A DNA stretch of 64,000 nucleotides from Gluconacetobacter tumulisoli (GTDB lineage Bacteria > Pseudomonadota > Alphaproteobacteria > Acetobacterales > Acetobacteraceae), in NCBI RefSeq assembly GCF_014174155.1, contig NZ_JABEQM010000001.1, positions 62,001 to 126,000 of the forward strand, written 5' to 3'. Below, piece by piece: positions 1-64,000 of this stretch (position 1 is the first letter of the stretch; each line of letters opens with the position of its first letter). Made by a program: the position numbers and the translations under genes. A model generated the notes under the pieces. The model was given only the letters and a program-made list of their open reading frames with translations, was not told the DNA's origin and did no database searches.

Positions 1-414
1 CACGACATGCGGGGCCGTATGGTGGCGCAGGAACAGGCGCAGCAGCCGGTCCTGCTCCCACGGGGTGGCGCTGTTCATCGCCATGTTCGCCAGATGCGCG
101 CCCAGCGGGGCGTCCATCACCGCCGGCTGCAGCAGGCGGCCGGTGGAGGTGCCGACCATGGCGGAGTCGAAGCGGTCGCTGCGCGCCAGCGACGGCATCG
201 TATAGCGCGCGTTGGTCGAGATCGGAATCCGGTGCAGCGGCGGCGACAGCGGCAGCATGTCCCATGGATCGACCGTGGCGACGAACAGGAAGACGAACAG
301 CCCCGCCCCGGCCAGGGTGGCGGCGAAGGTCAGGGCGAAGCGGCGCCAGGCATCGGGTCGCTGTCCCACCCGATGTCCGGGCGGCCCCTCAGAACTGGAA
401 ATAGATGAACGCAT
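1..414 (-). CDS. Membrane-anchored protein, AlgJ/DltD-like partner of the MBOAT gene (3' end outside window)
   Basis: Only the first 138 codons are inside the window; the frame is open to the edge. It starts at an ATG inside the end of the MBOAT gene (26-nt overlap), which implies translational coupling. Residues about 25-42 form one transmembrane segment (ALTFAATLAGAGLFVFLFVA) and the rest should be periplasmic. A later MVGTSTGRLLQP stretch resembles the nucleophile region of SGNH/DltD-type acyl-transfer partners that sit beside MBOAT proteins. The position and membrane anchor support that role, but the catalytic C-terminus is not visible, so the family call is inference. Confidence 0.6.
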   Translation of the reverse strand, partial: MRSSISSSEGPPGHRVGQRPDAWRRFALTFAATLAGAGLFVFLFVATVDPWDMLPLSPPLHRIPISTNARYTMPSLARSDRFDSAMVGTSTGRLLQPAVMDAPLGAHLANMAMNSATPWEQDRLLRLFLRHHTAPHVV

Positions 415-1774
415 CCGGAATCCGCCCCCCGATCAGCAGAAGCAGAAGCACGAAGGCGACGCCCGCCGGCACGGCCAGCAGCGGGGCGGGGCGCATCGCG
501 AACACCGCAGCCTGCGACGACGGCCCGATCAGGGCCACCGCCAGCGCGATCCAGAACAGGGCGGCGTCGTGGATTTTCACGTGGCCCACGCCCTGCAGGC
601 CCGACATGGCATGCAGCATCCGTGCGGCGGTCGGAAAATCGGGCGCGCGGAACAGGACCCAGCCCACGATGACGAACAGCATGGTCGCGCCCCAGGCCAC
701 CGGCGTGGCCAGCCGGACGCCGCTCCCCGTCCGGATCCGCGTCCAGACATGGTTGACCGACAGGGCCGCGCCATGCAGCGCGCCCCAGGCCACGAAGGTC
801 CATCCCGCGCCATGCCACAGGCCGCCCAGCATCATCGTCGCGACCAGGTTGGCGACCTGCCGCGCCGCGCCCTTCCGGTTGCCGCCCAGCGGGATGTAGA
901 GGTAGTCGCGCAGGAAACGCGACAGCGTCATGTGCCAGCGCTGCCAGAAGATCCGGATGCTGGTCGCGCGATAGGGTGCGTCGAAATTGAACGGCAGGCG
1001 CAGCCCGAACAGCAGCGCCATGCCGATCGCCATGTCGGAATAGCCGGAAAAATCGAAGAAGATTTCCAAGCTGTAGGAAATCGCCGCCAGCCATCCCTGC
1101 GCCATGTTCAGGGCCGCGCCATGCGCCGCCTGGTCGAACAGGGGGTTGCAGATCTGCGCCAGGCTGTCGGCCAGGCCGGCCTTCTTCGCCAGCCCCAGCA
1201 GCAGCAGCATCGATCCGCGCGACAGGTTTTCCCACAGGGCGGGGCCGTGCGGGTCGTTTTCGAATTGCGGCACGATCTCGCTGTGCCGGACGATCGGGCC
1301 GGCGATCAGTTGCGGGAAGAAGGTGACGAATTCCAGGAAGTCCAGGACGCTGCGCACCGGCCGGCCGCCGCGCAGCAGGTCGGCGTGATAGGCGATCTTC
1401 TGGAACACGAAGAACGACACGCCCAATGGCAGGATGATCGCCCAGGCCGCGTGATGCCGTCCCAGGGCGGTCGCGATGCTGTCGGCGAAGAAGTTCGCAT
1501 ATTTGAAGAAGCCTAGGATCAGCAGGTTCAGCACCAGCCCCGCGACGGGCCAGATCCTCTGCCCGGTCGCCGCCCACGCGCGGCCCAGCCCCCAGTTGAC
1601 CAGCGTCAGCCCGACCAGCGCGGGGACGAAGCGCCAGTCCCACAGCCCGTAGAACACCAGCGACGCGCCCACCAGCACGACCTGCCGGGCCGTGCGGCGA
1701 CGGGCGCAGAAATGGAACAGGATCAGCGTGGCCGGCAGGAAGCCCAGCAGGAAGCCTTGGGTACTGAACAGCAT
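389..1774 (-). CDS. MBOAT family O-acyltransferase (AlgI-like)
   Basis: A 461-residue polytopic membrane protein with the AlgI/DltB-type signature: a WQRWHMTLSRFLRDYLYIPL stretch followed by GGNR, and the conserved histidine in MLGGLWHGAGW. Length is normal for AlgI-type proteins. Such enzymes move acetyl groups across the inner membrane to a periplasmic partner that O-acetylates a polysaccharide. The overlapping downstream gene is probably that partner. In an acetic acid bacterium the acceptor may be cellulose or an acidic exopolysaccharide, but no glycosyltransferase lies here, so the substrate is unknown. It follows the 2-oxoglutarate oxygenase gene after 17 bp. Confidence 0.9.
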   Translation of the reverse strand: MLFSTQGFLLGFLPATLILFHFCARRRTARQVVLVGASLVFYGLWDWRFVPALVGLTLVNWGLGRAWAATGQRIWPVAGLVLNLLILGFFKYANFFADSIATALGRHHAAWAIILPLGVSFFVFQKIAYHADLLRGGRPVRSVLDFLEFVTFFPQLIAGPIVRHSEIVPQFENDPHGPALWENLSRGSMLLLLGLAKKAGLADSLAQICNPLFDQAAHGAALNMAQGWLAAISYSLEIFFDFSGYSDMAIGMALLFGLRLPFNFDAPYRATSIRIFWQRWHMTLSRFLRDYLYIPLGGNRKGAARQVANLVATMMLGGLWHGAGWTFVAWGALHGAALSVNHVWTRIRTGSGVRLATPVAWGATMLFVIVGWVLFRAPDFPTAARMLHAMSGLQGVGHVKIHDAALFWIALAVALIGPSSQAAVFAMRPAPLLAVPAGVAFVLLLLLIGGRIPDAFIYFQF

Positions 1775-1791
1775 GTCGGCGCGGCGCGGCC

Positions 1792-2526
1792 CTATTGGTG
1801 CCGGAAGGTCACGACCAGCACGTCGCGATAGGCGGGGCGCGTGGGGTCGATCGGCCGGACGGCGGTGACCCCGTGATAGACCCGGTTGTCGTCGACCAGC
1901 GCCGCGTCCAGCGGTTCGGCCAGGATGAATTGGCCGACCTGCCGCCGATGCAGGTCGTGGATCGAGGTCTCGCCGCTGGCCACGTTCTCGCGCCGGACCA
2001 TCAGGACAAGGACCCAGTCGACGCCGTCGCGATGCAGCCCCTCGGGCGTCGGTTCGCCCGGTTCGCCCGGACGGGCCTCGATCCGGAACTGATGGATTTC
2101 GGCATGCCAGGCGTCGGGCCGCCCGTCGGGCGGCGTCAGATCCGTCACCAGCCGGTGCATCAGGCGCAGGATGGCCAGCAGGGCCGGGTGGGTGCCGATC
2201 GGGGTCTCGACCGGGCGGAACCAGCGTTCGATGCCGCCATTCAGTTCGTTGTAGTCGCGGCTCTGGTAATGGGGCTGGTGCTTCTTGCGCTCCGGTCCCT
2301 CGGCGGTGACGGTGAAGGTCGCGTGCCGGCGGCGGCGATAGCGGCCGCCATCGGCCATGTAGCGGTCCAGCCCCAGGCGGTTCCAGCTGTCGGCGAAGCC
2401 CGCCCAGTCCGTCAGTCCGCAGGGGGTCAGCAGGGCCTGCATCACCGGCGCGCGCAGGAAGGCGAATCCGTCGGTGCGCAGAGGGGCCTCGACCTGTTCG
2501 ATGGAAGGGGCGGCGGCGTCAGTCAT
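1792..2526 (-). CDS. 2-oxoglutarate/Fe(II) dioxygenase (2OG-Fe_Oxy_2 type)
   Basis: 244 residues, matching the bacterial 2OG-Fe dioxygenase family that includes free amino-acid hydroxylases such as isoleucine dioxygenase. The iron triad is visible as His165-x-Asp167 (EGLHRDGVD) and His218 (DNRVYHGV), with Arg234 placed to bind 2-oxoglutarate. The start overlaps the end of the mechanosensitive channel gene by 8 bp and the MBOAT gene follows closely, so the three are probably co-transcribed. The true substrate cannot be read from the sequence; an amino acid is a family-based guess. Confidence 0.8.
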   Translation of the reverse strand: MTDAAAPSIEQVEAPLRTDGFAFLRAPVMQALLTPCGLTDWAGFADSWNRLGLDRYMADGGRYRRRRHATFTVTAEGPERKKHQPHYQSRDYNELNGGIERWFRPVETPIGTHPALLAILRLMHRLVTDLTPPDGRPDAWHAEIHQFRIEARPGEPGEPTPEGLHRDGVDWVLVLMVRRENVASGETSIHDLHRRQVGQFILAEPLDAALVDDNRVYHGVTAVRPIDPTRPAYRDVLVVTFRHQ

Positions 2527-4987
2527 GGGCGGGGTCCGGATGGGGCGGTTCGGGCGCGTCCTGGCCGATGCGCAGCGGGGCCGGCCCGAAATTGGTCATC
2601 ATGGAAATGGCCGTCGGGATCGGGAATTTCACGCCTTCCTTGACCATGCGCAGGCCCAAGCGGCGGTAATATTCGCGCGACACCTTCCATTTGGTTCCCG
2701 GCGTCGTGCGGATCGACCCCAGGAATTTCGCCCCGTTTCCGTCCGCGACCTCGACGCCCAGGAACGTGAAGTCCGACAGGATCAGCGGGGCGAAGGCGTC
2801 GTCGGCGCGCATGCCCGCCACCACGTCGGCCAGGATGGCGGCGACGCGGTCCGGATCCTCGCTCAGGTCCAGCATGAAGGACACGATGATGACGTTGTAG
2901 TCGCGCGAGGTGTTGGCGATCGACGTGACCGAGGAGAACGGGATGATATGCACGTCGCCCGACGTCGTGCGCAGCCGCAGCGTGCGGATCGACAGATGTT
3001 CGACCGTGCCCGAGACGCTGCCCGCCGTCACCCAGTCCCCGACCTGCATGGCGTTTTCCACCAGCATGAAGAAGCCGGTGATGAAATCCTTGACCAGGCT
3101 CTGCGATCCGAAGGCGATGGCGGCGCCCAGGATGCCGGCGCCGGTCAGCAGCGGTGCGACGTTGATGCCGATCTGCGACAGGGTCGTCACGGCGACGATG
3201 ATGACGATGAAGGTCAGCAGGACGGTGCGGATGATCGGCAGGACGGTGCGCAGCCGGATCGCGCGGGACGCCTGTTCGGTCGTCTCGAAGCGGGTGATCT
3301 GGGTCTGCAGGGCCGCATTGGCGATTTCCCAGACCACCGCGGCGACGGTGAAGGCGATCAGGATCGACAGCACGGCGGCCACGATGCGGGTGCCCAGCGC
3401 GCCGTGCAGGAAGAAGGCGAATGTGGGAATTCCCCACGCCTGCAGCAGGATGACGATCGTTGCGAAGACCAGCAGCGCCGACAGGCTGCGCCGCGCGAAG
3501 GGGTAGTAGTAATCCGCCCGCGCCTGCAGGCCGGGATAGCGGGCCTCGATATCGTCGCTGACATGGAACAGGCGATTCTGCACGCCGAAGGCCAGCACCG
3601 CCAGGACCCGCGACAGCAGGATCACGATGACCGTCAGGGCGGTCGTGCGCCAGATCCAGGCATAGCCGCCGCGCACCTGCGTCGCCCACACCAGCCACAG
3701 CGCCAGGTCGAAGACCATGGCCGGCAGCCACCAGAACTGCGCCAGGCGTCCGACGAAGATCCAGAACGACCGTCCCCGGAACCGTGCGGGCGGCTGCAGG
3801 GCGCCGGCGACCGACCGGCGGATCCGCCAGATGAACAGGGCGATCAGGATATGTTCGCCCAGGACGATGGCGCGGATCAGCGCCTGGGTCCCGCGCGGGG
3901 CCAGGTGGAACAGCGCGCCCAGCGACGACAGGCAGACGATGATCGACGGTACCGCGACCAGAAGGGTCCACCAGCGGATCACCGTCCGCGCGGTGGAATC
4001 CGACGCCTTGCACAGGCGGATGGTGGGCGATTTCGGGACGAAGACCGTTTCGACCAGCAGATAGACGCCCCGCGCGATGACATAGGCATTGGTCAGGGTC
4101 AGGGTCACCAGTTCCGCCTGGTCGGTGACGGTCAGGAAGGCTGCCCCCGCGTAGCCGACGCCAAGGAACAGCGCGACGGGAACCAGCTTGATCAGCAGGT
4201 GCAGCAGCGAGAACGGGATGCGCCCGATGATGCGCAGGGTTTCATGCTGCTTGCGGTCGTCCTGCTGGCGGGTTTCCTGCGTCTTCTGCTCGGCCGCCGT
4301 TTCGGGCGCGGTCTCGGTGACCGGGGGGGCCTCCACCGCGCGCCGGTTCAGGCGCCGTTCGGCCTCGACCGCGCGCGCCGTCACGGCGGTCAGCGGCCGG
4401 CGCAGGGCGATGGACAGGCCGCGTTCGGCGGCCAGGGCCACCAGGACGATCGCCCCGGCCCGCGCGAAGGCGTCCAGCAGCGTCTGGCGCGACTGCGGGC
4501 TGGCCAGTTCGCTGCGCACCCAGCGCCCGACGAAGGCCAGGTCGGAGAACAGGCCGGCGAACTGCCGGGCCTGCCGCACCGTGGCGTCGCGTATGCCTGA
4601 CAATTCGCCGATGACGTCGCTGCCCAGACTGTCCGGTTCCAGCCCCACGTCGTCGGACGTGTCCGCCGGGGCGGGCTTGGCCGCGGGGGCAGGTGCGGGT
4701 GCGGAAGGGGTGGAGGGCGCGACGGGCATCGCGCCCGCGATGGCCGACAGGGTACGGGTGAAGTCCGCCCGCTTCTGCGGATCGTTCAGGACGTCCAGCA
4801 CCTGCCGTGCCTGCTGGGCGGTCATGGCGGGGGCAGGGGCGGGCGCGGAATCGGCGGCCAGGGCCGGCCGCGCGCCTGTCGCCAGGACCAGGAACAGCGC
4901 CGCGAGCAGGCTGGATACCCCTCTCCGATGGACGGCCTTCCCCGGGGAACGGGGGGACGGGACTCTGGAAACGGGGGAAACCGGCAT
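2519..4987 (-). CDS. MscS-family mechanosensitive ion channel
   Basis: 822 residues. There is an N-terminal signal-like segment (SSLLAALFLVLATGARPALA), an Ala/Pro-rich periplasmic part, many membrane helices, and a C-terminal MscS core. The pore helix region GAGILGAAIAFGSQSLVKDF is followed by the beta domain (VGDWVTAGSVSGTVEHLSIR). It is much longer than MscS (about 286 residues) and belongs to the large channels with extra N-terminal helices. It should release solutes on hypo-osmotic shock. It overlaps the following oxygenase gene by 8 bp. Confidence 0.9.
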   Translation of the reverse strand: MPVSPVSRVPSPRSPGKAVHRRGVSSLLAALFLVLATGARPALAADSAPAPAPAMTAQQARQVLDVLNDPQKRADFTRTLSAIAGAMPVAPSTPSAPAPAPAAKPAPADTSDDVGLEPDSLGSDVIGELSGIRDATVRQARQFAGLFSDLAFVGRWVRSELASPQSRQTLLDAFARAGAIVLVALAAERGLSIALRRPLTAVTARAVEAERRLNRRAVEAPPVTETAPETAAEQKTQETRQQDDRKQHETLRIIGRIPFSLLHLLIKLVPVALFLGVGYAGAAFLTVTDQAELVTLTLTNAYVIARGVYLLVETVFVPKSPTIRLCKASDSTARTVIRWWTLLVAVPSIIVCLSSLGALFHLAPRGTQALIRAIVLGEHILIALFIWRIRRSVAGALQPPARFRGRSFWIFVGRLAQFWWLPAMVFDLALWLVWATQVRGGYAWIWRTTALTVIVILLSRVLAVLAFGVQNRLFHVSDDIEARYPGLQARADYYYPFARRSLSALLVFATIVILLQAWGIPTFAFFLHGALGTRIVAAVLSILIAFTVAAVVWEIANAALQTQITRFETTEQASRAIRLRTVLPIIRTVLLTFIVIIVAVTTLSQIGINVAPLLTGAGILGAAIAFGSQSLVKDFITGFFMLVENAMQVGDWVTAGSVSGTVEHLSIRTLRLRTTSGDVHIIPFSSVTSIANTSRDYNVIIVSFMLDLSEDPDRVAAILADVVAGMRADDAFAPLILSDFTFLGVEVADGNGAKFLGSIRTTPGTKWKVSREYYRRLGLRMVKEGVKFPIPTAISMMTNFGPAPLRIGQDAPEPPHPDPAHD

Positions 4988-5065
4988 GCCTGTTCGGGGC
5001 CTCCTGTTGCCGTTGGAACGGTCCGGTGCGGACCGGGCGGGGATCCCTGTATAGGGAAGATCGGA

Positions 5066-5914
5066 TCAGGGTTCGAGGGGGGCGATCCGCGCATGGTCCA
5101 GTATCGCCTGCCTGTCCAGACGGTACAGCATATCCAGGATCGCGACCTGGAGGCTGCCGGGCCCCGACGCCGTGCGGGCGGCCAGTTCGCCGGCCAGGCC
5201 GATCAGGGCCATGGCGTGGGCGCAGGCGGCCATGGCATCGTCCGCGACCGCCAGGCAGGCGCCGGCGATCGCGGTGGCCGTGCAGCCCAGCCCGGTCACG
5301 CGGGTCATCATCGGGTGGCCGTTGGCCACCGTCGCCACCCGGGACCCGTCGGTGATGTGGTCGGTGGCGCCGCTGACGGTGACGCAGGCGCCGGTGGCCC
5401 GCGCCAGGTCTCGCGCGGCGGGCAGGGCCTCGGCCGCGCCGGACAGCGAATCGACCCCGCGCCCTGGCGGCGGGGCATCGCCGCCCGCCCCGCGCAGATG
5501 CGCCAGCGCCATGATTTCCGACGCATTGCCGCGAATGGCCCGCGGACCCTCGGCCAGGCTGTCCAGCGCGACGCGGGAGCGGAAATCCAGTACCCCCACC
5601 GCGACCGGATCGAGGATCCACGGCGTGCCCGACAGTCGGGCCGCCCGGGTGGCCCGCGCGATGGCTGCGGCCTGCGGCACGGTCAGCGTGCCGACATTGA
5701 CCACCAGCGCCGCCGCCAGGGGGACGAGCTGCGCGACCTCCTCCTCGGCCTCGACCATCGCGGGCGATGCGCCGATGGCCAGCAGGGCGTTCGCGGTGCT
5801 GTTCGCCACGACGATGTTGGTGATGTTATGGATCAGCGGCGTGCGCGCCCGGATCCGGTCCAGCGTGTCGGCGACGGCGGCGGGCGTGAACGGGGCTGGC
5901 GGGGAAAGGGTCAT
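5066..5914 (-). CDS. thiM: Hydroxyethylthiazole kinase
   Basis: 282 residues. ThiM phosphorylates 4-methyl-5-(2-hydroxyethyl)thiazole for thiamine salvage. Visible family motifs are PLIHNITN (about 26-33), LDPVAVG (about 101-107), RGNASEI (about 128-134) and the C-terminal TGLGCTATAIAGA loop with the catalytic Cys. I chose the ATG at 5914 because a GGAGGGAGG ribosome site ends about five bases upstream; an earlier GTG at 5929 lies within that site. No thiamine pyrophosphate riboswitch was noticed. thiD lies 21 kb away, so salvage genes are not clustered. Confidence 0.95.
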   Translation of the reverse strand: MTLSPPAPFTPAAVADTLDRIRARTPLIHNITNIVVANSTANALLAIGASPAMVEAEEEVAQLVPLAAALVVNVGTLTVPQAAAIARATRAARLSGTPWILDPVAVGVLDFRSRVALDSLAEGPRAIRGNASEIMALAHLRGAGGDAPPPGRGVDSLSGAAEALPAARDLARATGACVTVSGATDHITDGSRVATVANGHPMMTRVTGLGCTATAIAGACLAVADDAMAACAHAMALIGLAGELAARTASGPGSLQVAILDMLYRLDRQAILDHARIAPLEP

Positions 5915-5936
5915 GGAACCTCCCTCCACGCCGGGG

Positions 5937-6554
5937 TCAGCCCGGCGGGGTAAAGCTGAGCAGGGCCTCCTCCTGCCGGCGGATCACGCAGGTACCGGCC
6001 AGCAGGTCGTGCAGGGCCTGCTTGCGCGCCGTCCACATCACCATCAGGAAGCCGAAGCCGCACAGCAGCAGGGACAGGAACTTGCCGAAATACCGGCCGA
6101 TGGCGCGGCGGACGCTGATCCGCCCGCCCTGCAGGTCGGTGACGCGCATGCGGCACACCAGCTTGCCCGGCGTGGCCTGCAGGCGCGAGGCCTCGAACAG
6201 GATGAAATACAGCGCCGGCAGCACGAACTGCAGGAATTCATACAGGCCGCTGCCATGCCAGGTCGGCTGGACCATGTTGTACGAATAGGAATAATCGACG
6301 GGCACGATGTCGGCGATCTGGTACTTGCCGCCCCCCATCCCGCCGCCCGTCCCATTGTCCAGGACGGTGATCGACAGGCTGGGCGCCACCGCAAGCCTGA
6401 TCGCCCAGCCGAGGACGCAGAGGACCATCGTATCGATCCACCAGGCCAGGACACGGAACCAGAAACCGGCATAGAGCCAGACATGGCGGGGCGGGACGCG
6501 GCCGAACGGGCTGGCGCCGAAAGGCGTATCGGACCCAAAAGGCTTGACGGACAT
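5937..6554 (-). CDS. RDD family membrane protein
   Basis: 205 residues. After a short polar N-terminus it has an RDD-type core: aromatic-rich AGFWFRVLAWWIDTMVL with the conserved Arg and Asp, then further hydrophobic segments and a TPGKLVCRMRVTD stretch that is typical of the family. RDD proteins are small inner-membrane proteins, some linked to ion transport, but most have no assigned function. It lies between argJ (60 bp) and thiM (22 bp) on the same strand and is probably in the same transcript. Confidence 0.85.
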   Translation of the reverse strand: MSVKPFGSDTPFGASPFGRVPPRHVWLYAGFWFRVLAWWIDTMVLCVLGWAIRLAVAPSLSITVLDNGTGGGMGGGKYQIADIVPVDYSYSYNMVQPTWHGSGLYEFLQFVLPALYFILFEASRLQATPGKLVCRMRVTDLQGGRISVRRAIGRYFGKFLSLLLCGFGFLMVMWTARKQALHDLLAGTCVIRRQEEALLSFTPPG

Positions 6555-6614
6555 GGTGCGGGTCCTTGGGACGGGGATTATCGAAGGCTGGGACGGGCCG
6601 GCCCGCGCCGGCGG

Positions 6615-7850
6615 TCAGCTTCGGTAGGATCCGTTGATGTCGATGTAGCCGTGGGTCAGGTCGCAGCTCCAAGCGGTACTGCCCCCGTTGCCCAGGCCCA
6701 GGTCGATGTCGATGTCGATCTCGTGTCCCTTCATGTGCGCGACGACTGGCGTTTCGTCGTATCCCGCCACGACGGTGCCGTTCCGCGCGATCCAGACCCC
6801 GCCCATCGCGATCGACAGCGTGTCGCGGTTGGCGGGTTCGCCGCTCTTGCCGACGGCCATGACCACGCGGCCCCAGTTCGCGTCCTCGCCCGCGATCGCG
6901 GTCTTGACCAGCGGCGAGTTCGCGACGGCCAGCGCCACGCGGTGGGCGGATTCGTCGGACGTGGCGCCGGTGACCTGGATGCGGATCAGCTTGGTGGCGC
7001 CCTCGCCGTCGCGGACCACCAGCAGCGCCAGTTCCAGCAGCAGGGAGTCCAGGGCTTCGGCGAACGCGGCCAGGGCGGGGTCGGTCTCGGACGCGATGGG
7101 GGGATTGCCCGCCTGCCCGGTCGCGAACAGCAGCACCATGTCCGAGGTCGATGTATCGGAATCGACCGTGGTGCGGTTGAAGCTCCTGTTCGTGCCGGCG
7201 GACAGCAGCGCCTGCAGGACCGGGGCCGGCAAGGCGGCGTCGGTCGCGACGAAGCACAGCATGGTCGCCATGTCGGGGGCCACCATGCCGCTGCCCTTGG
7301 CGATGCCCTGGATGCGTACGGGCGTGCCGCCGATCGTGGTTTCGCGGACGGCGCCCTTGGGGAAGGTGTCGGTGGTCATGATGCCGCGCGCGGCATCGGC
7401 CCAGCCGTCGTCCGACAGGGTGGCGTACAGGCCGGGCAGGGCGGCGGTGATCTTCTGGTACGGCAGGACCTCGCCGATCACGCCGGTCGAGGCCAGGAAG
7501 ACCTGGTTGGCCGCGCAGCCGACCAGGCGGGCGGCGTCGGCGGCGTTGGCCTGCGTGGCCTCGAACCCGGCGCGGCCGGTGAAGACGTTGGCGTTGCCCG
7601 CATTGACCACCAGCGCGCGGGCGGTGCCCTCCGGCAGGGCCGCGCGGCACCAGTCGACGGGGGCGCCGGGGCATTTGCTGCGGGTGAAGACGCCCGCGAC
7701 CGTGGTGCCGGGCGCGAATTCGGCCATGACCAGGTCCGTTCGCCCCGTATAGCGGATGCCGGCGGCGGCCGCGCCGAACCGGACGCCGGCCAGCGGCGTC
7801 AGTGCCGGCATCGGCCGGGCGAGGGGGGATACGGGAAGGGAAGCTGCCAT
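6615..7850 (-). CDS. argJ: Glutamate N-acetyltransferase / amino-acid acetyltransferase
   Basis: 411 residues. ArgJ recycles the acetyl group from N-acetylornithine to glutamate and, in the bifunctional form, also makes N-acetylglutamate from acetyl-CoA. The precursor self-cleaves before a nucleophilic Thr; here the site is in KGSGMVAPDMATMLCF with Thr196. The C-terminal end WSCDLTHGYIDINGSYRS is complete. Because ArgJ closes the cyclic arginine pathway, a separate ArgE is not needed for biosynthesis, which matters for the ArgE-like gene at 36839. An alternative start at Met14 is possible. Confidence 0.95.
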   Translation of the reverse strand: MAASLPVSPLARPMPALTPLAGVRFGAAAAGIRYTGRTDLVMAEFAPGTTVAGVFTRSKCPGAPVDWCRAALPEGTARALVVNAGNANVFTGRAGFEATQANAADAARLVGCAANQVFLASTGVIGEVLPYQKITAALPGLYATLSDDGWADAARGIMTTDTFPKGAVRETTIGGTPVRIQGIAKGSGMVAPDMATMLCFVATDAALPAPVLQALLSAGTNRSFNRTTVDSDTSTSDMVLLFATGQAGNPPIASETDPALAAFAEALDSLLLELALLVVRDGEGATKLIRIQVTGATSDESAHRVALAVANSPLVKTAIAGEDANWGRVVMAVGKSGEPANRDTLSIAMGGVWIARNGTVVAGYDETPVVAHMKGHEIDIDIDLGLGNGGSTAWSCDLTHGYIDINGSYRS

Positions 7851-7941
7851 CGGTCCGGTCTTCTATCCTGCGCGGCTACGGGGGCGGTAGTGCCCGGCCC
7901 CGATGAAAGGGCCGGGTGAAGGCGGCGTGGGCCGCCCGCCT

Positions 7942-8868
7942 TTACTTCTTCGCGGGGGCCGCCGGGGCCGGGGTGGCCGGGACCGGCTTGCCGCTGGGAT
8001 CGTAACGCACGACGGTCACCGCCGCCACCGCCTTGTCCACCGCCTGGCGGACGCCCTGCTGGATCAGCTTCTGGCGGATCTCGTCACGTACCGCGTCCAG
8101 CTTGGGCACGGCGGCGGTGCGGGTGTCCAGCACCTCGATCACATGCCAGCCGTACTGCGAATGAACCGGCGTCTGGCTGAAGGTGTGGGGCTTCATGGCG
8201 AAGGCCGCGTCCGAGAACGCCGGCAGCATGTCGCCCTTCTTGAACCAGCCCAGGTCGCCGCCGTTCTGCTTGGCGGACGCCTTGTCGGTCGACAGCTTGG
8301 CCGCCAGCGCCCCGAAATCGGCCCCGGCCTTCAGCTGCTTGATGATGCTGGTCGCCTCGGCCTCGGTCGCCACCAGGATGTGGCGGGCGTGGATCTCGGT
8401 CTCGGGCTTCTTGTTGGCGTAGTTCTGGTTGTAATAATCCTGGATCGCCGCGTCCGTCAGGGTCGGGGTGACCTGCTGCGACAGATAGGCGTTCTGCAGC
8501 GCGTTCGTGGCGGCGGCATGCATCTGCGCCTGGACGTCCGGCTGGTTCTGCATGCCCGAGCGCAGGGCCGCCGCCTGGATGGCCTTCTGGTCGATCAGCT
8601 GGTTCAGCAGCATCGGGAAGATCATGTTGGGCGGCAGCTGGCGCAGTTGCGCGGGCATCGAGGCCGCGGCCTGGCGCACGTCGTCCAGATGGATGTCCTC
8701 GCCATTCACGGTCGCGACCACCGGGTTCGGATTGGCCGGGGCGGCCGGGGCCGCCGCCGGTGCGGCCGGCGTCGCCGCGGGGGGGGCGGCATGGGCATGA
8801 GGAACGAAAAGCGCAGGAGCGAGCAGGGCTGCCGCCATGAAGGAGGCTGCCGGGCTGGAAAGCCGCAT
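7942..8868 (-). CDS. Periplasmic parvulin-type peptidyl-prolyl cis-trans isomerase
   Basis: 308 residues. A cleavable signal peptide is visible (FMAAALLAPALFVPHAHA), then an Ala/Pro linker, an N-terminal chaperone-like helical part, and a PpiC/SurA rotamase domain from about residue 160 (ARHILVATEAEA, NGGDLGWFKKGDMLPAF, SQYGWHVIEVLD). It should assist folding of exported proteins. It precedes argJ by 91 bp and is divergent from secA, so genes for export and post-export folding share a 239-bp upstream region. Confidence 0.9.
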   Translation of the reverse strand: MRLSSPAASFMAAALLAPALFVPHAHAAPPAATPAAPAAAPAAPANPNPVVATVNGEDIHLDDVRQAAASMPAQLRQLPPNMIFPMLLNQLIDQKAIQAAALRSGMQNQPDVQAQMHAAATNALQNAYLSQQVTPTLTDAAIQDYYNQNYANKKPETEIHARHILVATEAEATSIIKQLKAGADFGALAAKLSTDKASAKQNGGDLGWFKKGDMLPAFSDAAFAMKPHTFSQTPVHSQYGWHVIEVLDTRTAAVPKLDAVRDEIRQKLIQQGVRQAVDKAVAAVTVVRYDPSGKPVPATPAPAAPAKK

Positions 8869-9107
8869 GTGTTGAAAACCCTAAGATATAAAGCGTCTCG
8901 GGGCATCATGGCCGAGGCTGCCCGGTCCTGCAAGGCTGCCCCGCGCGCGCCGCGCCCCGTCGCGCCGTGGCCGGAAGGCGGTCGCTTCGGTTGACCGGTG
9001 GCGGCGTGGGTCCTATCTCAGATGCCGCGCGAGAATGCCATTCCTACAGTTCCAGCCTGCCCGGGGGTCCGGACGGGTGCGGAGCCGCGCCATTCCGGAA
9101 GGTCTAC

Positions 9108-11909
9108 ATGTTCGCCAGTCTTGCCCGTGCCTTGTTTGGAACTGCCAATGATCGCTCGCTCAAGGCGTTTCAGCGCCGCGTGCCGGAGATCAATGCGCTG
9201 GAGGCAGAGGTCCGTGCGCTGGATGACGGGGCGCTGGCGGCGAAGACGGCCGAATTCCGCGACCGGATCGCGGGCGGTGCATCGCTGGATTCTCTTCTGC
9301 CCGAAGCCTTCGCGGTCGCCCGCGAGGCCGCGCGCCGCGTGCTGGGCATGCGGCATTTCGACGTGCAGCTGATCGGCGGCATGGTCCTGCATGCCGGCCG
9401 GATCGCCGAGATGCGCACCGGCGAGGGCAAGACGCTGGTCGCCACCCTTGCGGTCTATCTCAGCGCGCTGTCCGGCCGGGGCGTGCATGTGGTCACGGTC
9501 AACGACTACCTCGCCCGCCGCGACGCCGAGGAAATGGGCAAGCTGTATTCCTTCCTGGGCCTGACCACCGGCGTCATCGTGCCGAACATGCCCGACGAGG
9601 AACGGCGCGCCGCCTACCAGGCCGACATCACCTACGGCACGAACAACGAGTTCGGGTTCGACTACCTGCGCGACAACATGAAGTACCGCATCGAGGACAT
9701 GGTCCAGCGGCCCTTCCACCACGCGATCGTGGACGAGGTCGATTCGATCCTGATCGACGAGGCGCGCACGCCGCTGATCATCTCCGGCCCCGCCGAGGAC
9801 AGCTCCGACCTCTATCGCTCGGTCGACGCGGTGGTGAACGAGCTGGTGAAGACGCCGGAGGCGTTCGAGAAGGACGAGAAATTCCGCTCCGTCATCCTGA
9901 CCGACGCGGGGTCCGAGCAGGTCGAGGCCATGCTGCGCGAGGCCGGGGTGCTGGTCGAGGGCGGGCTGTACGACATCCACAACGTGGCGGTGATCCATCA
10001 CGTCCAGCAGTCGCTGCGGGCGCACACGCTGTTCGCGCGCGACGTGGATTACATCGTCCGCGGCGGCAAGGTCATCATCATCGACGAGTTCACCGGCCGG
10101 ATGATGGACGGCAGGCGCTATTCCGACGGGCTGCACCAGGCGCTGGAAGCCAAGGAGCATGTCGAGATCCAGCAGGAAAACCAGACGCTGGCCTCGATCA
10201 CCTTCCAGAATTATTTCCGCCTCTATCCCAAGCTGTCGGGCATGACCGGCACCGCGATGACCGAGGCCGACGAGTTCGCCGAGATCTACAAGCTGGACGT
10301 GGTCGAGATCCCGACCAACCTGCCGGTGTCCCGCCAGGACGCGGATGACGAGGTCTATCTGACCGCCCGCGAGAAATACGACGCCGTCAGCACCCTGATC
10401 GAGGAAATCGCCAAGACGTCGCAGCCGGTCCTGGTCGGCACGACCTCGATCGAGAAGAGCGAATACCTGTCCGAGCTGCTGAACAAGCGCGGCGTGAAGC
10501 ACAGCGTCCTGAACGCCCGCTTCCACGAGATGGAGGCCACCATCGTGGCCCAGGCCGGCGCGCCGGGGGCCATCACCATCGCCACGAACATGGCCGGCCG
10601 CGGCACCGACATCAAACTGGGCGGCAATGTGGAGATGCGCATCCGCCAGGAACTGGCGGGGGTCGAGGACCCCGAGGAACGTGCCCGCCGCGAGGGCGAG
10701 ATCCGCGCCCAGGTCGCCGAATATCATGACATCGTCAAGGCGGCGGGCGGCCTGTACGTCATCGGCACCGAGCGCCATGAAAGCCGGCGCATCGACAACC
10801 AGCTTCGCGGCCGCGCCGGGCGACAGGGCGACCCGGGCAATTCGCGCTTCTTCATCTCGCTCGAAGACGATCTGATGCGGATCTTCGGGACCGAGCGGAT
10901 GGGCGGCATGCTGCAGCGCCTGGGCCTGAAGGAAGGCGAGGCGATCGTCCATCCCTGGATCAACAAGGCGCTGGAGCGTGCGCAGAAGAAGGTCGAGGCC
11001 CGCAACTTCGACATGCGCAAGAACACGCTGAAATACGACGACGTCATGAACGACCAGCGCAAGGAGGTCTATTCCCAGCGCCGGGAATACATGGCGGCCG
11101 ACGACGTGGCGGCGACGGTGCAGGACATGCGCGCCGACGTGATTCACGAGATGGTGGCCCGGCATATCCCCGAGCGCGCCTTCGCCGAACAGTGGCAGAG
11201 TGCCGAACTGGCCGAGGAAGCGCGCGCGGTCCTGGGGCTGGACCTGCCGATCGCCGACTGGGCGAAGGAAGACGGCGTGGACGGCCAGACGGTCACCGCG
11301 CGAATCGAACAGGCCGCGACAAAGGGCCAGGCGACCAAGGCCGCCAATTTCGGCCCCGCGATCATGCGCTATATCGAGAAGCAGGTGCTGCTGACCACGT
11401 TCGATTCCGTGTGGAAGGAACATCTGCTGGCGCTGGACCAGCTGCGCCAGGGCATCGGCCTGCGCGCCTATGGCCAGAAGGACCCGCTGAACGAATTCAA
11501 GCATGAGGCCTTCCAGCTCTTTACCGCCATGCTGGACGATCTGCGCCTGCGCGTGACCTCGACCATGGCGCGGGTCGAGGTGGCGCCGCCGGTGATGGAC
11601 AATCCCTTCACGGGGGTGCCGCTTCCCAGCACGCCGTTCCCCACCAACGCCCCGTTCGCCGGCATCGCGCAGTCGGGCATGGCCGAGATCCATGCCGACC
11701 CCGGGGTGCCGGGACTGGCCTCGGAACCCGCCCCCGGCCTGCTGCCGGCCCTGGGCGGGACGGCGCCGGACGTGACGATGGCGACGCCGATCGGGGCGGC
11801 GGCGATCATGCCCGACGATCCGTCCAGCTGGGGCGAAACGCCGCGCAACGCCCTGTGCCCCTGCGGGTCGGGCAAGAAATACAAGCATTGCCACGGCCGG
11901 CTGGTCTGA
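9108..11909 (+). CDS. secA: Preprotein translocase ATPase SecA
   Basis: 933 residues from the ATG at 9108 ([17 protein letters not shown]), the usual alphaproteobacterial N-terminus. The frame is open further upstream but that part has no family resemblance. Walker A is in [11 protein letters not shown], the DEAD-type box in [16 protein letters not shown], and the C-terminus carries the SEC-C zinc motif [13 protein letters not shown]. SecA drives post-translational export through SecYEG. The region before the zinc tail is Pro/Ala-rich, as often seen. Confidence 0.97.
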
Positions 11910-11964
11910 CCGTCCGGCAGGACGATGCCTGCACGGACCACCGGTACACGGGATAAGAGCGCAT

Positions 11965-11982
11965 GATCGGGCACGCCCGATC
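11965..11982. other. Inverted repeat between secA and yebC
   Basis: GATCGGGC-AC-GCCCGATC, 8-bp arms, in the 115-bp gap between secA and yebC. There is no T-tract, so it may be an operator or an RNA processing hairpin rather than an intrinsic terminator. Confidence 0.4.
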
Positions 11983-12024
11983 GCACCGCGCCCAGGGATT
12001 GAAGACGAAGGTTAGAGACGAACG

Positions 12025-12774
12025 ATGGCGGGTCATTCCCAGTTCAAGAACATCATGCACCGCAAGGGCGCGCAGGACGCGCGGCGGGCCCGGCAATTCG
12101 CCAAGGTGATCCGCGAGATCACGGTCGCCGCGCGGTCCGGCCTGCCGGATCCGGCGTCCAACCCGCGCCTGCGCGCCGCGATCTCGGCGGCGCGCGAGGT
12201 CAACATGCCCAAGGACACGGTCGAGCGCGCGATCAAGAAGGCCACCGGCGCCGGTGGCGGCGACGATTACATCGAGGTCCGCTACGAGGGCTACGGCCCG
12301 GCCGGCGTCGCGGTGATCGTCGAGGCCCTGACCGACAACCGCAACCGCACCGCGTCGGACGTGCGGGCCGCGTTCTCCAAGCATGGCGGGTCGCTGGGCG
12401 AGACCAATTCGGTGTCCTTCATGTTCACCCGGCTGGGCGTCGTGACCTATCCGGCATCCGTCGCCAGCGAGGACGAGATGCTGGAGGCCGCGATCGAGGC
12501 CGGGGCCGAGAACGTGGAATCATCGGACGAGACGCACGAAATCACCTGCCCCGTCGAATCGTTCTTCGCCGTGCGCGACGCGCTGGAGGCCCGTTTCGGC
12601 GAGCCCGCCAGCGCCCGGCTGGACTGGCGCCCGGGCACCGTCGTCACCCTGGACGAGGACAAGGGGCGCAGCCTGCTGAAGCTGGTGGACGTGCTGGAGG
12701 AGAATGACGACGTGCAGGCGGTGTACGCGAATTTCGACCTGCCCGACGACGTGGCCGAGAGGCTTTCGGCCTGA
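12025..12774 (+). CDS. yebC: YebC/PmpR family protein
   Basis: 249 residues starting [27 protein letters not shown], the family signature, with the long acidic middle and C-terminal domains in normal order. YebC proteins were annotated as DNA-binding regulators and several are now linked to relief of ribosome stalling; which applies here is unknown. It lies 8 bp upstream of ruvC and is conserved next to ruvCAB in many proteobacteria. Confidence 0.93.
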
Positions 12775-12782
12775 CCGCCCGC

Positions 12783-13289
12783 ATGGTCCGGCTGCTGGGC
12801 ATCGATCCGGGCCTGCGCTTCACGGGCTGGGGCATCGTCGATGTCGACGGCAACCGGCTGTGCCATGTCGCCGACGGGGTGATCGCGACCGATGGCGACA
12901 GCCCGGTCCCCGAGCGGCTGCGCCTGCTGCATGACGCCTTGCTGGCGCTGGTGCAGGCCCACCGCCCGCAGGAGGCGGCGGTCGAGGAAACCTATGTCAA
13001 CCGCAACGGGTCCTCGACGCTGAAGCTGGGTTATGCGCGCGGGGTCGCCCTGCTGGTGCCGGCGCTGGCCGGGATCGCGGTTTCCGAATACGGTGCGATG
13101 GCGGTGAAGCGGGCGGTGGTCGGCACCGGCGCCGCCAGCAAGGACCAGGTGGGAATGATGGTGCGCCGCCTGCTGCCCGGGGCCACGATCCGCCGGGCCG
13201 ACGCGTCGGACGCGCTGGCGGTCGCGATCTGCCACGCGCATCACCGCGCCAGCGCCCTGCGCGTGATGGCCGGGACGCGCATGGCATGA
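12783..13289 (+). CDS. ruvC: Holliday junction resolvase RuvC
   Basis: 168 residues. It begins MVRLLGIDPGLRFTGWG with the first catalytic Asp, continues with VEETYVNRN, and ends with the paired acidic residues in RRADASDALAVAICHAH. RuvC cuts Holliday junctions in concert with RuvAB. Its stop overlaps the ruvA start by 4 nt. Confidence 0.96.
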   Translation: MVRLLGIDPGLRFTGWGIVDVDGNRLCHVADGVIATDGDSPVPERLRLLHDALLALVQAHRPQEAAVEETYVNRNGSSTLKLGYARGVALLVPALAGIAVSEYGAMAVKRAVVGTGAASKDQVGMMVRRLLPGATIRRADASDALAVAICHAHHRASALRVMAGTRMA

Positions 13290-13888
13290 TCGCGCACCTG
13301 ACGGGCCTGGTCAGCCAGGTGGAGGCCGATCGCTGCGTCGTGGACGTCAATGGCGTCGGCTACCTGGTCCAGGCCTCGACCCGCACGCTGTCCGTCCTGC
13401 CCCGCCCGCCCGAGACGACGCGGGTCCTGGTCGAGACCGTGGTGCGCGAGGACGCGTTCCTGCTGTACGGGTTTGCCGAAAGCGCCGAACGCGAATGGTT
13501 CCGCCTGCTGACGACGGTGCAGGGCGTGGGGGCGAAGGTGGCGCTGGCCATCCTGTCGTCCCTGTCGCCGGCCGAGCTGATCGCGGTGATCGCCTCGGCC
13601 GACAAGGGCAGCCTGACCCGCGCGCCCGGCGTCGGCGCGCGGCTGGCCGAGCGGATCCTGACCGAACTGCGCGACAAGACGGGGCGGATGCCGGCGGGCC
13701 CGGGGATCGCGATGCCGGTCCAGGCGGCCGGTGGCGGGGTCGAGGCCGATGCGCTGCTGGCGCTGGCGGGCCTGGGATTCCGGCGTGTCGAGGCCCAGCC
13801 GGTGGTGGCGCGGATCGTCGCCCGGCTGGACAATAAGGCGGATCTCGACGTCGTGATCCGCGAAAGCCTGCGGGAGCTGGCGCGATGA
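13286..13888 (+). CDS. ruvA: Holliday junction DNA helicase subunit RuvA
   Basis: 200 residues with the N-terminal OB-fold ([28 protein letters not shown]), helix-hairpin-helix segments ([32 protein letters not shown]), and a C-terminal domain III that contacts RuvB. It forms the tetramer that holds the four-way junction. ATGA overlaps exist at both ends, with ruvC and ruvB, so the three are translationally coupled. Confidence 0.96.
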
Positions 13889-14937
13889 CCGATACGCCGC
13901 AACGCACGGTCGACGCCGCACGCGGCGCGGAGGACGCGGCCGAGGCCACGCTGCGTCCCCAGACCCTGGACGATTTCACCGGCCAGAAGGCCAGCCGCGA
14001 GAATCTGGCGATCTTCATCGCCGCCGCCCGCAAGCGCGGCGAGGCGATGGACCATGTGCTGCTGCACGGCCCGCCGGGCCTGGGCAAGACCACCCTGGCG
14101 CAGATCGTGGCGCGGGAACTGGGCGTGGGGTTTCGCGCGACCTCCGGCCCGGTGATCCAGCGGGCGGGCGACCTGGCGGCGATCCTGACCAACCTGCAGC
14201 CGCGCGACGTGCTGTTCATCGACGAGATCCACCGCCTGCAGCCCGCCATCGAGGAGGTGCTGTATCCGGCGATGGAGGATTTCCAGCTGGACCTGATCAT
14301 CGGCGAGGGGCCGGCCGCGCGGTCGGTGCGCATCGACCTCTCGCCTTTCACCCTGGTGGCGGCGACGACGCGGGCGGGGCTGCTGGCGACGCCGCTGCGC
14401 GACCGGTTCGGCATCCCGCTGCGCCTGGTGTTCTACACGGCCGAGGAGTTGCGCCTGATCGTCTCGCGCGGGGCGCAGAAGCTGCAGTTCGACCTGACGC
14501 CCGAGGGAGCCGAGGAAATCGCCCGCCGGTCGCGCGGCACGCCGCGCATCGCCGGCCGCCTGCTGCGCCGGGTGCGCGATTTCGCGTCCGTCGGGCGGCC
14601 GTCGGCCGGACCGGTGGACCGGGCCATGGCCGACGCCGCCCTGTCGCGGCTGGAGGTCGATTCGCTAGGGCTGGACGGGATGGACCGGCGCTATCTGCGC
14701 CGCATCGCCGAATATCATCATGGCGGCCCGGTGGGGGTGGAAACGCTGGCCGCCGCCCTGGCCGAGGCCCGCGACACGATCGAGGACGTGGTCGAACCCT
14801 ACCTGATCCAGGAAGGGCTGGTGCTGCGGACCAGCCGCGGCCGGATGCTGGGCGAGCGAGGCTGGCGCCACCTGGGACTGGTCCCGCCGGCGGCGGTCCC
14901 CGGCCAGGGCGACCTGTTGCGAGAGGACGACGCATGA
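13885..14937 (+). CDS. ruvB: Holliday junction DNA helicase motor RuvB
   Basis: 350 residues, an AAA+ ATPase. Walker A is [15 protein letters not shown], Walker B is LFIDEIHRL, sensor 1 lies in [19 protein letters not shown], and the C-terminal winged helix ends in [17 protein letters not shown]. It drives branch migration with RuvA. Its stop codon overlaps the ybgC start by 4 nt, joining recombination genes to the Tol-Pal block. Confidence 0.97.
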
Positions 14938-15338
14938 GGCACGGCATCACGTTCCGGATCTATTACGAGGACACCGATGCCGGCGGCGTCGTCTACCACG
15001 CCCGCTACCTCGCCTTCGCCGAACGCGCGCGGACCGAGGCGATCCGCGGCCTGGGCCAGCCGGTTTCCGCCCTGCTGGAGGACTACGGGCTGGCCTTCGT
15101 CGTGCAGCACGCGGCCATCGGGTACCGCCAGTCGCTGCGCCTGGACGATCTGGTGACCGTCACCACGCGCCTGACCGAACTGGGCTCGGCCAGCTGCCGC
15201 CTGGAACAGCTGTTCCTGCTGGGCCGGACACGATGCGCCGAAATGGATATCCGCCTGGCCTGCATCCGCGTCTCCGACGGCCGGCCTGCCCGATTTCCGC
15301 CGTTATGGCGTGATCTTCTGGGCGGACTGGTGGACTGA
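14934..15338 (+). CDS. ybgC: Tol-Pal associated acyl-CoA thioesterase
   Basis: 134 residues with a hot-dog fold and the 4-hydroxybenzoyl-CoA thioesterase-type active site [24 protein letters not shown], where Asp is the catalytic residue. YbgC acts on acyl-CoA or acyl carrier protein and is the conserved first gene of tol-pal operons. About 170 bp separate it from tolQ, so tolQ may also have its own promoter. Confidence 0.93.
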
Positions 15339-15508
15339 CGGGACCGGGGCGACAATTCTTCGTCCCGCCATGGGGAACAGCGGCGGGGGTGCTTCTGCTT
15401 TCCTGCGGAAGCCTATAAGGAACGCACTGGAGTGCAGTGTCAGACTGCCCCGCGCGGCGGTCGGAATCGCGATCACGCGGCTGCGGGCAGAAGGTGCAGG
15501 AGGCGTTT

Positions 15509-16228
15509 TTGGACCAAGCGGTTAACGCGGCGAATCTGGGCGCGGCTGCGGCCGGCGGTTTGTCGCTCTGGAGTCTGTTCCTACACGCGGCGATCGTCGT
15601 CAAACTGGTGATGATCGGCCTGGTGCTCAGCAGCATCGTCGTGTGGGGCATCATCTTCGACAAGATCGTGACCTTGCGGCGCGTCAACCGCCAGGCTTCG
15701 GAATTCGAGGACCGGTTCTGGTCGGGCGGCAGCCTGGACGATCTGTACGAATCCGACGGCGCCAAGCCGCAGCATCCGCTGGCGGCGGTATTCGGGGCCG
15801 CCATGGGCGAATGGCGCCGCTCGGCGCGGATCGCCGGCGTCGACCTGGCCCGCGGCGGCGTGCAGGAACGCGTGGACCGCGCCATGACCATCACCATCAC
15901 GCGTGAGATGGAACGGCTGGGCCGCTGGATGATCTTCCTGGCCACCATCGGGCCGGTGGCGCCGTTCATCGGCCTGTTCGGGACGGTATGGGGCATCATG
16001 CACGCCTTCGGGGCGATCGCGGCGATGCACAACACCAACCTGGCCGTCGTCGCTCCCGGCATTTCCGAGGCGCTGTTCGCCACCGCCATCGGCCTTGTGA
16101 CCGCGATCCCGGCCGTGATCGCCTATAACGTCATCAACAACAGCCTGGCGCTGTTCGAGGACCGGCTGGGCGCGTTCGGCACCGAGTTCGCCGCCATCCT
16201 GTCGCGCCAGTCCGAGGAAAGGGGCTGA
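15509..16228 (+). CDS. tolQ: Tol-Pal system proton channel subunit TolQ
   Basis: 239 residues from a TTG start at 15509, chosen because AGGAGG lies five bases upstream and the protein then begins DQAVNAANLGAAAAGG as in relatives. An upstream in-frame extension (residues of no family resemblance) is rejected. Three membrane segments are visible, with the MotA/ExbB core around TIGPVAPFIGLFGTVWGIM. With TolR it forms the proton-powered motor of envelope constriction. Confidence 0.93.
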   Translation: MDQAVNAANLGAAAAGGLSLWSLFLHAAIVVKLVMIGLVLSSIVVWGIIFDKIVTLRRVNRQASEFEDRFWSGGSLDDLYESDGAKPQHPLAAVFGAAMGEWRRSARIAGVDLARGGVQERVDRAMTITITREMERLGRWMIFLATIGPVAPFIGLFGTVWGIMHAFGAIAAMHNTNLAVVAPGISEALFATAIGLVTAIPAVIAYNVINNSLALFEDRLGAFGTEFAAILSRQSEERG

Positions 16229-16231
16229 ACC

Positions 16232-16675
<444 letters not shown>

Positions 16676-16707
16676 TCGCCCGTTCGCCGGGTAGGAGCAT
16701 CACCGTC

Positions 16708-17700
16708 GTGGTTCAGCCGCGTCGTTCCGAAATCATTCTGATGCGGCGGTCGGTCCTGGTGTCCGGCTGCGCCCATGTCGCGCTGCTGCTGGCGGTGCTG
16801 CTGGGGCTGCCGTCGCCCATTCCGCCCGAACCGCCTCCGCCGCCGACGGTGGAGATGGAATTCACCGCGTCCGACAGCGGCGGCGCGCCCCACAAGGCGG
16901 ACAAGCCGGCACCCAAGCCCGCGCCGGCCCCGGCCCCTGTCCCGCAGGAGGCCCCGCCCGCCCCCACTCCGCCGGAAAAGGCCCCGCCCGAGGAGGCACC
17001 GCCCCCGCCGCCGCCGCCCCCGCCCGTGCCGCCGCCGCCGGAGACGCCGCCGGTGAAGCTGCCCGACACCCCGGTTCCGCCCAAGGTGGAGCAGCCGTCG
17101 CCCGACGCCGTGAAGGCGCCGCCGACGCCGCCGTCCCCGCCGGTGCCGTCGCACGCCGTGGCCCCGCCCTCGCCGCAGCCGGAACCCAATGCGCTGCCGC
17201 AGACGCAGCAGTTCTCGCACGTCACGCAGCCCAACCCGACGAAGAAGGCGGTGCCGGACACCCATTCCCTGCTGGCGACGCTGGATGCGTTCCGCGCCGA
17301 CCAGAAGCAGACCCATCCGCCCAAGGCGCGCGCGAATCCGCTGCAGGGCGGCGCGCCCGAGGGCGGCGGCACCCCGGACGGCGACATCACCAGCGCGCTG
17401 AACGCCGCCGACCAGAAGGCGATCGGCAACGCGGTGCGCCGCTGTTATTCCGAGGACACGGCGGCCCGCAATTATGCCCAATTCGTGGCCCATCTGGTCG
17501 TGACGGTGGATTCGACCGGCATGGCGCGCCTGGTGCAGTTCGCCCCGGAAACCCAGGCACGGGTGGATGGCGATCCGTCCTATCGCGCCCTGGCGGAACG
17601 GGCGCGTGCCGCAGTGCTCAGCCCGACCTGCGCGCAGCTGCCGTTGCCGAAGAATTTGCTGGGACAGACACGACAATTGAAATTCGTTTTCCGCCCATGA
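16708..17700 (+). CDS. tolA: TolA/TonB-type energy transducer
   Basis: 330 residues from a GTG start preceded by GTAGGAG. One N-terminal transmembrane helix (SGCAHVALLLAVLLGL) is followed by an extended Pro/Ala/Lys-rich region (about 35-180) that should span the periplasm, and a C-terminal domain with two Cys (RRCYSE, SPTCAQ) as in TolA domain III. The poly-proline tract makes it look TonB-like, but its place between tolR and tolB identifies it as TolA. It overlaps tolB by 4 nt. Confidence 0.9.
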   Translation: MVQPRRSEIILMRRSVLVSGCAHVALLLAVLLGLPSPIPPEPPPPPTVEMEFTASDSGGAPHKADKPAPKPAPAPAPVPQEAPPAPTPPEKAPPEEAPPPPPPPPPVPPPPETPPVKLPDTPVPPKVEQPSPDAVKAPPTPPSPPVPSHAVAPPSPQPEPNALPQTQQFSHVTQPNPTKKAVPDTHSLLATLDAFRADQKQTHPPKARANPLQGGAPEGGGTPDGDITSALNAADQKAIGNAVRRCYSEDTAARNYAQFVAHLVVTVDSTGMARLVQFAPETQARVDGDPSYRALAERARAAVLSPTCAQLPLPKNLLGQTRQLKFVFRP

Positions 17701-19109
17701 AGAAACGACAGATCACCATGTGGCGGGCCGAGGAGAAGAACCCCATGCGTCCGAATGATTTTCCGATGATTTCCGATGTGGATGCATCGCTGCTGGCCAG
17801 CGCCTTCGGCCGCCGCGGCCTGATCGGCGCGGGCATTGCCGGCGGCCTCCTGTCTTCGCCGCTGGCGGCCCTGGCGCAGGGGGCGCCCGCGCCCGGCGCC
17901 GCCGAGATCACGGTGGACCAGGCGCGTTCGGAACCGATTCCCATCGTGATTCCGGCGCTGGGCGGCGATTTCGGGCAGCAGGTCAGCGACGTGGTGTCGT
18001 CCGACCTGGGGAATTGCGGCCTGTTCCGTCCCATCGCGGGTACGCTGCCGGTCGGCGTGCCGGATTTCGGCACCTACAAATCGCTGGGCGCCCGCGCGCT
18101 GGTCAGCGGGACGGCCACGGCCAGCGGCGGCGCGCTGCGTGTGGAATTCCGCCTGTGGGACGTGCTGACGGGGACGCAGATCCAGGGCACCGCCTATACC
18201 GCGGCGGCGGCCGACGTCCGCAAGATCGCGCATATCATCTCCGACGTGATCTATGAGCGCATGCTGGGCGAGAAGGGCTATTTCAACACCCGCATTGCCT
18301 ATATCGCGCGGTCGGGCCCGCGCGCGCACCAGACGACGCGCCTGGCGATCATGGACCAGGACGGGGCCAACAGCCATTACCTGTCGGGCGGCCAGTGGCT
18401 GACCCTGACGCCGCGCTTCAGCCCGACCAGCGACCAGCTGGCATTCATGTCCTATGCCAATAATCGTCCGCGGGTTTACATGCTCAACCTCGCGACCGGG
18501 CGGCAGCAGCTGCTGGGCGATTTCGAGGGGATTTCCTTCGCCCCGCGCTTCGCCCCGGACGGGCGGTCGGTCATCCTGTCGGCGACGCGCGGCGCCGGGT
18601 CCGACATCTTCACCGTGGACCTGGTGACCCGGGCCAAGCGGCAATTGACCAGTTCCGGCGCGATCGACACCAGCCCGTGCTACAGCCCCGACGGATCGCA
18701 GATCGTCTTCAATTCGGACCGCGGCGGCATCCCGCAGCTTTATATCATGAGTGCGGGCGGCGGCGCGGCGAAGCGGATTTCCTATGGCAGCGGAACCTAT
18801 GGCTCGCCCGTCTGGTCACCGCGCGGCGACCTGATCGCGTTCACCCGAATCGCCAACGGCAGCTTCTCGCTGGGCGTGATGGCACCGGACGGCACGGGCG
18901 AGCGGATTATGACGCAGGGCTTCACGGTCGAAAGCCCGTCCTTCTGCCCGAACGGACGGGTCCTGGCCTTCTGCCGCCAGACGGCGGCCGGGGCCGGCGG
19001 GGCCGGGTTCTCGTCGGGGATCAGCACCGTCGACATCACCGGATTTCACGAACGCGCGATCCCCGTGGGTGGCGCGTCGGACCCGGCCTGGTCGCCGCTG
19101 AACGGTTAA
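17697..19109 (+). CDS. tolB: Tol-Pal system beta-propeller protein TolB
   Basis: 470 residues. The chosen ATG overlaps the tolA stop (ATGA). The N-terminus has an RRGLIGAGIAGG export segment ending LAALAQ. An N-terminal alpha/beta domain is followed by a WD40-like propeller with repeated PRFSPTSDQLAFMS, PRFAPDGRSVILSA, PCYSPDGSQIVFNS blades. TolB sits in the periplasm and links Pal to TolA. Confidence 0.96.
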   Translation: MKKRQITMWRAEEKNPMRPNDFPMISDVDASLLASAFGRRGLIGAGIAGGLLSSPLAALAQGAPAPGAAEITVDQARSEPIPIVIPALGGDFGQQVSDVVSSDLGNCGLFRPIAGTLPVGVPDFGTYKSLGARALVSGTATASGGALRVEFRLWDVLTGTQIQGTAYTAAAADVRKIAHIISDVIYERMLGEKGYFNTRIAYIARSGPRAHQTTRLAIMDQDGANSHYLSGGQWLTLTPRFSPTSDQLAFMSYANNRPRVYMLNLATGRQQLLGDFEGISFAPRFAPDGRSVILSATRGAGSDIFTVDLVTRAKRQLTSSGAIDTSPCYSPDGSQIVFNSDRGGIPQLYIMSAGGGAAKRISYGSGTYGSPVWSPRGDLIAFTRIANGSFSLGVMAPDGTGERIMTQGFTVESPSFCPNGRVLAFCRQTAAGAGGAGFSSGISTVDITGFHERAIPVGGASDPAWSPLNG

Positions 19110-19126
19110 ACATTCAAGACATTCAA

Positions 19127-19160
19127 GACCGGAAAGGCACTCTACTGTGCTTTTCCGGTC
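19127..19160 (+). other. Stem-loop between tolB and pal
   Basis: A 14-bp stem (GACCGGAAAGGCAC paired to GTGCTTTTCCGGTC, one G-U wobble) with loop TCTACT, 18 bp after tolB. No U-tract follows, so it may be an mRNA-stabilising or partial termination structure that sets the tolB:pal ratio. A tandem direct repeat CATTCAAGA-CATTCAAGA lies just before it. Confidence 0.5.
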
Positions 19161-19328
19161 GATACGAAAACAAGATGACGGGTATGTGTTCCGGACACCT
19201 TGACGATTAGTCATGTCTGGCGCTAACGGGCAACTGGTCTCCAGTGTTCGCAACGTTCTGTCGCCCGGTTGTTGGCGGAACAAAACGAGTGTCGGGACCA
19301 GAGACTTTACCCGGCAACTTAATCATAT

Positions 19329-19346
19329 GGTTCCAATAAGGGAACC
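19329..19346 (+). promoter_or_regulatory. Dyad just upstream of the pal ribosome site
   Basis: GGTTCC-AATAAG-GGAACC, a perfect 6-bp dyad about 20 bases before the pal ATG. It could be an operator or a 5'-UTR hairpin; the sequence alone cannot tell. Confidence 0.35.
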
Positions 19347-19365
19347 GATCTCAGGATCAAAAAGA

Positions 19366-19845
19366 ATGAGACTGAAGCTTCTTGGTGCGCTTGGCATGGC
19401 CGTGCTTCTGGCGGCGTGCTCTGGTGACAACTCGGACAAGGGCGCAACGACCGGAACCGGCGCCGCCGCGCAGAGCACTGGCGTCACGCCCGGCAGCGAA
19501 GCCGACCTGGTTGCCAATGTCGGTGATCGCGTGTTCTTCGACCTGAACAAGAACAACCTGTCCACCGAAGCCCAGGCGACGCTCGACCGTCAGGCCGCCT
19601 GGCTGGCCAAGTATCCGCAGGTGACGATCCAGGTTGCCGGCAATTGCGACGACCGCGGCACCGAGGAATACAACATCGCCCTGGGCGAGCGCCGCGCCAA
19701 CGCCGCGCGCGACTACCTGGTGGCGAAGGGCGTTGCCGCCTCGCGCATCACCACGATCTCCTACGGCAAGGATCGTCCGACGGCGACGGGCGATGACGAG
19801 CAGTCGTGGGCCCAGAACCGTAACGCGATTACTTCGGTTCGCTGA
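19366..19845 (+). CDS. pal: Peptidoglycan-associated lipoprotein Pal
   Basis: 159 residues from the ATG at 19366, which gives a proper lipoprotein signal (MRLKLLGALGMAVLLAAC) with lipobox LAAC. The OmpA-like domain follows (DRVFFDLNKNNLSTEAQATLDRQ, then VTIQVAGNCDDRGTEEYNIALGERRA), including the Asp/Arg residues that bind peptidoglycan. Pal anchors the outer membrane and interacts with TolB. An upstream extension in the same frame lacks a signal and is rejected. Confidence 0.96.
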   Translation: MRLKLLGALGMAVLLAACSGDNSDKGATTGTGAAAQSTGVTPGSEADLVANVGDRVFFDLNKNNLSTEAQATLDRQAAWLAKYPQVTIQVAGNCDDRGTEEYNIALGERRANAARDYLVAKGVAASRITTISYGKDRPTATGDDEQSWAQNRNAITSVR

Positions 19846-19878
19846 TCCGGCCTGCCGGATCTTTTCGGACCCGGATGG

Positions 19879-19917
19879 AACCGGCCAGGCGCTTATCGCC
19901 TGGCCGGTTTTGTTTTA
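19879..19917 (+). terminator. Intrinsic terminator after pal
   Basis: A 13-bp perfect stem (AACCGGCCAGGCG / CGCCTGGCCGGTT) with loop CTTAT, followed by a TTTTGTTTT tract. It lies 34 bp after the pal stop and is the clearest intrinsic terminator on the plus strand in this block. Confidence 0.9.
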
Positions 19918-19996
19918 GGTAAGGGGCAGGACGCGTGGTGGGTCCCCTGGGACCGCCATCCGAAAAGCTCTGCCGTCTTGCAAGGGAAATCCGTTC

Positions 19997-20881
19997 ATGC
20001 GGTCTGTCGCATTCCGCCCTCCTTCCTTCCGCGCTTCCCTCCTGGCGCCGGGACTGCCGGCCCTGGCACTGCTGGCCGGCCTGTGCGTCCTCCCGCCGGT
20101 GCAGGCGCTGGCCCAGGACGTGACGAGCCGCGAGGGCATCGCGTTGCAGGACCAGATCATGGATTTGCGCCAGCAGATGTCGCAGCTTCAGTCCGCCGCC
20201 GGTTCGGGCGGCGCGTTGCCGCCCCCGGTGGCGCCCGGTACCGCGCCGTCGGCGCCGGTCAACGGCGACCTGACGGCGCAGCTGCTGGACCGCGTCAGCA
20301 CGCTGGAGCAGGAGGTCCGCGACATGCGCGGGCAACTGGACCAGCTGACGAACCAGGTCCAGACCCAGAACGCGGCGATGTCGAAGCAGATCGACGACAT
20401 GAATTTCGCGGCCCAGAACGGACATGGGGCGGCGGCTGCGCCGTCGGCCGCGGGGCCCGCGCCGGTACCCGCCGCCCCGGCCCCCGCCCCCGCCAAGCGC
20501 ACGGCCGAGGCCGCGCTGCAGGAAGGCAATGCCGCGCTGCTGCGCCGGGATTATGCCGGCGCGCAGGTCGCGGCGCAGGAGGCCCTGGCGGGTCCGCGCG
20601 GTCCGCGCCAGGTCGACGCCCAGTTCCTGCTGGCGCAGTCCCTGGCCGGCCAGAAGCAGTATCGCCAGTCCGCGGTGGCTTATTATGATGCCTATAATCG
20701 CGCGCCGCGCTCGGCCAGGGCGCCGGACGCGTTGCTGGGCGTGACGGCGACCCTGCTGGCGCTGGGCGACAAGACGTCCGCCTGCCAGGCGCTGGGCAAG
20801 CTGAAAAGCGAATTCCCGTCCCCCGCGCCCAAGGTCCGCGCGGCGGAGGCAAGCTATCGCACCCGCGCGGGATGCCACTGA
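19997..20881 (+). CDS. cpoB: Cell division coordinator CpoB (YbgF)
   Basis: 294 residues. A signal peptide ends near QALAQ. A coiled-coil region follows (about 50-140, MDLRQQMSQLQ and VSTLEQEVRDMRGQLDQLTNQ), then an Ala/Pro linker and a C-terminal TPR domain (AEAALQEGNAALLRRDYAGA, QFLLAQSLAGQKQYRQS). CpoB couples peptidoglycan synthesis to outer-membrane constriction through TolA. It is separated from pal by a terminator, so it needs its own promoter or read-through. Confidence 0.9.
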   Translation: MRSVAFRPPSFRASLLAPGLPALALLAGLCVLPPVQALAQDVTSREGIALQDQIMDLRQQMSQLQSAAGSGGALPPPVAPGTAPSAPVNGDLTAQLLDRVSTLEQEVRDMRGQLDQLTNQVQTQNAAMSKQIDDMNFAAQNGHGAAAAPSAAGPAPVPAAPAPAPAKRTAEAALQEGNAALLRRDYAGAQVAAQEALAGPRGPRQVDAQFLLAQSLAGQKQYRQSAVAYYDAYNRAPRSARAPDALLGVTATLLALGDKTSACQALGKLKSEFPSPAPKVRAAEASYRTRAGCH

Positions 20882-20897
20882 CACCGGCCTGAAAGGC

Positions 20898-22220
20898 GTG
20901 GCCGACCGGCTCTGCCTCCCGGAAGGCCCGTCGGACGCCCCGGTGGATGATGCGGCGTTCGGACGGGTGATGGCCGGACTCGGCCCCTGGGTGCCCGACG
21001 GGCCGGACATGCCGGCGGTCGGCATCGCGGTGTCCGGGGGGGCGGACAGTCTCTGCCTGGCATTCCTCGCGGCGCGCTGGCGGCGCGCGGTACGGGCACT
21101 GGTGGTCGATCACGGGCTGCGCGCCGAATCGGGGCAGGAGGCGCGCCTGACGCTGGACCGGCTGCATGGTCTCGGCATTCCGGCCGACCTCCTGGTACTG
21201 GACGGCCTGATGCGCGGCCCCGGCCTGGCCGATCGCGCGCGGCGCGCCCGCTACGCCGCCCTGACGCAGGCCTGCCGGCAGGCGGGCATCGTCGACCTGC
21301 TGCTGGGACATCATGCGGACGACCAGGCGGAAACGATCGTGATCCGTCGTCGCGCCGCCAGCGGTCCCGACGGGCTGGCGGGCATGGCGTGGATCTCGTC
21401 GACGGCGGACCTGCGGCTGGTGCGGCCGTTCCTGGGATTCGGAAAGGAAAGGCTGCGCGCCACCCTCCGCCACGCCGGGCTGGCGTGGGTCGAGGATCCG
21501 TCGAATGCGGACCGGCGCGCCGAGCGGGCACGGGTGCGCGACGCGCTGGCCCGCGATCCGGATCACGCCGCACGGGCCGGCCGGTCGGCGGCGCGGGCGG
21601 GACGGGCGCGCATGGCGGCGGACCGCGACCAGGCCGCGATGCTGGCCGCGCGGGCGGAATATGCGCCGGGGGGCTGGGTCGCGCTGCCGGCGGACCTGCT
21701 GTCCGCCCGGATACTGGCCTCCGTGCTGCGGACGGTCTCGGGACGCGACTATCCGCCGCCGCGCCAGGCGGTGGCCGCACTGGTCAACGCCCCCCGGGCG
21801 GCGACCCTGGGCGGGGCCTGCCTGGTGCCGGCCGGCCCGGCGCTGCGCCGGGCCGGGCTGGTCTGGCTGGCGGTGCGCGAGGAATCGGCGATGGCCGACG
21901 CGGTTCCGGCCCGTTCCGGGGCCTGCTGGGACGGACGGTTCGTCCTGTGGGCGCCCCCCGGAACCGTGCTGGATGGCGTGACGTTCGGCGCGGCGGGACC
22001 GGTCGCGCGCTGGGCGCCCCCGGGGTGGCGGTCGCGCTGGCCGGCGCGGGCCTGGCGGACGCTGCCGGCCCTGCATCGCGGTGGCCGCGTGGCGGCGGTG
22101 CCGTTGGCCGGGATCTGCCATGTGCCGGACCTGGCGGGCGTGCGGATCGCGTTGCTGCCCGGGACGACGGTGGCGGAAAGCGGCCTGTTCGGCGACCTGC
22201 CCGGGGGACGGACGGGGTGA
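20898..22220 (+). CDS. tilS: tRNA(Ile)-lysidine synthetase
   Basis: 440 residues from a GTG start. The PP-loop ATP site is GIAVSGGADSLCLAFLA (SGGxDS), and the family motif WVEDPSNADRRAERARVRD is present. TilS converts C34 of the CAU anticodon of tRNA-Ile2 to lysidine. The C-terminal half is highly Arg/Ala/Gly-rich and less conserved. It starts 16 bp after cpoB and precedes ftsH, an order shared by many alphaproteobacteria. Confidence 0.92.
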   Translation: MADRLCLPEGPSDAPVDDAAFGRVMAGLGPWVPDGPDMPAVGIAVSGGADSLCLAFLAARWRRAVRALVVDHGLRAESGQEARLTLDRLHGLGIPADLLVLDGLMRGPGLADRARRARYAALTQACRQAGIVDLLLGHHADDQAETIVIRRRAASGPDGLAGMAWISSTADLRLVRPFLGFGKERLRATLRHAGLAWVEDPSNADRRAERARVRDALARDPDHAARAGRSAARAGRARMAADRDQAAMLAARAEYAPGGWVALPADLLSARILASVLRTVSGRDYPPPRQAVAALVNAPRAATLGGACLVPAGPALRRAGLVWLAVREESAMADAVPARSGACWDGRFVLWAPPGTVLDGVTFGAAGPVARWAPPGWRSRWPARAWRTLPALHRGGRVAAVPLAGICHVPDLAGVRIALLPGTTVAESGLFGDLPGGRTG

Positions 22221-22399
22221 ATTTGCCCTCGTGGGGCAAGAAAGACCGGGCATGGGGGTGTGAATGTCACCCGATCGGCCTATGTAAGGATGAACATTAG
22301 GTTGAAAAGGCGTCTGGCCCCTGGTCAGAATGAACGGTCTTGCGTGCTCCGGCACCGTACGGGAACCGGGTGGCGCCAGCGTATGGAACAATGGGCAAG

Positions 22400-24331
22400 A
22401 TGAACAATTTTGGCCGGAACCTGGCCCTCTGGGTTATCATTATCGTGTTGCTGCTGTTGCTGTTCAACGTCTTCCAGCCCGGAAGCGTGCAGCACGCGTC
22501 GCAGCAGCTTGCATATTCCGATTTCATCGGGGACGTGAATGGCGGGCGGGTGCGCTCGGTCGTCGTGCAGGAGCACAATATCTCCGGCACGCTGACGGAC
22601 GGCACGTCGTTCGAGACCTACACGCCGCAGGATCCGACGCTGATCCCCCGCCTGACCGAAAAGGGCGTGGAAGTCGTCGCCAAGCCGCAGGACAGCGATT
22701 CCAACCCCTTCCTGCGCTACCTGATCAATTACGCCCCGATCCTGCTGATGTTCGGCGCGTGGATCTTCATCATGCGCCAGATGCAGGCCGGCGGCGGCCG
22801 GGCGATGGGCTTCGGCAAGTCCCGCGCCCGCATGCTGACGGAAAAGCAGGGGCGCGTGACGTTCGATGACGTCGCCGGCATCGACGAGGCGAAGTCCGAG
22901 CTGCAGGAAATCGTCGACTTCCTGCGCGATCCGCAGAAATTCACCCGGCTGGGCGGCAAGATCCCCAAGGGCGTGCTGCTGGTCGGACCGCCGGGCACCG
23001 GCAAGACGCTGCTGGCGCGGGCCATCGCGGGCGAGGCGAACGTGCCGTTCTTCACGATCTCGGGTTCCGATTTCGTGGAGATGTTCGTGGGTGTCGGCGC
23101 CTCGCGCGTGCGCGACATGTTCGAGCAGGGCAAGAAGGCCGCCCCTTGCATCATCTTCATCGACGAAATCGACGCCGTGGGCCGCCATCGTGGCGCGGGC
23201 CTGGGCGGCGGCAACGACGAACGCGAACAGACCTTGAACCAGATGCTGGTCGAGATGGACGGGTTCGAGAGCAACGAAGGCGTGATCCTGATCGCCGCGA
23301 CCAACCGTCCGGACGTGCTGGACCCGGCGCTACTGCGTCCCGGCCGCTTCGACCGCCAGGTGGTCGTGCCCAACCCCGACGTGGTGGGGCGCGAGAAGAT
23401 CCTGCGCGTCCACATGCGCAAGGTGCCGCTGGCCTCCGACGTCGATCCGAAGGTGATCGCGCGCGGGACGCCGGGCTTCTCGGGCGCGGACCTGGCCAAC
23501 CTGGTGAACGAGGCCGCGCTGATGGCCGCCCGCCTGGGCAAGCGCACCGTGGCGATGCTGGAGTTCGAGAACGCCAAGGACAAGGTGCTGATGGGCGCCG
23601 AGCGTCGTTCTCTGGTCATGAGCGACGACGAGAAGAAGATGACCGCCTATCACGAAGGCGGGCACGCGCTGGTCGCGATCCTGACGCCGGGCGCCGATCC
23701 GGTCCACAAGGCCACGATCATTCCGCGCGGCCGCGCGCTGGGCCTGGTCATGAGCCTTCCGGAGGGCGACCGCTATTCCAAGAGCCGCGCCAAATGCCTG
23801 GGCGAGCTGACCCTGGCCATGGGCGGGCGCGCGGCGGAGGAGATCATCTTCGGCGCCGACAACGTCTCGAACGGGGCATCGGGCGACATCAAGATGGCGA
23901 CCGACCTGGCGCGCCGGATGGTGTCCGAATGGGGCATGAGCGACAAGCTGGGCATGATCGCCTATGGCGACAACGGCCAGGAGGTGTTCCTCGGCCACAG
24001 CGTGACCCAGAACAAGAACGTGTCGGAAGAAACGGTTCGCGAGATCGATGACGAGATCAAGAGCCTGATCGACGCGGCCTATGTCCGCGCGAGGACGCTG
24101 CTGATCGAGCATATCGACGAGCTGCATCGCCTGGCGCAAGCGCTGCTGGAATACGAAACCCTGTCGGGCGAGGAAATCCGCAAGGTGCTGCGCGGCGACA
24201 AGATCGAACGGATCGTGGTCGACGACCCGATGCCCGAGAACCGCCGGGCCTCGGTTCCGCCGACTCCGCCGGCGACGCCGCTGCCCTCGCCGGGCGGCGG
24301 GGGGCTGGATCCCGCCCCACAGCCGGGCTAA
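22400..24331 (+). CDS. ftsH: ATP-dependent zinc metalloprotease FtsH
   Basis: 643 residues. Two membrane helices flank a periplasmic loop ([33 protein letters not shown]). The AAA domain has Walker A GPPGTGKT, Walker [13 protein letters not shown] and the SRH ending RPGRFDR. The protease site is HEGGH. It degrades unassembled membrane proteins and regulators. Starts at 22391 or 22400 are both possible; I use 22400 because [11 protein letters not shown] matches relatives. Confidence 0.96.
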
Positions 24332-24354
24332 AGTTCCATCTCATTCGAATTCTG

Positions 24355-24388
24355 GAAACAGGCGGGGAATTTTCTCCGCCTGTTTTCG
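24355..24388 (+). terminator. Intrinsic terminator after ftsH
   Basis: A 10-bp stem AAACAGGCGG / CCGCCTGTTT around loop GGAATTTTCT, with a short T-rich end, 24 bp after the ftsH stop and about 30 bp before folP. Confidence 0.8.
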
Positions 24389-24418
24389 TTCCGACCGTAC
24401 GATGATGGGAATGGCGGC

Positions 24419-25492
24419 ATGGATGCTTTTCGGCTGGTCGAGCCGATGGGACTGGTCTTCGGGCAGGACGCGCACGCGGCCGTGGCGGCGGGTTTCGCCC
24501 ATTGGCTGGTCGGCGGGCCGGCCGCATTTACCCTGGCCCGGCTGATCGGCGACGGGACGCCGCGCCTGGTGCCGGCATCCGACATTCCCGCCGACTGGCT
24601 GCCGGCGCTGGCGCGGGTGACGACGCCGCTGCCGTCGGCGGACCTGCCGGACGGGCCACAGGTCATGGGCATCCTGAACGTGACCCCCGACAGTTTCAGC
24701 GACGGCGGCCGACATTTCGGCCCCGAGGCCGCGATGCGTTCGGGGATCGCGATGGTGACGGCCGGTGCCGGCCTGCTGGATATCGGCGGCGAAAGCACCC
24801 GCCCGGGTTCGGCCGTCATCACGCCGCAGGAGGAATGGACCCGAATCGCCCCTGTCTTCGCGGAACTGCGAACCCAGACCGACGTGGCCCTGTCGGTCGA
24901 CACGCGCAATGCGCGTACCATGGCGGCATCGCTGGCGATGGGGGTCAGGGTCATCAACGACATCTCGGCCCTGATGCATGATCCATATGCGCTGGCGGTC
25001 GTGTCCGATGCGGCCTGTCCGGTGGTACTGATGCATATGCGCGGTACGCCGCAGACGATGGGCCGCCTGGCGGTCTACGACGACGTGGCGGTCGACGTGG
25101 TCCGTGAACTGGCCGCGCGGATCGACCAGGCCGTCGCGGCGGGCATCGACCGTCGCCGGATCGTCATCGACCCCGGCATCGGGTTCGCCAAGACCGGACC
25201 GCAGAACGCCGAATTGCTGGCACGGCTGCCGATCCTGGCGAACCTGGGCTGCCGGGTGCTGCTGGGCACCTCGCGCAAGCGCATGCTGGGCGACCTGGCG
25301 CATGTGCCGGTGGCCTCGGAACGCGATCCGGGCACCCTGGTCAGCAGCCTGCCGGGCATGGCACTGGGCAATCCCATCCTGCGGGTGCACAACGTGGCGT
25401 CCATGGTGCAGGCCGTGCGGGTCTGGCAGGGGCTGTGGACCTGCGATAAGGCTGTGGCAGGCCGGCCCACGGCCACGCGTACCCAGGGATAG
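24419..25492 (+). CDS. folP: Dihydropteroate synthase
   Basis: 357 residues; the usual length is about 280. The catalytic barrel begins near residue 80 with [17 protein letters not shown], followed by [13 protein letters not shown], the INDISA motif and a C-terminal GTSRKRML. It joins pterin pyrophosphate and p-aminobenzoate in folate synthesis. The extra N-terminal segment of about 75 residues has no motif I recognise. It is followed after 7 bp by glmM, the common folP-glmM pairing. Confidence 0.95.
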
Positions 25493-25499
25493 CCAAGGC

Positions 25500-26858
<1,359 letters not shown>

Positions 26859-26883
26859 TGGCGGGGCGTGAGGGCGTAGGGCG

Positions 26884-27687
26884 ATGAAAGGCCGCGTTCT
26901 CGTCGTCGCCGGCAGCGATTCCGGCGGCGGGGCCGGGATCCAGGCGGATATCAAGGCGATCACGGCGCTGGGCGGTTTCGCCATGACGGCCGTATCGGCG
27001 CTGACGGCGCAGAACACGCTGGGCGTGCAGGAGGTCTTCGCCGTCCCGGTGGAATTCGTCACGCGGCAGATGCTCTGCGTCCTGGACGATCTCGGCGCCG
27101 ATGCGTTCAAGAGCGGCATGCTCGACCGGGCGGACATCATCAGGGCGGTGGCCAGCGTCATCCGTGCCCGGCCGGATATCCCCTACGTCCTGGATCCCGT
27201 CATGGTGGCTAAGGGCGGATCGCGGCTCCTGCAGGACAACGCGGTCGACACGCTGAAGCGCGACCTGCTGCCGCTGGCGACCCTGCTGACCCCCAACCTG
27301 CCCGAGGCCGAGGTGCTGGTCGGCCGCCCGATCCGGAATGTCGATGACATGCGCCGCGCGGCGATGGAACTGCGCGGTGCCGGGGCGCGGGCCGTGCTGC
27401 TGAAGGGCGGTCACCTGGAGGGCGACGTGCTGACCGACGTGCTGGTCAGCGAGTCGGGCACCGAGTTGTTTGCGGGGGCGCGGCTGCAGACGCGCCATAC
27501 GCATGGGACCGGATGCACCCTCGCCAGCGCGATCGCCACCGGACTGGCGCAGGGCATGGGCCTGCATGATTCGGTGGTGCGGGCGCGCACCTACCTGCGG
27601 GCGGCGATCGCGGCGGCGCCCGGCTATGGCGCCGGGGCCGGGCCGCTGGATCACGGGGTGACGATGCGGCCGGACATCCTGCCGTAA
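26884..27687 (+). CDS. thiD: Hydroxymethylpyrimidine/phosphomethylpyrimidine kinase
   Basis: 267 residues. The ribokinase-fold features are VAGSDSGGGAGIQADIKAITALGGFAMTAV at the N-terminus and the C-terminal anion-hole motif THGTGCTLASAIATGLAQG. ThiD phosphorylates hydroxymethylpyrimidine twice for thiamine synthesis. It starts 25 bp after glmM. No riboswitch was seen. Confidence 0.95.
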   Translation: MKGRVLVVAGSDSGGGAGIQADIKAITALGGFAMTAVSALTAQNTLGVQEVFAVPVEFVTRQMLCVLDDLGADAFKSGMLDRADIIRAVASVIRARPDIPYVLDPVMVAKGGSRLLQDNAVDTLKRDLLPLATLLTPNLPEAEVLVGRPIRNVDDMRRAAMELRGAGARAVLLKGGHLEGDVLTDVLVSESGTELFAGARLQTRHTHGTGCTLASAIATGLAQGMGLHDSVVRARTYLRAAIAAAPGYGAGAGPLDHGVTMRPDILP

Positions 27688-27712
27688 ACTCCGACCCCGT
27701 TTAACAATCCTT

Positions 27713-27762
27713 GCCGGCGATCCGACGCGGGTTCCCCTTGCGTCGCGCGGCCGGCGCTTTCA
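27713..27762 (+). repeat. Short intergenic repeat, family A copy 1
   Basis: Carries the 14-mer GGCGATCCGACGCG (27716-27729) followed by a GC-rich inverted stretch. The same 14-mer recurs at 34089 and 45566, all in or at the edge of intergenic DNA, with diverged but alignable flanks. This looks like a small REP-type element. Confidence 0.6.
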
Positions 27763-27800
27763 GGCAGACTTCTGGCGGGCTGTTTTATAAAGCATTTTCA

Positions 27801-27827
27801 CGCATTCGGGTCCGCGACCCGAATGCG
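27801..27827 (-). terminator. Strong hairpin downstream of the minus-strand hypothetical gene
   Basis: A 12-bp perfect stem CGCATTCGGGTC / GACCCGAATGCG with loop CGC, 23 bp past the stop of the minus-strand frame at 27851. Read on the minus strand it is followed by an A/T-rich stretch without a clean U-run, so it is a plausible but not canonical terminator. Confidence 0.5.
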
Positions 27828-27850
27828 GTCCGCCCCGCGGGGGCTGGAGA

Positions 27851-28249
27851 TCAGAAGCGACGTCCGTGAGGGGGCCGCCGCCGGGGCGCGGGGCCCTGCC
27901 GGAGGGGCGACTCCAGCCCGTCGCACGCGGGGCCGTCCGATACGCCCGACATCCTGACGATGACCGGCAACAGGCGCGAGACATGGCGCGGCCGCAGAAC
28001 GCCACGGGTGCGCAATCCCTGGATGGCACGCACCGCAACCCACGCGCATCCCAGCGCGACGTGATGGGTGAAGCCAAGCCGGTCCGCGGTGGACCCCGCC
28101 GGGCTGCGATCCGCCTCGGCCCGGTGGGGCCGCGGGGCCGGGGGAATCGTGTGGCGCAGGACGCTGCCGCGGCACCAGGCCCGCAGGGGAACGGCCGGTG
28201 TCGCGCCACGCAACGCCCGGGATGTGGCGGTGGCAGGCGCGCGGTTCAT
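27851..28249 (-). CDS. Hypothetical protein, unrecognised
   Basis: 132 residues from the ATG at 28249 (MNRAPATATSRALRG). I do not recognise it. Its third codon positions are GC-rich like real genes here, and a 12-bp hairpin follows the stop, which favour expression. The middle (LGFTHHVALGCAWVAVRAIQ) has mixed hydrophobicity; the ends are Arg/Pro-rich, which is also what random frames in GC-rich DNA look like. The frame is open up to 28297. It may be a small taxon-restricted protein or a decayed gene. Confidence 0.35.
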   Translation of the reverse strand: MNRAPATATSRALRGATPAVPLRAWCRGSVLRHTIPPAPRPHRAEADRSPAGSTADRLGFTHHVALGCAWVAVRAIQGLRTRGVLRPRHVSRLLPVIVRMSGVSDGPACDGLESPLRQGPAPRRRPPHGRRF

Positions 28250-28720
28250 GCGCGCGGATCCCGCCACGCGGGGCGCGGAACATGCGGAATGGGACAAAAA
28301 GCCATGAAACGGGCCTCCTGCTGCTCAAGCGGGTTGCTCGAACCGGGAAGCCCGAAGCCGGTCGGCCGACCGGACGGGGTCAGCAGGCTGGCAGGACGGT
28401 CAGACCCGGATACGCACGATGCCTGCGAACGGACCGGGCGCACGACATGTGTCGGGCGTGGCCCCCCCGCGAGGCGTTTCTAGATCGGGGGTTCATGATC
28501 GTTTCTTGTTTGGGGTGCCGCATCGCGTCCAGTGGCCGCAAGACGACGTTCGGTGCGGCTGGATACACCCGCTTTCCTGCCCGGTTCAAGGAAAAAACGT
28601 ATCTCGAAACGAAACCGCATCGAAGGAAGGGCAGGGTTCAATGCCTCAGGTGAGGAGATCGTTGATATAACATATGCGTGAAACGTGGGGTTGTAAGTCG
28701 CGATAGACGTCTCATGAAGA
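28250..28720. other. Non-coding gap, base composition changes
   Basis: No convincing gene is seen. From about 28490 the sequence becomes clearly richer in A and T than the surrounding genes, up to the response regulator gene. It may be a control region or acquired DNA. Open frames on both strands here have composition-driven Arg/Pro content only. Confidence 0.4.
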
Positions 28721-28749
28721 TTGTTTCCGGGAAAAATCACACTTATAGG
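28721..28749 (+). promoter_or_regulatory. Candidate sigma-70-type promoter of the CtrA-like gene
   Basis: TTGTTT (28721-28726), 17-bp spacer, TATAGG (28744-28749), about 36 bp before the start codon. The match to consensus is partial, but it lies in the A/T-rich stretch just upstream of the gene. Confidence 0.4.
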
Positions 28750-28785
28750 TAGTAATTGTTTGTAAATAAAACCTGTGGTGGTCCA

Positions 28786-29532
28786 ATGCGCGTTCTTCTC
28801 GTCGAACATGATGGTGACACGGCTGAAGGTACTTCCGGCACATTGCGGTCAATCGGCTATTCGGTAGACCATGTCTCCACGGGGCGGGAGGCGGTCGAGA
28901 TGCTTCGTCGGTACGACTATGACCTGGCGCTTCTGGAAATGGTCCTGCCGGACATGGAGGGGTACGAGGTCGTGCGATCGATCCGGGCCGCGCGGATCGA
29001 CACGCCGGCGATGGTCCTGTCCAGCCTGGTCCGGCCGCAGGCCAAGGTGAAGGCCTTCTCCGCCGGGGCGGACGACTACGTCACCAAGCCGTACGATCCG
29101 ACGGAACTGGCGGCGCGGATGCAGGCCGTGGTCCGGCGGTCGAAAGGGTATTGCGAGCCGACCTTGCGGGCGGGACGACTGCAGCTCTGCCTGGACAGCC
29201 GCGAGGTCTCGGTCGACGGGCGGGCGGTGCACCTGACCGGCAAGGAATACCTGATCCTGCAGTTGCTGCTGCTGCGAAAGGGCATGGTGCTGACCAAGGA
29301 CGCGTTCCTCAACCACCTCTACGGCGGCATGGACGAGCCCGAAATGAAGATCATCGACGTCTTTATCTGCAAGTTACGCAAGAAGCTTCAGCAGGCCGGG
29401 GCCGAGAACCTGATCACCACGGTCTGGGGCCAGGGATATATGCTGAAGGAGGACGCGGTGCCTCGGACGATGGCGGTAAAGTCCGTCGCGGTCCCGGCGG
29501 CCGGCCGGGCGTCGTCCCTTACCGCACTCTGA
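28786..29532 (+). CDS. CtrA-type response regulator with Glu in place of the phospho-acceptor Asp
   Basis: 248 residues. The receiver domain (1-116) and the OmpR/PhoB winged-helix domain (about 125-230) follow CtrA closely, including HLTGKEY, FLNHLYGGMDEPEMKIIDVFICKLRKKL and VWGQGYMLK. In canonical CtrA the acceptor is Asp51 in LLDLNLPDM; here residue 51 is Glu (LALLEMVLPDM). The acidic pocket is also altered, with VEHD where VEDD is usual, while Lys101 (TKP) is kept. It is therefore likely phosphorylation-independent, perhaps constitutively active, and probably a paralogue of the cell-cycle CtrA encoded elsewhere. The start was chosen over an ATG 10 codons upstream because it matches the family N-terminus. 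Confidence 0.88.
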   Translation: MRVLLVEHDGDTAEGTSGTLRSIGYSVDHVSTGREAVEMLRRYDYDLALLEMVLPDMEGYEVVRSIRAARIDTPAMVLSSLVRPQAKVKAFSAGADDYVTKPYDPTELAARMQAVVRRSKGYCEPTLRAGRLQLCLDSREVSVDGRAVHLTGKEYLILQLLLLRKGMVLTKDAFLNHLYGGMDEPEMKIIDVFICKLRKKLQQAGAENLITTVWGQGYMLKEDAVPRTMAVKSVAVPAAGRASSLTAL

Positions 29533-29570
29533 TCCCGGTCCCTGCCGGCAATGCCGCCGGGACGCGGTCC

Positions 29571-29599
29571 AAAAAAAAAGCAGGGTCCGAAGACCCTGC
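29571..29599 (-). terminator. Intrinsic terminator, minus strand, UUCG loop
   Basis: Minus strand: GCAGGGTC-TTCG-GACCCTGC followed by nine T. The direction of the T-run means it ends a leftward transcript, not the rightward response-regulator gene. No leftward protein gene lies immediately upstream, hence the small RNA proposal. Confidence 0.85.
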
Positions 29600-29639
29600 A
29601 AGTTCAAAATGATGATTCGATATGCGATGCCCCCATCGC
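29571..29639 (-). ncRNA. Candidate 69-nt small RNA
   Basis: Predicted only from sequence. On the minus strand a 14-bp anaerobox is centred 41.5 bases before position 29639, with CATAAG exactly at -12 to -7. The transcript would begin with a hairpin GCGAUG-GGGG-CAUCGC, continue through an unpaired A/U-rich middle of about 25 nt, and end in a perfect 8-bp terminator hairpin with a UUCG loop and nine U. No protein-coding start with a ribosome site is seen in it. The layout is that of a trans-acting small RNA, possibly oxygen-regulated. Confidence 0.5.
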
Positions 29640-29673
29640 CCTGTCCTTATGGCAGGACGGCGGGGGCGGCGAC

Positions 29674-29687
29674 ATGATCTGGATCAA
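29674..29687 (-). promoter_or_regulatory. FNR/FixK-type binding site
   Basis: TTGATCCAGATCAT on the minus strand matches the anaerobox TTGATCNNGATCAA at all but the last base. Its centre is 41.5 bp from a position that places CATAAG as the -10 element leftward. Rightward spacing gives only GATGGA, so leftward control is favoured. Confidence 0.6.
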
Positions 29688-29973
29688 AGATCGATGACAA
29701 TCTCGCAAGGATGGACGCCGGGGCGGATCGCCGGTTTCCGCCGGGCGGCACAGGTCATTCCGGATGGGAATGACCCCCTGACCAAGTAGCACTTGAGCGT
29801 TGCGGCGCCAGAACGCACATCAGTCCGGCGGATGACGATCCGGCGCGAGGCCGGATTGCGCGATGCGGCCAGAGCAGCGGACACAGGGCGGCGGATGATG
29901 CTGACGGGAACGAACGGGCGCGGGCAGGCGGGGCAGGGCGTGCGCCCGGCCCGCCGGGCTGGGACGACGCGAT

Positions 29974-31269
29974 ATGCTGGCTGATCCGCGATCCCACGGC
30001 CTGTGGGAATGCACCGCGCCCGCCGCTCCGGCCTCGACGGCGCTGTCCGGACAGGTCACGACACGGGTGGCCATCGTGGGCGCGGGGTATACCGGCCTGT
30101 CCGCCGCCCTGAATCTGGCATCTGCGGGAATCGAGGCGGTGGTGCTGGACGGCGCCGAGATCGGCTTCGGGGGATCGGGGCGCAATGTCGGCCTGGTCAA
30201 CGCCGGCATGTGGGTCATGCCCGACGACCTGCCGGGCACGCTGGGCCAGCCTCATGGCGAACGGCTGCTGTCCCTGCTGGGCAACGCGCCGGCCGAGGTC
30301 TTCGACCTGATCGACCGGCATGCCATCGCGTGCGAGGCCGAACGGGCCGGCACCCTGCATTGCGCCGACGATGAAAAGGGGACGCGCGAACTGCGCGAAC
30401 GCGCCCGGCAATGGCAGGCGCGCGGCGTGGCCGTGCGCCTGCTGGATTCGGCGGAAACGCGCACCATGACCGGCAGCGTGGCCTATCGCGCCGCCATGCT
30501 GGACCCGCGCGCGGGGACGATCCAGCCCCTGGCCTATGCGCGCGGGCTGGCGTCGGCGGCCATTGCGGCGGGGGCGCGGATCTTCACGCGTTCGCCCGTC
30601 ACCGGCTGCATGCAGTCCGGCGCGCGCTACCAGCTGGATCTTCCGGGCGGGCAGGTGCTGGCGGACCAGGTCATCGTGGCGTCAAATGCCTACGGCACCG
30701 GCCCATGGACCGCTCTGGCACAGGAATTGATGCCGCTGCCTTACTTCAACTGCGCGACGCCGCCACTGCCCGAGTCCGTGCGGCAGACCATCCTGCCCGG
30801 ACGGCAGGGGGCCTGGGACACGCGCCGCATCCTGAGGTCGTTCCGCATGGACCATGCCGGGCGGCTGGTGTTCGGCAGTGTCGGCGCGCTGTCCGGCGCG
30901 GGGTTGAGCGTGCACCGGGAATGGGCGCGGCGTTCGGTGGCGCGGATGTTCCCGCAGGTCGGGCCGGTGCGGTTCGAAACCGAATGGTTCGGCACCATCG
31001 GAATGACCGCCGACAATCTGCCCCGCTTTCATCGCCTGGCGCCGGGAATCGTCGCGATCTGCGGCTATAACGGGCGGGGTATCGCGCCGGGTACCGTGTT
31101 CGGCCGCGTGCTGGCCGACGTGGTGCGCGGCGTCACCGACGATGCGTCCCTGCCGTTGCCGGTCGCGGATATCCGCCCGCCGGGGTTTCGCCGGGCGCGG
31201 CAGATCTTCTATGAAGCCGGTGCCTGCCTTGCCCATGCGGCGGGGGAGCGGGTGAAGACCCGAGGCTGA
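29974..31269 (+). CDS. amaA: L-pipecolate oxidase-like FAD oxidoreductase
   Basis: 431 residues of the DAO family. It resembles Pseudomonas AmaA: an N-terminal LWE motif, the FAD-binding Rossmann stretch RVAIVGAGYTGLSAALNL, then FGGSGRNVGLVNAG and a C-terminal ICGYNGRGIAPGTVFGR. AmaA oxidises L-pipecolate to piperideine-6-carboxylate, which opens to 2-aminoadipate semialdehyde. The next gene encodes the matching dehydrogenase, which supports this over the related gamma-glutamylputrescine oxidases. Confidence 0.8.
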   Translation: MLADPRSHGLWECTAPAAPASTALSGQVTTRVAIVGAGYTGLSAALNLASAGIEAVVLDGAEIGFGGSGRNVGLVNAGMWVMPDDLPGTLGQPHGERLLSLLGNAPAEVFDLIDRHAIACEAERAGTLHCADDEKGTRELRERARQWQARGVAVRLLDSAETRTMTGSVAYRAAMLDPRAGTIQPLAYARGLASAAIAAGARIFTRSPVTGCMQSGARYQLDLPGGQVLADQVIVASNAYGTGPWTALAQELMPLPYFNCATPPLPESVRQTILPGRQGAWDTRRILRSFRMDHAGRLVFGSVGALSGAGLSVHREWARRSVARMFPQVGPVRFETEWFGTIGMTADNLPRFHRLAPGIVAICGYNGRGIAPGTVFGRVLADVVRGVTDDASLPLPVADIRPPGFRRARQIFYEAGACLAHAAGERVKTRG

Positions 31270-31328
31270 CCCGTTTTCCCCAACTTTCCCCCAATTCTTC
31301 GTACGATCATGTTCTGACAGGATATCCG

Positions 31329-32855
31329 ATGCGCGACCTTTCCGCCGAAACCCGATCCCTTCTGGCCTCGCTCGATGTTCCGGCCGACGCGCTGGCCGGC
31401 GACATGTCCGTCCGCTCCCCGGTGGACGGGCGCGACATCGCGCGGGTGCGTGCCGCGACGCCGCAGGAGGCGCAGGATGGCATCGCGGCGGCCCGTGCCG
31501 CCTTCCTGGCCTGGCGGCTGGTGCCCGCGCCGCGCCGGGGCGAACTGGTGCGCCTGCTGGGCGAGGAATTGCGCGCCGGCAAGGAGGCCCTGGGCCGCCT
31601 GGTGTCGATCGAGGTCGGCAAGTCCCCGTCCGAAGGGCTGGGCGAGGTCCAGGAGATGATCGACATCTGCGACTTCGCCGTCGGCCTGTCGCGCCAGCTG
31701 CACGGCCTGACCATCATGACCGAACGGCCCGAGCACCGCATGATGGAGACGTGGCACCCGCTGGGCGTGACGGGTGTGATCTCGGCCTTCAATTTCCCGG
31801 TCGCGGTGTGGTCGTGGAACGCGGCGCTGGCGCTGGTCTGCGGCAATTCGGTCGTCTGGAAGCCGTCCGAGAAGACGCCGCTGACCGCCCTGGCCTGCGC
31901 GGCCATCTTCCGCCGGGCCGCCGACCGCTTCGCGGCGTCGGGCAGCGCCGTGCCCGACGGGCTGCTGGTCCTGCTGAACGGCGGGCGCGAGATCGGCGAG
32001 ATCCTGGTCGATCATCCGGACGTGCCGCTGGTATCGGCCACGGGATCGACGGCGATGGGCCGCGCGGTCGGCCAGCGCCTGGCCGACCGCTTCGCCCGCG
32101 CCATCCTGGAACTGGGCGGCAACAACGCCGCCATCGTGACGCCGTCGGCGGACCTGGAACTGACCCTGCGCGGCGTCGCCTTCGCCGCCATGGGCACGGC
32201 GGGACAGCGCTGCACCACGCTGCGTCGCCTGTTCGTGCATGACAGCGTCTATGACGGTTTCGTCGCGCGCCTGAAGTCGGCGTACGAATCGGTCACGGTC
32301 GGCAGCCCGCTGGACGAGGGCAATCTGGTCGGCCCGCTGATCGATGCGGCGTCGATGGACCGCATGCAGCAGGCGCTGGACGCGGCACGCGCCCTGGGCG
32401 GCGTCGTGACCGGCGGCAATCGCGAAAAGGCCGAGGATTTCCCCGATGCGTTCTATGCCCGGCCGGCCCTGGTCGAAATGGCCGAACAGGCAGGCCCCGT
32501 CCTGGACGAGACGTTCGCGCCGATCCTGTACGTCATGAAATACACCGACCTGGACCAGGCGATCGCCGCACAGAACGCGGTGCCGCAGGGCCTGTCTTCG
32601 GCGGTCTTCACCACCGACCTGCGGCAGGCGGAACGCTTCCTGTCGGCGGCCGGGTCCGATTGCGGCATCGCCAACGTCAATATCGGCACGTCGGGGGCCG
32701 AGATCGGCGGTGCGTTCGGTGGCGAGAAGGAAACCGGCGGTGGCCGCGAATCCGGTTCGGATGCGTGGAAGGGCTATATGCGCCGGGCGACCAACACGAT
32801 CAATTACGGCTCTACCCTGCCGCTGGCGCAGGGTGTGTCCTTCGATATCGTGTAA
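31329..32855 (+). CDS. amaB: 2-Aminoadipate-6-semialdehyde dehydrogenase (ALDH7 type)
   Basis: 508 residues. The catalytic Glu is in LELGGNNAAIV and the catalytic Cys in GTAGQRCTTLRRLFV, as in the ALDH7/antiquitin group. It should oxidise 2-aminoadipate semialdehyde to 2-aminoadipate with NAD. The gene follows amaA by 59 bp. The pair matches the Pseudomonas putida AmaA/AmaB route for D-lysine and pipecolate. Confidence 0.87.
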   Translation: MRDLSAETRSLLASLDVPADALAGDMSVRSPVDGRDIARVRAATPQEAQDGIAAARAAFLAWRLVPAPRRGELVRLLGEELRAGKEALGRLVSIEVGKSPSEGLGEVQEMIDICDFAVGLSRQLHGLTIMTERPEHRMMETWHPLGVTGVISAFNFPVAVWSWNAALALVCGNSVVWKPSEKTPLTALACAAIFRRAADRFAASGSAVPDGLLVLLNGGREIGEILVDHPDVPLVSATGSTAMGRAVGQRLADRFARAILELGGNNAAIVTPSADLELTLRGVAFAAMGTAGQRCTTLRRLFVHDSVYDGFVARLKSAYESVTVGSPLDEGNLVGPLIDAASMDRMQQALDAARALGGVVTGGNREKAEDFPDAFYARPALVEMAEQAGPVLDETFAPILYVMKYTDLDQAIAAQNAVPQGLSSAVFTTDLRQAERFLSAAGSDCGIANVNIGTSGAEIGGAFGGEKETGGGRESGSDAWKGYMRRATNTINYGSTLPLAQGVSFDIV

Positions 32856-32888
32856 GGCCGGTTCGCGTTAATGGCGGAATCCCTCCAA

Positions 32889-32912
32889 GCCTGTCCGAAA
32901 ACGGGGACAGGC
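32889..32912 (+). other. Stem-loop after amaB
   Basis: GCCTGTCC-GAAAACGG-GGACAGGC, an 8-bp stem 33 bp after the amaB stop. No T-tract follows, so it may be a factor-assisted or weak terminator. Confidence 0.4.
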
Positions 32913-33048
32913 GCGCGGGGGCGGCCTTCGGGGCCGTGTCCGGCGTGGGTTTTCCAGCACCGAAGCGGGGCGGCCTGATGAACCGGCTGCTCCGGGGCAT
33001 AGAGAACGCGCGTCGGATTGCCCCGGCGCGCATGTGCAACAGGCTGTC

Positions 33049-33145
33049 AGGGCTCTGCCCTGAAACCCGCCAGAGGCCATCGGCCTTTGGAAACCACTCT
33101 GTTTTATCCATGATCGGGGTCCCGGCCCCGTCCCTGATCGGATCG
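33049..33145 (+). repeat. Composite intergenic repeat, family B copy 1
   Basis: Contains the module CTGCCCTGAAACCCGCC, then CCAGAGGCC/GGCCTTTGG as a hairpin, then TGGAAACC, and ends in a GGGGTCC-rich dyad. The same module occurs at 47063-47170, and related parts at 38031-38120 and 58390-58445. It fills most of the 301-bp gap between amaB and the reductase gene. Confidence 0.6.
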
Positions 33146-33156
33146 GGACATTTGTC

Positions 33157-34062
33157 ATGAACATGTACGATGCAACGGCGACGGCCCGCCTTCTGCCCTA
33201 TGCCGCCCTGGTCGAGGCGCTGGAAGCCGCGATGGCGGACTATCGCGACGGCGCCATCCTGTGCCCGGAACGGCAGGTGATGCAGGCGCCGTCGGGCGCT
33301 GGCGTGCTACTGTCCATGCCTTGCGCCGGGCCAGACCTGCTGTGCCACAAGCTGGTCACCGTCTATTCCGGCAACCCCGCCCAGGGCCTGCCGGCCATCC
33401 ACGGGCAGGTGACGTGCGGCGACGCGCGGACCGGGCGGTTGCTGTTCACCCTGGACGGCCCGGTGACGACCGGTCGCCGGACGGCGGCGGTGACGCTGGT
33501 GGGAATACGCCGGTTGCTGCCCCATGCCCCGCGCCGCATCCTGGTCATCGGCACGGGGGCGCAGGCCGATGCCCATGTCCAGGCGCTGGCCGACACCTGG
33601 CCCCAGGCGGCGGTGTTCGTGCAGGGGCGTTCGGTCGCGCGCGAACGCGCGGTCGCGGGACGGACCGGCCTGCCGGTCGGCCTCGTATCCGCGGGGGACG
33701 ATCCGGGCGACGTGGATGTCGTGATCCTGGTCACGACGTCGCATGTGCCGCTCTATGACCTGCCGCCCCGGCCCGGCCGCCTGATCGTCGGCGTCGGGGC
33801 CTTCCGTCCCGACATGGTGGAAATCGGCGCCACCACCATTGGCGGCAGTGTCCTGTATGTCGACGATCCGGTAGGCGCGCCGGTCGAGGCCGGGGATTAC
33901 ATCCAGGCCGGCGTCGCGTGGGGGCAGGTCCACCCCCTGGTCGAGGCGGTCGACGGCCCTCCGCCGCCGGCCGATCGGCCGGTGGTGTTCAAGAGCGTCG
34001 GCTGCGCCGCCTGGGACCTGGCCGCCTGCCGCGTGGCCCTGCGACAGATGGGGCAGGCCTGA
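33157..34062 (+). CDS. Ketimine reductase, ornithine cyclodeaminase/mu-crystallin family
   Basis: 301 residues. The family features are the NAD(P)-binding GTGAQADAH stretch (about 128) and the N-terminal substrate part with LLCHKLVTVYSGNP. The closest described role is reduction of delta-1-piperideine-2-carboxylate and delta-1-pyrroline-2-carboxylate to L-pipecolate or L-proline. Beside amaA and amaB it completes a route from D-lysine via L-pipecolate to 2-aminoadipate. The first enzyme, which deaminates D-lysine, is not in the window. Confidence 0.8.
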   Translation: MNMYDATATARLLPYAALVEALEAAMADYRDGAILCPERQVMQAPSGAGVLLSMPCAGPDLLCHKLVTVYSGNPAQGLPAIHGQVTCGDARTGRLLFTLDGPVTTGRRTAAVTLVGIRRLLPHAPRRILVIGTGAQADAHVQALADTWPQAAVFVQGRSVARERAVAGRTGLPVGLVSAGDDPGDVDVVILVTTSHVPLYDLPPRPGRLIVGVGAFRPDMVEIGATTIGGSVLYVDDPVGAPVEAGDYIQAGVAWGQVHPLVEAVDGPPPPADRPVVFKSVGCAAWDLAACRVALRQMGQA

Positions 34063-34958
34063 GAGGCCGGTGTAAAATTCGCCCTGCCGGCGATCCGACG
34101 CGCGCGTCCTGTCGCCGCGCTCGCGGAATCCGGACCGGCCTTGCGCTGCTGTGCCTGGCCCTGGTCCCCGATCGTGCGTGGGCGCAGACGGCATGCGCGG
34201 ATTTCGGCGCCGGCGGCGTCCTGCCGACGCTCGTGCGGCCGGCGCTGGCGGTGCGGACGCACCTGCTGTGCAATCGGGCCTATGCCGTGCTGGCGTCGGG
34301 CGTGTCGCGCGGTCCGCTGTGGTCGGCCGAACATCTGACGGCGGCCGCGGTCGTGGCGGCCGGGGCCCTGCCGCGTACGGGCACTTTCGCCGCCGACCCG
34401 CGCCTGCCGCCATCCGATCGGGCGGAAATCGACGATTTTCGCCGTTCGGGCTACGATCGCGGCCATATGGCGCCGTCGGGCGACATGGCCGACGACGCGG
34501 CGCAGCAGGAGAGCTTCCTGCTGTCCAACATCGTACCGCAGGCCGGTGACCTGAACCGCGGCATCTGGGCCGGGATCGAGGAGGCGGTGCGGAACCTGGC
34601 CCGGCGGGACGGCGATCTGTACGTCGTCACCGGCCCGGCCTTTCATGCGCGCGACCTGTCGCGCATCGGCGGCCATGTGCTGGTGCCGACCTCGACCTGG
34701 AAGGCGGTCTATGATCCGGCGCGGAACGGGGCCGGGGTCTATGTCTGCCGCAATCGCGCGGTACGCCCGACCTGCAACGAGGTGACGGTCGACACGCTGA
34801 TCCGCGTGGTCGGGATCGATCCGTTTCCCGCGCTGCCGGATGCGGTGAAGACGGCACGCTTCGACCTGCCGCATCCCGATGCCGGCCCGGCGGATCGCAG
34901 GACGCGGCAGCAGATGCGCGAGATCGAGCGCCTGTGGCGCAGATGGCTGAAGGGGTAG
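34059..34958 (+). CDS. DNA/RNA non-specific endonuclease, secreted type, start unclear
   Basis: About 299 residues as drawn. A signal-like segment (GLALLCLALVPDRAWAQ) precedes a NucA/Serratia-type nuclease domain with DRGHMAPSGDM (catalytic His) and the metal-binding Asn region LSNIVPQAGDLNRGIW. It should cut nucleic acids outside the cytoplasm. There is no ATG, GTG or TTG in frame between the end of the preceding gene and the signal peptide; the nearest one upstream (GTG 33918) is deep inside that gene. I place the left edge at a CTG overlapping the preceding stop as a marker only. The gene may be poorly expressed or 5'-damaged. Confidence 0.7.
   Translation: MRGRCKIRPAGDPTRASCRRARGIRTGLALLCLALVPDRAWAQTACADFGAGGVLPTLVRPALAVRTHLLCNRAYAVLASGVSRGPLWSAEHLTAAAVVAAGALPRTGTFAADPRLPPSDRAEIDDFRRSGYDRGHMAPSGDMADDAAQQESFLLSNIVPQAGDLNRGIWAGIEEAVRNLARRDGDLYVVTGPAFHARDLSRIGGHVLVPTSTWKAVYDPARNGAGVYVCRNRAVRPTCNEVTVDTLIRVVGIDPFPALPDAVKTARFDLPHPDAGPADRRTRQQMREIERLWRRWLKG
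34086..34130 (+). repeat. Short intergenic repeat, family A copy 2
   Basis: The 14-mer GGCGATCCGACGCG at 34089-34102 with flanks alignable to the copy at 45566. It occupies the region just upstream of the nuclease signal peptide, where a start codon and ribosome site would be expected. Confidence 0.6.
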
Positions 34959-34963
34959 GGAAC

Positions 34964-35221
34964 ATGACGCGACGCCTGGTGCCATTCGCCGACGACACGA
35001 TGTCGGAAACGATCGACGGCATGACGATCGAAAACGGGCGTGACGCCATCGCGTTCTACGGCCGGACCGACCTGACGCGCGACCGGCCGGGGCTGGACCG
35101 CGCGCGGCGCCTGCTGGCGATGCTGCATGACGTGGTCATCGCGCTGGAGGCCGACCCTGCGCTGCCGGATGCCGTGCCCGGCCCGAAGCCGCCGGACCGG
35201 GTGCGCAATCCCTTCGGCTGA
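34964..35221 (+). CDS. Hypothetical protein, 85 residues
   Basis: Starts MTRRLVPFADDTMSETIDG, 5 bp after the nuclease gene. The sequence is balanced, with a helical segment LDRARRLLAMLHDVVIALEAD and a Pro-rich tail. The composition and the start context with GGGAAC look genuine. I recognise no domain. It may be a small cytosolic protein conserved among acetic acid bacteria. Confidence 0.6.
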   Translation: MTRRLVPFADDTMSETIDGMTIENGRDAIAFYGRTDLTRDRPGLDRARRLLAMLHDVVIALEADPALPDAVPGPKPPDRVRNPFG

Positions 35222-35405
35222 GGTTGCCGCAAGGATGGCCTGATCCCCGGGGAAACCGTTCTTGCTCGTCACGATTATGAATTTGCGCGGCGTCGGTTGC
35301 CTGCGCATCTGTTGCGCGGACGGATCGGGTCGTGGAACATGGCGCCGCGCCGGCGCGCTTCGCCTGCCCGGACCGGTCCGGCGGCCACCAGAGGGGACGG
35401 GACGG

Positions 35406-36842
35406 ATGGGTCTGACGACAGAGGGCGCGGCGACAGGCGGGATCGAGACGGGAACGATCTACAGCATTCCGCACGCCCACCGGCACGGCCGGTCGCGCGA
35501 CCTGTTCACCGTCTGGTTCGGGTCGAACATGATGATGCTGACGATCGTCACCGGCGCGCTGGCGACGACCGTCTTTCATCTGTCGCCGGTGGTGGGCCTG
35601 CTGTCCGTCGTGGCGGGCAACCTGGTCGGTGCCGTCTTCATGGCGCTGCATGCGGCGCAGGGGCCCGGCCTGGGCGTGCCGCAGATGGTGCAGACGCGCG
35701 GCCAGTTCGGATCGCTGGGCGCCGTGCCGGTCACCGTGCTGATGGTGGTGATGTACGTGGGCTTCGCCGCGTCGAACCTGGTGCTGGGGGGCGAGGGACT
35801 GCAGAGCATGACCCCGGGCCTGGGGCGCATGCCGGGCATCCTGATCATCGCTGCGCTGGTCGTGCCGCCCGTCATCTGGGGATACCGCCTGATCCATGCC
35901 GCGACCCGGCTGATGACGGTGCTGTGCGGCGGCGCGGTGCTGCTGTCGCTGCTGTGGGTGGGCGTGCGGGCCGGCGGGACGGTCGCCTGGATGTCGGGCG
36001 GCGCGTCCGTCACCGGCGTCCTGGGCGCGTTCTCGGTCTCGGCCCTGTGGCAGATCGCCTATGCGCCGTATGTCTCGGATTATTCGCGCTACATGCCGGC
36101 GGACGAACGCGGGATGCGCATGGCGTTCCATGCCACCTACTGGGGGACGGTGCTGGGGTCGGTCCTGCCGATGGCGCTGGGGGTGGTGCTGGGCGGGCTG
36201 GCCCATGGCGGGCCCGTGGTGGCGACGATGTCGGGCCTGCTCGGCCCCGTGGCGACGCCGGTCATGGTGATCCTGTCGGTGGGCATCGCGGTGACCGATG
36301 CGATGAACGTGTATTGCGGCACGCTGTCGTCGCTGACGGTGCTCCAGACCTTCTGGCCGCATGCCCGCTTCGGGCTGGGCTGGCGCCTGGCCATGGCCGT
36401 CGTCCTGATGGTCGCCGCCTTGCTGATGGCGTTGTTCTTCGCCGGCAGCTTCATGGAAAGCTATACCGAATTCCTGAACCTGCTGATGGCGGTGCTGGTG
36501 CCGTGGACCGCGATCAACCTGGTGGATTACTACCTCGTCCGCCATGGCGCCTATGACGTGGACTCGTTCTTCCATGCGGACGGGGGCATCTACGGCTACG
36601 TCAACGGCCCGGCGCTGATCTGCTACGTGGTCGGGATCGCCGTGCAGGTGCCGTTCCTGTCGAACGGGCTCTATACCGGTCCGCTGGCGCGGGCGATGGG
36701 CGGGGTCGACCTGTCCTGGCTGGTGGGGCTGGCGGTGACGGCGCCGCTCTATCTCTGGATGGCCGTGCGCGCCGGCCTGACCGATGTATCGGGCACCATG
36801 CCCGATGGCGGCGCGCGCATCGCGGCGGGGAACGGGCTATGA
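35406..36842 (+). CDS. NCS1-family nucleobase/allantoin-type permease
   Basis: 478 residues from the ATG at 35406. About 12 hydrophobic segments are visible and the early region LFTVWFGSNMMMLTIVTGALA is typical of NCS1 transporters of the cytosine permease group. It should import a nucleobase, allantoin or related heterocycle by cation symport. Its stop overlaps the start of the following amidohydrolase by 4 nt, which suggests the transported compound is processed by that enzyme. Confidence 0.85.
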   Translation: MGLTTEGAATGGIETGTIYSIPHAHRHGRSRDLFTVWFGSNMMMLTIVTGALATTVFHLSPVVGLLSVVAGNLVGAVFMALHAAQGPGLGVPQMVQTRGQFGSLGAVPVTVLMVVMYVGFAASNLVLGGEGLQSMTPGLGRMPGILIIAALVVPPVIWGYRLIHAATRLMTVLCGGAVLLSLLWVGVRAGGTVAWMSGGASVTGVLGAFSVSALWQIAYAPYVSDYSRYMPADERGMRMAFHATYWGTVLGSVLPMALGVVLGGLAHGGPVVATMSGLLGPVATPVMVILSVGIAVTDAMNVYCGTLSSLTVLQTFWPHARFGLGWRLAMAVVLMVAALLMALFFAGSFMESYTEFLNLLMAVLVPWTAINLVDYYLVRHGAYDVDSFFHADGGIYGYVNGPALICYVVGIAVQVPFLSNGLYTGPLARAMGGVDLSWLVGLAVTAPLYLWMAVRAGLTDVSGTMPDGGARIAAGNGL

Positions 36843-37996
36843 ACCGGACCGTGGATTTCCTGGCCCGTCTCGTGGCCTTCCCCACGATCAGCCGGCAGAC
36901 CAACCTGCCGCTGCTGGACTGGGTCGAGGGCGAACTGGCGGGGACCGGCGCGCGCATCCGCCGCCTGCCGGGCGACGCGCCGGGACGGGGCAGCCTGCTG
37001 GCCACCATCGGTCCCGACCGCGACGACGGGATCGTGCTGTCGGCGCACAGCGACGTGGTTCCGGTGGCGGGGCAGGACTGGACGTCCGACCCGTTCGAAC
37101 TGACCGAACGCGACGGCCGGCTGTACGGACGCGGCAGCAGCGACATGAAGGGCTTCCTGGCCTGCATGCTGACGGCGGCGCATGAGGCCGCGCGGCGTCC
37201 GGCGCTGGCGCGCCCGCTGCATCTGGCCGTGTCGTATGACGAGGAAATCGGCTGCGTCGGCGTGCGATCGCTGCTGCGGCAGTTGCGCGATGACGGGTTC
37301 CGGGCCGGGGGCTGTGTGGTGGGCGAACCGACCGACCTGCAGGTCGCCGTGGGGCACAAGGGCAAGGTCGCGGCGACGATCACCTGCACCGGGCGGGCCG
37401 CCCATTCGGCCAATCCCTATCTGGGCCGGAACGCGATCCTGATGGCGGCCGACATGGTGCGCGCGATCGAGGCCCTGCAACATGACCTGGAACGCGATGG
37501 CGCGCGTGCCGACGGCTATGCCGTGCCCTTCGGCACCGTGCAGGTCGGCATCATCCAGGGCGGCACCGCGCTGAACATCGTGCCGGACCGCTGCACGGTC
37601 GCGTTCGAAATGCGGCTGCTGCCGGGCGACGACCCTGCGCCTTATCTGGAACGGCTGCGTCAGGCCGCCGCCCGCATCGTGGGCGAGCGTGCCCCGGCCT
37701 CCGGCACCGGCGGCGAAATCGCGATCACGGTGGACAACGCCTATCCGGGGCTGGTGCCGGATACCGGGTCCGATATCTGTGCGCTGGGCCTGGCGGCAGC
37801 GGGACGGAACGAGGTCGTCAGCGTCGATTTCGGGACCGAGGCCGGGTTGTTCCAGGAACAGCTCGGCCTGCCCTGCATTATCTGCGGCCCCGGCTCGATC
37901 GACCGGGCGCACAAGCCGGACGAATATGTGACCCGCGCCGAACTGGCGGAGGGGGACCGCTTCCTGGCGCGGGTGATCGACGCGCTGGTGGGGTGA
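36839..37996 (+). CDS. M20-family deacylase, acetylornithine deacetylase (ArgE)-like
   Basis: 385 residues. The zinc ligands lie in LSAHSDVVPV, GRGSSDMKG and YDEEIGCVG, with the dimerisation-domain His in AAHSANPYLGRNAI. It matches the ArgE subgroup. The window also encodes ArgJ, which makes ArgE unnecessary for arginine synthesis, so a catabolic N-acyl or N-carbamoyl amino acid hydrolase coupled to the permease is more likely. It overlaps the permease gene by ATGA. Confidence 0.83.
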   Translation: MNRTVDFLARLVAFPTISRQTNLPLLDWVEGELAGTGARIRRLPGDAPGRGSLLATIGPDRDDGIVLSAHSDVVPVAGQDWTSDPFELTERDGRLYGRGSSDMKGFLACMLTAAHEAARRPALARPLHLAVSYDEEIGCVGVRSLLRQLRDDGFRAGGCVVGEPTDLQVAVGHKGKVAATITCTGRAAHSANPYLGRNAILMAADMVRAIEALQHDLERDGARADGYAVPFGTVQVGIIQGGTALNIVPDRCTVAFEMRLLPGDDPAPYLERLRQAAARIVGERAPASGTGGEIAITVDNAYPGLVPDTGSDICALGLAAAGRNEVVSVDFGTEAGLFQEQLGLPCIICGPGSIDRAHKPDEYVTRAELAEGDRFLARVIDALVG

Positions 37997-38030
37997 TCCC
38001 GCTTCGGGATGCTGCTCCATGGATAGATCG

Positions 38031-38120
38031 GGCTCCGCCCGAACCCGGCAAGGACCTCGGCCCATGCATCCCGTTCGTTTTATGAAGTCCTGGGTTTCCA
38101 AAGGGCGGCGCCCTTGCCGT
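38031..38120 (-). repeat. Composite intergenic repeat, family B copy 2
   Basis: Read on the minus strand it carries CCCTTTGGAAACC and then an AACGAACGGG ... GGCCGAGGTCCTTGCC stretch that aligns with the second half of the copy at 47063-47170. It separates the deacylase gene from the LysR gene. Confidence 0.6.
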
Positions 38121-38132
38121 CGCCGCTTGGCA

Positions 38133-39050
38133 TCAATCCGTGCCGGGCAGCGGGCGGTTGGCCAGGATCTCGCCGCACAGCGACAGGAAGGCGGCCGTGC
38201 GGGGCGTGCGGCGCAGGCCGGCGATCCGCGCGGTGCCGTATTTCAGTTCGCGGTGCGTGCCCTTCAGCGCCAGGTAGGACAAGGGCCGTCCGTCCAGCGC
38301 CGCGCGATTGCGCGGACGGGCGTTGGCCAGACTGAATCCCACGCCCCGGGCCACGAGGCTGCGGACCACGTCGATGCTCTGGAACCGTCCGGCGACCTGC
38401 GGGGTCAGGCCCGCCTGGCTGAACAGCATCAGGAAATAGTCGCGCGACAGCGGCAGGTCCAGCAGCAGGAACGGATCGGACGCCAGTTCCGCCAGGGTCA
38501 CCGTCCGCCGCTTGGCCAGCCGGTGGCTGGCCGACACGAAGGCGAAGGGCGGCAGGGTGGCCAGCGGTTCGAATTCCAGGTCGGGGGGAATGTTCAGGTC
38601 ATAGGCCAGGAAAGCGGCGATTTCCCCGTTGCGCAGTTTCTCGATCAGTTCGCCATGATGGCCGGCCACGACCTTCAGCCGCGCGCCGGGATGGCGGGCC
38701 TCGAAGGTCTGGATCAGGTCCGGCACCACCAGCGGATACAGCGTGGTCATGCATCCGACCTCCAGCAGGCCGTCGATCCGCTCGGCGATCGTTGCGCCTG
38801 CGGCATCCAGGTCCTGCGCCTGCTGCAGCAGGACCCGGGCCTCGCGCAGGAAGATCTGGCCCTCGGCGGTCAGGGACAGGCCCAGCGCATGGTGACGGAT
38901 GAAGAGCGGGATCTGGAACACGTCCTCCAGATGCGCGATGGCGGCCGAGATCGAGGGTTGCGAAATATGCACCAGCCGCGACGCCGTCGTGATCGACCCG
39001 CTTTCCGCCGCCGCCACGAAATATTCGATCTGCTTCAGGGTAAATCGCAT
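38133..39050 (-). CDS. LysR family transcriptional regulator
   Basis: 305 residues. The N-terminal winged helix-turn-helix is LKQIEYFVAAAESGSITTASRL followed by ISQPSISAAIAHLE. The C-terminal effector domain is complete, for example GCMTTLYPLVVPDLIQTF. The target is unknown. It converges with the NCS1 permease and deacylase genes, which makes them possible targets, though LysR regulators more often lie divergent from their targets. Confidence 0.92.
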   Translation of the reverse strand: MRFTLKQIEYFVAAAESGSITTASRLVHISQPSISAAIAHLEDVFQIPLFIRHHALGLSLTAEGQIFLREARVLLQQAQDLDAAGATIAERIDGLLEVGCMTTLYPLVVPDLIQTFEARHPGARLKVVAGHHGELIEKLRNGEIAAFLAYDLNIPPDLEFEPLATLPPFAFVSASHRLAKRRTVTLAELASDPFLLLDLPLSRDYFLMLFSQAGLTPQVAGRFQSIDVVRSLVARGVGFSLANARPRNRAALDGRPLSYLALKGTHRELKYGTARIAGLRRTPRTAAFLSLCGEILANRPLPGTD

Positions 39051-39109
39051 GGCGGCCTCCGTCCGGGCCCATCTTTCCCGCCGGGGGCCGGGTTGGCAAA
39101 TCCCGCGGG

Positions 39110-40444
39110 TCAGTGACCGCCCATCAGGGCCAGGCCCTCGGCAACCGAGACGAATTCGCCGCCCGTATCGACGCGGTCCGCGCCGAACCGGTCGACGAAC
39201 AGGGCCCGCACGGCCGGCACGAAGGACGTGCCGCCGGTCAGGAACACCCGGTCGATCTCGCCGGCCGCCAGGTTTGCCCTGTCCAGCGCCGCCGACACCG
39301 CGTCATCGAACTGCGCCAGGTCGGGGGCGATCCAGCCTTCGAATTCCGCGCGGGTGATCGCGCGTTCGATGCGGATGTCCTTGTGCGCGAAGCGCAGGAT
39401 GGTGCTGTCGGCGGTGGACAGCGCGCTTTTCGCGGCCCCGACCGCGCGATACAGCGCCTGGCCCTGCTGGTCCTCGATCAGGTTCGACAGCGCCCGCAGC
39501 CGGTCCGGTTCCGATGCGGTGCGCGTGACGTCGGCGATGGCGCGCAGCGTCTGCGGCGTGCGCATCAGCGACAGGCGATGCCAGCGCGCCAGGCTGGCGT
39601 ACCATTCGATGGGAACCGGCAGCGGTTCGCCGCCCATCACGCGATAGGTGCTGTCGCGTCCCAGGCAGGGCGAGACCACATTGTCGATGATGCGGTAATC
39701 GAACTGGTCCCCGGCGATACCGACGCCGGCATGGCCCAGCGGCACCGCGCGGCGCGTGTCGCCGGGGTCGAAGCGCAGGACCGAAAAATCGCTGGTGCCG
39801 CCGCCGAAATCCCCGACCAGGATGGTGGCCGGCGCGTCCAGGCGCTGGGCGAAGCGCCAGCCGGCGGCCTCGGGTTCCAGCGCCACGGCGATGCCGCCGA
39901 AGCCCGCCGCGGCGAAGCCGTCGCGCAGGCGCTGCTCGCCGAACGCATCGTCGGGCATTTCTCCGGCGAAGCGGACGGGCCGGCCGACGGTGGCGCTGAC
40001 CTCGGCCGGGTCGATTCCGATTTCGCGCATCAGGCAGGCCAGGAACTGGCCGACCAGCATCTCCAGCGTCAGCCGGCGCCCCAGCAGCCGGGTCTCGCGG
40101 AACGAACTCTGCGCCAGGTACGACTTCATGGACATGATCAGCCGGCTTTCCGCCGGGTCGTCCAGATAGGCGTCGATCGCGGCGGGGCCGATCGCCTCAT
40201 GCACCGCCAGGCGGCCGCGCACCTCTTCCTGCCACAGGCACAGCAGCGTGCGGCAGGTGTCGGCGTCCGGGTGGCCGGGGAAGGAAAAGCGCGCGGTGCG
40301 CGTGCGCCCGTCCGGTTCGGCGATGACCACGACGCTGTTGGTCGTGCCGAAATCGATGCCGATCCAGGTACGGTTCCTGAGGGGAGTTTTCGGGGCGGTC
40401 GATGACATCGGGCGTGCATAGGTGCCGCCGCCGCCGATGTCCAT
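39110..40444 (-). CDS. Hsp70-family protein, YegD-like
   Basis: 444 residues. It has the actin/Hsp70 ATPase fold: WIGIDFGTTNSVVVIAEPDG (phosphate 1), VGDFGGGTSDFSVLRF (phosphate 2) and VFLTGGTSFVPAVRALF (adenosine). There is no C-terminal peptide-binding domain, as in YegD. No DnaJ or GrpE partner is near. The role is unknown. I keep the ATG at 40444 because GGAG lies five bases upstream; Met13 (40408) is an alternative. Confidence 0.85.
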   Translation of the reverse strand: MDIGGGGTYARPMSSTAPKTPLRNRTWIGIDFGTTNSVVVIAEPDGRTRTARFSFPGHPDADTCRTLLCLWQEEVRGRLAVHEAIGPAAIDAYLDDPAESRLIMSMKSYLAQSSFRETRLLGRRLTLEMLVGQFLACLMREIGIDPAEVSATVGRPVRFAGEMPDDAFGEQRLRDGFAAAGFGGIAVALEPEAAGWRFAQRLDAPATILVGDFGGGTSDFSVLRFDPGDTRRAVPLGHAGVGIAGDQFDYRIIDNVVSPCLGRDSTYRVMGGEPLPVPIEWYASLARWHRLSLMRTPQTLRAIADVTRTASEPDRLRALSNLIEDQQGQALYRAVGAAKSALSTADSTILRFAHKDIRIERAITRAEFEGWIAPDLAQFDDAVSAALDRANLAAGEIDRVFLTGGTSFVPAVRALFVDRFGADRVDTGGEFVSVAEGLALMGGH

Positions 40445-40515
40445 CCGGGCTCCGGATCATTATTTCATCGAGCATCCCCACGCCGTCAGGCCTGCGATCT
40501 GAACGTGATTCGCCT

Positions 40516-41184
40516 CTATCGCGCCAGCCGGAAAGTCAGGTTCAGGCGCGTGCGCCCGGTCAGGGGATGGATTCCGTCGGCCAGCGTATGGATGCCGTGA
40601 TAGGTCAGGCGGGCCGGCCCGCCCCAGACCACGACGTCCCCATGTTCCAGCGGGATGCGCCGCACCCGGTCCGTCCGCGCGGGACCGCCCCACAGGAACA
40701 GGGCCGGTAGGCCCAGCGAGACCGACACGATGGGCCGGTCGAAATCCCGTTCGTTCCTGTCCTGGTGCAGGGTCAGGCGGGTGCCGGGATCGTAGCGGTT
40801 GATCAGGCAGGCATCGGGCTGGAAGCCTGCGAACCCCGCCTGTGCCGCCGCCTGCGCGGCCAGGGCGGAAAAGAGGACGGGCAGGGCCGGCCAGGGGCGG
40901 CCGGTCGCGGGATCGACCGGCGTGTAGCGATAGCCCGACCGGTCCGATATCCAGCCGGCCTGCCCGCAATTAGTCATGGCGACCGACATCGTGCGTCCAC
41001 CCGGCGTCGTCATGCGGCGGAACGGCGCCGCGGCCGCGATGTGATCGATGGCCGCCAGCAGCGCCGGCGCGTCGTTCCGTGCGAAGCCGCCCAGCACCAT
41101 CGCCCCGGGCGCCAGCACATGGTCGCGCGGTGCGGTGAACAGGTCGAACGACGGATGGCCGGGCGGGACGGGATCAGGCGGCAT
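40516..41184 (-). CDS. alkB: Oxidative DNA demethylase AlkB
   Basis: 222 residues. The iron and 2-oxoglutarate residues line up with E. coli AlkB: His140, Asp142 (LTLHQDRNE), His196, Arg213 and Arg219, with identical spacing. AlkB removes methyl groups from 1-methyladenine and 3-methylcytosine as formaldehyde. The start overlaps the preceding oxygenase gene by 11 bp, placing it third in the ada operon. Confidence 0.94.
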   Translation of the reverse strand: MPPDPVPPGHPSFDLFTAPRDHVLAPGAMVLGGFARNDAPALLAAIDHIAAAAPFRRMTTPGGRTMSVAMTNCGQAGWISDRSGYRYTPVDPATGRPWPALPVLFSALAAQAAAQAGFAGFQPDACLINRYDPGTRLTLHQDRNERDFDRPIVSVSLGLPALFLWGGPARTDRVRRIPLEHGDVVVWGGPARLTYHGIHTLADGIHPLTGRTRLNLTFRLAR

Positions 41185-41911
41185 CGTGGAAGATGATCCC
41201 CAGCGTGTGGCGCAGGCCCGACCGGACGGTGCCGACGCCGTGGCGCATCGCCACCCGGTAGGGGCCGCGCGTCCCCTGCACGGGCCGGTGGTTGACCGCG
41301 AAGATCACCGCATCGCCCTTGTCCAGCGGCACGACATCGGCGCGGGACTGCATGCGCGGTCGCTGTTCCGTCAGGATGAAGGCGCCGCCGGTGAAATCGT
41401 CGTCCGGGCGCGACAGCAGGATGGCGACCTGAAGGGGAAAGACCTGCGCGCCGTACAGGTCCTGGTGCAGGCAGTTATAATCGCCCGGTCCGTATCGCAG
41501 CAGCAGCGGCGTGGGGCGGCATTGCCCGGCCGCATGGCAGGTCGCGATGAAATCGGCATGGCGGGCGGGAAAGCGGGCCGCCAGTCCCATGCGGGCATGC
41601 CATCCATTGGCAATGGCCGCCAGCGGCGGATAGAGCGTCCTGCGCAATGTTTCCACCAGGGGCGGGAGCGGGTAGGCGAAATATCTGTATTCACCGCGCC
41701 CGAACCCGTGCCGTTCCATCACCACCCGCGACCGGAATCCATCCGGGCGGTCATACAGGCCGGCGATCGCGTCGGCGTCGGCGGGCGCCAGCATCCCCGG
41801 CAGGCAGGCCCAGCCGCGCGCATCCAGGGCGGCGGCGACGTGGGACCAGTCCGGTCCCGGTTCCCTGTCCGGCGGGGGCGGGGCGGCAAAGGGCAGGCTG
41901 TCCTGCATCAT
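41174..41911 (-). CDS. 2OG-Fe(II) oxygenase of the DUF2086/Oxygenase-NA type
   Basis: 245 residues from tandem ATGs at 41911, where ATGA overlaps the ada stop. The HxD motif is in NCLHQDLYG and the distal His/Arg region in PYRVAMRHGV. The family is found beside ada and alkB and is believed to act on alkylated nucleic acid, but its substrate is not firmly known. Coupling to both repair genes supports that role. Confidence 0.82.
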   Translation of the reverse strand: MMQDSLPFAAPPPPDREPGPDWSHVAAALDARGWACLPGMLAPADADAIAGLYDRPDGFRSRVVMERHGFGRGEYRYFAYPLPPLVETLRRTLYPPLAAIANGWHARMGLAARFPARHADFIATCHAAGQCRPTPLLLRYGPGDYNCLHQDLYGAQVFPLQVAILLSRPDDDFTGGAFILTEQRPRMQSRADVVPLDKGDAVIFAVNHRPVQGTRGPYRVAMRHGVGTVRSGLRHTLGIIFHDAA

Positions 41912-42990
41912 GCCGATGCCTCGCGCGCGATCAGGGCGCGTTTGCGGGCGACGCCCCAGCGATAGCCCGACAGCGACCCGTCCGTGCGGACCACGCGGTG
42001 GCAGGGGATGGCGACGGCCAGCGCATTGGCCGCGCACGCCCCGGCCACCGCGCGCACCGCCCCCGGCGCGCCGATCTGCCGCGCAATCTGGGCGTAGGTC
42101 GCGGTCCGGCCGGGGGGAATGGCGCGCAGCGCGGTCCAGACCCGGTGCTGGAACGCCGTCCCGCGAATGTCCAGCGGCAGGTCCAGCCCCAGCCGCGGGG
42201 CCTCGACAAAGCCCACGACCCGCGCCACCAGGGCGTCATATGCCGCATCGCCGCCGGTCAGGTTCGCCTTGGGAAACCGGTCCTGCAGGTCGCGGACCAG
42301 CGCCTCCGGATCGTCGCCCAGCGTGATGGCGCAGACCCCCCTGTCGCTGCTGGCGACCAGCAGCGCGCCCAGCGAACACTGGCCGATGGCGAACCGCAGG
42401 GTCTGGCCCGCCCCGCCGTTCCGATAGGCGCTTGGCGTCATGCCCAGCAGGTTCTCGGCCGCGTCGTAGAACCGGCTGCTGGACCCGTACCCGGCATCGA
42501 AGATCGCGGCGGTGACGGTCGGGGCGTCCGCCAGGCCCCGGCGCAGGCGCGCGCCGCGTCGTGCCACGGCATAATCGCGCGGCGTCAGGCCGGTTTCGGC
42601 CTTGAACATCCGGTGGAAATAGGCGGGGCTCAACCCCGCCGCGCCGGCCAGGTCGTCCAGTGACGGCAGGTCCTCCGCCTGATCGATGGTCCGGCAGGCC
42701 GCGGCGACGATCGCCGCGTTCCGCACCGCGCGGGGCGCGTCGTCGGGGCGGCAGCGCAGGCAGGGCCGGAAGCCTGCCGCCCGCGCGTCCGCCTGCGTGT
42801 CGTGCAGGCGCACATGGGCCGCTTTCGCCGTCCGCGACGGGCAGGACGGCCGGCAATAAACGCCCGTGGTCGCGACCGAATACCAGAACGCGCCGTCGGC
42901 GGACGGGTCCCGCGCAACGATGCGGGCCCAGCGCGGATCGCGTTCCGTCATGCTGTCTGTCGTCCCGGCGGTGCATGTCTCTGCCAGCAT
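41908..42990 (-). CDS. ada: Ada: methylphosphotriester/O6-methylguanine repair protein and regulator
   Basis: 360 residues. The N-domain zinc cysteines are Cys46, Cys50, Cys77 and Cys80, with the same spacing as E. coli Cys38/42/69/72; Cys46 should accept methyl from phosphotriesters. An AraC helix-turn-helix follows (about 95-190), and the C-terminal transferase has AIPCHRVVR. I chose the ATG at 42990 for its AGGA-containing ribosome site; the open frame extends to 43200 without family similarity. It heads the ada-oxygenase-alkB operon and is divergent from tdm. Confidence 0.93.
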   Translation of the reverse strand: MLAETCTAGTTDSMTERDPRWARIVARDPSADGAFWYSVATTGVYCRPSCPSRTAKAAHVRLHDTQADARAAGFRPCLRCRPDDAPRAVRNAAIVAAACRTIDQAEDLPSLDDLAGAAGLSPAYFHRMFKAETGLTPRDYAVARRGARLRRGLADAPTVTAAIFDAGYGSSSRFYDAAENLLGMTPSAYRNGGAGQTLRFAIGQCSLGALLVASSDRGVCAITLGDDPEALVRDLQDRFPKANLTGGDAAYDALVARVVGFVEAPRLGLDLPLDIRGTAFQHRVWTALRAIPPGRTATYAQIARQIGAPGAVRAVAGACAANALAVAIPCHRVVRTDGSLSGYRWGVARKRALIAREASA

Positions 42991-43262
42991 GTTCCTGTCC
43001 TCGTCTGCTGCCATGGTCGTGGGATGGACCATGGGGCCTGCACCGCATCCACGCATCCCGTTTCCTGCGCTGGAATTCCCTTGCCCCCCGGGGCGGGTCC
43101 GGCGGGGACGATCCAGGGAATATATGTTCAAACAATGGGCAGATGAACGAAAAATAGACGAATTCGCCCGATTTCTCCCCGCAATGGTACCAAGCGTCAT
43201 CGTTGTCCATGCCGGCCTCGCCCCTCTAGGATCGGCTACGTAACAGACGGGGAACCGGGTCC

Positions 43263-45539
43263 GTGCTGCTGATTGATCCTGCCGAACGGGTATTTTTCGA
43301 CCGACTGGTCGTGGCGGGCGGCCACCACCGGTTCCTGGGCGTGCGCGCGGGCGACAGGGTCGAGGTCGTCAATCGGGACGGAGGGCAGCCCGGCCTTCTG
43401 CTGGCCGCCCCCGACATGGTTTCCATCGACGGGACGGCGACGGACGTCCCGCCGTCCGGCGGCCTGGCCGATGCCCTGGCGGATGCCCGCGCCGCCTGGG
43501 ACCGTGCCATCGGCGGGACGGCCGGCGGCGCCTGCGTCGGACATGTCCTGTTTGCCGACGACGCCCCGGAAGGGGCCACGGCGGTGCTGCATGTCGCGCG
43601 GGCGGGCACCTTGCTGCTGGCGGCGCCGGGGGGGCGGATGGAACCCGGCCAGAACAGCCCGCCCACGGCGCTGGACGTGACACTCCACGGCGCCGGCCCG
43701 GCAGGCGACCGCCTGCCAGACCCGCTGGCCCCGCCGCTGGAGGACGTGCGCGTACCGGCTGCCAGCGCACGGGCGTTTCGTGTCCGCAAGGGCGATTATA
43801 TCCAGATCATCGACGTCGCCGGCCGGCAATGTTCCGATTTCCTGGCGTTCGACGCCGCCGCCCTGGCGGAGGGCGAGGAGTTTGGCCTGGACGCCACCGC
43901 GACGCGGACGGTGATGGGCCTGGCGATGCCTCTGCCTGGCCTGCATGCCAAATTTCTCGACGCGCGGCTGCGCCCGCTGGTCGAGGTCGTGCAGGATACG
44001 GTCGGCCGCCACGACGCGTTCCTGATGGCCTGCGCACCACGCTATTACGAGGACGCGGGCTATCCCGGCCATGCGAACTGCACCGACAATTTCAACGCGG
44101 CCCTGGCCGGTCACGGCATTGCGCCGCGCGCGGCATGGCCGGCGATCAATTTCTTCTACAACACCAATGTCGCGCCCTGCGGCACCATCACGATGGACGA
44201 GCCCTGGTCGCGCCCCGGCGATTATGTGCTGCTGCGCGCGCTGACCGACCTGGTCTGCGCCGCTTCGTCCTGCGCCGACGACATCGATCCTGCCAACGGA
44301 TGGCAGCCGACGGACATCCATGTGCGGATCTATGACGGACATCACGCCTTTGCCAGAGGGATCGCCCATCGCATGACCCCCGATGCCCCCCCGGTCTTTT
44401 CCCGAGAAACGGGATTTCATACGCGCACGCAGGCCCTGACGGCGCGGTTCGTCGAATATCGGGGATTCTGGCTGCCGTCCTCGTTCGACGGGTACGGGCC
44501 CGTCGCCGAATATTGGGCGTGCCGCGAACGCGCCTGCGTCATGGACCTGTCGGCCCTGCGCAAGTTCGAGATCGTCGGCCCGGACGCCGAGGCGCTGATG
44601 CAGTACGCCGTCACCCGCGACATGCGCAAGCTGGCGGTCGGACAGGTGGTCTATACCGCCATGTGCTACCCCCACGGCGGCATGCTGGACGACGGCACCG
44701 TGTTCCGGATGGGGCCGCAGGCGTTCCGCTGGGTCTGCGGGGACGATTTCTGCGGCCAGTGGTTGCGCGACCTGGCACGCGCGCGGGGGCTGGCGGCGAC
44801 CGTGCGGTCCTCGACCGACCAGTTGCACAACCTGGCCGTCCAGGGACCGAAAAGCCGCGAGATCCTGTCGGGCCTGATCTGGACCCCGCCGCACCAGACC
44901 GCGCTGGCCGACCTGAAATGGTTCCGCTTCACCATCGGGCGGATCGGCGATGCCCAGGGCATTCCGGTCCTGGTATCGCGGACGGGCTATACCGGCGAAC
45001 TGGGATATGAAATCTGGTGCCATCCCGACCATGCGCCCGCCGTATGGGACGCCGTATGGGCGGCCGGTCAGCCGCACGGCCTGGCCCCGATCGGGCTGGA
45101 CGCGCTGGACTGGCTGCGGATCGAGGCCGGGCTGGTCTTCGCGCAGTACGAATTCTGCTCGGAAACCGATCCGTTCGAGGCCGGGATCGGCTTCACCGTC
45201 CCCGCCGCCAAGGACGAGGCCTATGTCGGGCAGGATATCCTGCGCCAGCGGCGCGAGGCCCCGCGCCGTCGCCTGGTCGGGCTGGATGTTGCGGGCAACG
45301 AAACGGTGGGCCATGGCGACCCGGTCTATGTCGGTCGTGCCCGCGTCGGCGTGGTGACCAGCGCCACGCGCTCGCCGATCCTGAAACGGACCATCGCCCT
45401 GGCGCAACTGGATGCCGGGATCGCCACCGTCGGCCAGGCGGTTGAAATCGGCAAGCTGGACGGCCAGCAGAAACGCATCGCGGCCCAGGTGGCCCCGTTC
45501 CCCGCCTACGACCCGCAGAAGACCCGGGTCCGATCCTGA
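43263..45539 (+). CDS. tdm: Trimethylamine N-oxide demethylase (DUF1989-GcvT fusion)
   Basis: 758 residues from a GTG start. The middle (about 175-370) is a DUF1989 domain with conserved Cys in GRQCSDFLAFD, GHANCTDNFN and VAPCGTITMDEPW; from about 385 it is a GcvT/aminomethyltransferase domain (YTGELGYEIWCHPDH, GLDALDWLRIEAGL). This order and length match Tdm of Methylocella silvestris and marine roseobacters, which splits trimethylamine N-oxide into dimethylamine and formaldehyde, the latter caught on tetrahydrofolate. The following gene is tmm, as in those organisms. Confidence 0.85.
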   Translation: MLLIDPAERVFFDRLVVAGGHHRFLGVRAGDRVEVVNRDGGQPGLLLAAPDMVSIDGTATDVPPSGGLADALADARAAWDRAIGGTAGGACVGHVLFADDAPEGATAVLHVARAGTLLLAAPGGRMEPGQNSPPTALDVTLHGAGPAGDRLPDPLAPPLEDVRVPAASARAFRVRKGDYIQIIDVAGRQCSDFLAFDAAALAEGEEFGLDATATRTVMGLAMPLPGLHAKFLDARLRPLVEVVQDTVGRHDAFLMACAPRYYEDAGYPGHANCTDNFNAALAGHGIAPRAAWPAINFFYNTNVAPCGTITMDEPWSRPGDYVLLRALTDLVCAASSCADDIDPANGWQPTDIHVRIYDGHHAFARGIAHRMTPDAPPVFSRETGFHTRTQALTARFVEYRGFWLPSSFDGYGPVAEYWACRERACVMDLSALRKFEIVGPDAEALMQYAVTRDMRKLAVGQVVYTAMCYPHGGMLDDGTVFRMGPQAFRWVCGDDFCGQWLRDLARARGLAATVRSSTDQLHNLAVQGPKSREILSGLIWTPPHQTALADLKWFRFTIGRIGDAQGIPVLVSRTGYTGELGYEIWCHPDHAPAVWDAVWAAGQPHGLAPIGLDALDWLRIEAGLVFAQYEFCSETDPFEAGIGFTVPAAKDEAYVGQDILRQRREAPRRRLVGLDVAGNETVGHGDPVYVGRARVGVVTSATRSPILKRTIALAQLDAGIATVGQAVEIGKLDGQQKRIAAQVAPFPAYDPQKTRVRS

Positions 45540-45561
45540 AAGGCCGTTTGCAGATGTGGTC

Positions 45562-45610
45562 CGGTGGCGATCCGACGCGCGTTTCCTGCGCTCCGGCGCT
45601 CACGGCTGTC
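45562..45610 (+). repeat. Short intergenic repeat, family A copy 3
   Basis: The 14-mer GGCGATCCGACGCG at 45566-45579, with a flank (TTTCCTGCGCTCCGGCGCTC) that aligns to the copy near 34100. It lies between tdm and tmm. Confidence 0.6.
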
Positions 45611-45647
45611 AGGGCCGATCTCGCTCACCAGCCCATATTTTCAAACA

Positions 45648-45660
45648 GCATTCTGAATGC
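45648..45660. promoter_or_regulatory. Palindrome upstream of tmm
   Basis: GCATTC-T-GAATGC, perfect 6-bp arms, 33 bp before the tmm start in the A/T-rich end of the gap. It could be an operator for a small-molecule regulator of tmm. Confidence 0.35.
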
Positions 45661-45693
45661 CTCATTTCTTATTGTGAACGGAAGGAATAACCC

Positions 45694-47049
45694 ATGACCA
45701 AGCGCGTTGCGATCATCGGTGCCGGGCCCAGCGGTCTTGCCGCCTTGCGGGCCTTCGAATCCGCCCGGCAGAAGGGGGCCGAGATTCCCGAAATCGTGTG
45801 CTTCGAAAAGCAGGACGATTGGGGCGGGTTGTGGAACTACACCTGGCGCACCGGGCTGGATGAGCATGGCGAGCCCGTCCATGGCAGCATGTATCGCTTC
45901 CTGTGGTCGAACGGCCCCAAGGAATGCCTGGAATTTGCCGATTATTCCTTCGAGGAACATTTCGGCCGTCCCATTCCCTCCTACCCGCCGCGCGCGGTCC
46001 TGTACGATTACATCACCGGGCGGATCAGCAAGGGGGGGCTGCGCGACTATATCCGTTTCCGCTGCCCGGTTCGCGGGGTGGAATGGAAGAGCGACCTCGA
46101 CAAATTCCGCGTCACGGTCGAGGACCTGACGAAAAGCCACGTCTATTCCGAGCTGTTCGACGACGTCATCGTCGCGTCGGGACATTTCTCGGTGCCGAAC
46201 GTTCCGGACTTCCCGGGCTTCCAGTCCTTCCCCGGACGAATCCTGCACGCGCACGATTTCCGCGACGCCAACGAATTCGCCGGCAAGGACGTCCTGCTGG
46301 TCGGCAGCTCCTATTCCGCCGAGGATATCGGGACGCAATGCTATAAGTACGGCGCCAAGTCGGTCACGTTCTCCTATCGCAGCCGCCCGATGGGGTTCGA
46401 ATGGCCCGAAGGGTTCGTGGAACATCCGCTGTTGCAGAAGGTCGAGGGCAAGACCGCCTATTTCAGCGACGGCGCGACCCGCGACGTCGATGCCATCGTC
46501 CTGTGCACCGGATACCGGCACCATTTCCCGTTCCTGCCGGACGACCTGCGGCTGCAGACGAACAACCGTCTCTACCCGCTGGGCCTTTACAAGGGGGTGT
46601 GCTGGATCGCCAATCCGCGCCTGTTCTATCTGGGCATGCAGGACCAGTACTACACGTTCAACATGTTCGACGCCCAGGCCTGGTACGCGCGCGACGTCAT
46701 CATGGGACGCATCACCCTGCCGACGTCCGAGGCGATGACCGAGGACACGCTGCTGTGGCGGCGCAAGGAAGAGGCCGCCGCGAACCCGTACGAGGAAATC
46801 GATTTCCAGACGGAATATGTGCGCGACCTGATCGAGCGGACGGATTACCCGGCCTTCGACCTCGATCATGTCGCCGACGCCTTCAAGGAATGGAAGCACG
46901 ACAAGGCCGAGGGCATCCTGACCTATCGCGACCGGTCCTACGTCTCGGCCCTGACCGGGAAGCGGGCGCCCGTCCACCATACGGTGTGGATGGAGGCATT
47001 GGACGATTCGCTGGAGGCATTCCTGAAAAGCGGCGAACCGGAGGGGTAA
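45694..47049 (+). CDS. tmm: Trimethylamine monooxygenase
   Basis: 451 residues. It is very similar to characterised bacterial Tmm along its length: [21 protein letters not shown] (FAD), [62 protein letters not shown] (NADPH) and [20 protein letters not shown]. It oxidises trimethylamine to its N-oxide with NADPH and oxygen and may also act on dimethyl sulfide or other amines. It lies 154 bp after tdm. Confidence 0.92.
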
Positions 47050-47062
47050 GTTTCCGCAAGGA

Positions 47063-47170
47063 CGCTGCCCTTGCACCCCGCCAGAGGGCATGTCCCTCTG
47101 GAAACCCCGGACGTCAGGACTCTACGAAACGAACCGGGCAAGGGCCGAGGCCCTTGCCCGGTTCAGGCGG
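47063..47170 (+). repeat. Composite intergenic repeat, family B copy 3, with terminator-like hairpins
   Basis: Module 1 includes CCAGAGGG-CATGT-CCCTCTGG (47081-47101). Module 2 ends in a 14-bp perfect stem AACCGGGCAAGGGC / GCCCTTGCCCGGTT (47132-47163). It sits between the convergent tmm and MFS genes and may act as a two-way terminator, though it has no T-tract. Related copies are at 33049, 38031 and 58390. Confidence 0.65.
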
Positions 47171-47193
47171 CGCCCGACCACACATGCGCCCGA

Positions 47194-48549
47194 CTATACG
47201 TGCGACAGGGCGTCCCCCGCTGCACCCTGCCGGAACCGATGGATCCGGTAGGAAAACAGCAGCAACAGCAGCAGATAGACGACCGATCCGAACCCGACGT
47301 TCAGATTCACTGCCGATGCCATCGCCGCATGGGCCGGGACATGTCGCGCCGTCATCGCGATCAGCGTGGGCGCCAGCGCGCCGGGCAGGCTCAGGCAGAT
47401 GAATTGCAGCGCGAACATCCGGCCCATGAACCGTCCTGGCGTCACGGACGCGATCGCCACGTAATAGGACGCGTTGATCGTGCCCTGGAAGACGTACATC
47501 AGGCTGATCAGGCTGAAGACCTGCCAGGGCGGATAGACATGCAGGATGGCCGTCTGGAAAAAGGCCATCAGTGCGCTGGCGACGATCGACACGCGGATGG
47601 CCACGTCGCGGATGCCCCGTGACGACAGGGCGTCGACCAGCCAGCCACCGCCCAGCGTGCCGGCGATGCTCATGACGATGCCCAGCAGGCCGATCATGTG
47701 GCCGACATCGGCCTCCGGAATCTTCCAGCTTTCGGTCAGGACCGTCGGCGTCCACAGGTAGCCCGCGTTGGGAATGGACCAGACGATGCTGTAGGCGAAG
47801 GACGGCCAGTACAGCCACCAATAGGACCGGATAAAGCGCACCGTGTCGCCCAGCGTCGCCCCGGCCGTCGCGGCACGGGCCTCGCGCGCGGGTTCGCGGA
47901 TCAGCAGGATCACGAACGCCAGCGGCAGCGTGCACATGCCCGGCAGCCCCAGCACGATCTGCCAGGGAAGAAAGCGCCCCACCACCGGCCAGGCGCGGAA
48001 GAACCCGCTGTCCGCCAGGCGGATCAGGCTGCCGCTGAGATAGAAGCTGATGCCGTTGCCCAGCGAAAAGCTGCCCCAGTACAGGCTGAACGGCAGGCCG
48101 CGTCGTTCGGGCGGGAAGACGTCGCGCAGGATCGACTGCGATCCGGGCTTCAGGATCGCGTCGGCGGCGGCCGAACCGCTGCGGGCGAACAGCAGGCGCC
48201 AGAACCCGTTGGCGATGCCGTTCATGAACGACATGCCCGACCAGACCAGCGCCATGCCGAACAGCAGGCGCTTGCGGCTGACGGAATCGACCAGCAGTCC
48301 CGCCGGCAGCAGGAGCAGGCTGGTGATCGCGGTGCTGGCGAAGCCGAGGATGAAGCTGACCTCGACATGGGTCAGGGACAGGTCGTGCCGGATGCGGTCG
48401 ATCACCAGGCTCAACCCGCCCTCGTCGATGGAATCGAGCATGGAAAACAGGCACAGCACGCACAGGATGCTGTAGGGGTGGCCGGCCAGGCCAGGCCGGT
48501 CGGTGGCGGCCGGCCCGACGGCCCGATGCTCCTCCGGCCGGGCGGTCAA
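47194..48549 (-). CDS. Major facilitator superfamily transporter
   Basis: 451 residues from a TTG start that overlaps the upstream small gene (TTGA). About 12 membrane segments are visible, with an MFS loop region LLVDSVSRKRLLFG and an embedded charged early motif LDSIDEGGLSLVIDRI. It is the last gene of the carnitine operon and is a good candidate importer for carnitine, betaine or an acylated precursor, although carnitine carriers are usually BCCT or ABC type. Confidence 0.82.
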   Translation of the reverse strand: MTARPEEHRAVGPAATDRPGLAGHPYSILCVLCLFSMLDSIDEGGLSLVIDRIRHDLSLTHVEVSFILGFASTAITSLLLLPAGLLVDSVSRKRLLFGMALVWSGMSFMNGIANGFWRLLFARSGSAAADAILKPGSQSILRDVFPPERRGLPFSLYWGSFSLGNGISFYLSGSLIRLADSGFFRAWPVVGRFLPWQIVLGLPGMCTLPLAFVILLIREPAREARAATAGATLGDTVRFIRSYWWLYWPSFAYSIVWSIPNAGYLWTPTVLTESWKIPEADVGHMIGLLGIVMSIAGTLGGGWLVDALSSRGIRDVAIRVSIVASALMAFFQTAILHVYPPWQVFSLISLMYVFQGTINASYYVAIASVTPGRFMGRMFALQFICLSLPGALAPTLIAMTARHVPAHAAMASAVNLNVGFGSVVYLLLLLLFSYRIHRFRQGAAGDALSHV

Positions 48550-48740
48550 TCCGTCAGCGTCGATGTCCGCGCCTCCGCGCCCGCCCCGGCCGAGGCGACG
48601 TCCATCGTGTCATGCACGCCCAGCGGCAACATCGTCATGACCGAGATCATGGCCACCAGCAGGACGACCACCAGCACTTCCGCCTTGCCTAGGACGGTCC
48701 TGGGGAAAACGGTTCGGGAAACAGGCGGTGCGTTCTTCAT
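48546..48740 (-). CDS. Small single-pass membrane protein, unrecognised
   Basis: 64 residues from the ATG at 48740. One hydrophobic helix is clear (KAEVLVVVLLVAMISVMTML), flanked by a basic N-terminus and an Ala/Thr-rich tail. It lies 31 bp after the Rieske gene, and its stop overlaps the MFS start by 4 nt (TTGA). The tight coupling suggests a transporter accessory subunit or a small coupled leader peptide. I know of no family. Confidence 0.6.
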   Translation of the reverse strand: MKNAPPVSRTVFPRTVLGKAEVLVVVLLVAMISVMTMLPLGVHDTMDVASAGAGAEARTSTLTD

Positions 48741-48771
48741 GCGACGGATTTCATGCGACGGCACCTCCGCC

Positions 48772-49881
48772 TCACAGGCCCAGCCGGTCGACCACCAGCT
48801 TGTGGAAGGCATGAATACCGACTTCGGTGGTTTCACATCCTTCGGCGTCATAGATGATACGGCCGGAATCATACCCGATCGACGCCAGGCCCCGGTGGAC
48901 GGATTCGCATAGGGCGCGGTCCTCGATCCCGGTCATCGCCCCGAAAATCGCGCCGCGTGGCCGTGTCAGATCCGTTCCGGGCTTGCGATACAGGTCGACA
49001 TGGCCGGCAAGGGAGCGGTCCACCCCGTCCGGCGTGGTGAACGGGCCGATGGAAAAGGCGAAATCGTCCGCGTCGTCGATCACGCTGATCGTGGTGGTGG
49101 GGAACAGCCACCAGAACCGCACCTTCCTGCCGTCGCGGGTCAGGCCCTTCTGCGTCGACCATTCGCCGGAGGCGTAGGTGCGATAGGTCTTCATGTCGAC
49201 GATGTCGCAGAAGCCGGGGTGCGACGGGCGGCAGTGATTGCATTCCAGGAAGTTGTCGACCACGATCTTCCAGTTCGCCTGGCAGGGAAACATGGTGGGA
49301 ACGCTGCCGTCCTGCTGCACCGGGCCGGACTGCGTGCGGACCAGGGTCTTCAGTTCCGGGATTTCGGCCACCACGTCGGCCATCAGATCGCCGACCAGTT
49401 CGCCCAGCGGGACGGCGTTCATGTCGAGGTTGAAGAACACGAACATGTCCGCGAACAGCTCGACCCGGATCGGGCGCAGATCGAATTGCGCGGCGTTGAA
49501 ATTGGCCAGGCGTTCCGCCCCGCGCGCGTTGCGCAGATGCCCGTCCAGCCGGTACACCCAGGCGTGGTACGGGCAGGAAATCGTATTGACGTGCCCGCAT
49601 CCGGACAGAAGCTGATGCCCGCGATGCTGGCAGACATTGTGGAACCCGCGCAGGTTGCCGTCCTGGTCGCGCAGGATGATGACGCTCTGGTCCAGGACGT
49701 TCGCGGTGATGTAGTCGCCCGGCGCCTTCAGGTCGCCGACCCATCCGGCATATTGCCAGGAACGGAAGAAGATCTCGTTCCGTTCGCGTTCATAGATTTC
49801 GGGATTGCGATAGACCCAGCCCGGCAGGCTGTTGGAATCGGCGGGATCGGACGTGACCTTGATCTTCGCAAGTTCATTCAT
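48772..49881 (-). CDS. Rieske oxygenase for a quaternary ammonium compound (CntA/GbcA-like)
   Basis: 369 residues from MNELAKIKVTSD. The Rieske ligands are Cys84, His86, Cys103 and His106. The mononuclear iron site is in DNFLECNHCRPSHPGF with His216 and His221, and the Asp in IEDRALCESVHRG is likely the third ligand. Glu213 replaces the bridging Asp of most Rieske oxygenases, a mark of enzymes acting on carnitine, glycine betaine or stachydrine. Length and motif order are nearest to CntA, which releases trimethylamine from carnitine, but its operon with betaine-producing genes would also fit glycine betaine demethylation. The reductase is not in the window. Confidence 0.83.
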   Translation of the reverse strand: MNELAKIKVTSDPADSNSLPGWVYRNPEIYERERNEIFFRSWQYAGWVGDLKAPGDYITANVLDQSVIILRDQDGNLRGFHNVCQHRGHQLLSGCGHVNTISCPYHAWVYRLDGHLRNARGAERLANFNAAQFDLRPIRVELFADMFVFFNLDMNAVPLGELVGDLMADVVAEIPELKTLVRTQSGPVQQDGSVPTMFPCQANWKIVVDNFLECNHCRPSHPGFCDIVDMKTYRTYASGEWSTQKGLTRDGRKVRFWWLFPTTTISVIDDADDFAFSIGPFTTPDGVDRSLAGHVDLYRKPGTDLTRPRGAIFGAMTGIEDRALCESVHRGLASIGYDSGRIIYDAEGCETTEVGIHAFHKLVVDRLGL

Positions 49882-49953
49882 GGCGGTGTGGCCCCGGATT
49901 GCGGCAGAAGCGTCGCATGACGTTTCGCGCCGATGCAATGAAATTGTGCCTGA

Positions 49954-49986
49954 AAATCATATTTTTTTATTCTTGAACGATGATTT
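49954..49986. promoter_or_regulatory. Interrupted dyad upstream of the Rieske gene
   Basis: AAATCAT and ATGATTT separated by 19 A/T-rich bases, between the esterase stop and the Rieske start. It may be a regulatory site or a weak hairpin. Confidence 0.3.
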
Positions 49987-49992
49987 GATGGA

Positions 49993-50931
49993 TCACGGCG
50001 CCAGCAGGAAGCTGTCGATCGTGTCCGCGACCGCGCGGGGCTTCTCCCAGAACGGATTGTGGCCCAGGCCGGGGAAGATCGCGCGCTTGGCCTGCGGCAG
50101 GGCGTCGATCAGCGTCTGCCGGACCTCGGGCAGCATGATCGGGTCCTTCTCGCCCCAGATCAGCAGGGTCGGCGCGCGCAGGCGTGGCAGGCCGGCCTGG
50201 ATGTTCGTACTGGCCAGCCCCTGGTCCAGGATCGCCAGCCAGACCTTGGCCGGGATGCGGGCGGCGTCTTCGCGCTGGCGCGCCAGGAATGCGGGGTCGA
50301 CCGGCGTCGGCGACGACCACCATTCCTTCATGAATGCGGACTCGGGATCGATCGGGTCGCGCAGGGCCAGGATCGGTGTGCGGAAATCCATGCCCGTCTG
50401 CCGGTTCCGTCGTTCGGCGGCCGTGGGGCAGGGCTTTTCGCCCCCCGTCGAGGAAATCAGCACCACCTTGCCGGTACGCTCGGGCCAGGTCTCGGCAAAG
50501 GATTGCGCGACGATGCTGCCAAGCGAATGTCCGACGATATCCGCCCGCGAAACATGCAGGCGATCCATCAGTCTTTTCAGATCGTACGCGAAATCCACGA
50601 CGGTGTAGCAGCATTCCGGCTTGGACGATCCGCCATGTCCGCGCAGGTCGGGGATGATCAGGCGCAGGCGTGGCGACAGGTCGGACACGATCGGCAGCCA
50701 GTCGCGCGCACTGTCGGTGTAGCCATGGATCAGGATGACCGGAATGCCGTCGCGCGGCCCCATGTCGATGACGGACATCGTCATGCCGTCGTCCAGCTTT
50801 ACGGCCTGCTTGCGTCCGTCGAACCGCGCGATGGCGGCGGCGTCCAGCGGGGCGGCATGCGCGATCGCCGGCAGGGCGGCCATCGCCATCGCGGCCAGCA
50901 GGCATCGGGCATGTCGTGCATATCGGCCCAT
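49993..50931 (-). CDS. Periplasmic alpha/beta hydrolase, HocS-like acylcarnitine esterase
   Basis: 312 residues from the ATG at 50931, giving a clean signal peptide (CLLAAMAMAALPAIAHA). The nucleophile is Ser136 in IVGHSLGSI; HGYTDS forms the oxyanion region and GLGHNPFWE holds the catalytic His. In Pseudomonas aeruginosa the carnitine operon ends with hocS, a hydrolase needed for short-chain acylcarnitines; the position after cdhC and cdhA here is the same. The exact substrate is inference from that synteny. Confidence 0.75.
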   Translation of the reverse strand: MGRYARHARCLLAAMAMAALPAIAHAAPLDAAAIARFDGRKQAVKLDDGMTMSVIDMGPRDGIPVILIHGYTDSARDWLPIVSDLSPRLRLIIPDLRGHGGSSKPECCYTVVDFAYDLKRLMDRLHVSRADIVGHSLGSIVAQSFAETWPERTGKVVLISSTGGEKPCPTAAERRNRQTGMDFRTPILALRDPIDPESAFMKEWWSSPTPVDPAFLARQREDAARIPAKVWLAILDQGLASTNIQAGLPRLRAPTLLIWGEKDPIMLPEVRQTLIDALPQAKRAIFPGLGHNPFWEKPRAVADTIDSFLLAP

Positions 50932-51000
50932 GGCGGTCTCCGCGCGATAGGGGGGCGGACATGGGCCATCAGGCCGCATGGCCCATGTCCGGCCCCGGGG

Positions 51001-52512
51001 TCAGGGGGTTTTCGGGCGGATGCCGATGCTGCCACCGGCGGCGGCCGGGCGCGGCAGCGCCGCATGCGCGTCCCCGATCGCCGCGACGGCCGCCTGCACA
51101 TCCGGCAGGATCGGGGCGCTGGCGCCCTTCTGCGCGTCGACATGGATCAGCATATGTTCCGATGTCGCCACCGTCGTTCCGTCGGCGCCGGTCATGGTAT
51201 GGAACAGATGCAGACGCTTGGCGTCATGGCCCAGGATCTGCGATCGGACCCGGATCGCGTCGCCGGCATGGACCTGGCCCAGGTGACGGATATGGCTTTC
51301 GACGGTGTAGAAGCTGTGGCCCGCCCGGACGTACGCGTCGCCCGCGCCGATCAGGGCCAGCACGTGGTCCGTAGCCTCGCCGAACACCTGCAGATAGCGA
51401 TGCTCTGTCATATGCCCGTTATAATCGATCCATTCGTCCAGGACGTGGCCCTGGTACGACACGATCAGGCCGTCGGGGTCGGGCGTGGAGGCATCCGCAA
51501 GGGCGCGCGCGGCGCGGAAATCATTCAGGGTCCGGCCTGCCGCGTACCCGTCCGGCCCGACCTGCGACAGGGCGTTCAGGATGCGGACCAGCGCGTCGTC
51601 GCGCAGGGCCTCCAGCGTGCGGATCGACGTGCCGGCGGCCTGTTCGTCGGACTGCGTGGCGATCCGGTCGATCAGCGCGTCGGTCAGTTCGGGCGCCACC
51701 AGCTTCGTCCAGGGCAGTTTCAGCGCCGGTCCGAACTGATGCAGGAAATGCCGCATGCCGTCGTCGCCGCCGGCCAGGCGATAGGTCAGGAAAGTGCCCA
51801 TGAACGCCCAGCGCAGCCCTGCGCTGTAGCGGATGGCGTCGTCCAGCTCCGACGTCGTGGCGACGCCTTCCTCGATCAGCCACAGCCCCTCGCGCCACAG
51901 GGCCTCCAGCAGGCGGTCGGCGATGAAGCCGTCGACTTCCTTGCGCACGCGCAGCACCTGCATGCCGATGCGCGTATAGAACGCGGCGGCGCGGTCCCTG
52001 GTGGCGTCCGTCGTCTGGTCGCCGCCGCAGATTTCGACCAGCGGCAGCAGATAGACCGGGTTGAACGGATGGCCGACCACCAGCCGGCCGGGATGGCGCA
52101 TGTCGGCCTGCAACCGGCTGGGCAGCAGGCCGGACGTCGACGACCCGATGATCGTGTCCGCCGGCGCCGCGGCGTCGATCTGCGCCAGTACGTTACGTTT
52201 CAGCGTCTCGATTTCCGGCAGGCTTTCCTGCACGAAATCCGCGTCGCGCACCGCGTCGGCCAGGGTCGGCGCGAAAACCAGATGTCCTTCCGCCACGCTG
52301 CTGCCGGGATACAGCCGCGCCCACGCCTTCCGCGCCATGGCCAGGACGGCGTGCGCCCGGTCCCGGGCGCTGTCGCTGGGGTCGTAGAACGCGACGTCGA
52401 TGCCGTTCAGCAGGAAGCGTGCGGCCCATCCCGCGCCGATCACCCCGCCGCCGACGACGGCGGCGCGCCGGATGCCTGCCGCGCCGTGGCCGTCTATCGT
52501 GTCATGCGTCAT
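51001..52512 (-). CDS. cdhA: L-carnitine dehydrogenase fused to betainyl-CoA thioesterase
   Basis: 503 residues. The N-terminal part (1-320) is a 3-hydroxyacyl-CoA dehydrogenase-type enzyme with AAVVGGGVIGAGWAARF (NAD) and VVGHPFNPVYLLPLVEI. From about 345 there is a hot-dog thioesterase (LDEWIDYNGHMTEHRYLQVF). The first domain oxidises carnitine to 3-dehydrocarnitine, and the second should release glycine betaine from betainyl-CoA. In Pseudomonas these are separate genes cdhA and cdhB; fusions are known in rhizobia. It starts 3 bp after cdhC. Confidence 0.9.
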   Translation of the reverse strand: MTHDTIDGHGAAGIRRAAVVGGGVIGAGWAARFLLNGIDVAFYDPSDSARDRAHAVLAMARKAWARLYPGSSVAEGHLVFAPTLADAVRDADFVQESLPEIETLKRNVLAQIDAAAPADTIIGSSTSGLLPSRLQADMRHPGRLVVGHPFNPVYLLPLVEICGGDQTTDATRDRAAAFYTRIGMQVLRVRKEVDGFIADRLLEALWREGLWLIEEGVATTSELDDAIRYSAGLRWAFMGTFLTYRLAGGDDGMRHFLHQFGPALKLPWTKLVAPELTDALIDRIATQSDEQAAGTSIRTLEALRDDALVRILNALSQVGPDGYAAGRTLNDFRAARALADASTPDPDGLIVSYQGHVLDEWIDYNGHMTEHRYLQVFGEATDHVLALIGAGDAYVRAGHSFYTVESHIRHLGQVHAGDAIRVRSQILGHDAKRLHLFHTMTGADGTTVATSEHMLIHVDAQKGASAPILPDVQAAVAAIGDAHAALPRPAAAGGSIGIRPKTP

Positions 52513-52515
52513 GGT

Positions 52516-53409
52516 TCAGCCCCGCTTGACCAGTTTCAGGTGGGCGCGGACCTCCTGCGGCGTCATGATCGCGACGTTCATCGCCTCCAGCGTCGTGACG
52601 GCACGGCTCACCAGGTCCGCATTGCTGGCGAACTGTCCGCGCGACAGATACAGATTGTCCTCCAGGCCCACGCGGATGTTGTGGCCGATCATCGGCGCCA
52701 GGCCGACATAGGGCAGCTGATGGCGGCCCAGCGAAAACGCGCTGTAGATCGTGCCCGGGGGCAGCTGGTTGACCATCGACAGCAGGGTCAGGACGTCGTC
52801 GGGCGCGCCGTAAGGCACCCCCATGCACAGCTGGATCATCAGCGGCGCGTCCAGCAATCCTTCCTTCAGCAGGTCCTTGACGAACACCAGATGGCCGGTA
52901 TCGAAGACCTCCAGTTCCGGCCGGACGCCCAGCGCCTGCACCTGCGCCGCCATGGCGCGCAGCTGCGACGGCGTATTGACCATGATGTAGTCGCCCAGCG
53001 AGAAATTCATGCTGCCGCAATCCAGCGTGCAGATCTCGGGCAGCAGTTCGGCGACATGCGCCAGCCGTTCTGTCGGGCCCACCAGGTCGGTCGACCCGGC
53101 CACCGGCGGCAACGGCGTTTCGCCGGGTTGCAGGACCAGGTCGCCACCCATGCCGGCCGTCAGGTTGATCACGACGTCGGTGTCCGAATCCCGGATCCGC
53201 TCGACGACCTCGCGATACAGCGCGATGTCGCGGGCGGCGGCGCCGGTCTTCGGATCGCGGACATGGATATGGGCGATGGCGGCCCCGGCCTTGGCGGCCG
53301 CGATGGCGGCGTCGGCGATCTGCTTCGGCGTGATCGGCAGGTCGGGATGGCGCGACGCCGTGTCGCCGGACCCGGTGACGGCGCAGGTGATGAACAGTTT
53401 CGAGGTCAT
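52516..53409 (-). CDS. cdhC: Dehydrocarnitine cleavage enzyme (BKACE family)
   Basis: 297 residues, beta-keto acid cleavage (DUF849) family. The zinc ligands are His47 and His49 in IAHIHVRDP, with the conserved Glu region PGLQPGETP-like (LQPGETPLP) and the C-terminal VGLEDNLYLSRG. It condenses 3-dehydrocarnitine with acetyl-CoA to give betainyl-CoA and acetoacetate. It heads the leftward operon and faces cdhR across a 153-bp gap, as in Pseudomonas. Confidence 0.9.
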   Translation of the reverse strand: MTSKLFITCAVTGSGDTASRHPDLPITPKQIADAAIAAAKAGAAIAHIHVRDPKTGAAARDIALYREVVERIRDSDTDVVINLTAGMGGDLVLQPGETPLPPVAGSTDLVGPTERLAHVAELLPEICTLDCGSMNFSLGDYIMVNTPSQLRAMAAQVQALGVRPELEVFDTGHLVFVKDLLKEGLLDAPLMIQLCMGVPYGAPDDVLTLLSMVNQLPPGTIYSAFSLGRHQLPYVGLAPMIGHNIRVGLEDNLYLSRGQFASNADLVSRAVTTLEAMNVAIMTPQEVRAHLKLVKRG

Positions 53410-53516
53410 GATGGCTGCTCGGACTCCGGCCAGAGCCGCGACCTGTCAGGCCACCCTGGCCTGGTCGCGACGGGATGACCGGCAGCGTAGGGCCGTGTGG
53501 TCGGGGCAGGTGTGCC

Positions 53517-53543
53517 GAAAACCGGCATTGATGTGCCGTTTTG
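53517..53543. promoter_or_regulatory. Candidate operator between cdhC and cdhR
   Basis: GAAAACCGGCA and TGCCGTTTT form an imperfect dyad (one-base bulge) around TTGATG, in the shared control region. CdhR binding here would control both directions. Confidence 0.45.
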
Positions 53544-53562
53544 CGTCTGCTTGACTGCCGGC

Positions 53563-54504
53563 ATGGTCGTGCGCATCGGATTCCTGCTGATCCCCCGCTT
53601 TTCGGCGCTGGGCTTTCTGTGCGCGGCCGAACCGTTGCGCGTCGCCAACCGCCTGGCCGAGGAAAAGCTGTTCGAATGGACGGTATTTTCCGAGGACGGC
53701 CGCCCGGTTGCGGCATCGAACGGGATGCAGGTCGCGGCCGACGCACCGCTGGGGCCGGAGGCGGCCCTCGACAGCCTGATCGTCGTGGCGGGGTTCGAGC
53801 CGCTGAAGCAGATTTCCTCCGCCCTACCGCGCCTGTTGCGGAGGCTGGCGGCACGGCGGATCGAAATCGGGGCGCTGGATACCGGGGCGTTCGTCCTGGC
53901 CCAGGCGCGGCTGGTCGATCAGGTGCCGGTCACCATGCATTGGGAAGTCTGCGCCGCCTTTGCCGAGGCCTTTCCCGACCTCACGCCCTCGACCGAATTG
54001 TTCGAGGACCACGGGCGCATCTTCACCAGCGCGGGGGGGACGGCATCGATCGATCTGATGCTGCATCGCATCGGCCGCCTGCACGGTCCCCGCCTGGCCC
54101 GCCGCGTGGCGGAGCAGTTCATTCATTCCGCGATCCGCCTGCCCGGCGAACCGCAGCGCCGCCGCGCGCCGCGCGATGCGCCGGCCGGCGGCCGAACGCT
54201 GGCGCGCCTGACGGCCTGGATGGAAAGCGTGGCCGACCGGCGCGTGACGCCCGGGGAACTTGCGGACCTGGCCCGTCGCTCCCCCCGTCATGTCGAACGG
54301 CTGTTCCGCCGGCATTACGGCTGGGGACCGGCGACCCATCACCGCAAGCTGCGCCTGGCGCGGGCACGGACCCTGCTGCGGGAAACCGCCCTGTCGATCG
54401 TGGATATCGCCGACGCGTGCGGTTTCGAAAGCCGATCGAATTTCTCGCGTGCCTATCGGGCGGAATTCGGAATCGCGCCGGCACGGGATCGCGTGGAGCC
54501 GTGA
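53563..54504 (+). CDS. cdhR: AraC-family carnitine catabolism regulator (CdhR-like)
   Basis: 313 residues from MVVRIGFLLIPRFSALGFL. An N-terminal DJ-1/PfpI-like domain (about 1-190) is followed by two AraC helix-turn-helix motifs (VTPGELADLARRSPRHVERLF and SIVDIADACGFESRSNFSRAYR). This is the GlxA-type architecture of CdhR and GbdR, which sense carnitine or betaine. It is divergent from cdhC, exactly as cdhR lies in Pseudomonas. The upstream open frame to 53497 is not family-like. Confidence 0.85.
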   Translation: MVVRIGFLLIPRFSALGFLCAAEPLRVANRLAEEKLFEWTVFSEDGRPVAASNGMQVAADAPLGPEAALDSLIVVAGFEPLKQISSALPRLLRRLAARRIEIGALDTGAFVLAQARLVDQVPVTMHWEVCAAFAEAFPDLTPSTELFEDHGRIFTSAGGTASIDLMLHRIGRLHGPRLARRVAEQFIHSAIRLPGEPQRRRAPRDAPAGGRTLARLTAWMESVADRRVTPGELADLARRSPRHVERLFRRHYGWGPATHHRKLRLARARTLLRETALSIVDIADACGFESRSNFSRAYRAEFGIAPARDRVEP

Positions 54505-54782
54505 AGGTGACGCGGGCTTCGGCCGGACCCGCCCGGCCGCCGACCGTCATGCCCGAAATGATATGATGGGTCAGCAGCTCATACTGGAATGTGTTGGTAT
54601 GAATGAAGCCGCCCGCCAGGCCGCCGCCTGCGCAACCTTGCTGGAGTTGTGCACGGCATCCACGCCGTCTTCGTACCTGCGTGTCGGGTCGTCGAACGTA
54701 TCGTTCCCATGCCAGATGCCGTCGACTTCCACGTTTTCCCGATGGCGCCAGGCGGCTCGGCACCTGTCAGCCAAAGACAATG
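54505..54782. other. Non-coding gap after cdhR
   Basis: I see no gene here. Short open frames exist on both strands but have no ribosome site or family resemblance. The right part leads into the A/T-rich operator region of the next gene. Confidence 0.4.
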
Positions 54783-54811
54783 TTTTCTCTATGAGAAAAT
54801 ATTGTTCTCAT
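54783..54811. promoter_or_regulatory. Overlapping dyads upstream of the flavin oxidoreductase gene
   Basis: TTTTCTC-TAT-GAGAAAA (54783-54799) overlaps ATGAGAA-N7-TTCTCAT (54791-54811), so three alternating TTCTC/GAGAA half-sites share the central one. TTGACG lies just downstream at 54815-54820 as a possible -35 element. The arrangement looks like a regulator site at the promoter of the operon that follows. Confidence 0.5.
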
Positions 54812-54893
54812 TAATTGACGATTTTGACGTGCCGCTGGTAGGCTGGCGAAGCATGCAGGGCCGGGACGTCGGTCCGGCCGCGGGGGAGCCAGG

Positions 54894-56849
54894 ATGACAC
54901 AGGCGTTTTCGCATCTGTTCGCGCCCTTGCGCATCCGTGACGTGGTCCTGAAGAACCGGATCATGTCCACCGGGCATGACACGACGATGCCGACCGATGG
55001 CCGGGTCAACGACACGCTGGTGGCGTATCACGAGGCCCGGGCGCGTGGGGGCGTCGGGCTGATCGTGGTGCAGGTCGCGGGCGTGCATGAAACCGCGCGC
55101 TATACCTCGCATATGCTGATGGCCACCGACGACGGGTGCATCGACGGCTATCGCCGGCTGGCCGAGACCTGCCATGCCCATGGCTGCGCCGTCTTCGGGC
55201 AGCTGTTCCATCCTGGCCGGGAGATCATGGAATCGGCCGACGGCCTGCTGGCCGTCGCCTATGCGCCCTCGGTCGTGCCCAGCGACCGGTTCCGCGTCAT
55301 GCCGCGCGCGCTCGATCCCGAACTGATCGCCGAGATCGTCGCGGGCTACGGCGCGGCCGCCGAACGGCTGTGCCGGGCGGGCCTGGACGGGGTGGAATTC
55401 GTCGCCAGCCATGGCTACCTGCCGGCGCAGTTCCTCAATCCCCGCGTCAACCTGCGTGACGACGCCTATGGCGGCACGCCGGACAACCGGCTGCGCTTCG
55501 CGCGTGAGGCGCTGGCCGAGATGCGGCGGCGTACGCATGACGGCTTCGTCATCGGCATGCGCATCAGCGGCAGCGAGCGGGACGAGGACGGGCTGACCGG
55601 TGACGAGGTGCTGGCGGCCTGCCGCGATCTGGAACCGTTGCTGGATTATGTGAACGTCACGGCCGGCACGTCCGCATCCTATGGCGGCGCGGTGCATATC
55701 GTGCCGCCGATGTCCTATAGGCCCGGCTATGTCGCGCCCGATGCGGTGCCGATCCGCGCGGCGCTGGATATCCCCGTCTTCGTCAACGGCCGGGTCAACC
55801 AGCCGCAGGAGGCGGAGAAGATCCTGGAATCGGGCGCCGCCGACATGTGCGGCATGACGCGGGCGATGATCTGTGACCCCGAAATGCCGGCGAAGACGGC
55901 GCTGGGACGGCTGGACGATATCCGGGCCTGCATCGGCTGCAACCAGGCCTGTATCGGGCATTTCCATCGCGGCCTGCCGATTTCTTGCATCCAGCATCCC
56001 GAAACCGGGCGCGAACGCCAGTATGGCCGCGTCGCGCCCGCCGACGCGCCGCGCCGGGTGATGGTCGTGGGCGGGGGCCCGGCCGGGATGAAGGCCGCGA
56101 TCACCGCCGCCCGGCGCGGACATGACGTGACGCTGTACGAGGCCGGGCCCCGGCTGGGCGGGCAGGCGCTGCTGGCCCAGTTGCTGCCGCGCCGGGCCGA
56201 ATTCGGCGGCCTGGTGACCAATCTGGCGCACGAACTGTCGCGCAGCGGCGCGCGGGTCGTGACCGGCGTGCGCGTCGATGCGGATCTGATCCGGCAGGAA
56301 CGGCCGGACAGCCTGATCCTGGCATCCGGCGCGCGCCCCTATGTCCCGCCCGGCGCCGAGGGCGCGGACATGCAGGTCGTGGACGCCTGGCAGGTGCTGC
56401 GCAATGCGGTTCCCGTCGGCGCGCGGGTGCTGGTGGTCGATTGGCGCGGCGACTGGATCGCCCCCGGCGTGGCCGAGTCCCTGGCCCTGGCGGGGCGGCA
56501 GGTGCGCCTGGCAACCAGCGGCCACCATCCGGGCGAACAGCTTCCGTTCTACGTCCGTGACGATACGATCGGCGAACTGTACCGGCTGGAGATCGACATC
56601 ACGCCGATGGTGCGCTTCTATGGCTGCGATGGATCGACCGTGTTCCTGCAACATGCGGTGACGGGCGCGCCGGTGGTGGTCGAGGGGATCGACACGCTGG
56701 TGCTGGCCTGCGGCCATGTGCCGGAAACGGAGCTGGAGCGGGTGGCGCGGGAACTGGTGGCGGATGTCCGGATGGCCGGGGACTGCCTGGCCCCCCGCAC
56801 GGCGGAGGAAGCGGTCATGGACGGGCTGCGGGCGGGCTGGGACATCTAG
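54894..56849 (+). CDS. Old-yellow-enzyme type flavoprotein, DgcA/trimethylamine dehydrogenase-like
   Basis: 651 residues. An FMN barrel (1-340, LFAPLRIRDVVLKNRIMSTGHDT; catalytic-type GVEFVASHGYLPAQFLNPRVN) is followed by a 4Fe-4S motif (CIGCNQACIGH ... SCIQ, spacing C-x2-C-x3-C) and a C-terminal FAD/NAD Rossmann part (RVMVVGGGPAGMKAAITAARRGHDVTLYE). Relatives demethylate dimethylglycine (DgcA), proline betaine (StcD) or trimethylamine/dimethylamine. Here it could oxidise dimethylamine from Tdm or dimethylglycine from betaine. GGGGGAG precedes the start. Confidence 0.8.
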   Translation: MTQAFSHLFAPLRIRDVVLKNRIMSTGHDTTMPTDGRVNDTLVAYHEARARGGVGLIVVQVAGVHETARYTSHMLMATDDGCIDGYRRLAETCHAHGCAVFGQLFHPGREIMESADGLLAVAYAPSVVPSDRFRVMPRALDPELIAEIVAGYGAAAERLCRAGLDGVEFVASHGYLPAQFLNPRVNLRDDAYGGTPDNRLRFAREALAEMRRRTHDGFVIGMRISGSERDEDGLTGDEVLAACRDLEPLLDYVNVTAGTSASYGGAVHIVPPMSYRPGYVAPDAVPIRAALDIPVFVNGRVNQPQEAEKILESGAADMCGMTRAMICDPEMPAKTALGRLDDIRACIGCNQACIGHFHRGLPISCIQHPETGRERQYGRVAPADAPRRVMVVGGGPAGMKAAITAARRGHDVTLYEAGPRLGGQALLAQLLPRRAEFGGLVTNLAHELSRSGARVVTGVRVDADLIRQERPDSLILASGARPYVPPGAEGADMQVVDAWQVLRNAVPVGARVLVVDWRGDWIAPGVAESLALAGRQVRLATSGHHPGEQLPFYVRDDTIGELYRLEIDITPMVRFYGCDGSTVFLQHAVTGAPVVVEGIDTLVLACGHVPETELERVARELVADVRMAGDCLAPRTAEEAVMDGLRAGWDI

Positions 56850-56931
56850 GCAGTACGCCGCGACTGGAATGGTTCGAGGCGTGTCCGTCGTCCGCGCAGG
56901 GTCAGGAAACCGTTTCCAGGGAGGCAGCATC

Positions 56932-58374
56932 GTGACAGCCCATACCGCCACCGGCTTCGTCCGGTCCCTGCGCTGGAGCGACGGCGTGATGCTGGCGATC
57001 GGCACGCCGGTGACCACCTTCTGCCTGATCGGATTGGAAATCGGGCCGATCGGGGCATGGGGCGCGCTGGCGGTCTGGTGCGTCACCAGCCTGGTCGCGC
57101 TGGTCCAGAACCTGATCTATGCCGAACTGGCGCTGCTGCTGCCCGACCGGTCGGGCGGGATCGGCGTCTTCGCGCATGAGGCCTGGCGGCGATACGCCAC
57201 CCCGCTGGGGGCGCTGGCCGTCTTCGGCTACTGGGCCGGCTGGTCGGTGACGCTGGCGGTCTGCGGGTTGCAGGTGGGGCGGCTGACGCAGGCCGAATGG
57301 TTTCCGTCCTGGACCGGGACGATATCGCTGGGCGGCGGCGCGGTCGGCTTGCCGCACGTCATCGCCGCGGCGATGATCCTGCTGGTCTATGTGCTGAACG
57401 TGCGGGGTATCGCCCTGGTGGCCCGCATCAATCGTATCGTCAGCGTGCTGCTGGCCCTGCTGGGCGCGGTCTGCCTGATCGGTCCGTTCTTCGTGGTGCC
57501 CATCGACCTGTCGCGCCTGCACTGGCATTTCGAGGGGACGGGCGGGCTGCCGCTGTGGCAGGCCTTCCTGGTCTGGTCCTTCATCACGTCCTGGACCAGC
57601 TACGGCACCGAACTGTGCGCGACGTTCGCGCCCGAATACCATAATCCGCGCGATCACATCCGCTGGGCCCTGGTGGTGTCGTCGCTGATCGTGATCCTGG
57701 TCGCGGTGCTCAGCTGCGTCGTCCTGCCGTCGGTGGTGGGGGAGCAGGCCATCGGCGACGATCCGATCGGGTTCTACGTCGCCGTCGTCGACCGGATCAT
57801 CGGCCACGGGCTGACCGGCGTGTTCATCGCGGTGATCTGCCTGGCGCAGTTCGTGACGATGAATTCGGCCATCGCCGGGTCCAGCCGCGCGCTGCACGGC
57901 CTGGCCGAACGGGGACTGACCGTGCGGCAGCTGGACCGGCTGAACGCGCGGGGCGTGCCGGCCCGCGCCATGGTGGTGGACCTTGTGGTCAACATCTTCA
58001 TCGTGTTCTTCATCGCCAATATCACCGGCATCATCTTCGCGGGGAATATCGGCTACATCCTGTCGGTGATCCTGGCGCTGGGCGGTTTCATGATCCTGCG
58101 GCGGCATCGGCCGGACCAGGTGCCGGCGATCTGTCGCGGGCGGATCTGGACGGGGATCGCCATCCTCCTGGTGGCCTTCAACCTGGCCATGATCGGGGTC
58201 GGCTTCCTGCATCCCGCCGCCGCCGGATATGGCGGCCATATGCAGCAGATCGTCGCCGTCGCGATCCTGGTCTGCTCGCTCCTGCTGTTTTTCTACCGGC
58301 GGGGCGTCCAGGACACGGACGGATTGCGCTTGCGCGAGGCCGATGTCCTGCCAGAGCCGGGTATCACCCGATGA
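56932..58374 (+). CDS. APC-family amine/amino acid permease
   Basis: 480 residues from a GTG start at 56932, chosen because AGGGAGG lies six bases upstream; the frame is open further left inside the preceding gene. About 12 membrane helices are visible, beginning SDGVMLAIGTPVTTFCLIGLEIGPIGAWGAL. It follows the flavoprotein by 82 bp, probably in one transcript, so an amine such as dimethylamine, sarcosine or a methylated amino acid may be the substrate. Confidence 0.83.
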   Translation: MTAHTATGFVRSLRWSDGVMLAIGTPVTTFCLIGLEIGPIGAWGALAVWCVTSLVALVQNLIYAELALLLPDRSGGIGVFAHEAWRRYATPLGALAVFGYWAGWSVTLAVCGLQVGRLTQAEWFPSWTGTISLGGGAVGLPHVIAAAMILLVYVLNVRGIALVARINRIVSVLLALLGAVCLIGPFFVVPIDLSRLHWHFEGTGGLPLWQAFLVWSFITSWTSYGTELCATFAPEYHNPRDHIRWALVVSSLIVILVAVLSCVVLPSVVGEQAIGDDPIGFYVAVVDRIIGHGLTGVFIAVICLAQFVTMNSAIAGSSRALHGLAERGLTVRQLDRLNARGVPARAMVVDLVVNIFIVFFIANITGIIFAGNIGYILSVILALGGFMILRRHRPDQVPAICRGRIWTGIAILLVAFNLAMIGVGFLHPAAAGYGGHMQQIVAVAILVCSLLLFFYRRGVQDTDGLRLREADVLPEPGITR

Positions 58375-58389
58375 GGTAGCGGGCACATT

Positions 58390-58445
58390 GGACAGGTCGG
58401 CTTCGCCCGAACCCACCAGGGCCTCAGGTCCTGGACCCCGATCAC
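58390..58445 (-). repeat. Composite intergenic repeat, family B partial copy
   Basis: On the minus strand GATCGGGGTCC and GAGGCCCTGGTGGGTTCGGG align with parts of the copies at 33100-33145 and 38031-38060. It lies between the permease and the hydrolase genes. Confidence 0.45.
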
Positions 58446-58479
58446 AACAGAAACCGGTACCATTGGACACCCACGACAG

Positions 58480-60666
58480 ATGAACGACAGGAACGACGCG
58501 ACCCGCCGCACCGTGCTGGGCCTCGCGGCCGGCGTGGCGGCCACGACCGTTGCGGGGCCGGCCCGGTCCGATCCGGCCGCCGACGCCGCCCGCACCGACT
58601 GGGCCGTGGCGCTGGACGATCCGGCCATCCGGGCGATGGAAACGGTCTGGATTCCGATGGCCGATGGCACGCGCCTTGCCGCGCGGCTGTTCCTGCCGGC
58701 GGGGGCCGAGGCCCGGCCGGTCGGTGCGGTACTGGAATATCTGCCCTATCGCCTGCGGGACGGCTACCGCTATCGCGACGACATCGCCGGGCCGGCGCTG
58801 GCCAGGGCCGGTATTGCGCTGGTCCGGGTCGATATTCGCGGCACGGGCGATTCCGAAGGCATCATCATCGACGAATACATGCCGGCCGAGCAGGGCGACG
58901 CGCTGACCGTCCTGGCCTGGATCGCACGGCAGCCCTGGTGCAACGGCCAGGTCGGCATGCGCGGTATTTCCTACGGATCGTTCGACGGGTTGCAGGCCGC
59001 GGCGAAGAATCCGCCGATGCTGCGGGCCATCGTCTCGACCTGCGGGACCGACCAGCGGTACCTGGACGACATCCATTATCGCGGCGGCTGCCTGTTGCAG
59101 GCGCAGATCGACTGGGCGATGGAATGGCAGGCGGTGATGCGTTCGCCGCCGGACCCGACAGTGGTGGGGGCCGATCGCTGGCGCGCGCTGTGGCGGCAGA
59201 GGCTGGAGGCCGCGCGGGCGGTGACCATCGACTGGACGCGGCACCAGCGCCTGGACGACAAATGGCAGTACGGGTCCATCGCCGATTACCGGTCGGTCCA
59301 TTGTGCGGTCTTTCATGTCGGCGGCATGCTGGATTGCTATGTCGATGCCCCGGTCCGGATGATGGAGGGCGCGCCCACCCTGCCGCAGAAGGCGCTGATC
59401 GGGCCGTGGACGCATAAATGGCCCGGCTATCCCGATCCGCCGGGCCACCGCGGGCCGCCGACCCCGGCCGCGAACGGCGTGCCCGGCCCGGGCCTGGACT
59501 GGCTGCCGGTCGAGGCCCGGTGGTGGCGTCACTGGCTGGCGGGCGAGGCCAATGGCATCATGGACGAACCCCGCTTCTGGGCCTTTCGCCAACGGCTGGC
59601 GGCGGGCGCCGTCTTTCCGCGTGACGCGATGGGGGAATGGATATCCGAAGACAAATGGCCCAGCGCCGGCATCGAACGCCAGGCCTGGTTCCTCAACCCC
59701 GACGGGCTGGGCCGCGCCGCGGGGGCGCGGGTCCTGCGGGAACACCGCACCGACCTGCTGGTCGGCTTCGCGACGCCCACGACCTATTCGTCCGGCGACA
59801 CGACAAGCTGGTGGCGAGAGCAGAGCGGGGATGACGCCGGCTGCCTGACCTTCGATTCCGCCGTGCTGGACGCGCCGCTGGATCTGATGGGGCGGCCGGT
59901 TTTCCGTATCCGCGTGCGCGCCGACCGGCCGGTCGCGAAACTGTTCGTGCGCCTGACCGAACTGGCGCCGGACGGCCGGTCGCATCTGGTCAGCCATGCG
60001 GTGCTGAACCTGACGCATCGCGACGGGCACGTGACGCCGAGTCCCCTGGTACCGGGGCATGATTACGATGTGACGATGGACGGGCTGTTCACCTGCCATC
60101 GCTTCGCGCCCGGCAGCCGCCTGCGCGTCGCGGTCAGCGAGAACTGGTGGCCCGTCACCTGGCCGTCGCCCGGCCTGGGCAGCCTGCATATCACCACCGG
60201 CGCCTCGTCGGTGGATCTGCCCGTGCGGCCGGTCCGGGATGACATTTCCCCGCCCTTCACCGTCTGGGCCGACCGGTACGCCCAATCCGGCCTGCCGCCT
60301 GCGCCCTATGGCGACAGGCTGGCGAACGTGACCGTCAGCGGACCGGCCGGCCAGCGCGTGTTCAGCCTGAACACCGGCACCAACACGCCGGATCCGCATC
60401 TGGTCGAGGCGATCGGCATGACGATCGGCTACGCCTATCGCGCGCGCCGCACGATCCGCGAGGACGATCCCAACAGTGCCGAGATGGAGGCCGAGGCGAA
60501 TGCGATCCATCAGCGCGGCGACTGGAAGACCCGTCTGCGGGCCTGGAGCCTGATGCGTTCGACGGCTACGCATTTCCACTGCCGCGAGACGCTGGAGGCG
60601 TGGGAAGGCGACAGGCTCGTGTTCTCCCGCACATGGGAACAGCGGATTCCCCGGGATCTCGTCTGA
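58480..60666 (+). CDS. CocE/NonD family hydrolase with Tat-type signal
   Basis: 728 residues. It starts with a twin-arginine-like signal (TRRTVLGLAAGVAATTVAGPARS). The hydrolase nucleophile is in GMRGISYGSFDG, close to the family GxSYxG with the last Gly replaced by Ser. Further marks are IRGTGDSEG and a C-terminal jelly-roll PepX_C region (GRPVFRIRVRADRPVAKLFVRL). Members are X-Pro dipeptidyl peptidases or ester hydrolases. Its place after the methylamine genes may be coincidental. Confidence 0.82.
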   Translation: MNDRNDATRRTVLGLAAGVAATTVAGPARSDPAADAARTDWAVALDDPAIRAMETVWIPMADGTRLAARLFLPAGAEARPVGAVLEYLPYRLRDGYRYRDDIAGPALARAGIALVRVDIRGTGDSEGIIIDEYMPAEQGDALTVLAWIARQPWCNGQVGMRGISYGSFDGLQAAAKNPPMLRAIVSTCGTDQRYLDDIHYRGGCLLQAQIDWAMEWQAVMRSPPDPTVVGADRWRALWRQRLEAARAVTIDWTRHQRLDDKWQYGSIADYRSVHCAVFHVGGMLDCYVDAPVRMMEGAPTLPQKALIGPWTHKWPGYPDPPGHRGPPTPAANGVPGPGLDWLPVEARWWRHWLAGEANGIMDEPRFWAFRQRLAAGAVFPRDAMGEWISEDKWPSAGIERQAWFLNPDGLGRAAGARVLREHRTDLLVGFATPTTYSSGDTTSWWREQSGDDAGCLTFDSAVLDAPLDLMGRPVFRIRVRADRPVAKLFVRLTELAPDGRSHLVSHAVLNLTHRDGHVTPSPLVPGHDYDVTMDGLFTCHRFAPGSRLRVAVSENWWPVTWPSPGLGSLHITTGASSVDLPVRPVRDDISPPFTVWADRYAQSGLPPAPYGDRLANVTVSGPAGQRVFSLNTGTNTPDPHLVEAIGMTIGYAYRARRTIREDDPNSAEMEAEANAIHQRGDWKTRLRAWSLMRSTATHFHCRETLEAWEGDRLVFSRTWEQRIPRDLV

Positions 60667-60743
60667 TCGGGGCTCCGGTCCCGTGGGTCAAATCCGCCGG
60701 GCTTTGGTGTAAGCTCCCCTGGCAGTCTCGCCGGGGATGGGTC

Positions 60744-61667
60744 ATGGCTCTGCACGACAGGGTGAAGACGGCGCTGGATGAAACGCGCACCCTGATCCTG
60801 GGCGCGCAGATCCTGCTCGGCTTCCAGTACCAGGCGGCCTTCGAGGACCGGTTCGACGCGCTGCCGCCGCATGCCCGCGTGATGGCGGCGGGCGCCCTGG
60901 GCCTGATGCTGCTGACCATCGGCTTGCTGGTCGCGCCGTCCGCCTACCACCGCATCGCGGAGCACGGACGCAGCACGGGGCACATCCACATGCTGATCGG
61001 CTCCCTGGCCGCCTTGGCGCTGTTGCCGTTCGCCGCCGCCTTCGGTCTTGATGTGGCGATCGCCACGGAACACATGTCGGGCGGCGATATCGGGGCAGGC
61101 GGGGCCGCCGGCGCGGGCGTGACCGTTCTGGCCCTGGCCGGTTGGTACGGGGTGGGCGCGATGATGAAGCGGCATCTGGGCATCGCGGAACGTCACATGG
61201 CACGCACGGAGCAGCACCGGCGCGAATGCACGCCGCTGCATGCCCGGATCGAACAGATGCTGACCGAGGGGCGGGTGATCCTGCCGGGCGCGCAGGCGCT
61301 GCTGGGTTTCCAGCTTGTCATCGTGCTGATGGCCGCGTTCGAGAAATTGCCCGCCCTGTCGCGCCTGGTACATGGTGGCGCTCTGCTGTGCGTGGCGGCG
61401 GCCGTGATCCTGCTGGTCATGCCGGCCGCCCTGCACCGCATCGTCTGGGCAGGCGAGGACAGCGAACGGTTTCTGCGTATCGGCGGCACCATCACGGCCA
61501 CGGCCCTGGTGCCACTGGCGCTCGGCCTGACCGGGGACAGCTATGTGGTGGTTGCGCGTATCGCCATGTCACGCACCGCCGGGACGGTCGTGGCCGCCAC
61601 CGTGGCGGCGGTCCTGTTCGGCCTGTGGTTCGCTTGGCCGATGGCCGCGCGGCGGTCGCGCGCCTGA
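60744..61667 (+). CDS. Membrane protein with two tandem DUF6328-like units
   Basis: 307 residues from the ATG at 60744. Two similar halves are visible: LILGAQILLGFQYQAAFEDRF in the first and VILPGAQALLGFQLVIVLMAAF in the second. Each is followed by two or three membrane helices and an AYHRI/ALHRI turn. The family normally has one such unit, so this looks like an internal duplication or fusion. Function is unknown. Confidence 0.75.
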   Translation: MALHDRVKTALDETRTLILGAQILLGFQYQAAFEDRFDALPPHARVMAAGALGLMLLTIGLLVAPSAYHRIAEHGRSTGHIHMLIGSLAALALLPFAAAFGLDVAIATEHMSGGDIGAGGAAGAGVTVLALAGWYGVGAMMKRHLGIAERHMARTEQHRRECTPLHARIEQMLTEGRVILPGAQALLGFQLVIVLMAAFEKLPALSRLVHGGALLCVAAAVILLVMPAALHRIVWAGEDSERFLRIGGTITATALVPLALGLTGDSYVVVARIAMSRTAGTVVAATVAAVLFGLWFAWPMAARRSRA

Positions 61668-61689
61668 CGCGTCTCGGACCCCGGACGGG

Positions 61690-61884
61690 TCAGGACCTGG
61701 CCGACGGATAAAGAACCCGCGCCAGGCGTTTGATCGTCAGCCCCTGCACGACGATGGTAAAGACCGCGACGCCATAGCAGACCGGCAGCAGGACGGGCCG
61801 TATCGCATCATCCGGCAGGCCCAGCGCCTGCGCGACCGAAATGCCGCCGCGCAGGCCGCCCCAGGTCAGGATTGGCAGGTCAAG
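61690..61884 (-). pseudogene. Remnant of a sodium/proton antiporter (C-terminal piece only)
   Basis: About 64 codons ending at the stop at 61690 match the last helices of NhaP/CPA1 antiporters: LTWGGLRGGISVAQALGLP and YGVAVFTIVVQGLTI followed by a basic tail. The usual 300 to 400 upstream residues are absent; the preceding DNA is the promoter side of the MYG1 gene. The reading frame continues upstream with unrelated residues. It is best read as a deletion remnant. Confidence 0.75.
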
Positions 61885-62018
61885 ACGGGCCGGTGCTGCC
61901 TCATGAACAGGCGCGCTTTCGACGCCCGTTTCCGACAAAGGGTGTTGTGTGGCCGGGGCCCGTGCGGCATGACGGAGCACGATCGGAAATCCACCCTTGT
62001 TTGTCAGCAGGTACTTGT

Positions 62019-63047
62019 ATGTCAGAGCACACGCCCATTGGTCTCGAAGATGGGACGGAAACCGTCAAGGCGCTGACCCATTCAGGGAATTTCCATGTCG
62101 ATGAAACGCTGGGATATGTCATCCTGCATTATGCCCTGGCGCCGCGGGGCGATCTGAGGGGGCGTGTCCTCGCGGACGCGCCCGTCGATCGGCTTGATTT
62201 CACGCGCACGCGGTCGCCGGAACGCATCAAGGCGGCCGACATCGTGTTCGACGTGGGCGGTGCGTATGAACCGTCCAGGGGACGATACGACCATCACATG
62301 AAGGACAAGCCGCTCCGCGAGGACGGCACGCCCTACAGCGCCGCCGGATTGCTGTGGAAGGATTACGGGGTCGCGGCGATCCGCAATATTCTCGCGACGC
62401 CGGTAGACGACGACGGGCTCGCCGCGATCTGGCAGGCCGTCGATCACGCCCTGGTCCTGCCGATCGACCAGGACGACAATGGTGTCGCGAAGATGGGCAA
62501 GCTGTCCCTGGCGGACATCGTGTCGGCCTGCGGTCCGGCCTGGGATACCGCCGAACTGTATGGCCCGGACGAGGCGCGGTCGCGCGAGGCCCAGGGCTTT
62601 GCGAATGCCGCGGTCGCCGTGGCGTCTCATCTGGTCAATATGGTTGACCGCGTGCGTGCCGGCCTGAAGGCGGCGAACCGGGTGATGGCGGCCTATGACC
62701 GGGCGGACGACAAACGCATCCTGGTCATGGACACGGGAATGCCGACCGAGAAGGTGATTTTCGAACAGGACCTTCCCGTCGTCTACGTGGTTTCGCCGGC
62801 CGCGGCCGGCCAGTGGAACGTCAAGGCCGTGCCGCCCAAGCGGGGCGATTTCGGACAACGGGTTTCCCTGCCGCAGGCATGGGGCGGCCTGGAACGGGAA
62901 GCGCTCGCCCAGGTGTCCGGCGTTCCGGATGCGGTCTTCGCGCACCCGGCCCGCTTCATCTGCGGCGCGGCCAGCAGGGACGGCGCACTGAAAATGGCGC
63001 GTCTGGCGCTGGAGATCGACGCGTCCCTGGAGCGGCCCGTTGCATGA
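62019..63047 (+). CDS. MYG1 family (UPF0160) putative phosphohydrolase/exonuclease
   Basis: 342 residues from MSEHTPIGLEDG. The family motifs include THSGNFHVDETLGYVIL (metal-binding His and Asp), DIVFDVGG, YDHHMKD and the central ALVLPIDQDDNG. MYG1 proteins are DHH-like metal-dependent hydrolases; the eukaryotic member is a 3'-5' RNA exonuclease, while bacterial roles are not settled. The frame is open further upstream but over the antiporter remnant. Confidence 0.87.
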   Translation: MSEHTPIGLEDGTETVKALTHSGNFHVDETLGYVILHYALAPRGDLRGRVLADAPVDRLDFTRTRSPERIKAADIVFDVGGAYEPSRGRYDHHMKDKPLREDGTPYSAAGLLWKDYGVAAIRNILATPVDDDGLAAIWQAVDHALVLPIDQDDNGVAKMGKLSLADIVSACGPAWDTAELYGPDEARSREAQGFANAAVAVASHLVNMVDRVRAGLKAANRVMAAYDRADDKRILVMDTGMPTEKVIFEQDLPVVYVVSPAAAGQWNVKAVPPKRGDFGQRVSLPQAWGGLEREALAQVSGVPDAVFAHPARFICGAASRDGALKMARLALEIDASLERPVA

Positions 63048-63349
63048 CGGCCCCTCCCTTTCATTCGTCTTGCGGATTAGGAGATCGGAAAGCGGACCTC
63101 GTGTCCCGGAGTTTCAATAGCAGATATTTGGTAAGCAGATTTTCTGCGTGCAGATGCGCGGCCCCCTCGGAACAGGGGGGCAGGCAGGGTGCATGATTCT
63201 GCTGATGATCTCGATCACCCGCGTGTTCCCAAGGACCGTCCGTTTCGCCGTCGGTTTTTCTACCGGCTGTCCCGAAATCTTCGGTTGCCGCGAACGGCAA
63301 TCCCCTTGACCTGAACCCAGGCGTACAGTCGGTCTGCGTGACGCTTGTA
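63048..63349. other. Non-coding gap between convergent MYG1 and GNAT genes
   Basis: No supported gene. The stretch is less GC-rich than its surroundings, has a small hairpin GCAGA-TTT-TCTGC near 63135, and contains a 79-residue minus-strand frame that I reject. It ends close to the stop codon of the GNAT gene. Confidence 0.4.
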
Positions 63350-63919
63350 TCAAGCTGGCAGCACGCGACCCATTGATACCGACGAGCCCGCCTCTTCCGT
63401 CTTCAACCATTCCGGACGCAGGATTCCCATCATCACCGTATCCCACCGTTCGCTTCCGACCCGGGCCGATGATCGTCTGATCCCTTCCTGAACGAAACCA
63501 AGCCGCAAATAGGTGCGGATAGCGGCCTTGTTCCAGCTATAGACGTTGAGTTCGACGCGTTCGATCTGGCGATGGGAGAAGGCCTTCTCCATGACGGCGC
63601 GCAACATCGGAACGGCCAGACCTTCTCCGCGCTTATGCGGATCGATCGCCACCCTGCACATTCTTGCAACGCCGTCTCGCCAGTCAAACGCGAGCTGTGC
63701 GTGCCCGACCGCGTTGCCAGCATCATCCCCGGCCATCCAGCACAGTCGTGCGGGCGGAGAAAAGCCGCCTTCGTCCAGCATATGGTTCAATTGCGTTCTG
63801 TCGAGAGGATGGGCCAGAGCCGTGCCTCCCCATTGCGCGAGTTCTCTCGGGTCTCGAAACCAGCCGGAAAGCATTTCGAAATGCCGTTCCGTGAACGGCA
63901 AAAGGTGCAATTTTTGCAT
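63350..63919 (-). CDS. GNAT family N-acetyltransferase
   Basis: 189 residues. The acetyl-CoA-binding motif A is visible as CRVAIDPHKRGEGLAVPMLRAVMEKAF, followed by VELNVYSWNKAAIRTYLRLGFVQEG, typical of RimJ/RimL-like enzymes. The substrate is unknown. GGAGAGGGG lies just before the ATG. A 12-bp palindrome CTCTCCGGAGAG (63926-63937) overlaps this ribosome site and could influence translation. Confidence 0.88.
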   Translation of the reverse strand: MQKLHLLPFTERHFEMLSGWFRDPRELAQWGGTALAHPLDRTQLNHMLDEGGFSPPARLCWMAGDDAGNAVGHAQLAFDWRDGVARMCRVAIDPHKRGEGLAVPMLRAVMEKAFSHRQIERVELNVYSWNKAAIRTYLRLGFVQEGIRRSSARVGSERWDTVMMGILRPEWLKTEEAGSSVSMGRVLPA

Positions 63920-64000
63920 CCACCCCTCTCCGGAGAGCAGTTCTTGTCAGGCCATTGTATGAAATCTGAAATCGCGGTCGGCAACCAGGGGCCGCTTTGA

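Follow-up and report, generated by a model that had tools for sequence, protein, structure and literature searches.

Carnitine genes and a tdm-tmm pair side by side at one locus of Gluconacetobacter tumulisoli

The window analysed, meaning the whole stretch of 64,000 nt, comes from Gluconacetobacter tumulisoli (contig NZ_JABEQM010000001.1, positions 62,001-126,000). Its 43,263-58,374 part carries an island of methylated-amine and carnitine genes, all of them open frames at the coordinates given in Table 1, with a CocE/NonD-type hydrolase gene following. The genes lie on both strands and by their anatomy make up at least three transcription units, not a single operon. Scanning 43.0-58.5 kb for promoters and terminators gave nothing above shuffled sequence, the only repeats seen flanking the island were weak two- or three-copy matches, and no carnitine-specific transporter of known type (BCCT, CaiX) was found in the locus. 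The genes are real, and most of their identities are as first read in an earlier note: tdm, tmm and cdhA pass curated cut-offs, and cdhC, a divergent cdhR (scoring below its cut-off), a Rieske oxygenase and two permeases are also present. Each gene set is known; the position of tdm-tmm beside cdh genes is rare.

Table 1. Genes of the island, with positions in the window and the evidence for each name
Feature	Position	Strand	Evidence
tdm, trimethylamine N-oxide demethylase (DUF1989 + GCV_T + GCV_T_C)	43263..45539	+	NF053776 1202.7 bits, cut-off 1100; Pfam; tree
tmm, trimethylamine monooxygenase (FMO)	45694..47049	+	NF058570 842.8 bits, cut-off 675; tree
MFS permease	47194..48549	-	PF07690 92 bits
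Rieske oxygenase, group Va-type by Phe at 203	48772..49938	-	profile matches; residue alignment with CntA; start judged by eye to be at 49881, probably
alpha/beta hydrolase, hocS position after cdhA; candidate acylcarnitine esterase	49993..50979	-	PF00561 114 bits
cdhA carnitine 3-dehydrogenase fused to cdhB-type thioesterase	51001..52512	-	NF005716 649.2 bits, cut-off 592; PF02737, PF00725, PF13279
BKACE (cdhC), beta-keto acid cleavage enzyme	52516..53409	-	PF05853 321 bits
cdhR/GbdR-type (GATase-1/AraC) regulator	53497..54504	+	NF052371 256 bits, below cut-off 480
OYE-type flavoprotein	54894..56849	+	best TIGR03997 573 bits, cut-off 793; without curated assignment
APC permease, distantly related to TMAO permease	about 56848..58374	+	NF053774 143 bits, cut-off 690; PF13520
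CocE/NonD-type hydrolase	58480..60666	+	TIGR00976 213 bits, cut-off 66

In the profile search the tdm product combines a score above its equivalog cut-off with the three-domain architecture listed in Table 1; the tmm product also passes its curated equivalog cut-off and matches a solved bacterial FMO at 717 bits. Both fall in starred tree clades with Acetobacter sicerae, that of tdm also including a congener's tdm. The A. sicerae cluster (L037) runs tdm-tmm-dmmD-Fer2-dmmA, whereas here the dmm genes do not adjoin the pair, dmm-like copies being found on contig 6 of the same genome along with gmaS- and mgs-like genes (these two names rest on family plus neighbourhood). The pair corresponds to one half of the tdm-tmm-dmm cluster of acetic acid bacteria, split from dmm. 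The genes identified on contig 6 include neither a third dmm subunit nor an N-methylglutamate dehydrogenase. That the host uses trimethylamine (TMA) or its N-oxide (TMAO) is supported by these dmm- and gmaS-like genes outside the island; since the contig 6 genes make it probable that the pair is in use, a source of one or the other compound is to be expected.

On the carnitine side, BKACE, the CdhA/thioesterase fusion and the alpha/beta hydrolase are encoded in one operon, which diverges from the gene of the cdhR-type regulator, whose likely start is near 53563. The thioesterase domain (4HBT_2) is fused to cdhA, giving cdhA and cdhB in one frame. The best KCE model gave 232 bits for the BKACE against a cut-off of 382, none of the matched models being dehydrocarnitine-specific; the protein is 76% identical to the BKACE adjoining cdhA in Novosphingobium capsulatum. 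By eye, the alpha/beta hydrolase has an apparent signal peptide and the CocE-type hydrolase a twin-arginine-like N-terminus; the latter, which has 61% relatives within the carnitine stretches of genomes G008 and G022, is probably part of the carnitine set. The gene names, and a route from acylcarnitine through carnitine to glycine betaine, as proposed earlier, are well supported. Elsewhere in the genome, contig 5 carries gbcA/gbcB/soxA-type genes and contig 9 another gbcA-type gene; the two gbcA-type genes score 430 and 435 bits, under the GbcA cut-off of 670. A short contig 9 match that might have been a broken gbcB proved to be an out-of-frame echo, caused by the contig 5 gbcB frame extending into gbcA at its 5' end, and was rejected.

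The flavoprotein had been called "DgcA/TMADH-like"; it is of OYE type, and the TMADH identity is rejected. In TMADH, Cys30 is the flavin link, and Y60, W264 and W355 the bowl; in the alignment the island protein has Asp at position 30 and Val, Tyr and Phe at the bowl positions, and the lack of an equivalent of the flavin-linking Cys30 rules TMADH out. As for DgcA, represented in the comparison by OYEs encoded with gbc-type genes, the protein shares only 35% identity with the OYE from the gbc locus on contig 5 of this genome (35-36% with the contig 5 and 9 OYEs), and 69% with a Shinella plasmid protein outside a gbc locus. Congeners G009 and G002, both without tdm and tmm, have decayed OYE remnants at the corresponding position and keep the APC permease at 92-94%. 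In congener G008, a relative of the MFS permease (65%) is encoded some 9 kb away from the carnitine operon.

The Rieske oxygenase keeps all of the CntA-signature residues in the alignment: Phe203, Glu205 (bridging), Cys206/Cys209 and His208/His213/Asp323, as these are numbered in parts of PMC7948474 and PMC10952381. By the published Phe203 signature it groups with the carnitine/choline/benzalkonium oxygenases (group Va), not with GbcA; the group Vb demethylases, including the products of both of the genome's own gbcA-type genes, have Asn at 203. That Phe, together with a GbcA model score of 140 bits against a cut-off of 670, over the first 243 residues only, rules out GbcA. CntA proper is ruled out as well, by a changed pocket and missing partners. 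CntA residues F258, N270, Y295, Y315 and F319 are V, S, V, F and T here (Y225 is kept), in an alignment that is uncertain there at 34% identity, and neither cntB nor a malic-semialdehyde dehydrogenase gene (msadh) was found adjoining the Rieske gene. The closest CntB relatives in the genome (36-37%) are encoded elsewhere, one on contig 6 inside the dmm-like set and one on contig 4, and an msadh match of 28% lies at 31.4 kb of the window. The nearest Rieske relatives found, at 46-50%, occur in six other genomes of 397; among the few neighbours scanned around them nothing was both shared and telling. In a phylum-wide sample only the genome's own protein (1 of 398) was found at E <= 1e-80. Independent modules would leave the position of this rare gene between them unexplained. 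Genes for a group Va-type Rieske protein, a BKACE and a CdhA-like protein recur together in genome G205 and on plasmids of Pseudomonas, Mesorhizobium, Roseovarius and Ruegeria; this suggests that the Rieske gene is linked in function to the carnitine side.

Family searches covered 200 genomes for cdhA and 397 each for tmm and the Rieske gene; gene calls in the comparison genomes were open-frame based, and each absence is subject to the E-value limit of its search. A gene-order search of the kind that the earlier note had proposed showed a recurrent cdh plan, and tmm in 11 of the 397 genomes (this one included), but not the combination. Near tmm in the ten other family genomes there was no match to cdhA or BKACE (one contig being only 6.7 kb), though for seven of them the stretch fetched contained a match to dmmA, and several tmm loci were cut by contig ends. 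None of the best 80 named tmm loci had cdhA, BKACE, MFS or Rieske genes nearby (60 of them with about 10 kb on both sides), and 27 had a full-length tdm. Four of 13 congeners have cdhA without tmm. At another 16 loci from the family, BKACE adjoins cdhA in 15, the 16th being cut by a contig end, and no full-length tdm or tmm was found at any of the 16. The cdhC-cdhAB-hydrolase plan, with cdhR divergent, is also seen in congeners G007, G008 and G011, where 60-66% relatives of the alpha/beta hydrolase directly follow cdhA, and on a Novosphingobium plasmid, whose hydrolase is only 26% like that of the island. In the close congeners G009 and G002 the tdm/tmm/Rieske/hydrolase/MFS block is missing at the same site. 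Insertion of the whole 43.08-50.98 kb block in this strain is argued against by the hydrolase genes of G007, G008 and G011, which make deletion the better account of why G009 lacks the hydrolase. In the case of tdm-tmm and the Rieske gene, both gain and loss may be compatible with the site comparison. The claim that both routes form one system is not borne out, given that the modules occur apart elsewhere and that the block is missing in two close congeners.

The likely reading, in our judgement, is that two known catabolic modules, carnitine and tdm-tmm, lie side by side, rather than one demonstrated system. What was observed are the gene identities, by family models, the gene order, the relatives and the separation of the pair from dmm; the reactions assigned to the locus are predictions. 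In the module presumably controlled by CdhR, one or more esterases would release carnitine from acylcarnitine, CdhA would oxidise it to 3-dehydrocarnitine, BKACE with acetyl-CoA would yield betainyl-CoA and acetoacetate, and the fused thioesterase would convert betainyl-CoA to glycine betaine, for demethylation by products of the gbc-type genes on contigs 5 and 9. Tmm and Tdm would take TMA through TMAO to dimethylamine and formaldehyde, and the contig 6 genes probably carry the route onward. For the Rieske oxygenase, encoded near the end of the first module, oxidation of a trimethylammonium compound on the non-methyl side is more likely than betaine demethylation; it could, but need not, supply TMA to the tdm-tmm module.

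A TMA-releasing link between the modules through the Rieske oxygenase is possible, and the earlier proposal that carnitine is split to TMA depends wholly on that enzyme: its family signature fits oxidation away from the methyl groups, but the CntA pocket residues and partner genes are missing. In a single linked pathway, it would cleave carnitine, gamma-butyrobetaine or another trimethylammonium compound to TMA, which Tmm and Tdm would pass on to dimethylamine, carnitine being split both ways. The kept signature, a tree that joins the protein to CntA (support 90/89, not starred), the adjoining hydrolase gene, as in the Acinetobacter baumannii cnt cluster (those two hydrolases gave no blastp match), and the presence of much of the TMA route in the genome all favour such a pathway; set against the altered pocket, the distant CntB relatives, and genome G013, which has tmm and tdm with no match to the island Rieske protein (in an assembly 87% complete), it appears somewhat unlikely. 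A little less probable is its fullest form, in which a new group Va subfamily with a borrowed reductase would release TMA from a carnitine-pathway compound, its gene being placed between the cdh operon and tdm-tmm so that one locus would send carnitine's carbon chain and its methylated nitrogen down two routes, with Tmm and Tdm detoxifying TMA on the spot.

The Rieske protein may instead be a choline-type monooxygenase, or act on an unrelated quaternary amine, its position being incidental. Its plasmid relatives (34-36%) are encoded near aminobutyraldehyde-type dehydrogenases, several of them with choline sulfatase or choline/betaine ABC genes, and no cdh genes were found beside its six nearest relatives in stretches of 9-16 kb; yet the island holds no aldehyde dehydrogenase and the Rieske gene is in line with the cdh operon, and we regard this reading, too, with some doubt. 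A linear betaine route, in which the Rieske protein would act as a non-orthologous glycine betaine oxygenase and the OYE as dimethylglycine demethylase, taking carnitine to sarcosine beside unrelated tdm and tmm neighbours, is distinctly unlikely. The Rieske gene does come after the glycine-betaine-making genes, G205 shows a comparable arrangement of Rieske-cdhA-BKACE, divergent cdhR and OYE genes, and on contigs 5 and 9, too, an OYE gene accompanies a gbcA-type gene; but Phe at 203 and the GbcA score speak against it, as does the greater likeness of the OYE to the Shinella protein, from another setting, than to gbc-type OYEs.

Taken plainly, the locus shows acetic acid bacteria to carry a TMA/TMAO route whose best-known hosts are marine and methylotrophic bacteria. 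The need for tmm/tdm downstream of carnitine-derived TMA is already described, at organism and community level, in parts of PMC6514802 and PMC9999580, and a passage of the former reports a Psychrobacter strain that cannot use carnitine-derived TMA and whose growth TMA inhibits; given that inhibition, TMA release joined to TMAO demethylation in one organism would show how the cost of TMA is avoided. A Rieske protein with the group Va signature and a different pocket would also be useful for mapping substrate determinants in this enzyme group.

Among known systems, the Pseudomonas aeruginosa carnitine operon, in which cdhR is divergent from caiX-cdhCAB-hocS (as outlined in part of PMC5806209), shares with the island the divergent GATase-1/AraC regulator and, in the same order, cdhC, cdhA, the cdhB function and, at the place of hocS, an esterase-type gene; here, however, cdhA and cdhB are fused, caiX is absent, Rieske and MFS genes are added, and the hydrolase is likened to HocS by position alone. 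With A. sicerae the tdm-tmm order is shared, at 62% (tdm) and 75% (tmm) identity, but the pair here adjoins a carnitine operon; the dmm-, gmaS- and mgs-like genes are held in common with the Ruegeria/Methylocella TMA route (PMC5520151). The A. baumannii cluster, given as carR-mdh-bcct-hyd-cntA-msadh-cntB in part of PMC11353897, where an acylcarnitine hydrolase role is proposed for its hydrolase, likewise has a group Va-type Rieske gene adjoining an alpha/beta hydrolase gene in a carnitine locus, but the island has no match to its cntB, msadh, mdh or BCCT genes. The plasmid clusters of Pseudomonas sp. MPC6, Mesorhizobium amorphae, Roseovarius and Ruegeria run GlxA-Rieske-BKACE-aldehyde DH-HCDH; the island differs from them in its BKACE (30-31% to MPC6 and Mesorhizobium) and dehydrogenase (36% to MPC6) and in having no aldehyde dehydrogenase, SDR or choline genes, and shares with them a Phe203 group Va-type Rieske protein together with a BKACE and a CdhA-like dehydrogenase.

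All the open frames listed in the earlier note, which proposed that tdm, tmm, the cdh carnitine genes, a Rieske oxygenase, a flavoprotein and permeases form one joint island, have been found in place, and that observation holds. Minus-strand transcription runs from BKACE through cdhA-thioesterase, the alpha/beta hydrolase and the Rieske oxygenase to the MFS permease; tdm-tmm is convergent with this cdh operon, reading towards it. By its anatomy, the island comprises at least three transcription units; promoter and terminator scans across it gave no signal above shuffles. The plainest reading is that two known modules, for carnitine and for methylamines, lie side by side in this 3.96-Mb, 49-contig genome, whose host is very probably an acetic acid bacterium, as the note had it; it is possible that the Rieske oxygenase links them by releasing TMA.

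Features of the island, in window positions
Feature	Position	Strand	Remarks
tdm	43263-45539	+	1202.7 bits vs cut-off 1100; domains DUF1989, GCV_T, GCV_T_C
tmm	45694-47049	+	842.8 bits vs cut-off 675
MFS permease	47194-48549	-	
Rieske oxygenase	48772-49938	-	
alpha/beta hydrolase	49993-50979	-	
cdhA fused to thioesterase domain	51001-52512	-	649.2 bits vs cut-off 592
BKACE (cdhC)	52516-53409	-	
GATase-1/AraC regulator	53497-54504	+	divergent from BKACE
OYE-type flavoprotein	54894-56849	+	downstream of regulator
APC permease	ends 58374	+	after OYE-type flavoprotein
CocE-type hydrolase	58480-60666	+	after APC permease

At E <= 1e-120, tmm is present in 11 of 397 family genomes, including this one; no cdhA or BKACE match lies around it in the other ten (one on a contig of only 6.7 kb). 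Seven of the ten have a dmmA match within the fetched stretch; the remaining three are the 6.7-kb contig and genomes G204 and G242, which have tmm and tdm without dmmA, G204 also carrying cdhA on a different contig from tmm. Acetobacter sicerae has the arrangement tdm-tmm-dmmD-Fer2-dmmA. On contig 6 of the present genome there are relatives of these dmm genes (75-76%, 56-58% and 73-74% identity, each range covering the G318, G393 and A. sicerae copies together), adjoining mgs-like genes and a type III glutamine synthetase (658.2 bits vs cut-off 469.6) that is read as gmaS, judged by its neighbours; the third dmm subunit was not identified. With these relatives on contig 6, and with tmm and tdm in starred clades of the trees alongside the Acetobacter and congener G013 copies, tdm-tmm resembles half of a TMA cluster of acetic acid bacteria that has here been separated from its other half. 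The best 80 named tmm loci, 60 of which extend for about 10 kb to either side, include none with a cdhA, BKACE, MFS, Rieske or CocE match and 27 with full-length tdm; weaker matches near named tmm genes were to OYE (31%, L046), the regulator (36%, L042), the hydrolase (24%, L063) and Ada (47%, L067).

The carnitine genes have a distribution of their own. Congeners G007, G008 and G011 share the island order (identities: regulator 58-60%, BKACE 80-82%, cdhA 69-70%, hydrolase 60-66%), the hydrolase relative of G007 being split into two pieces; in G008, CocE (61%) and an MFS relative (65%) also lie no more than about 9 kb off. Within the genus cdhA is found in 5 of 14 genomes, and within the family in 55 of 200 (E <= 1e-60), many of these matches being weaker and confined to the dehydrogenase part; a fused full-length match is present in 14 of the 55 (both family and genus counts of cdhA genes include the present genome). 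BKACE adjoins cdhA in 15 of 16 other family loci, the 16th being cut by a contig end; none of the 16 has full-length tdm or tmm. A Rieske gene, 28-30% identical to that of the island, directly follows cdhA in two, and a partial Rieske match lies some 7 kb away in one further locus, that of G022. There, a single stretch holds cdhA, BKACE, the hydrolase (66%), CocE (61%), regulators and a gamma-butyrobetaine-hydroxylase-type gene, which ties the alpha/beta hydrolase and CocE to carnitine. Read by eye, the N-terminus of the former resembles a signal peptide and the latter starts with a twin-arginine-like motif. Contig 4 of the present genome also encodes a gamma-butyrobetaine-hydroxylase-type protein (GBBH-like_N + TauD; L256, 8020-9132), with genes for an MFS transporter and a LysR regulator nearby.

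The close congener G009 aligns at 88-93% with window 38.1-43.08, 50.98-54.52, 56.92-58.38 and 61.9-63.06 kb; the 43.08-50.98 kb segment, with tdm, tmm, MFS, Rieske and hydrolase genes, is missing from it. G002, another close congener, lacks the whole span between Ada and an OYE remnant, Ada included, and retains the APC permease. OYE remnants at the same site in both (L245 4660-4960 in G009; L246 4640-4830 in G002, adjoining the region upstream of Ada) suggest that OYE was probably once present there and then decayed. In three other congeners the hydrolase gene stands after cdhA, so G009 seems to have lost it by deletion; the difference in tdm-tmm and the Rieske gene may be a gain or a loss. 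Of the 14 genomes of the genus, two have tmm, this one and G013, where tdm, a dmmA match, a purU-type gene and an ammonium transporter gene accompany it, and one has the Rieske gene; at the E-value limits used, only the present genome combines tmm, Rieske and cdhA. The AlkB-type and Ada-type alkylation-repair genes adjoining tdm (40516-43200) hold the same place in G009 and G002 without tdm, so their neighbourhood with it is probably chance. Intergenic stretches 45566-45626 and 58390-58444 match other places in G009 at 86-93% and may be copies of a short repeat interspersed in genomes of this genus.

The best solved relative of the island Rieske protein is CntA (190.8 bits), to which the tree also joins it (support 90/89, unstarred). 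Aligned in 20 rows, its residue at CntA position 203 is Phe; Glu205, Cys206, Cys209, Tyr225 and the iron ligands are kept. PMC7948474 assigns enzymes with an aromatic residue at 203 to group Va, for carnitine, choline and benzalkonium, and those with Asn to group Vb, the demethylating enzymes GbcA and Stc2, and reports Y203F as active; by this signature, Phe203 makes the island protein Va-type, with a changed pocket: positions 258/270/295/315/319 are Val, Ser, Val, Phe and Thr vs Phe, Asn, Tyr, Tyr and Phe in CntA, YeaW and a Burkholderia relative, in a pocket alignment that is uncertain at 34% identity. No reductase gene lies beside it; CntB relatives are found on contigs 6, 4, 9 and 5. Relatives at 46-50% occur in six other genomes of 397, none with cdh genes beside them, and in a phylum-wide set of 398 genomes none but the present one passed 1e-80. 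Family genome G205 has a Va-type Rieske (Tyr203, 29% identity, tree place unsure) beside BKACE and a CdhA-like dehydrogenase, as do, with Phe203, plasmids of Pseudomonas, Mesorhizobium, Roseovarius and Ruegeria, whose clusters also hold aminobutyraldehyde-type dehydrogenases and choline-related genes. A cluster that recurs in plasmid loci L203, L209, L210 and L214 comprises genes for a GlxA regulator, a Rieske protein (Phe203), BKACE, an aminobutyraldehyde-type dehydrogenase and a 3-hydroxyacyl-CoA-type dehydrogenase, in this order, joined by choline sulfatase in two of these loci; it is a choline/carnitine-like set.

The OYE-type flavoprotein is 67-70% identical to Shinella, Roseateles, Paraburkholderia and Sinorhizobium plasmid proteins, with ABC transporter, FAD-binding oxidoreductase and cupin genes as neighbours in one Shinella and one Roseateles locus, and 35-36% identical to the OYEs of G205 and of this genome's gbc loci. 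At the Cys30 and bowl positions of TMADH it has Asp and Val, Tyr, Phe, respectively. A 55% relative lies on Rhodococcus rhodochrous plasmid pNit (L201), in one cluster with BetT, a Va-type Rieske, a succinate-semialdehyde-type dehydrogenase and a PDR/VanB reductase. With 143 bits against a cut-off of 690, the APC permease is distantly related to the TMAO permease model; APC relatives at 25-28% lie near several tmm loci, but here congeners that lack tdm-tmm have kept the permease.

Betaine from the carnitine module would pass to gbc-type genes on contigs 5 and 9. Contig 5 encodes a full-length gbcA-type Rieske (430 bits, below the cut-off of 670), a gbcB-type reductase, an OYE, a gbdR-type regulator (329 bits, below 480) and a soxA-family protein of 1002 residues (1481.7 bits, above 1164); contig 9 has another gbcA-type gene (435 bits). 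The residue corresponding to CntA position 203 is Asn in both gbcA-type proteins.

Among the open-licence papers listed by searches for a joint tmm/cdh locus, none describes one in its title or abstract opening. The carnitine half has a counterpart in the P. aeruginosa operon caiX-cdhCAB-hocS, for which PMC5806209 gives the same order as the island: cdhC, cdhA/cdhB and esterase, with a divergent regulator.
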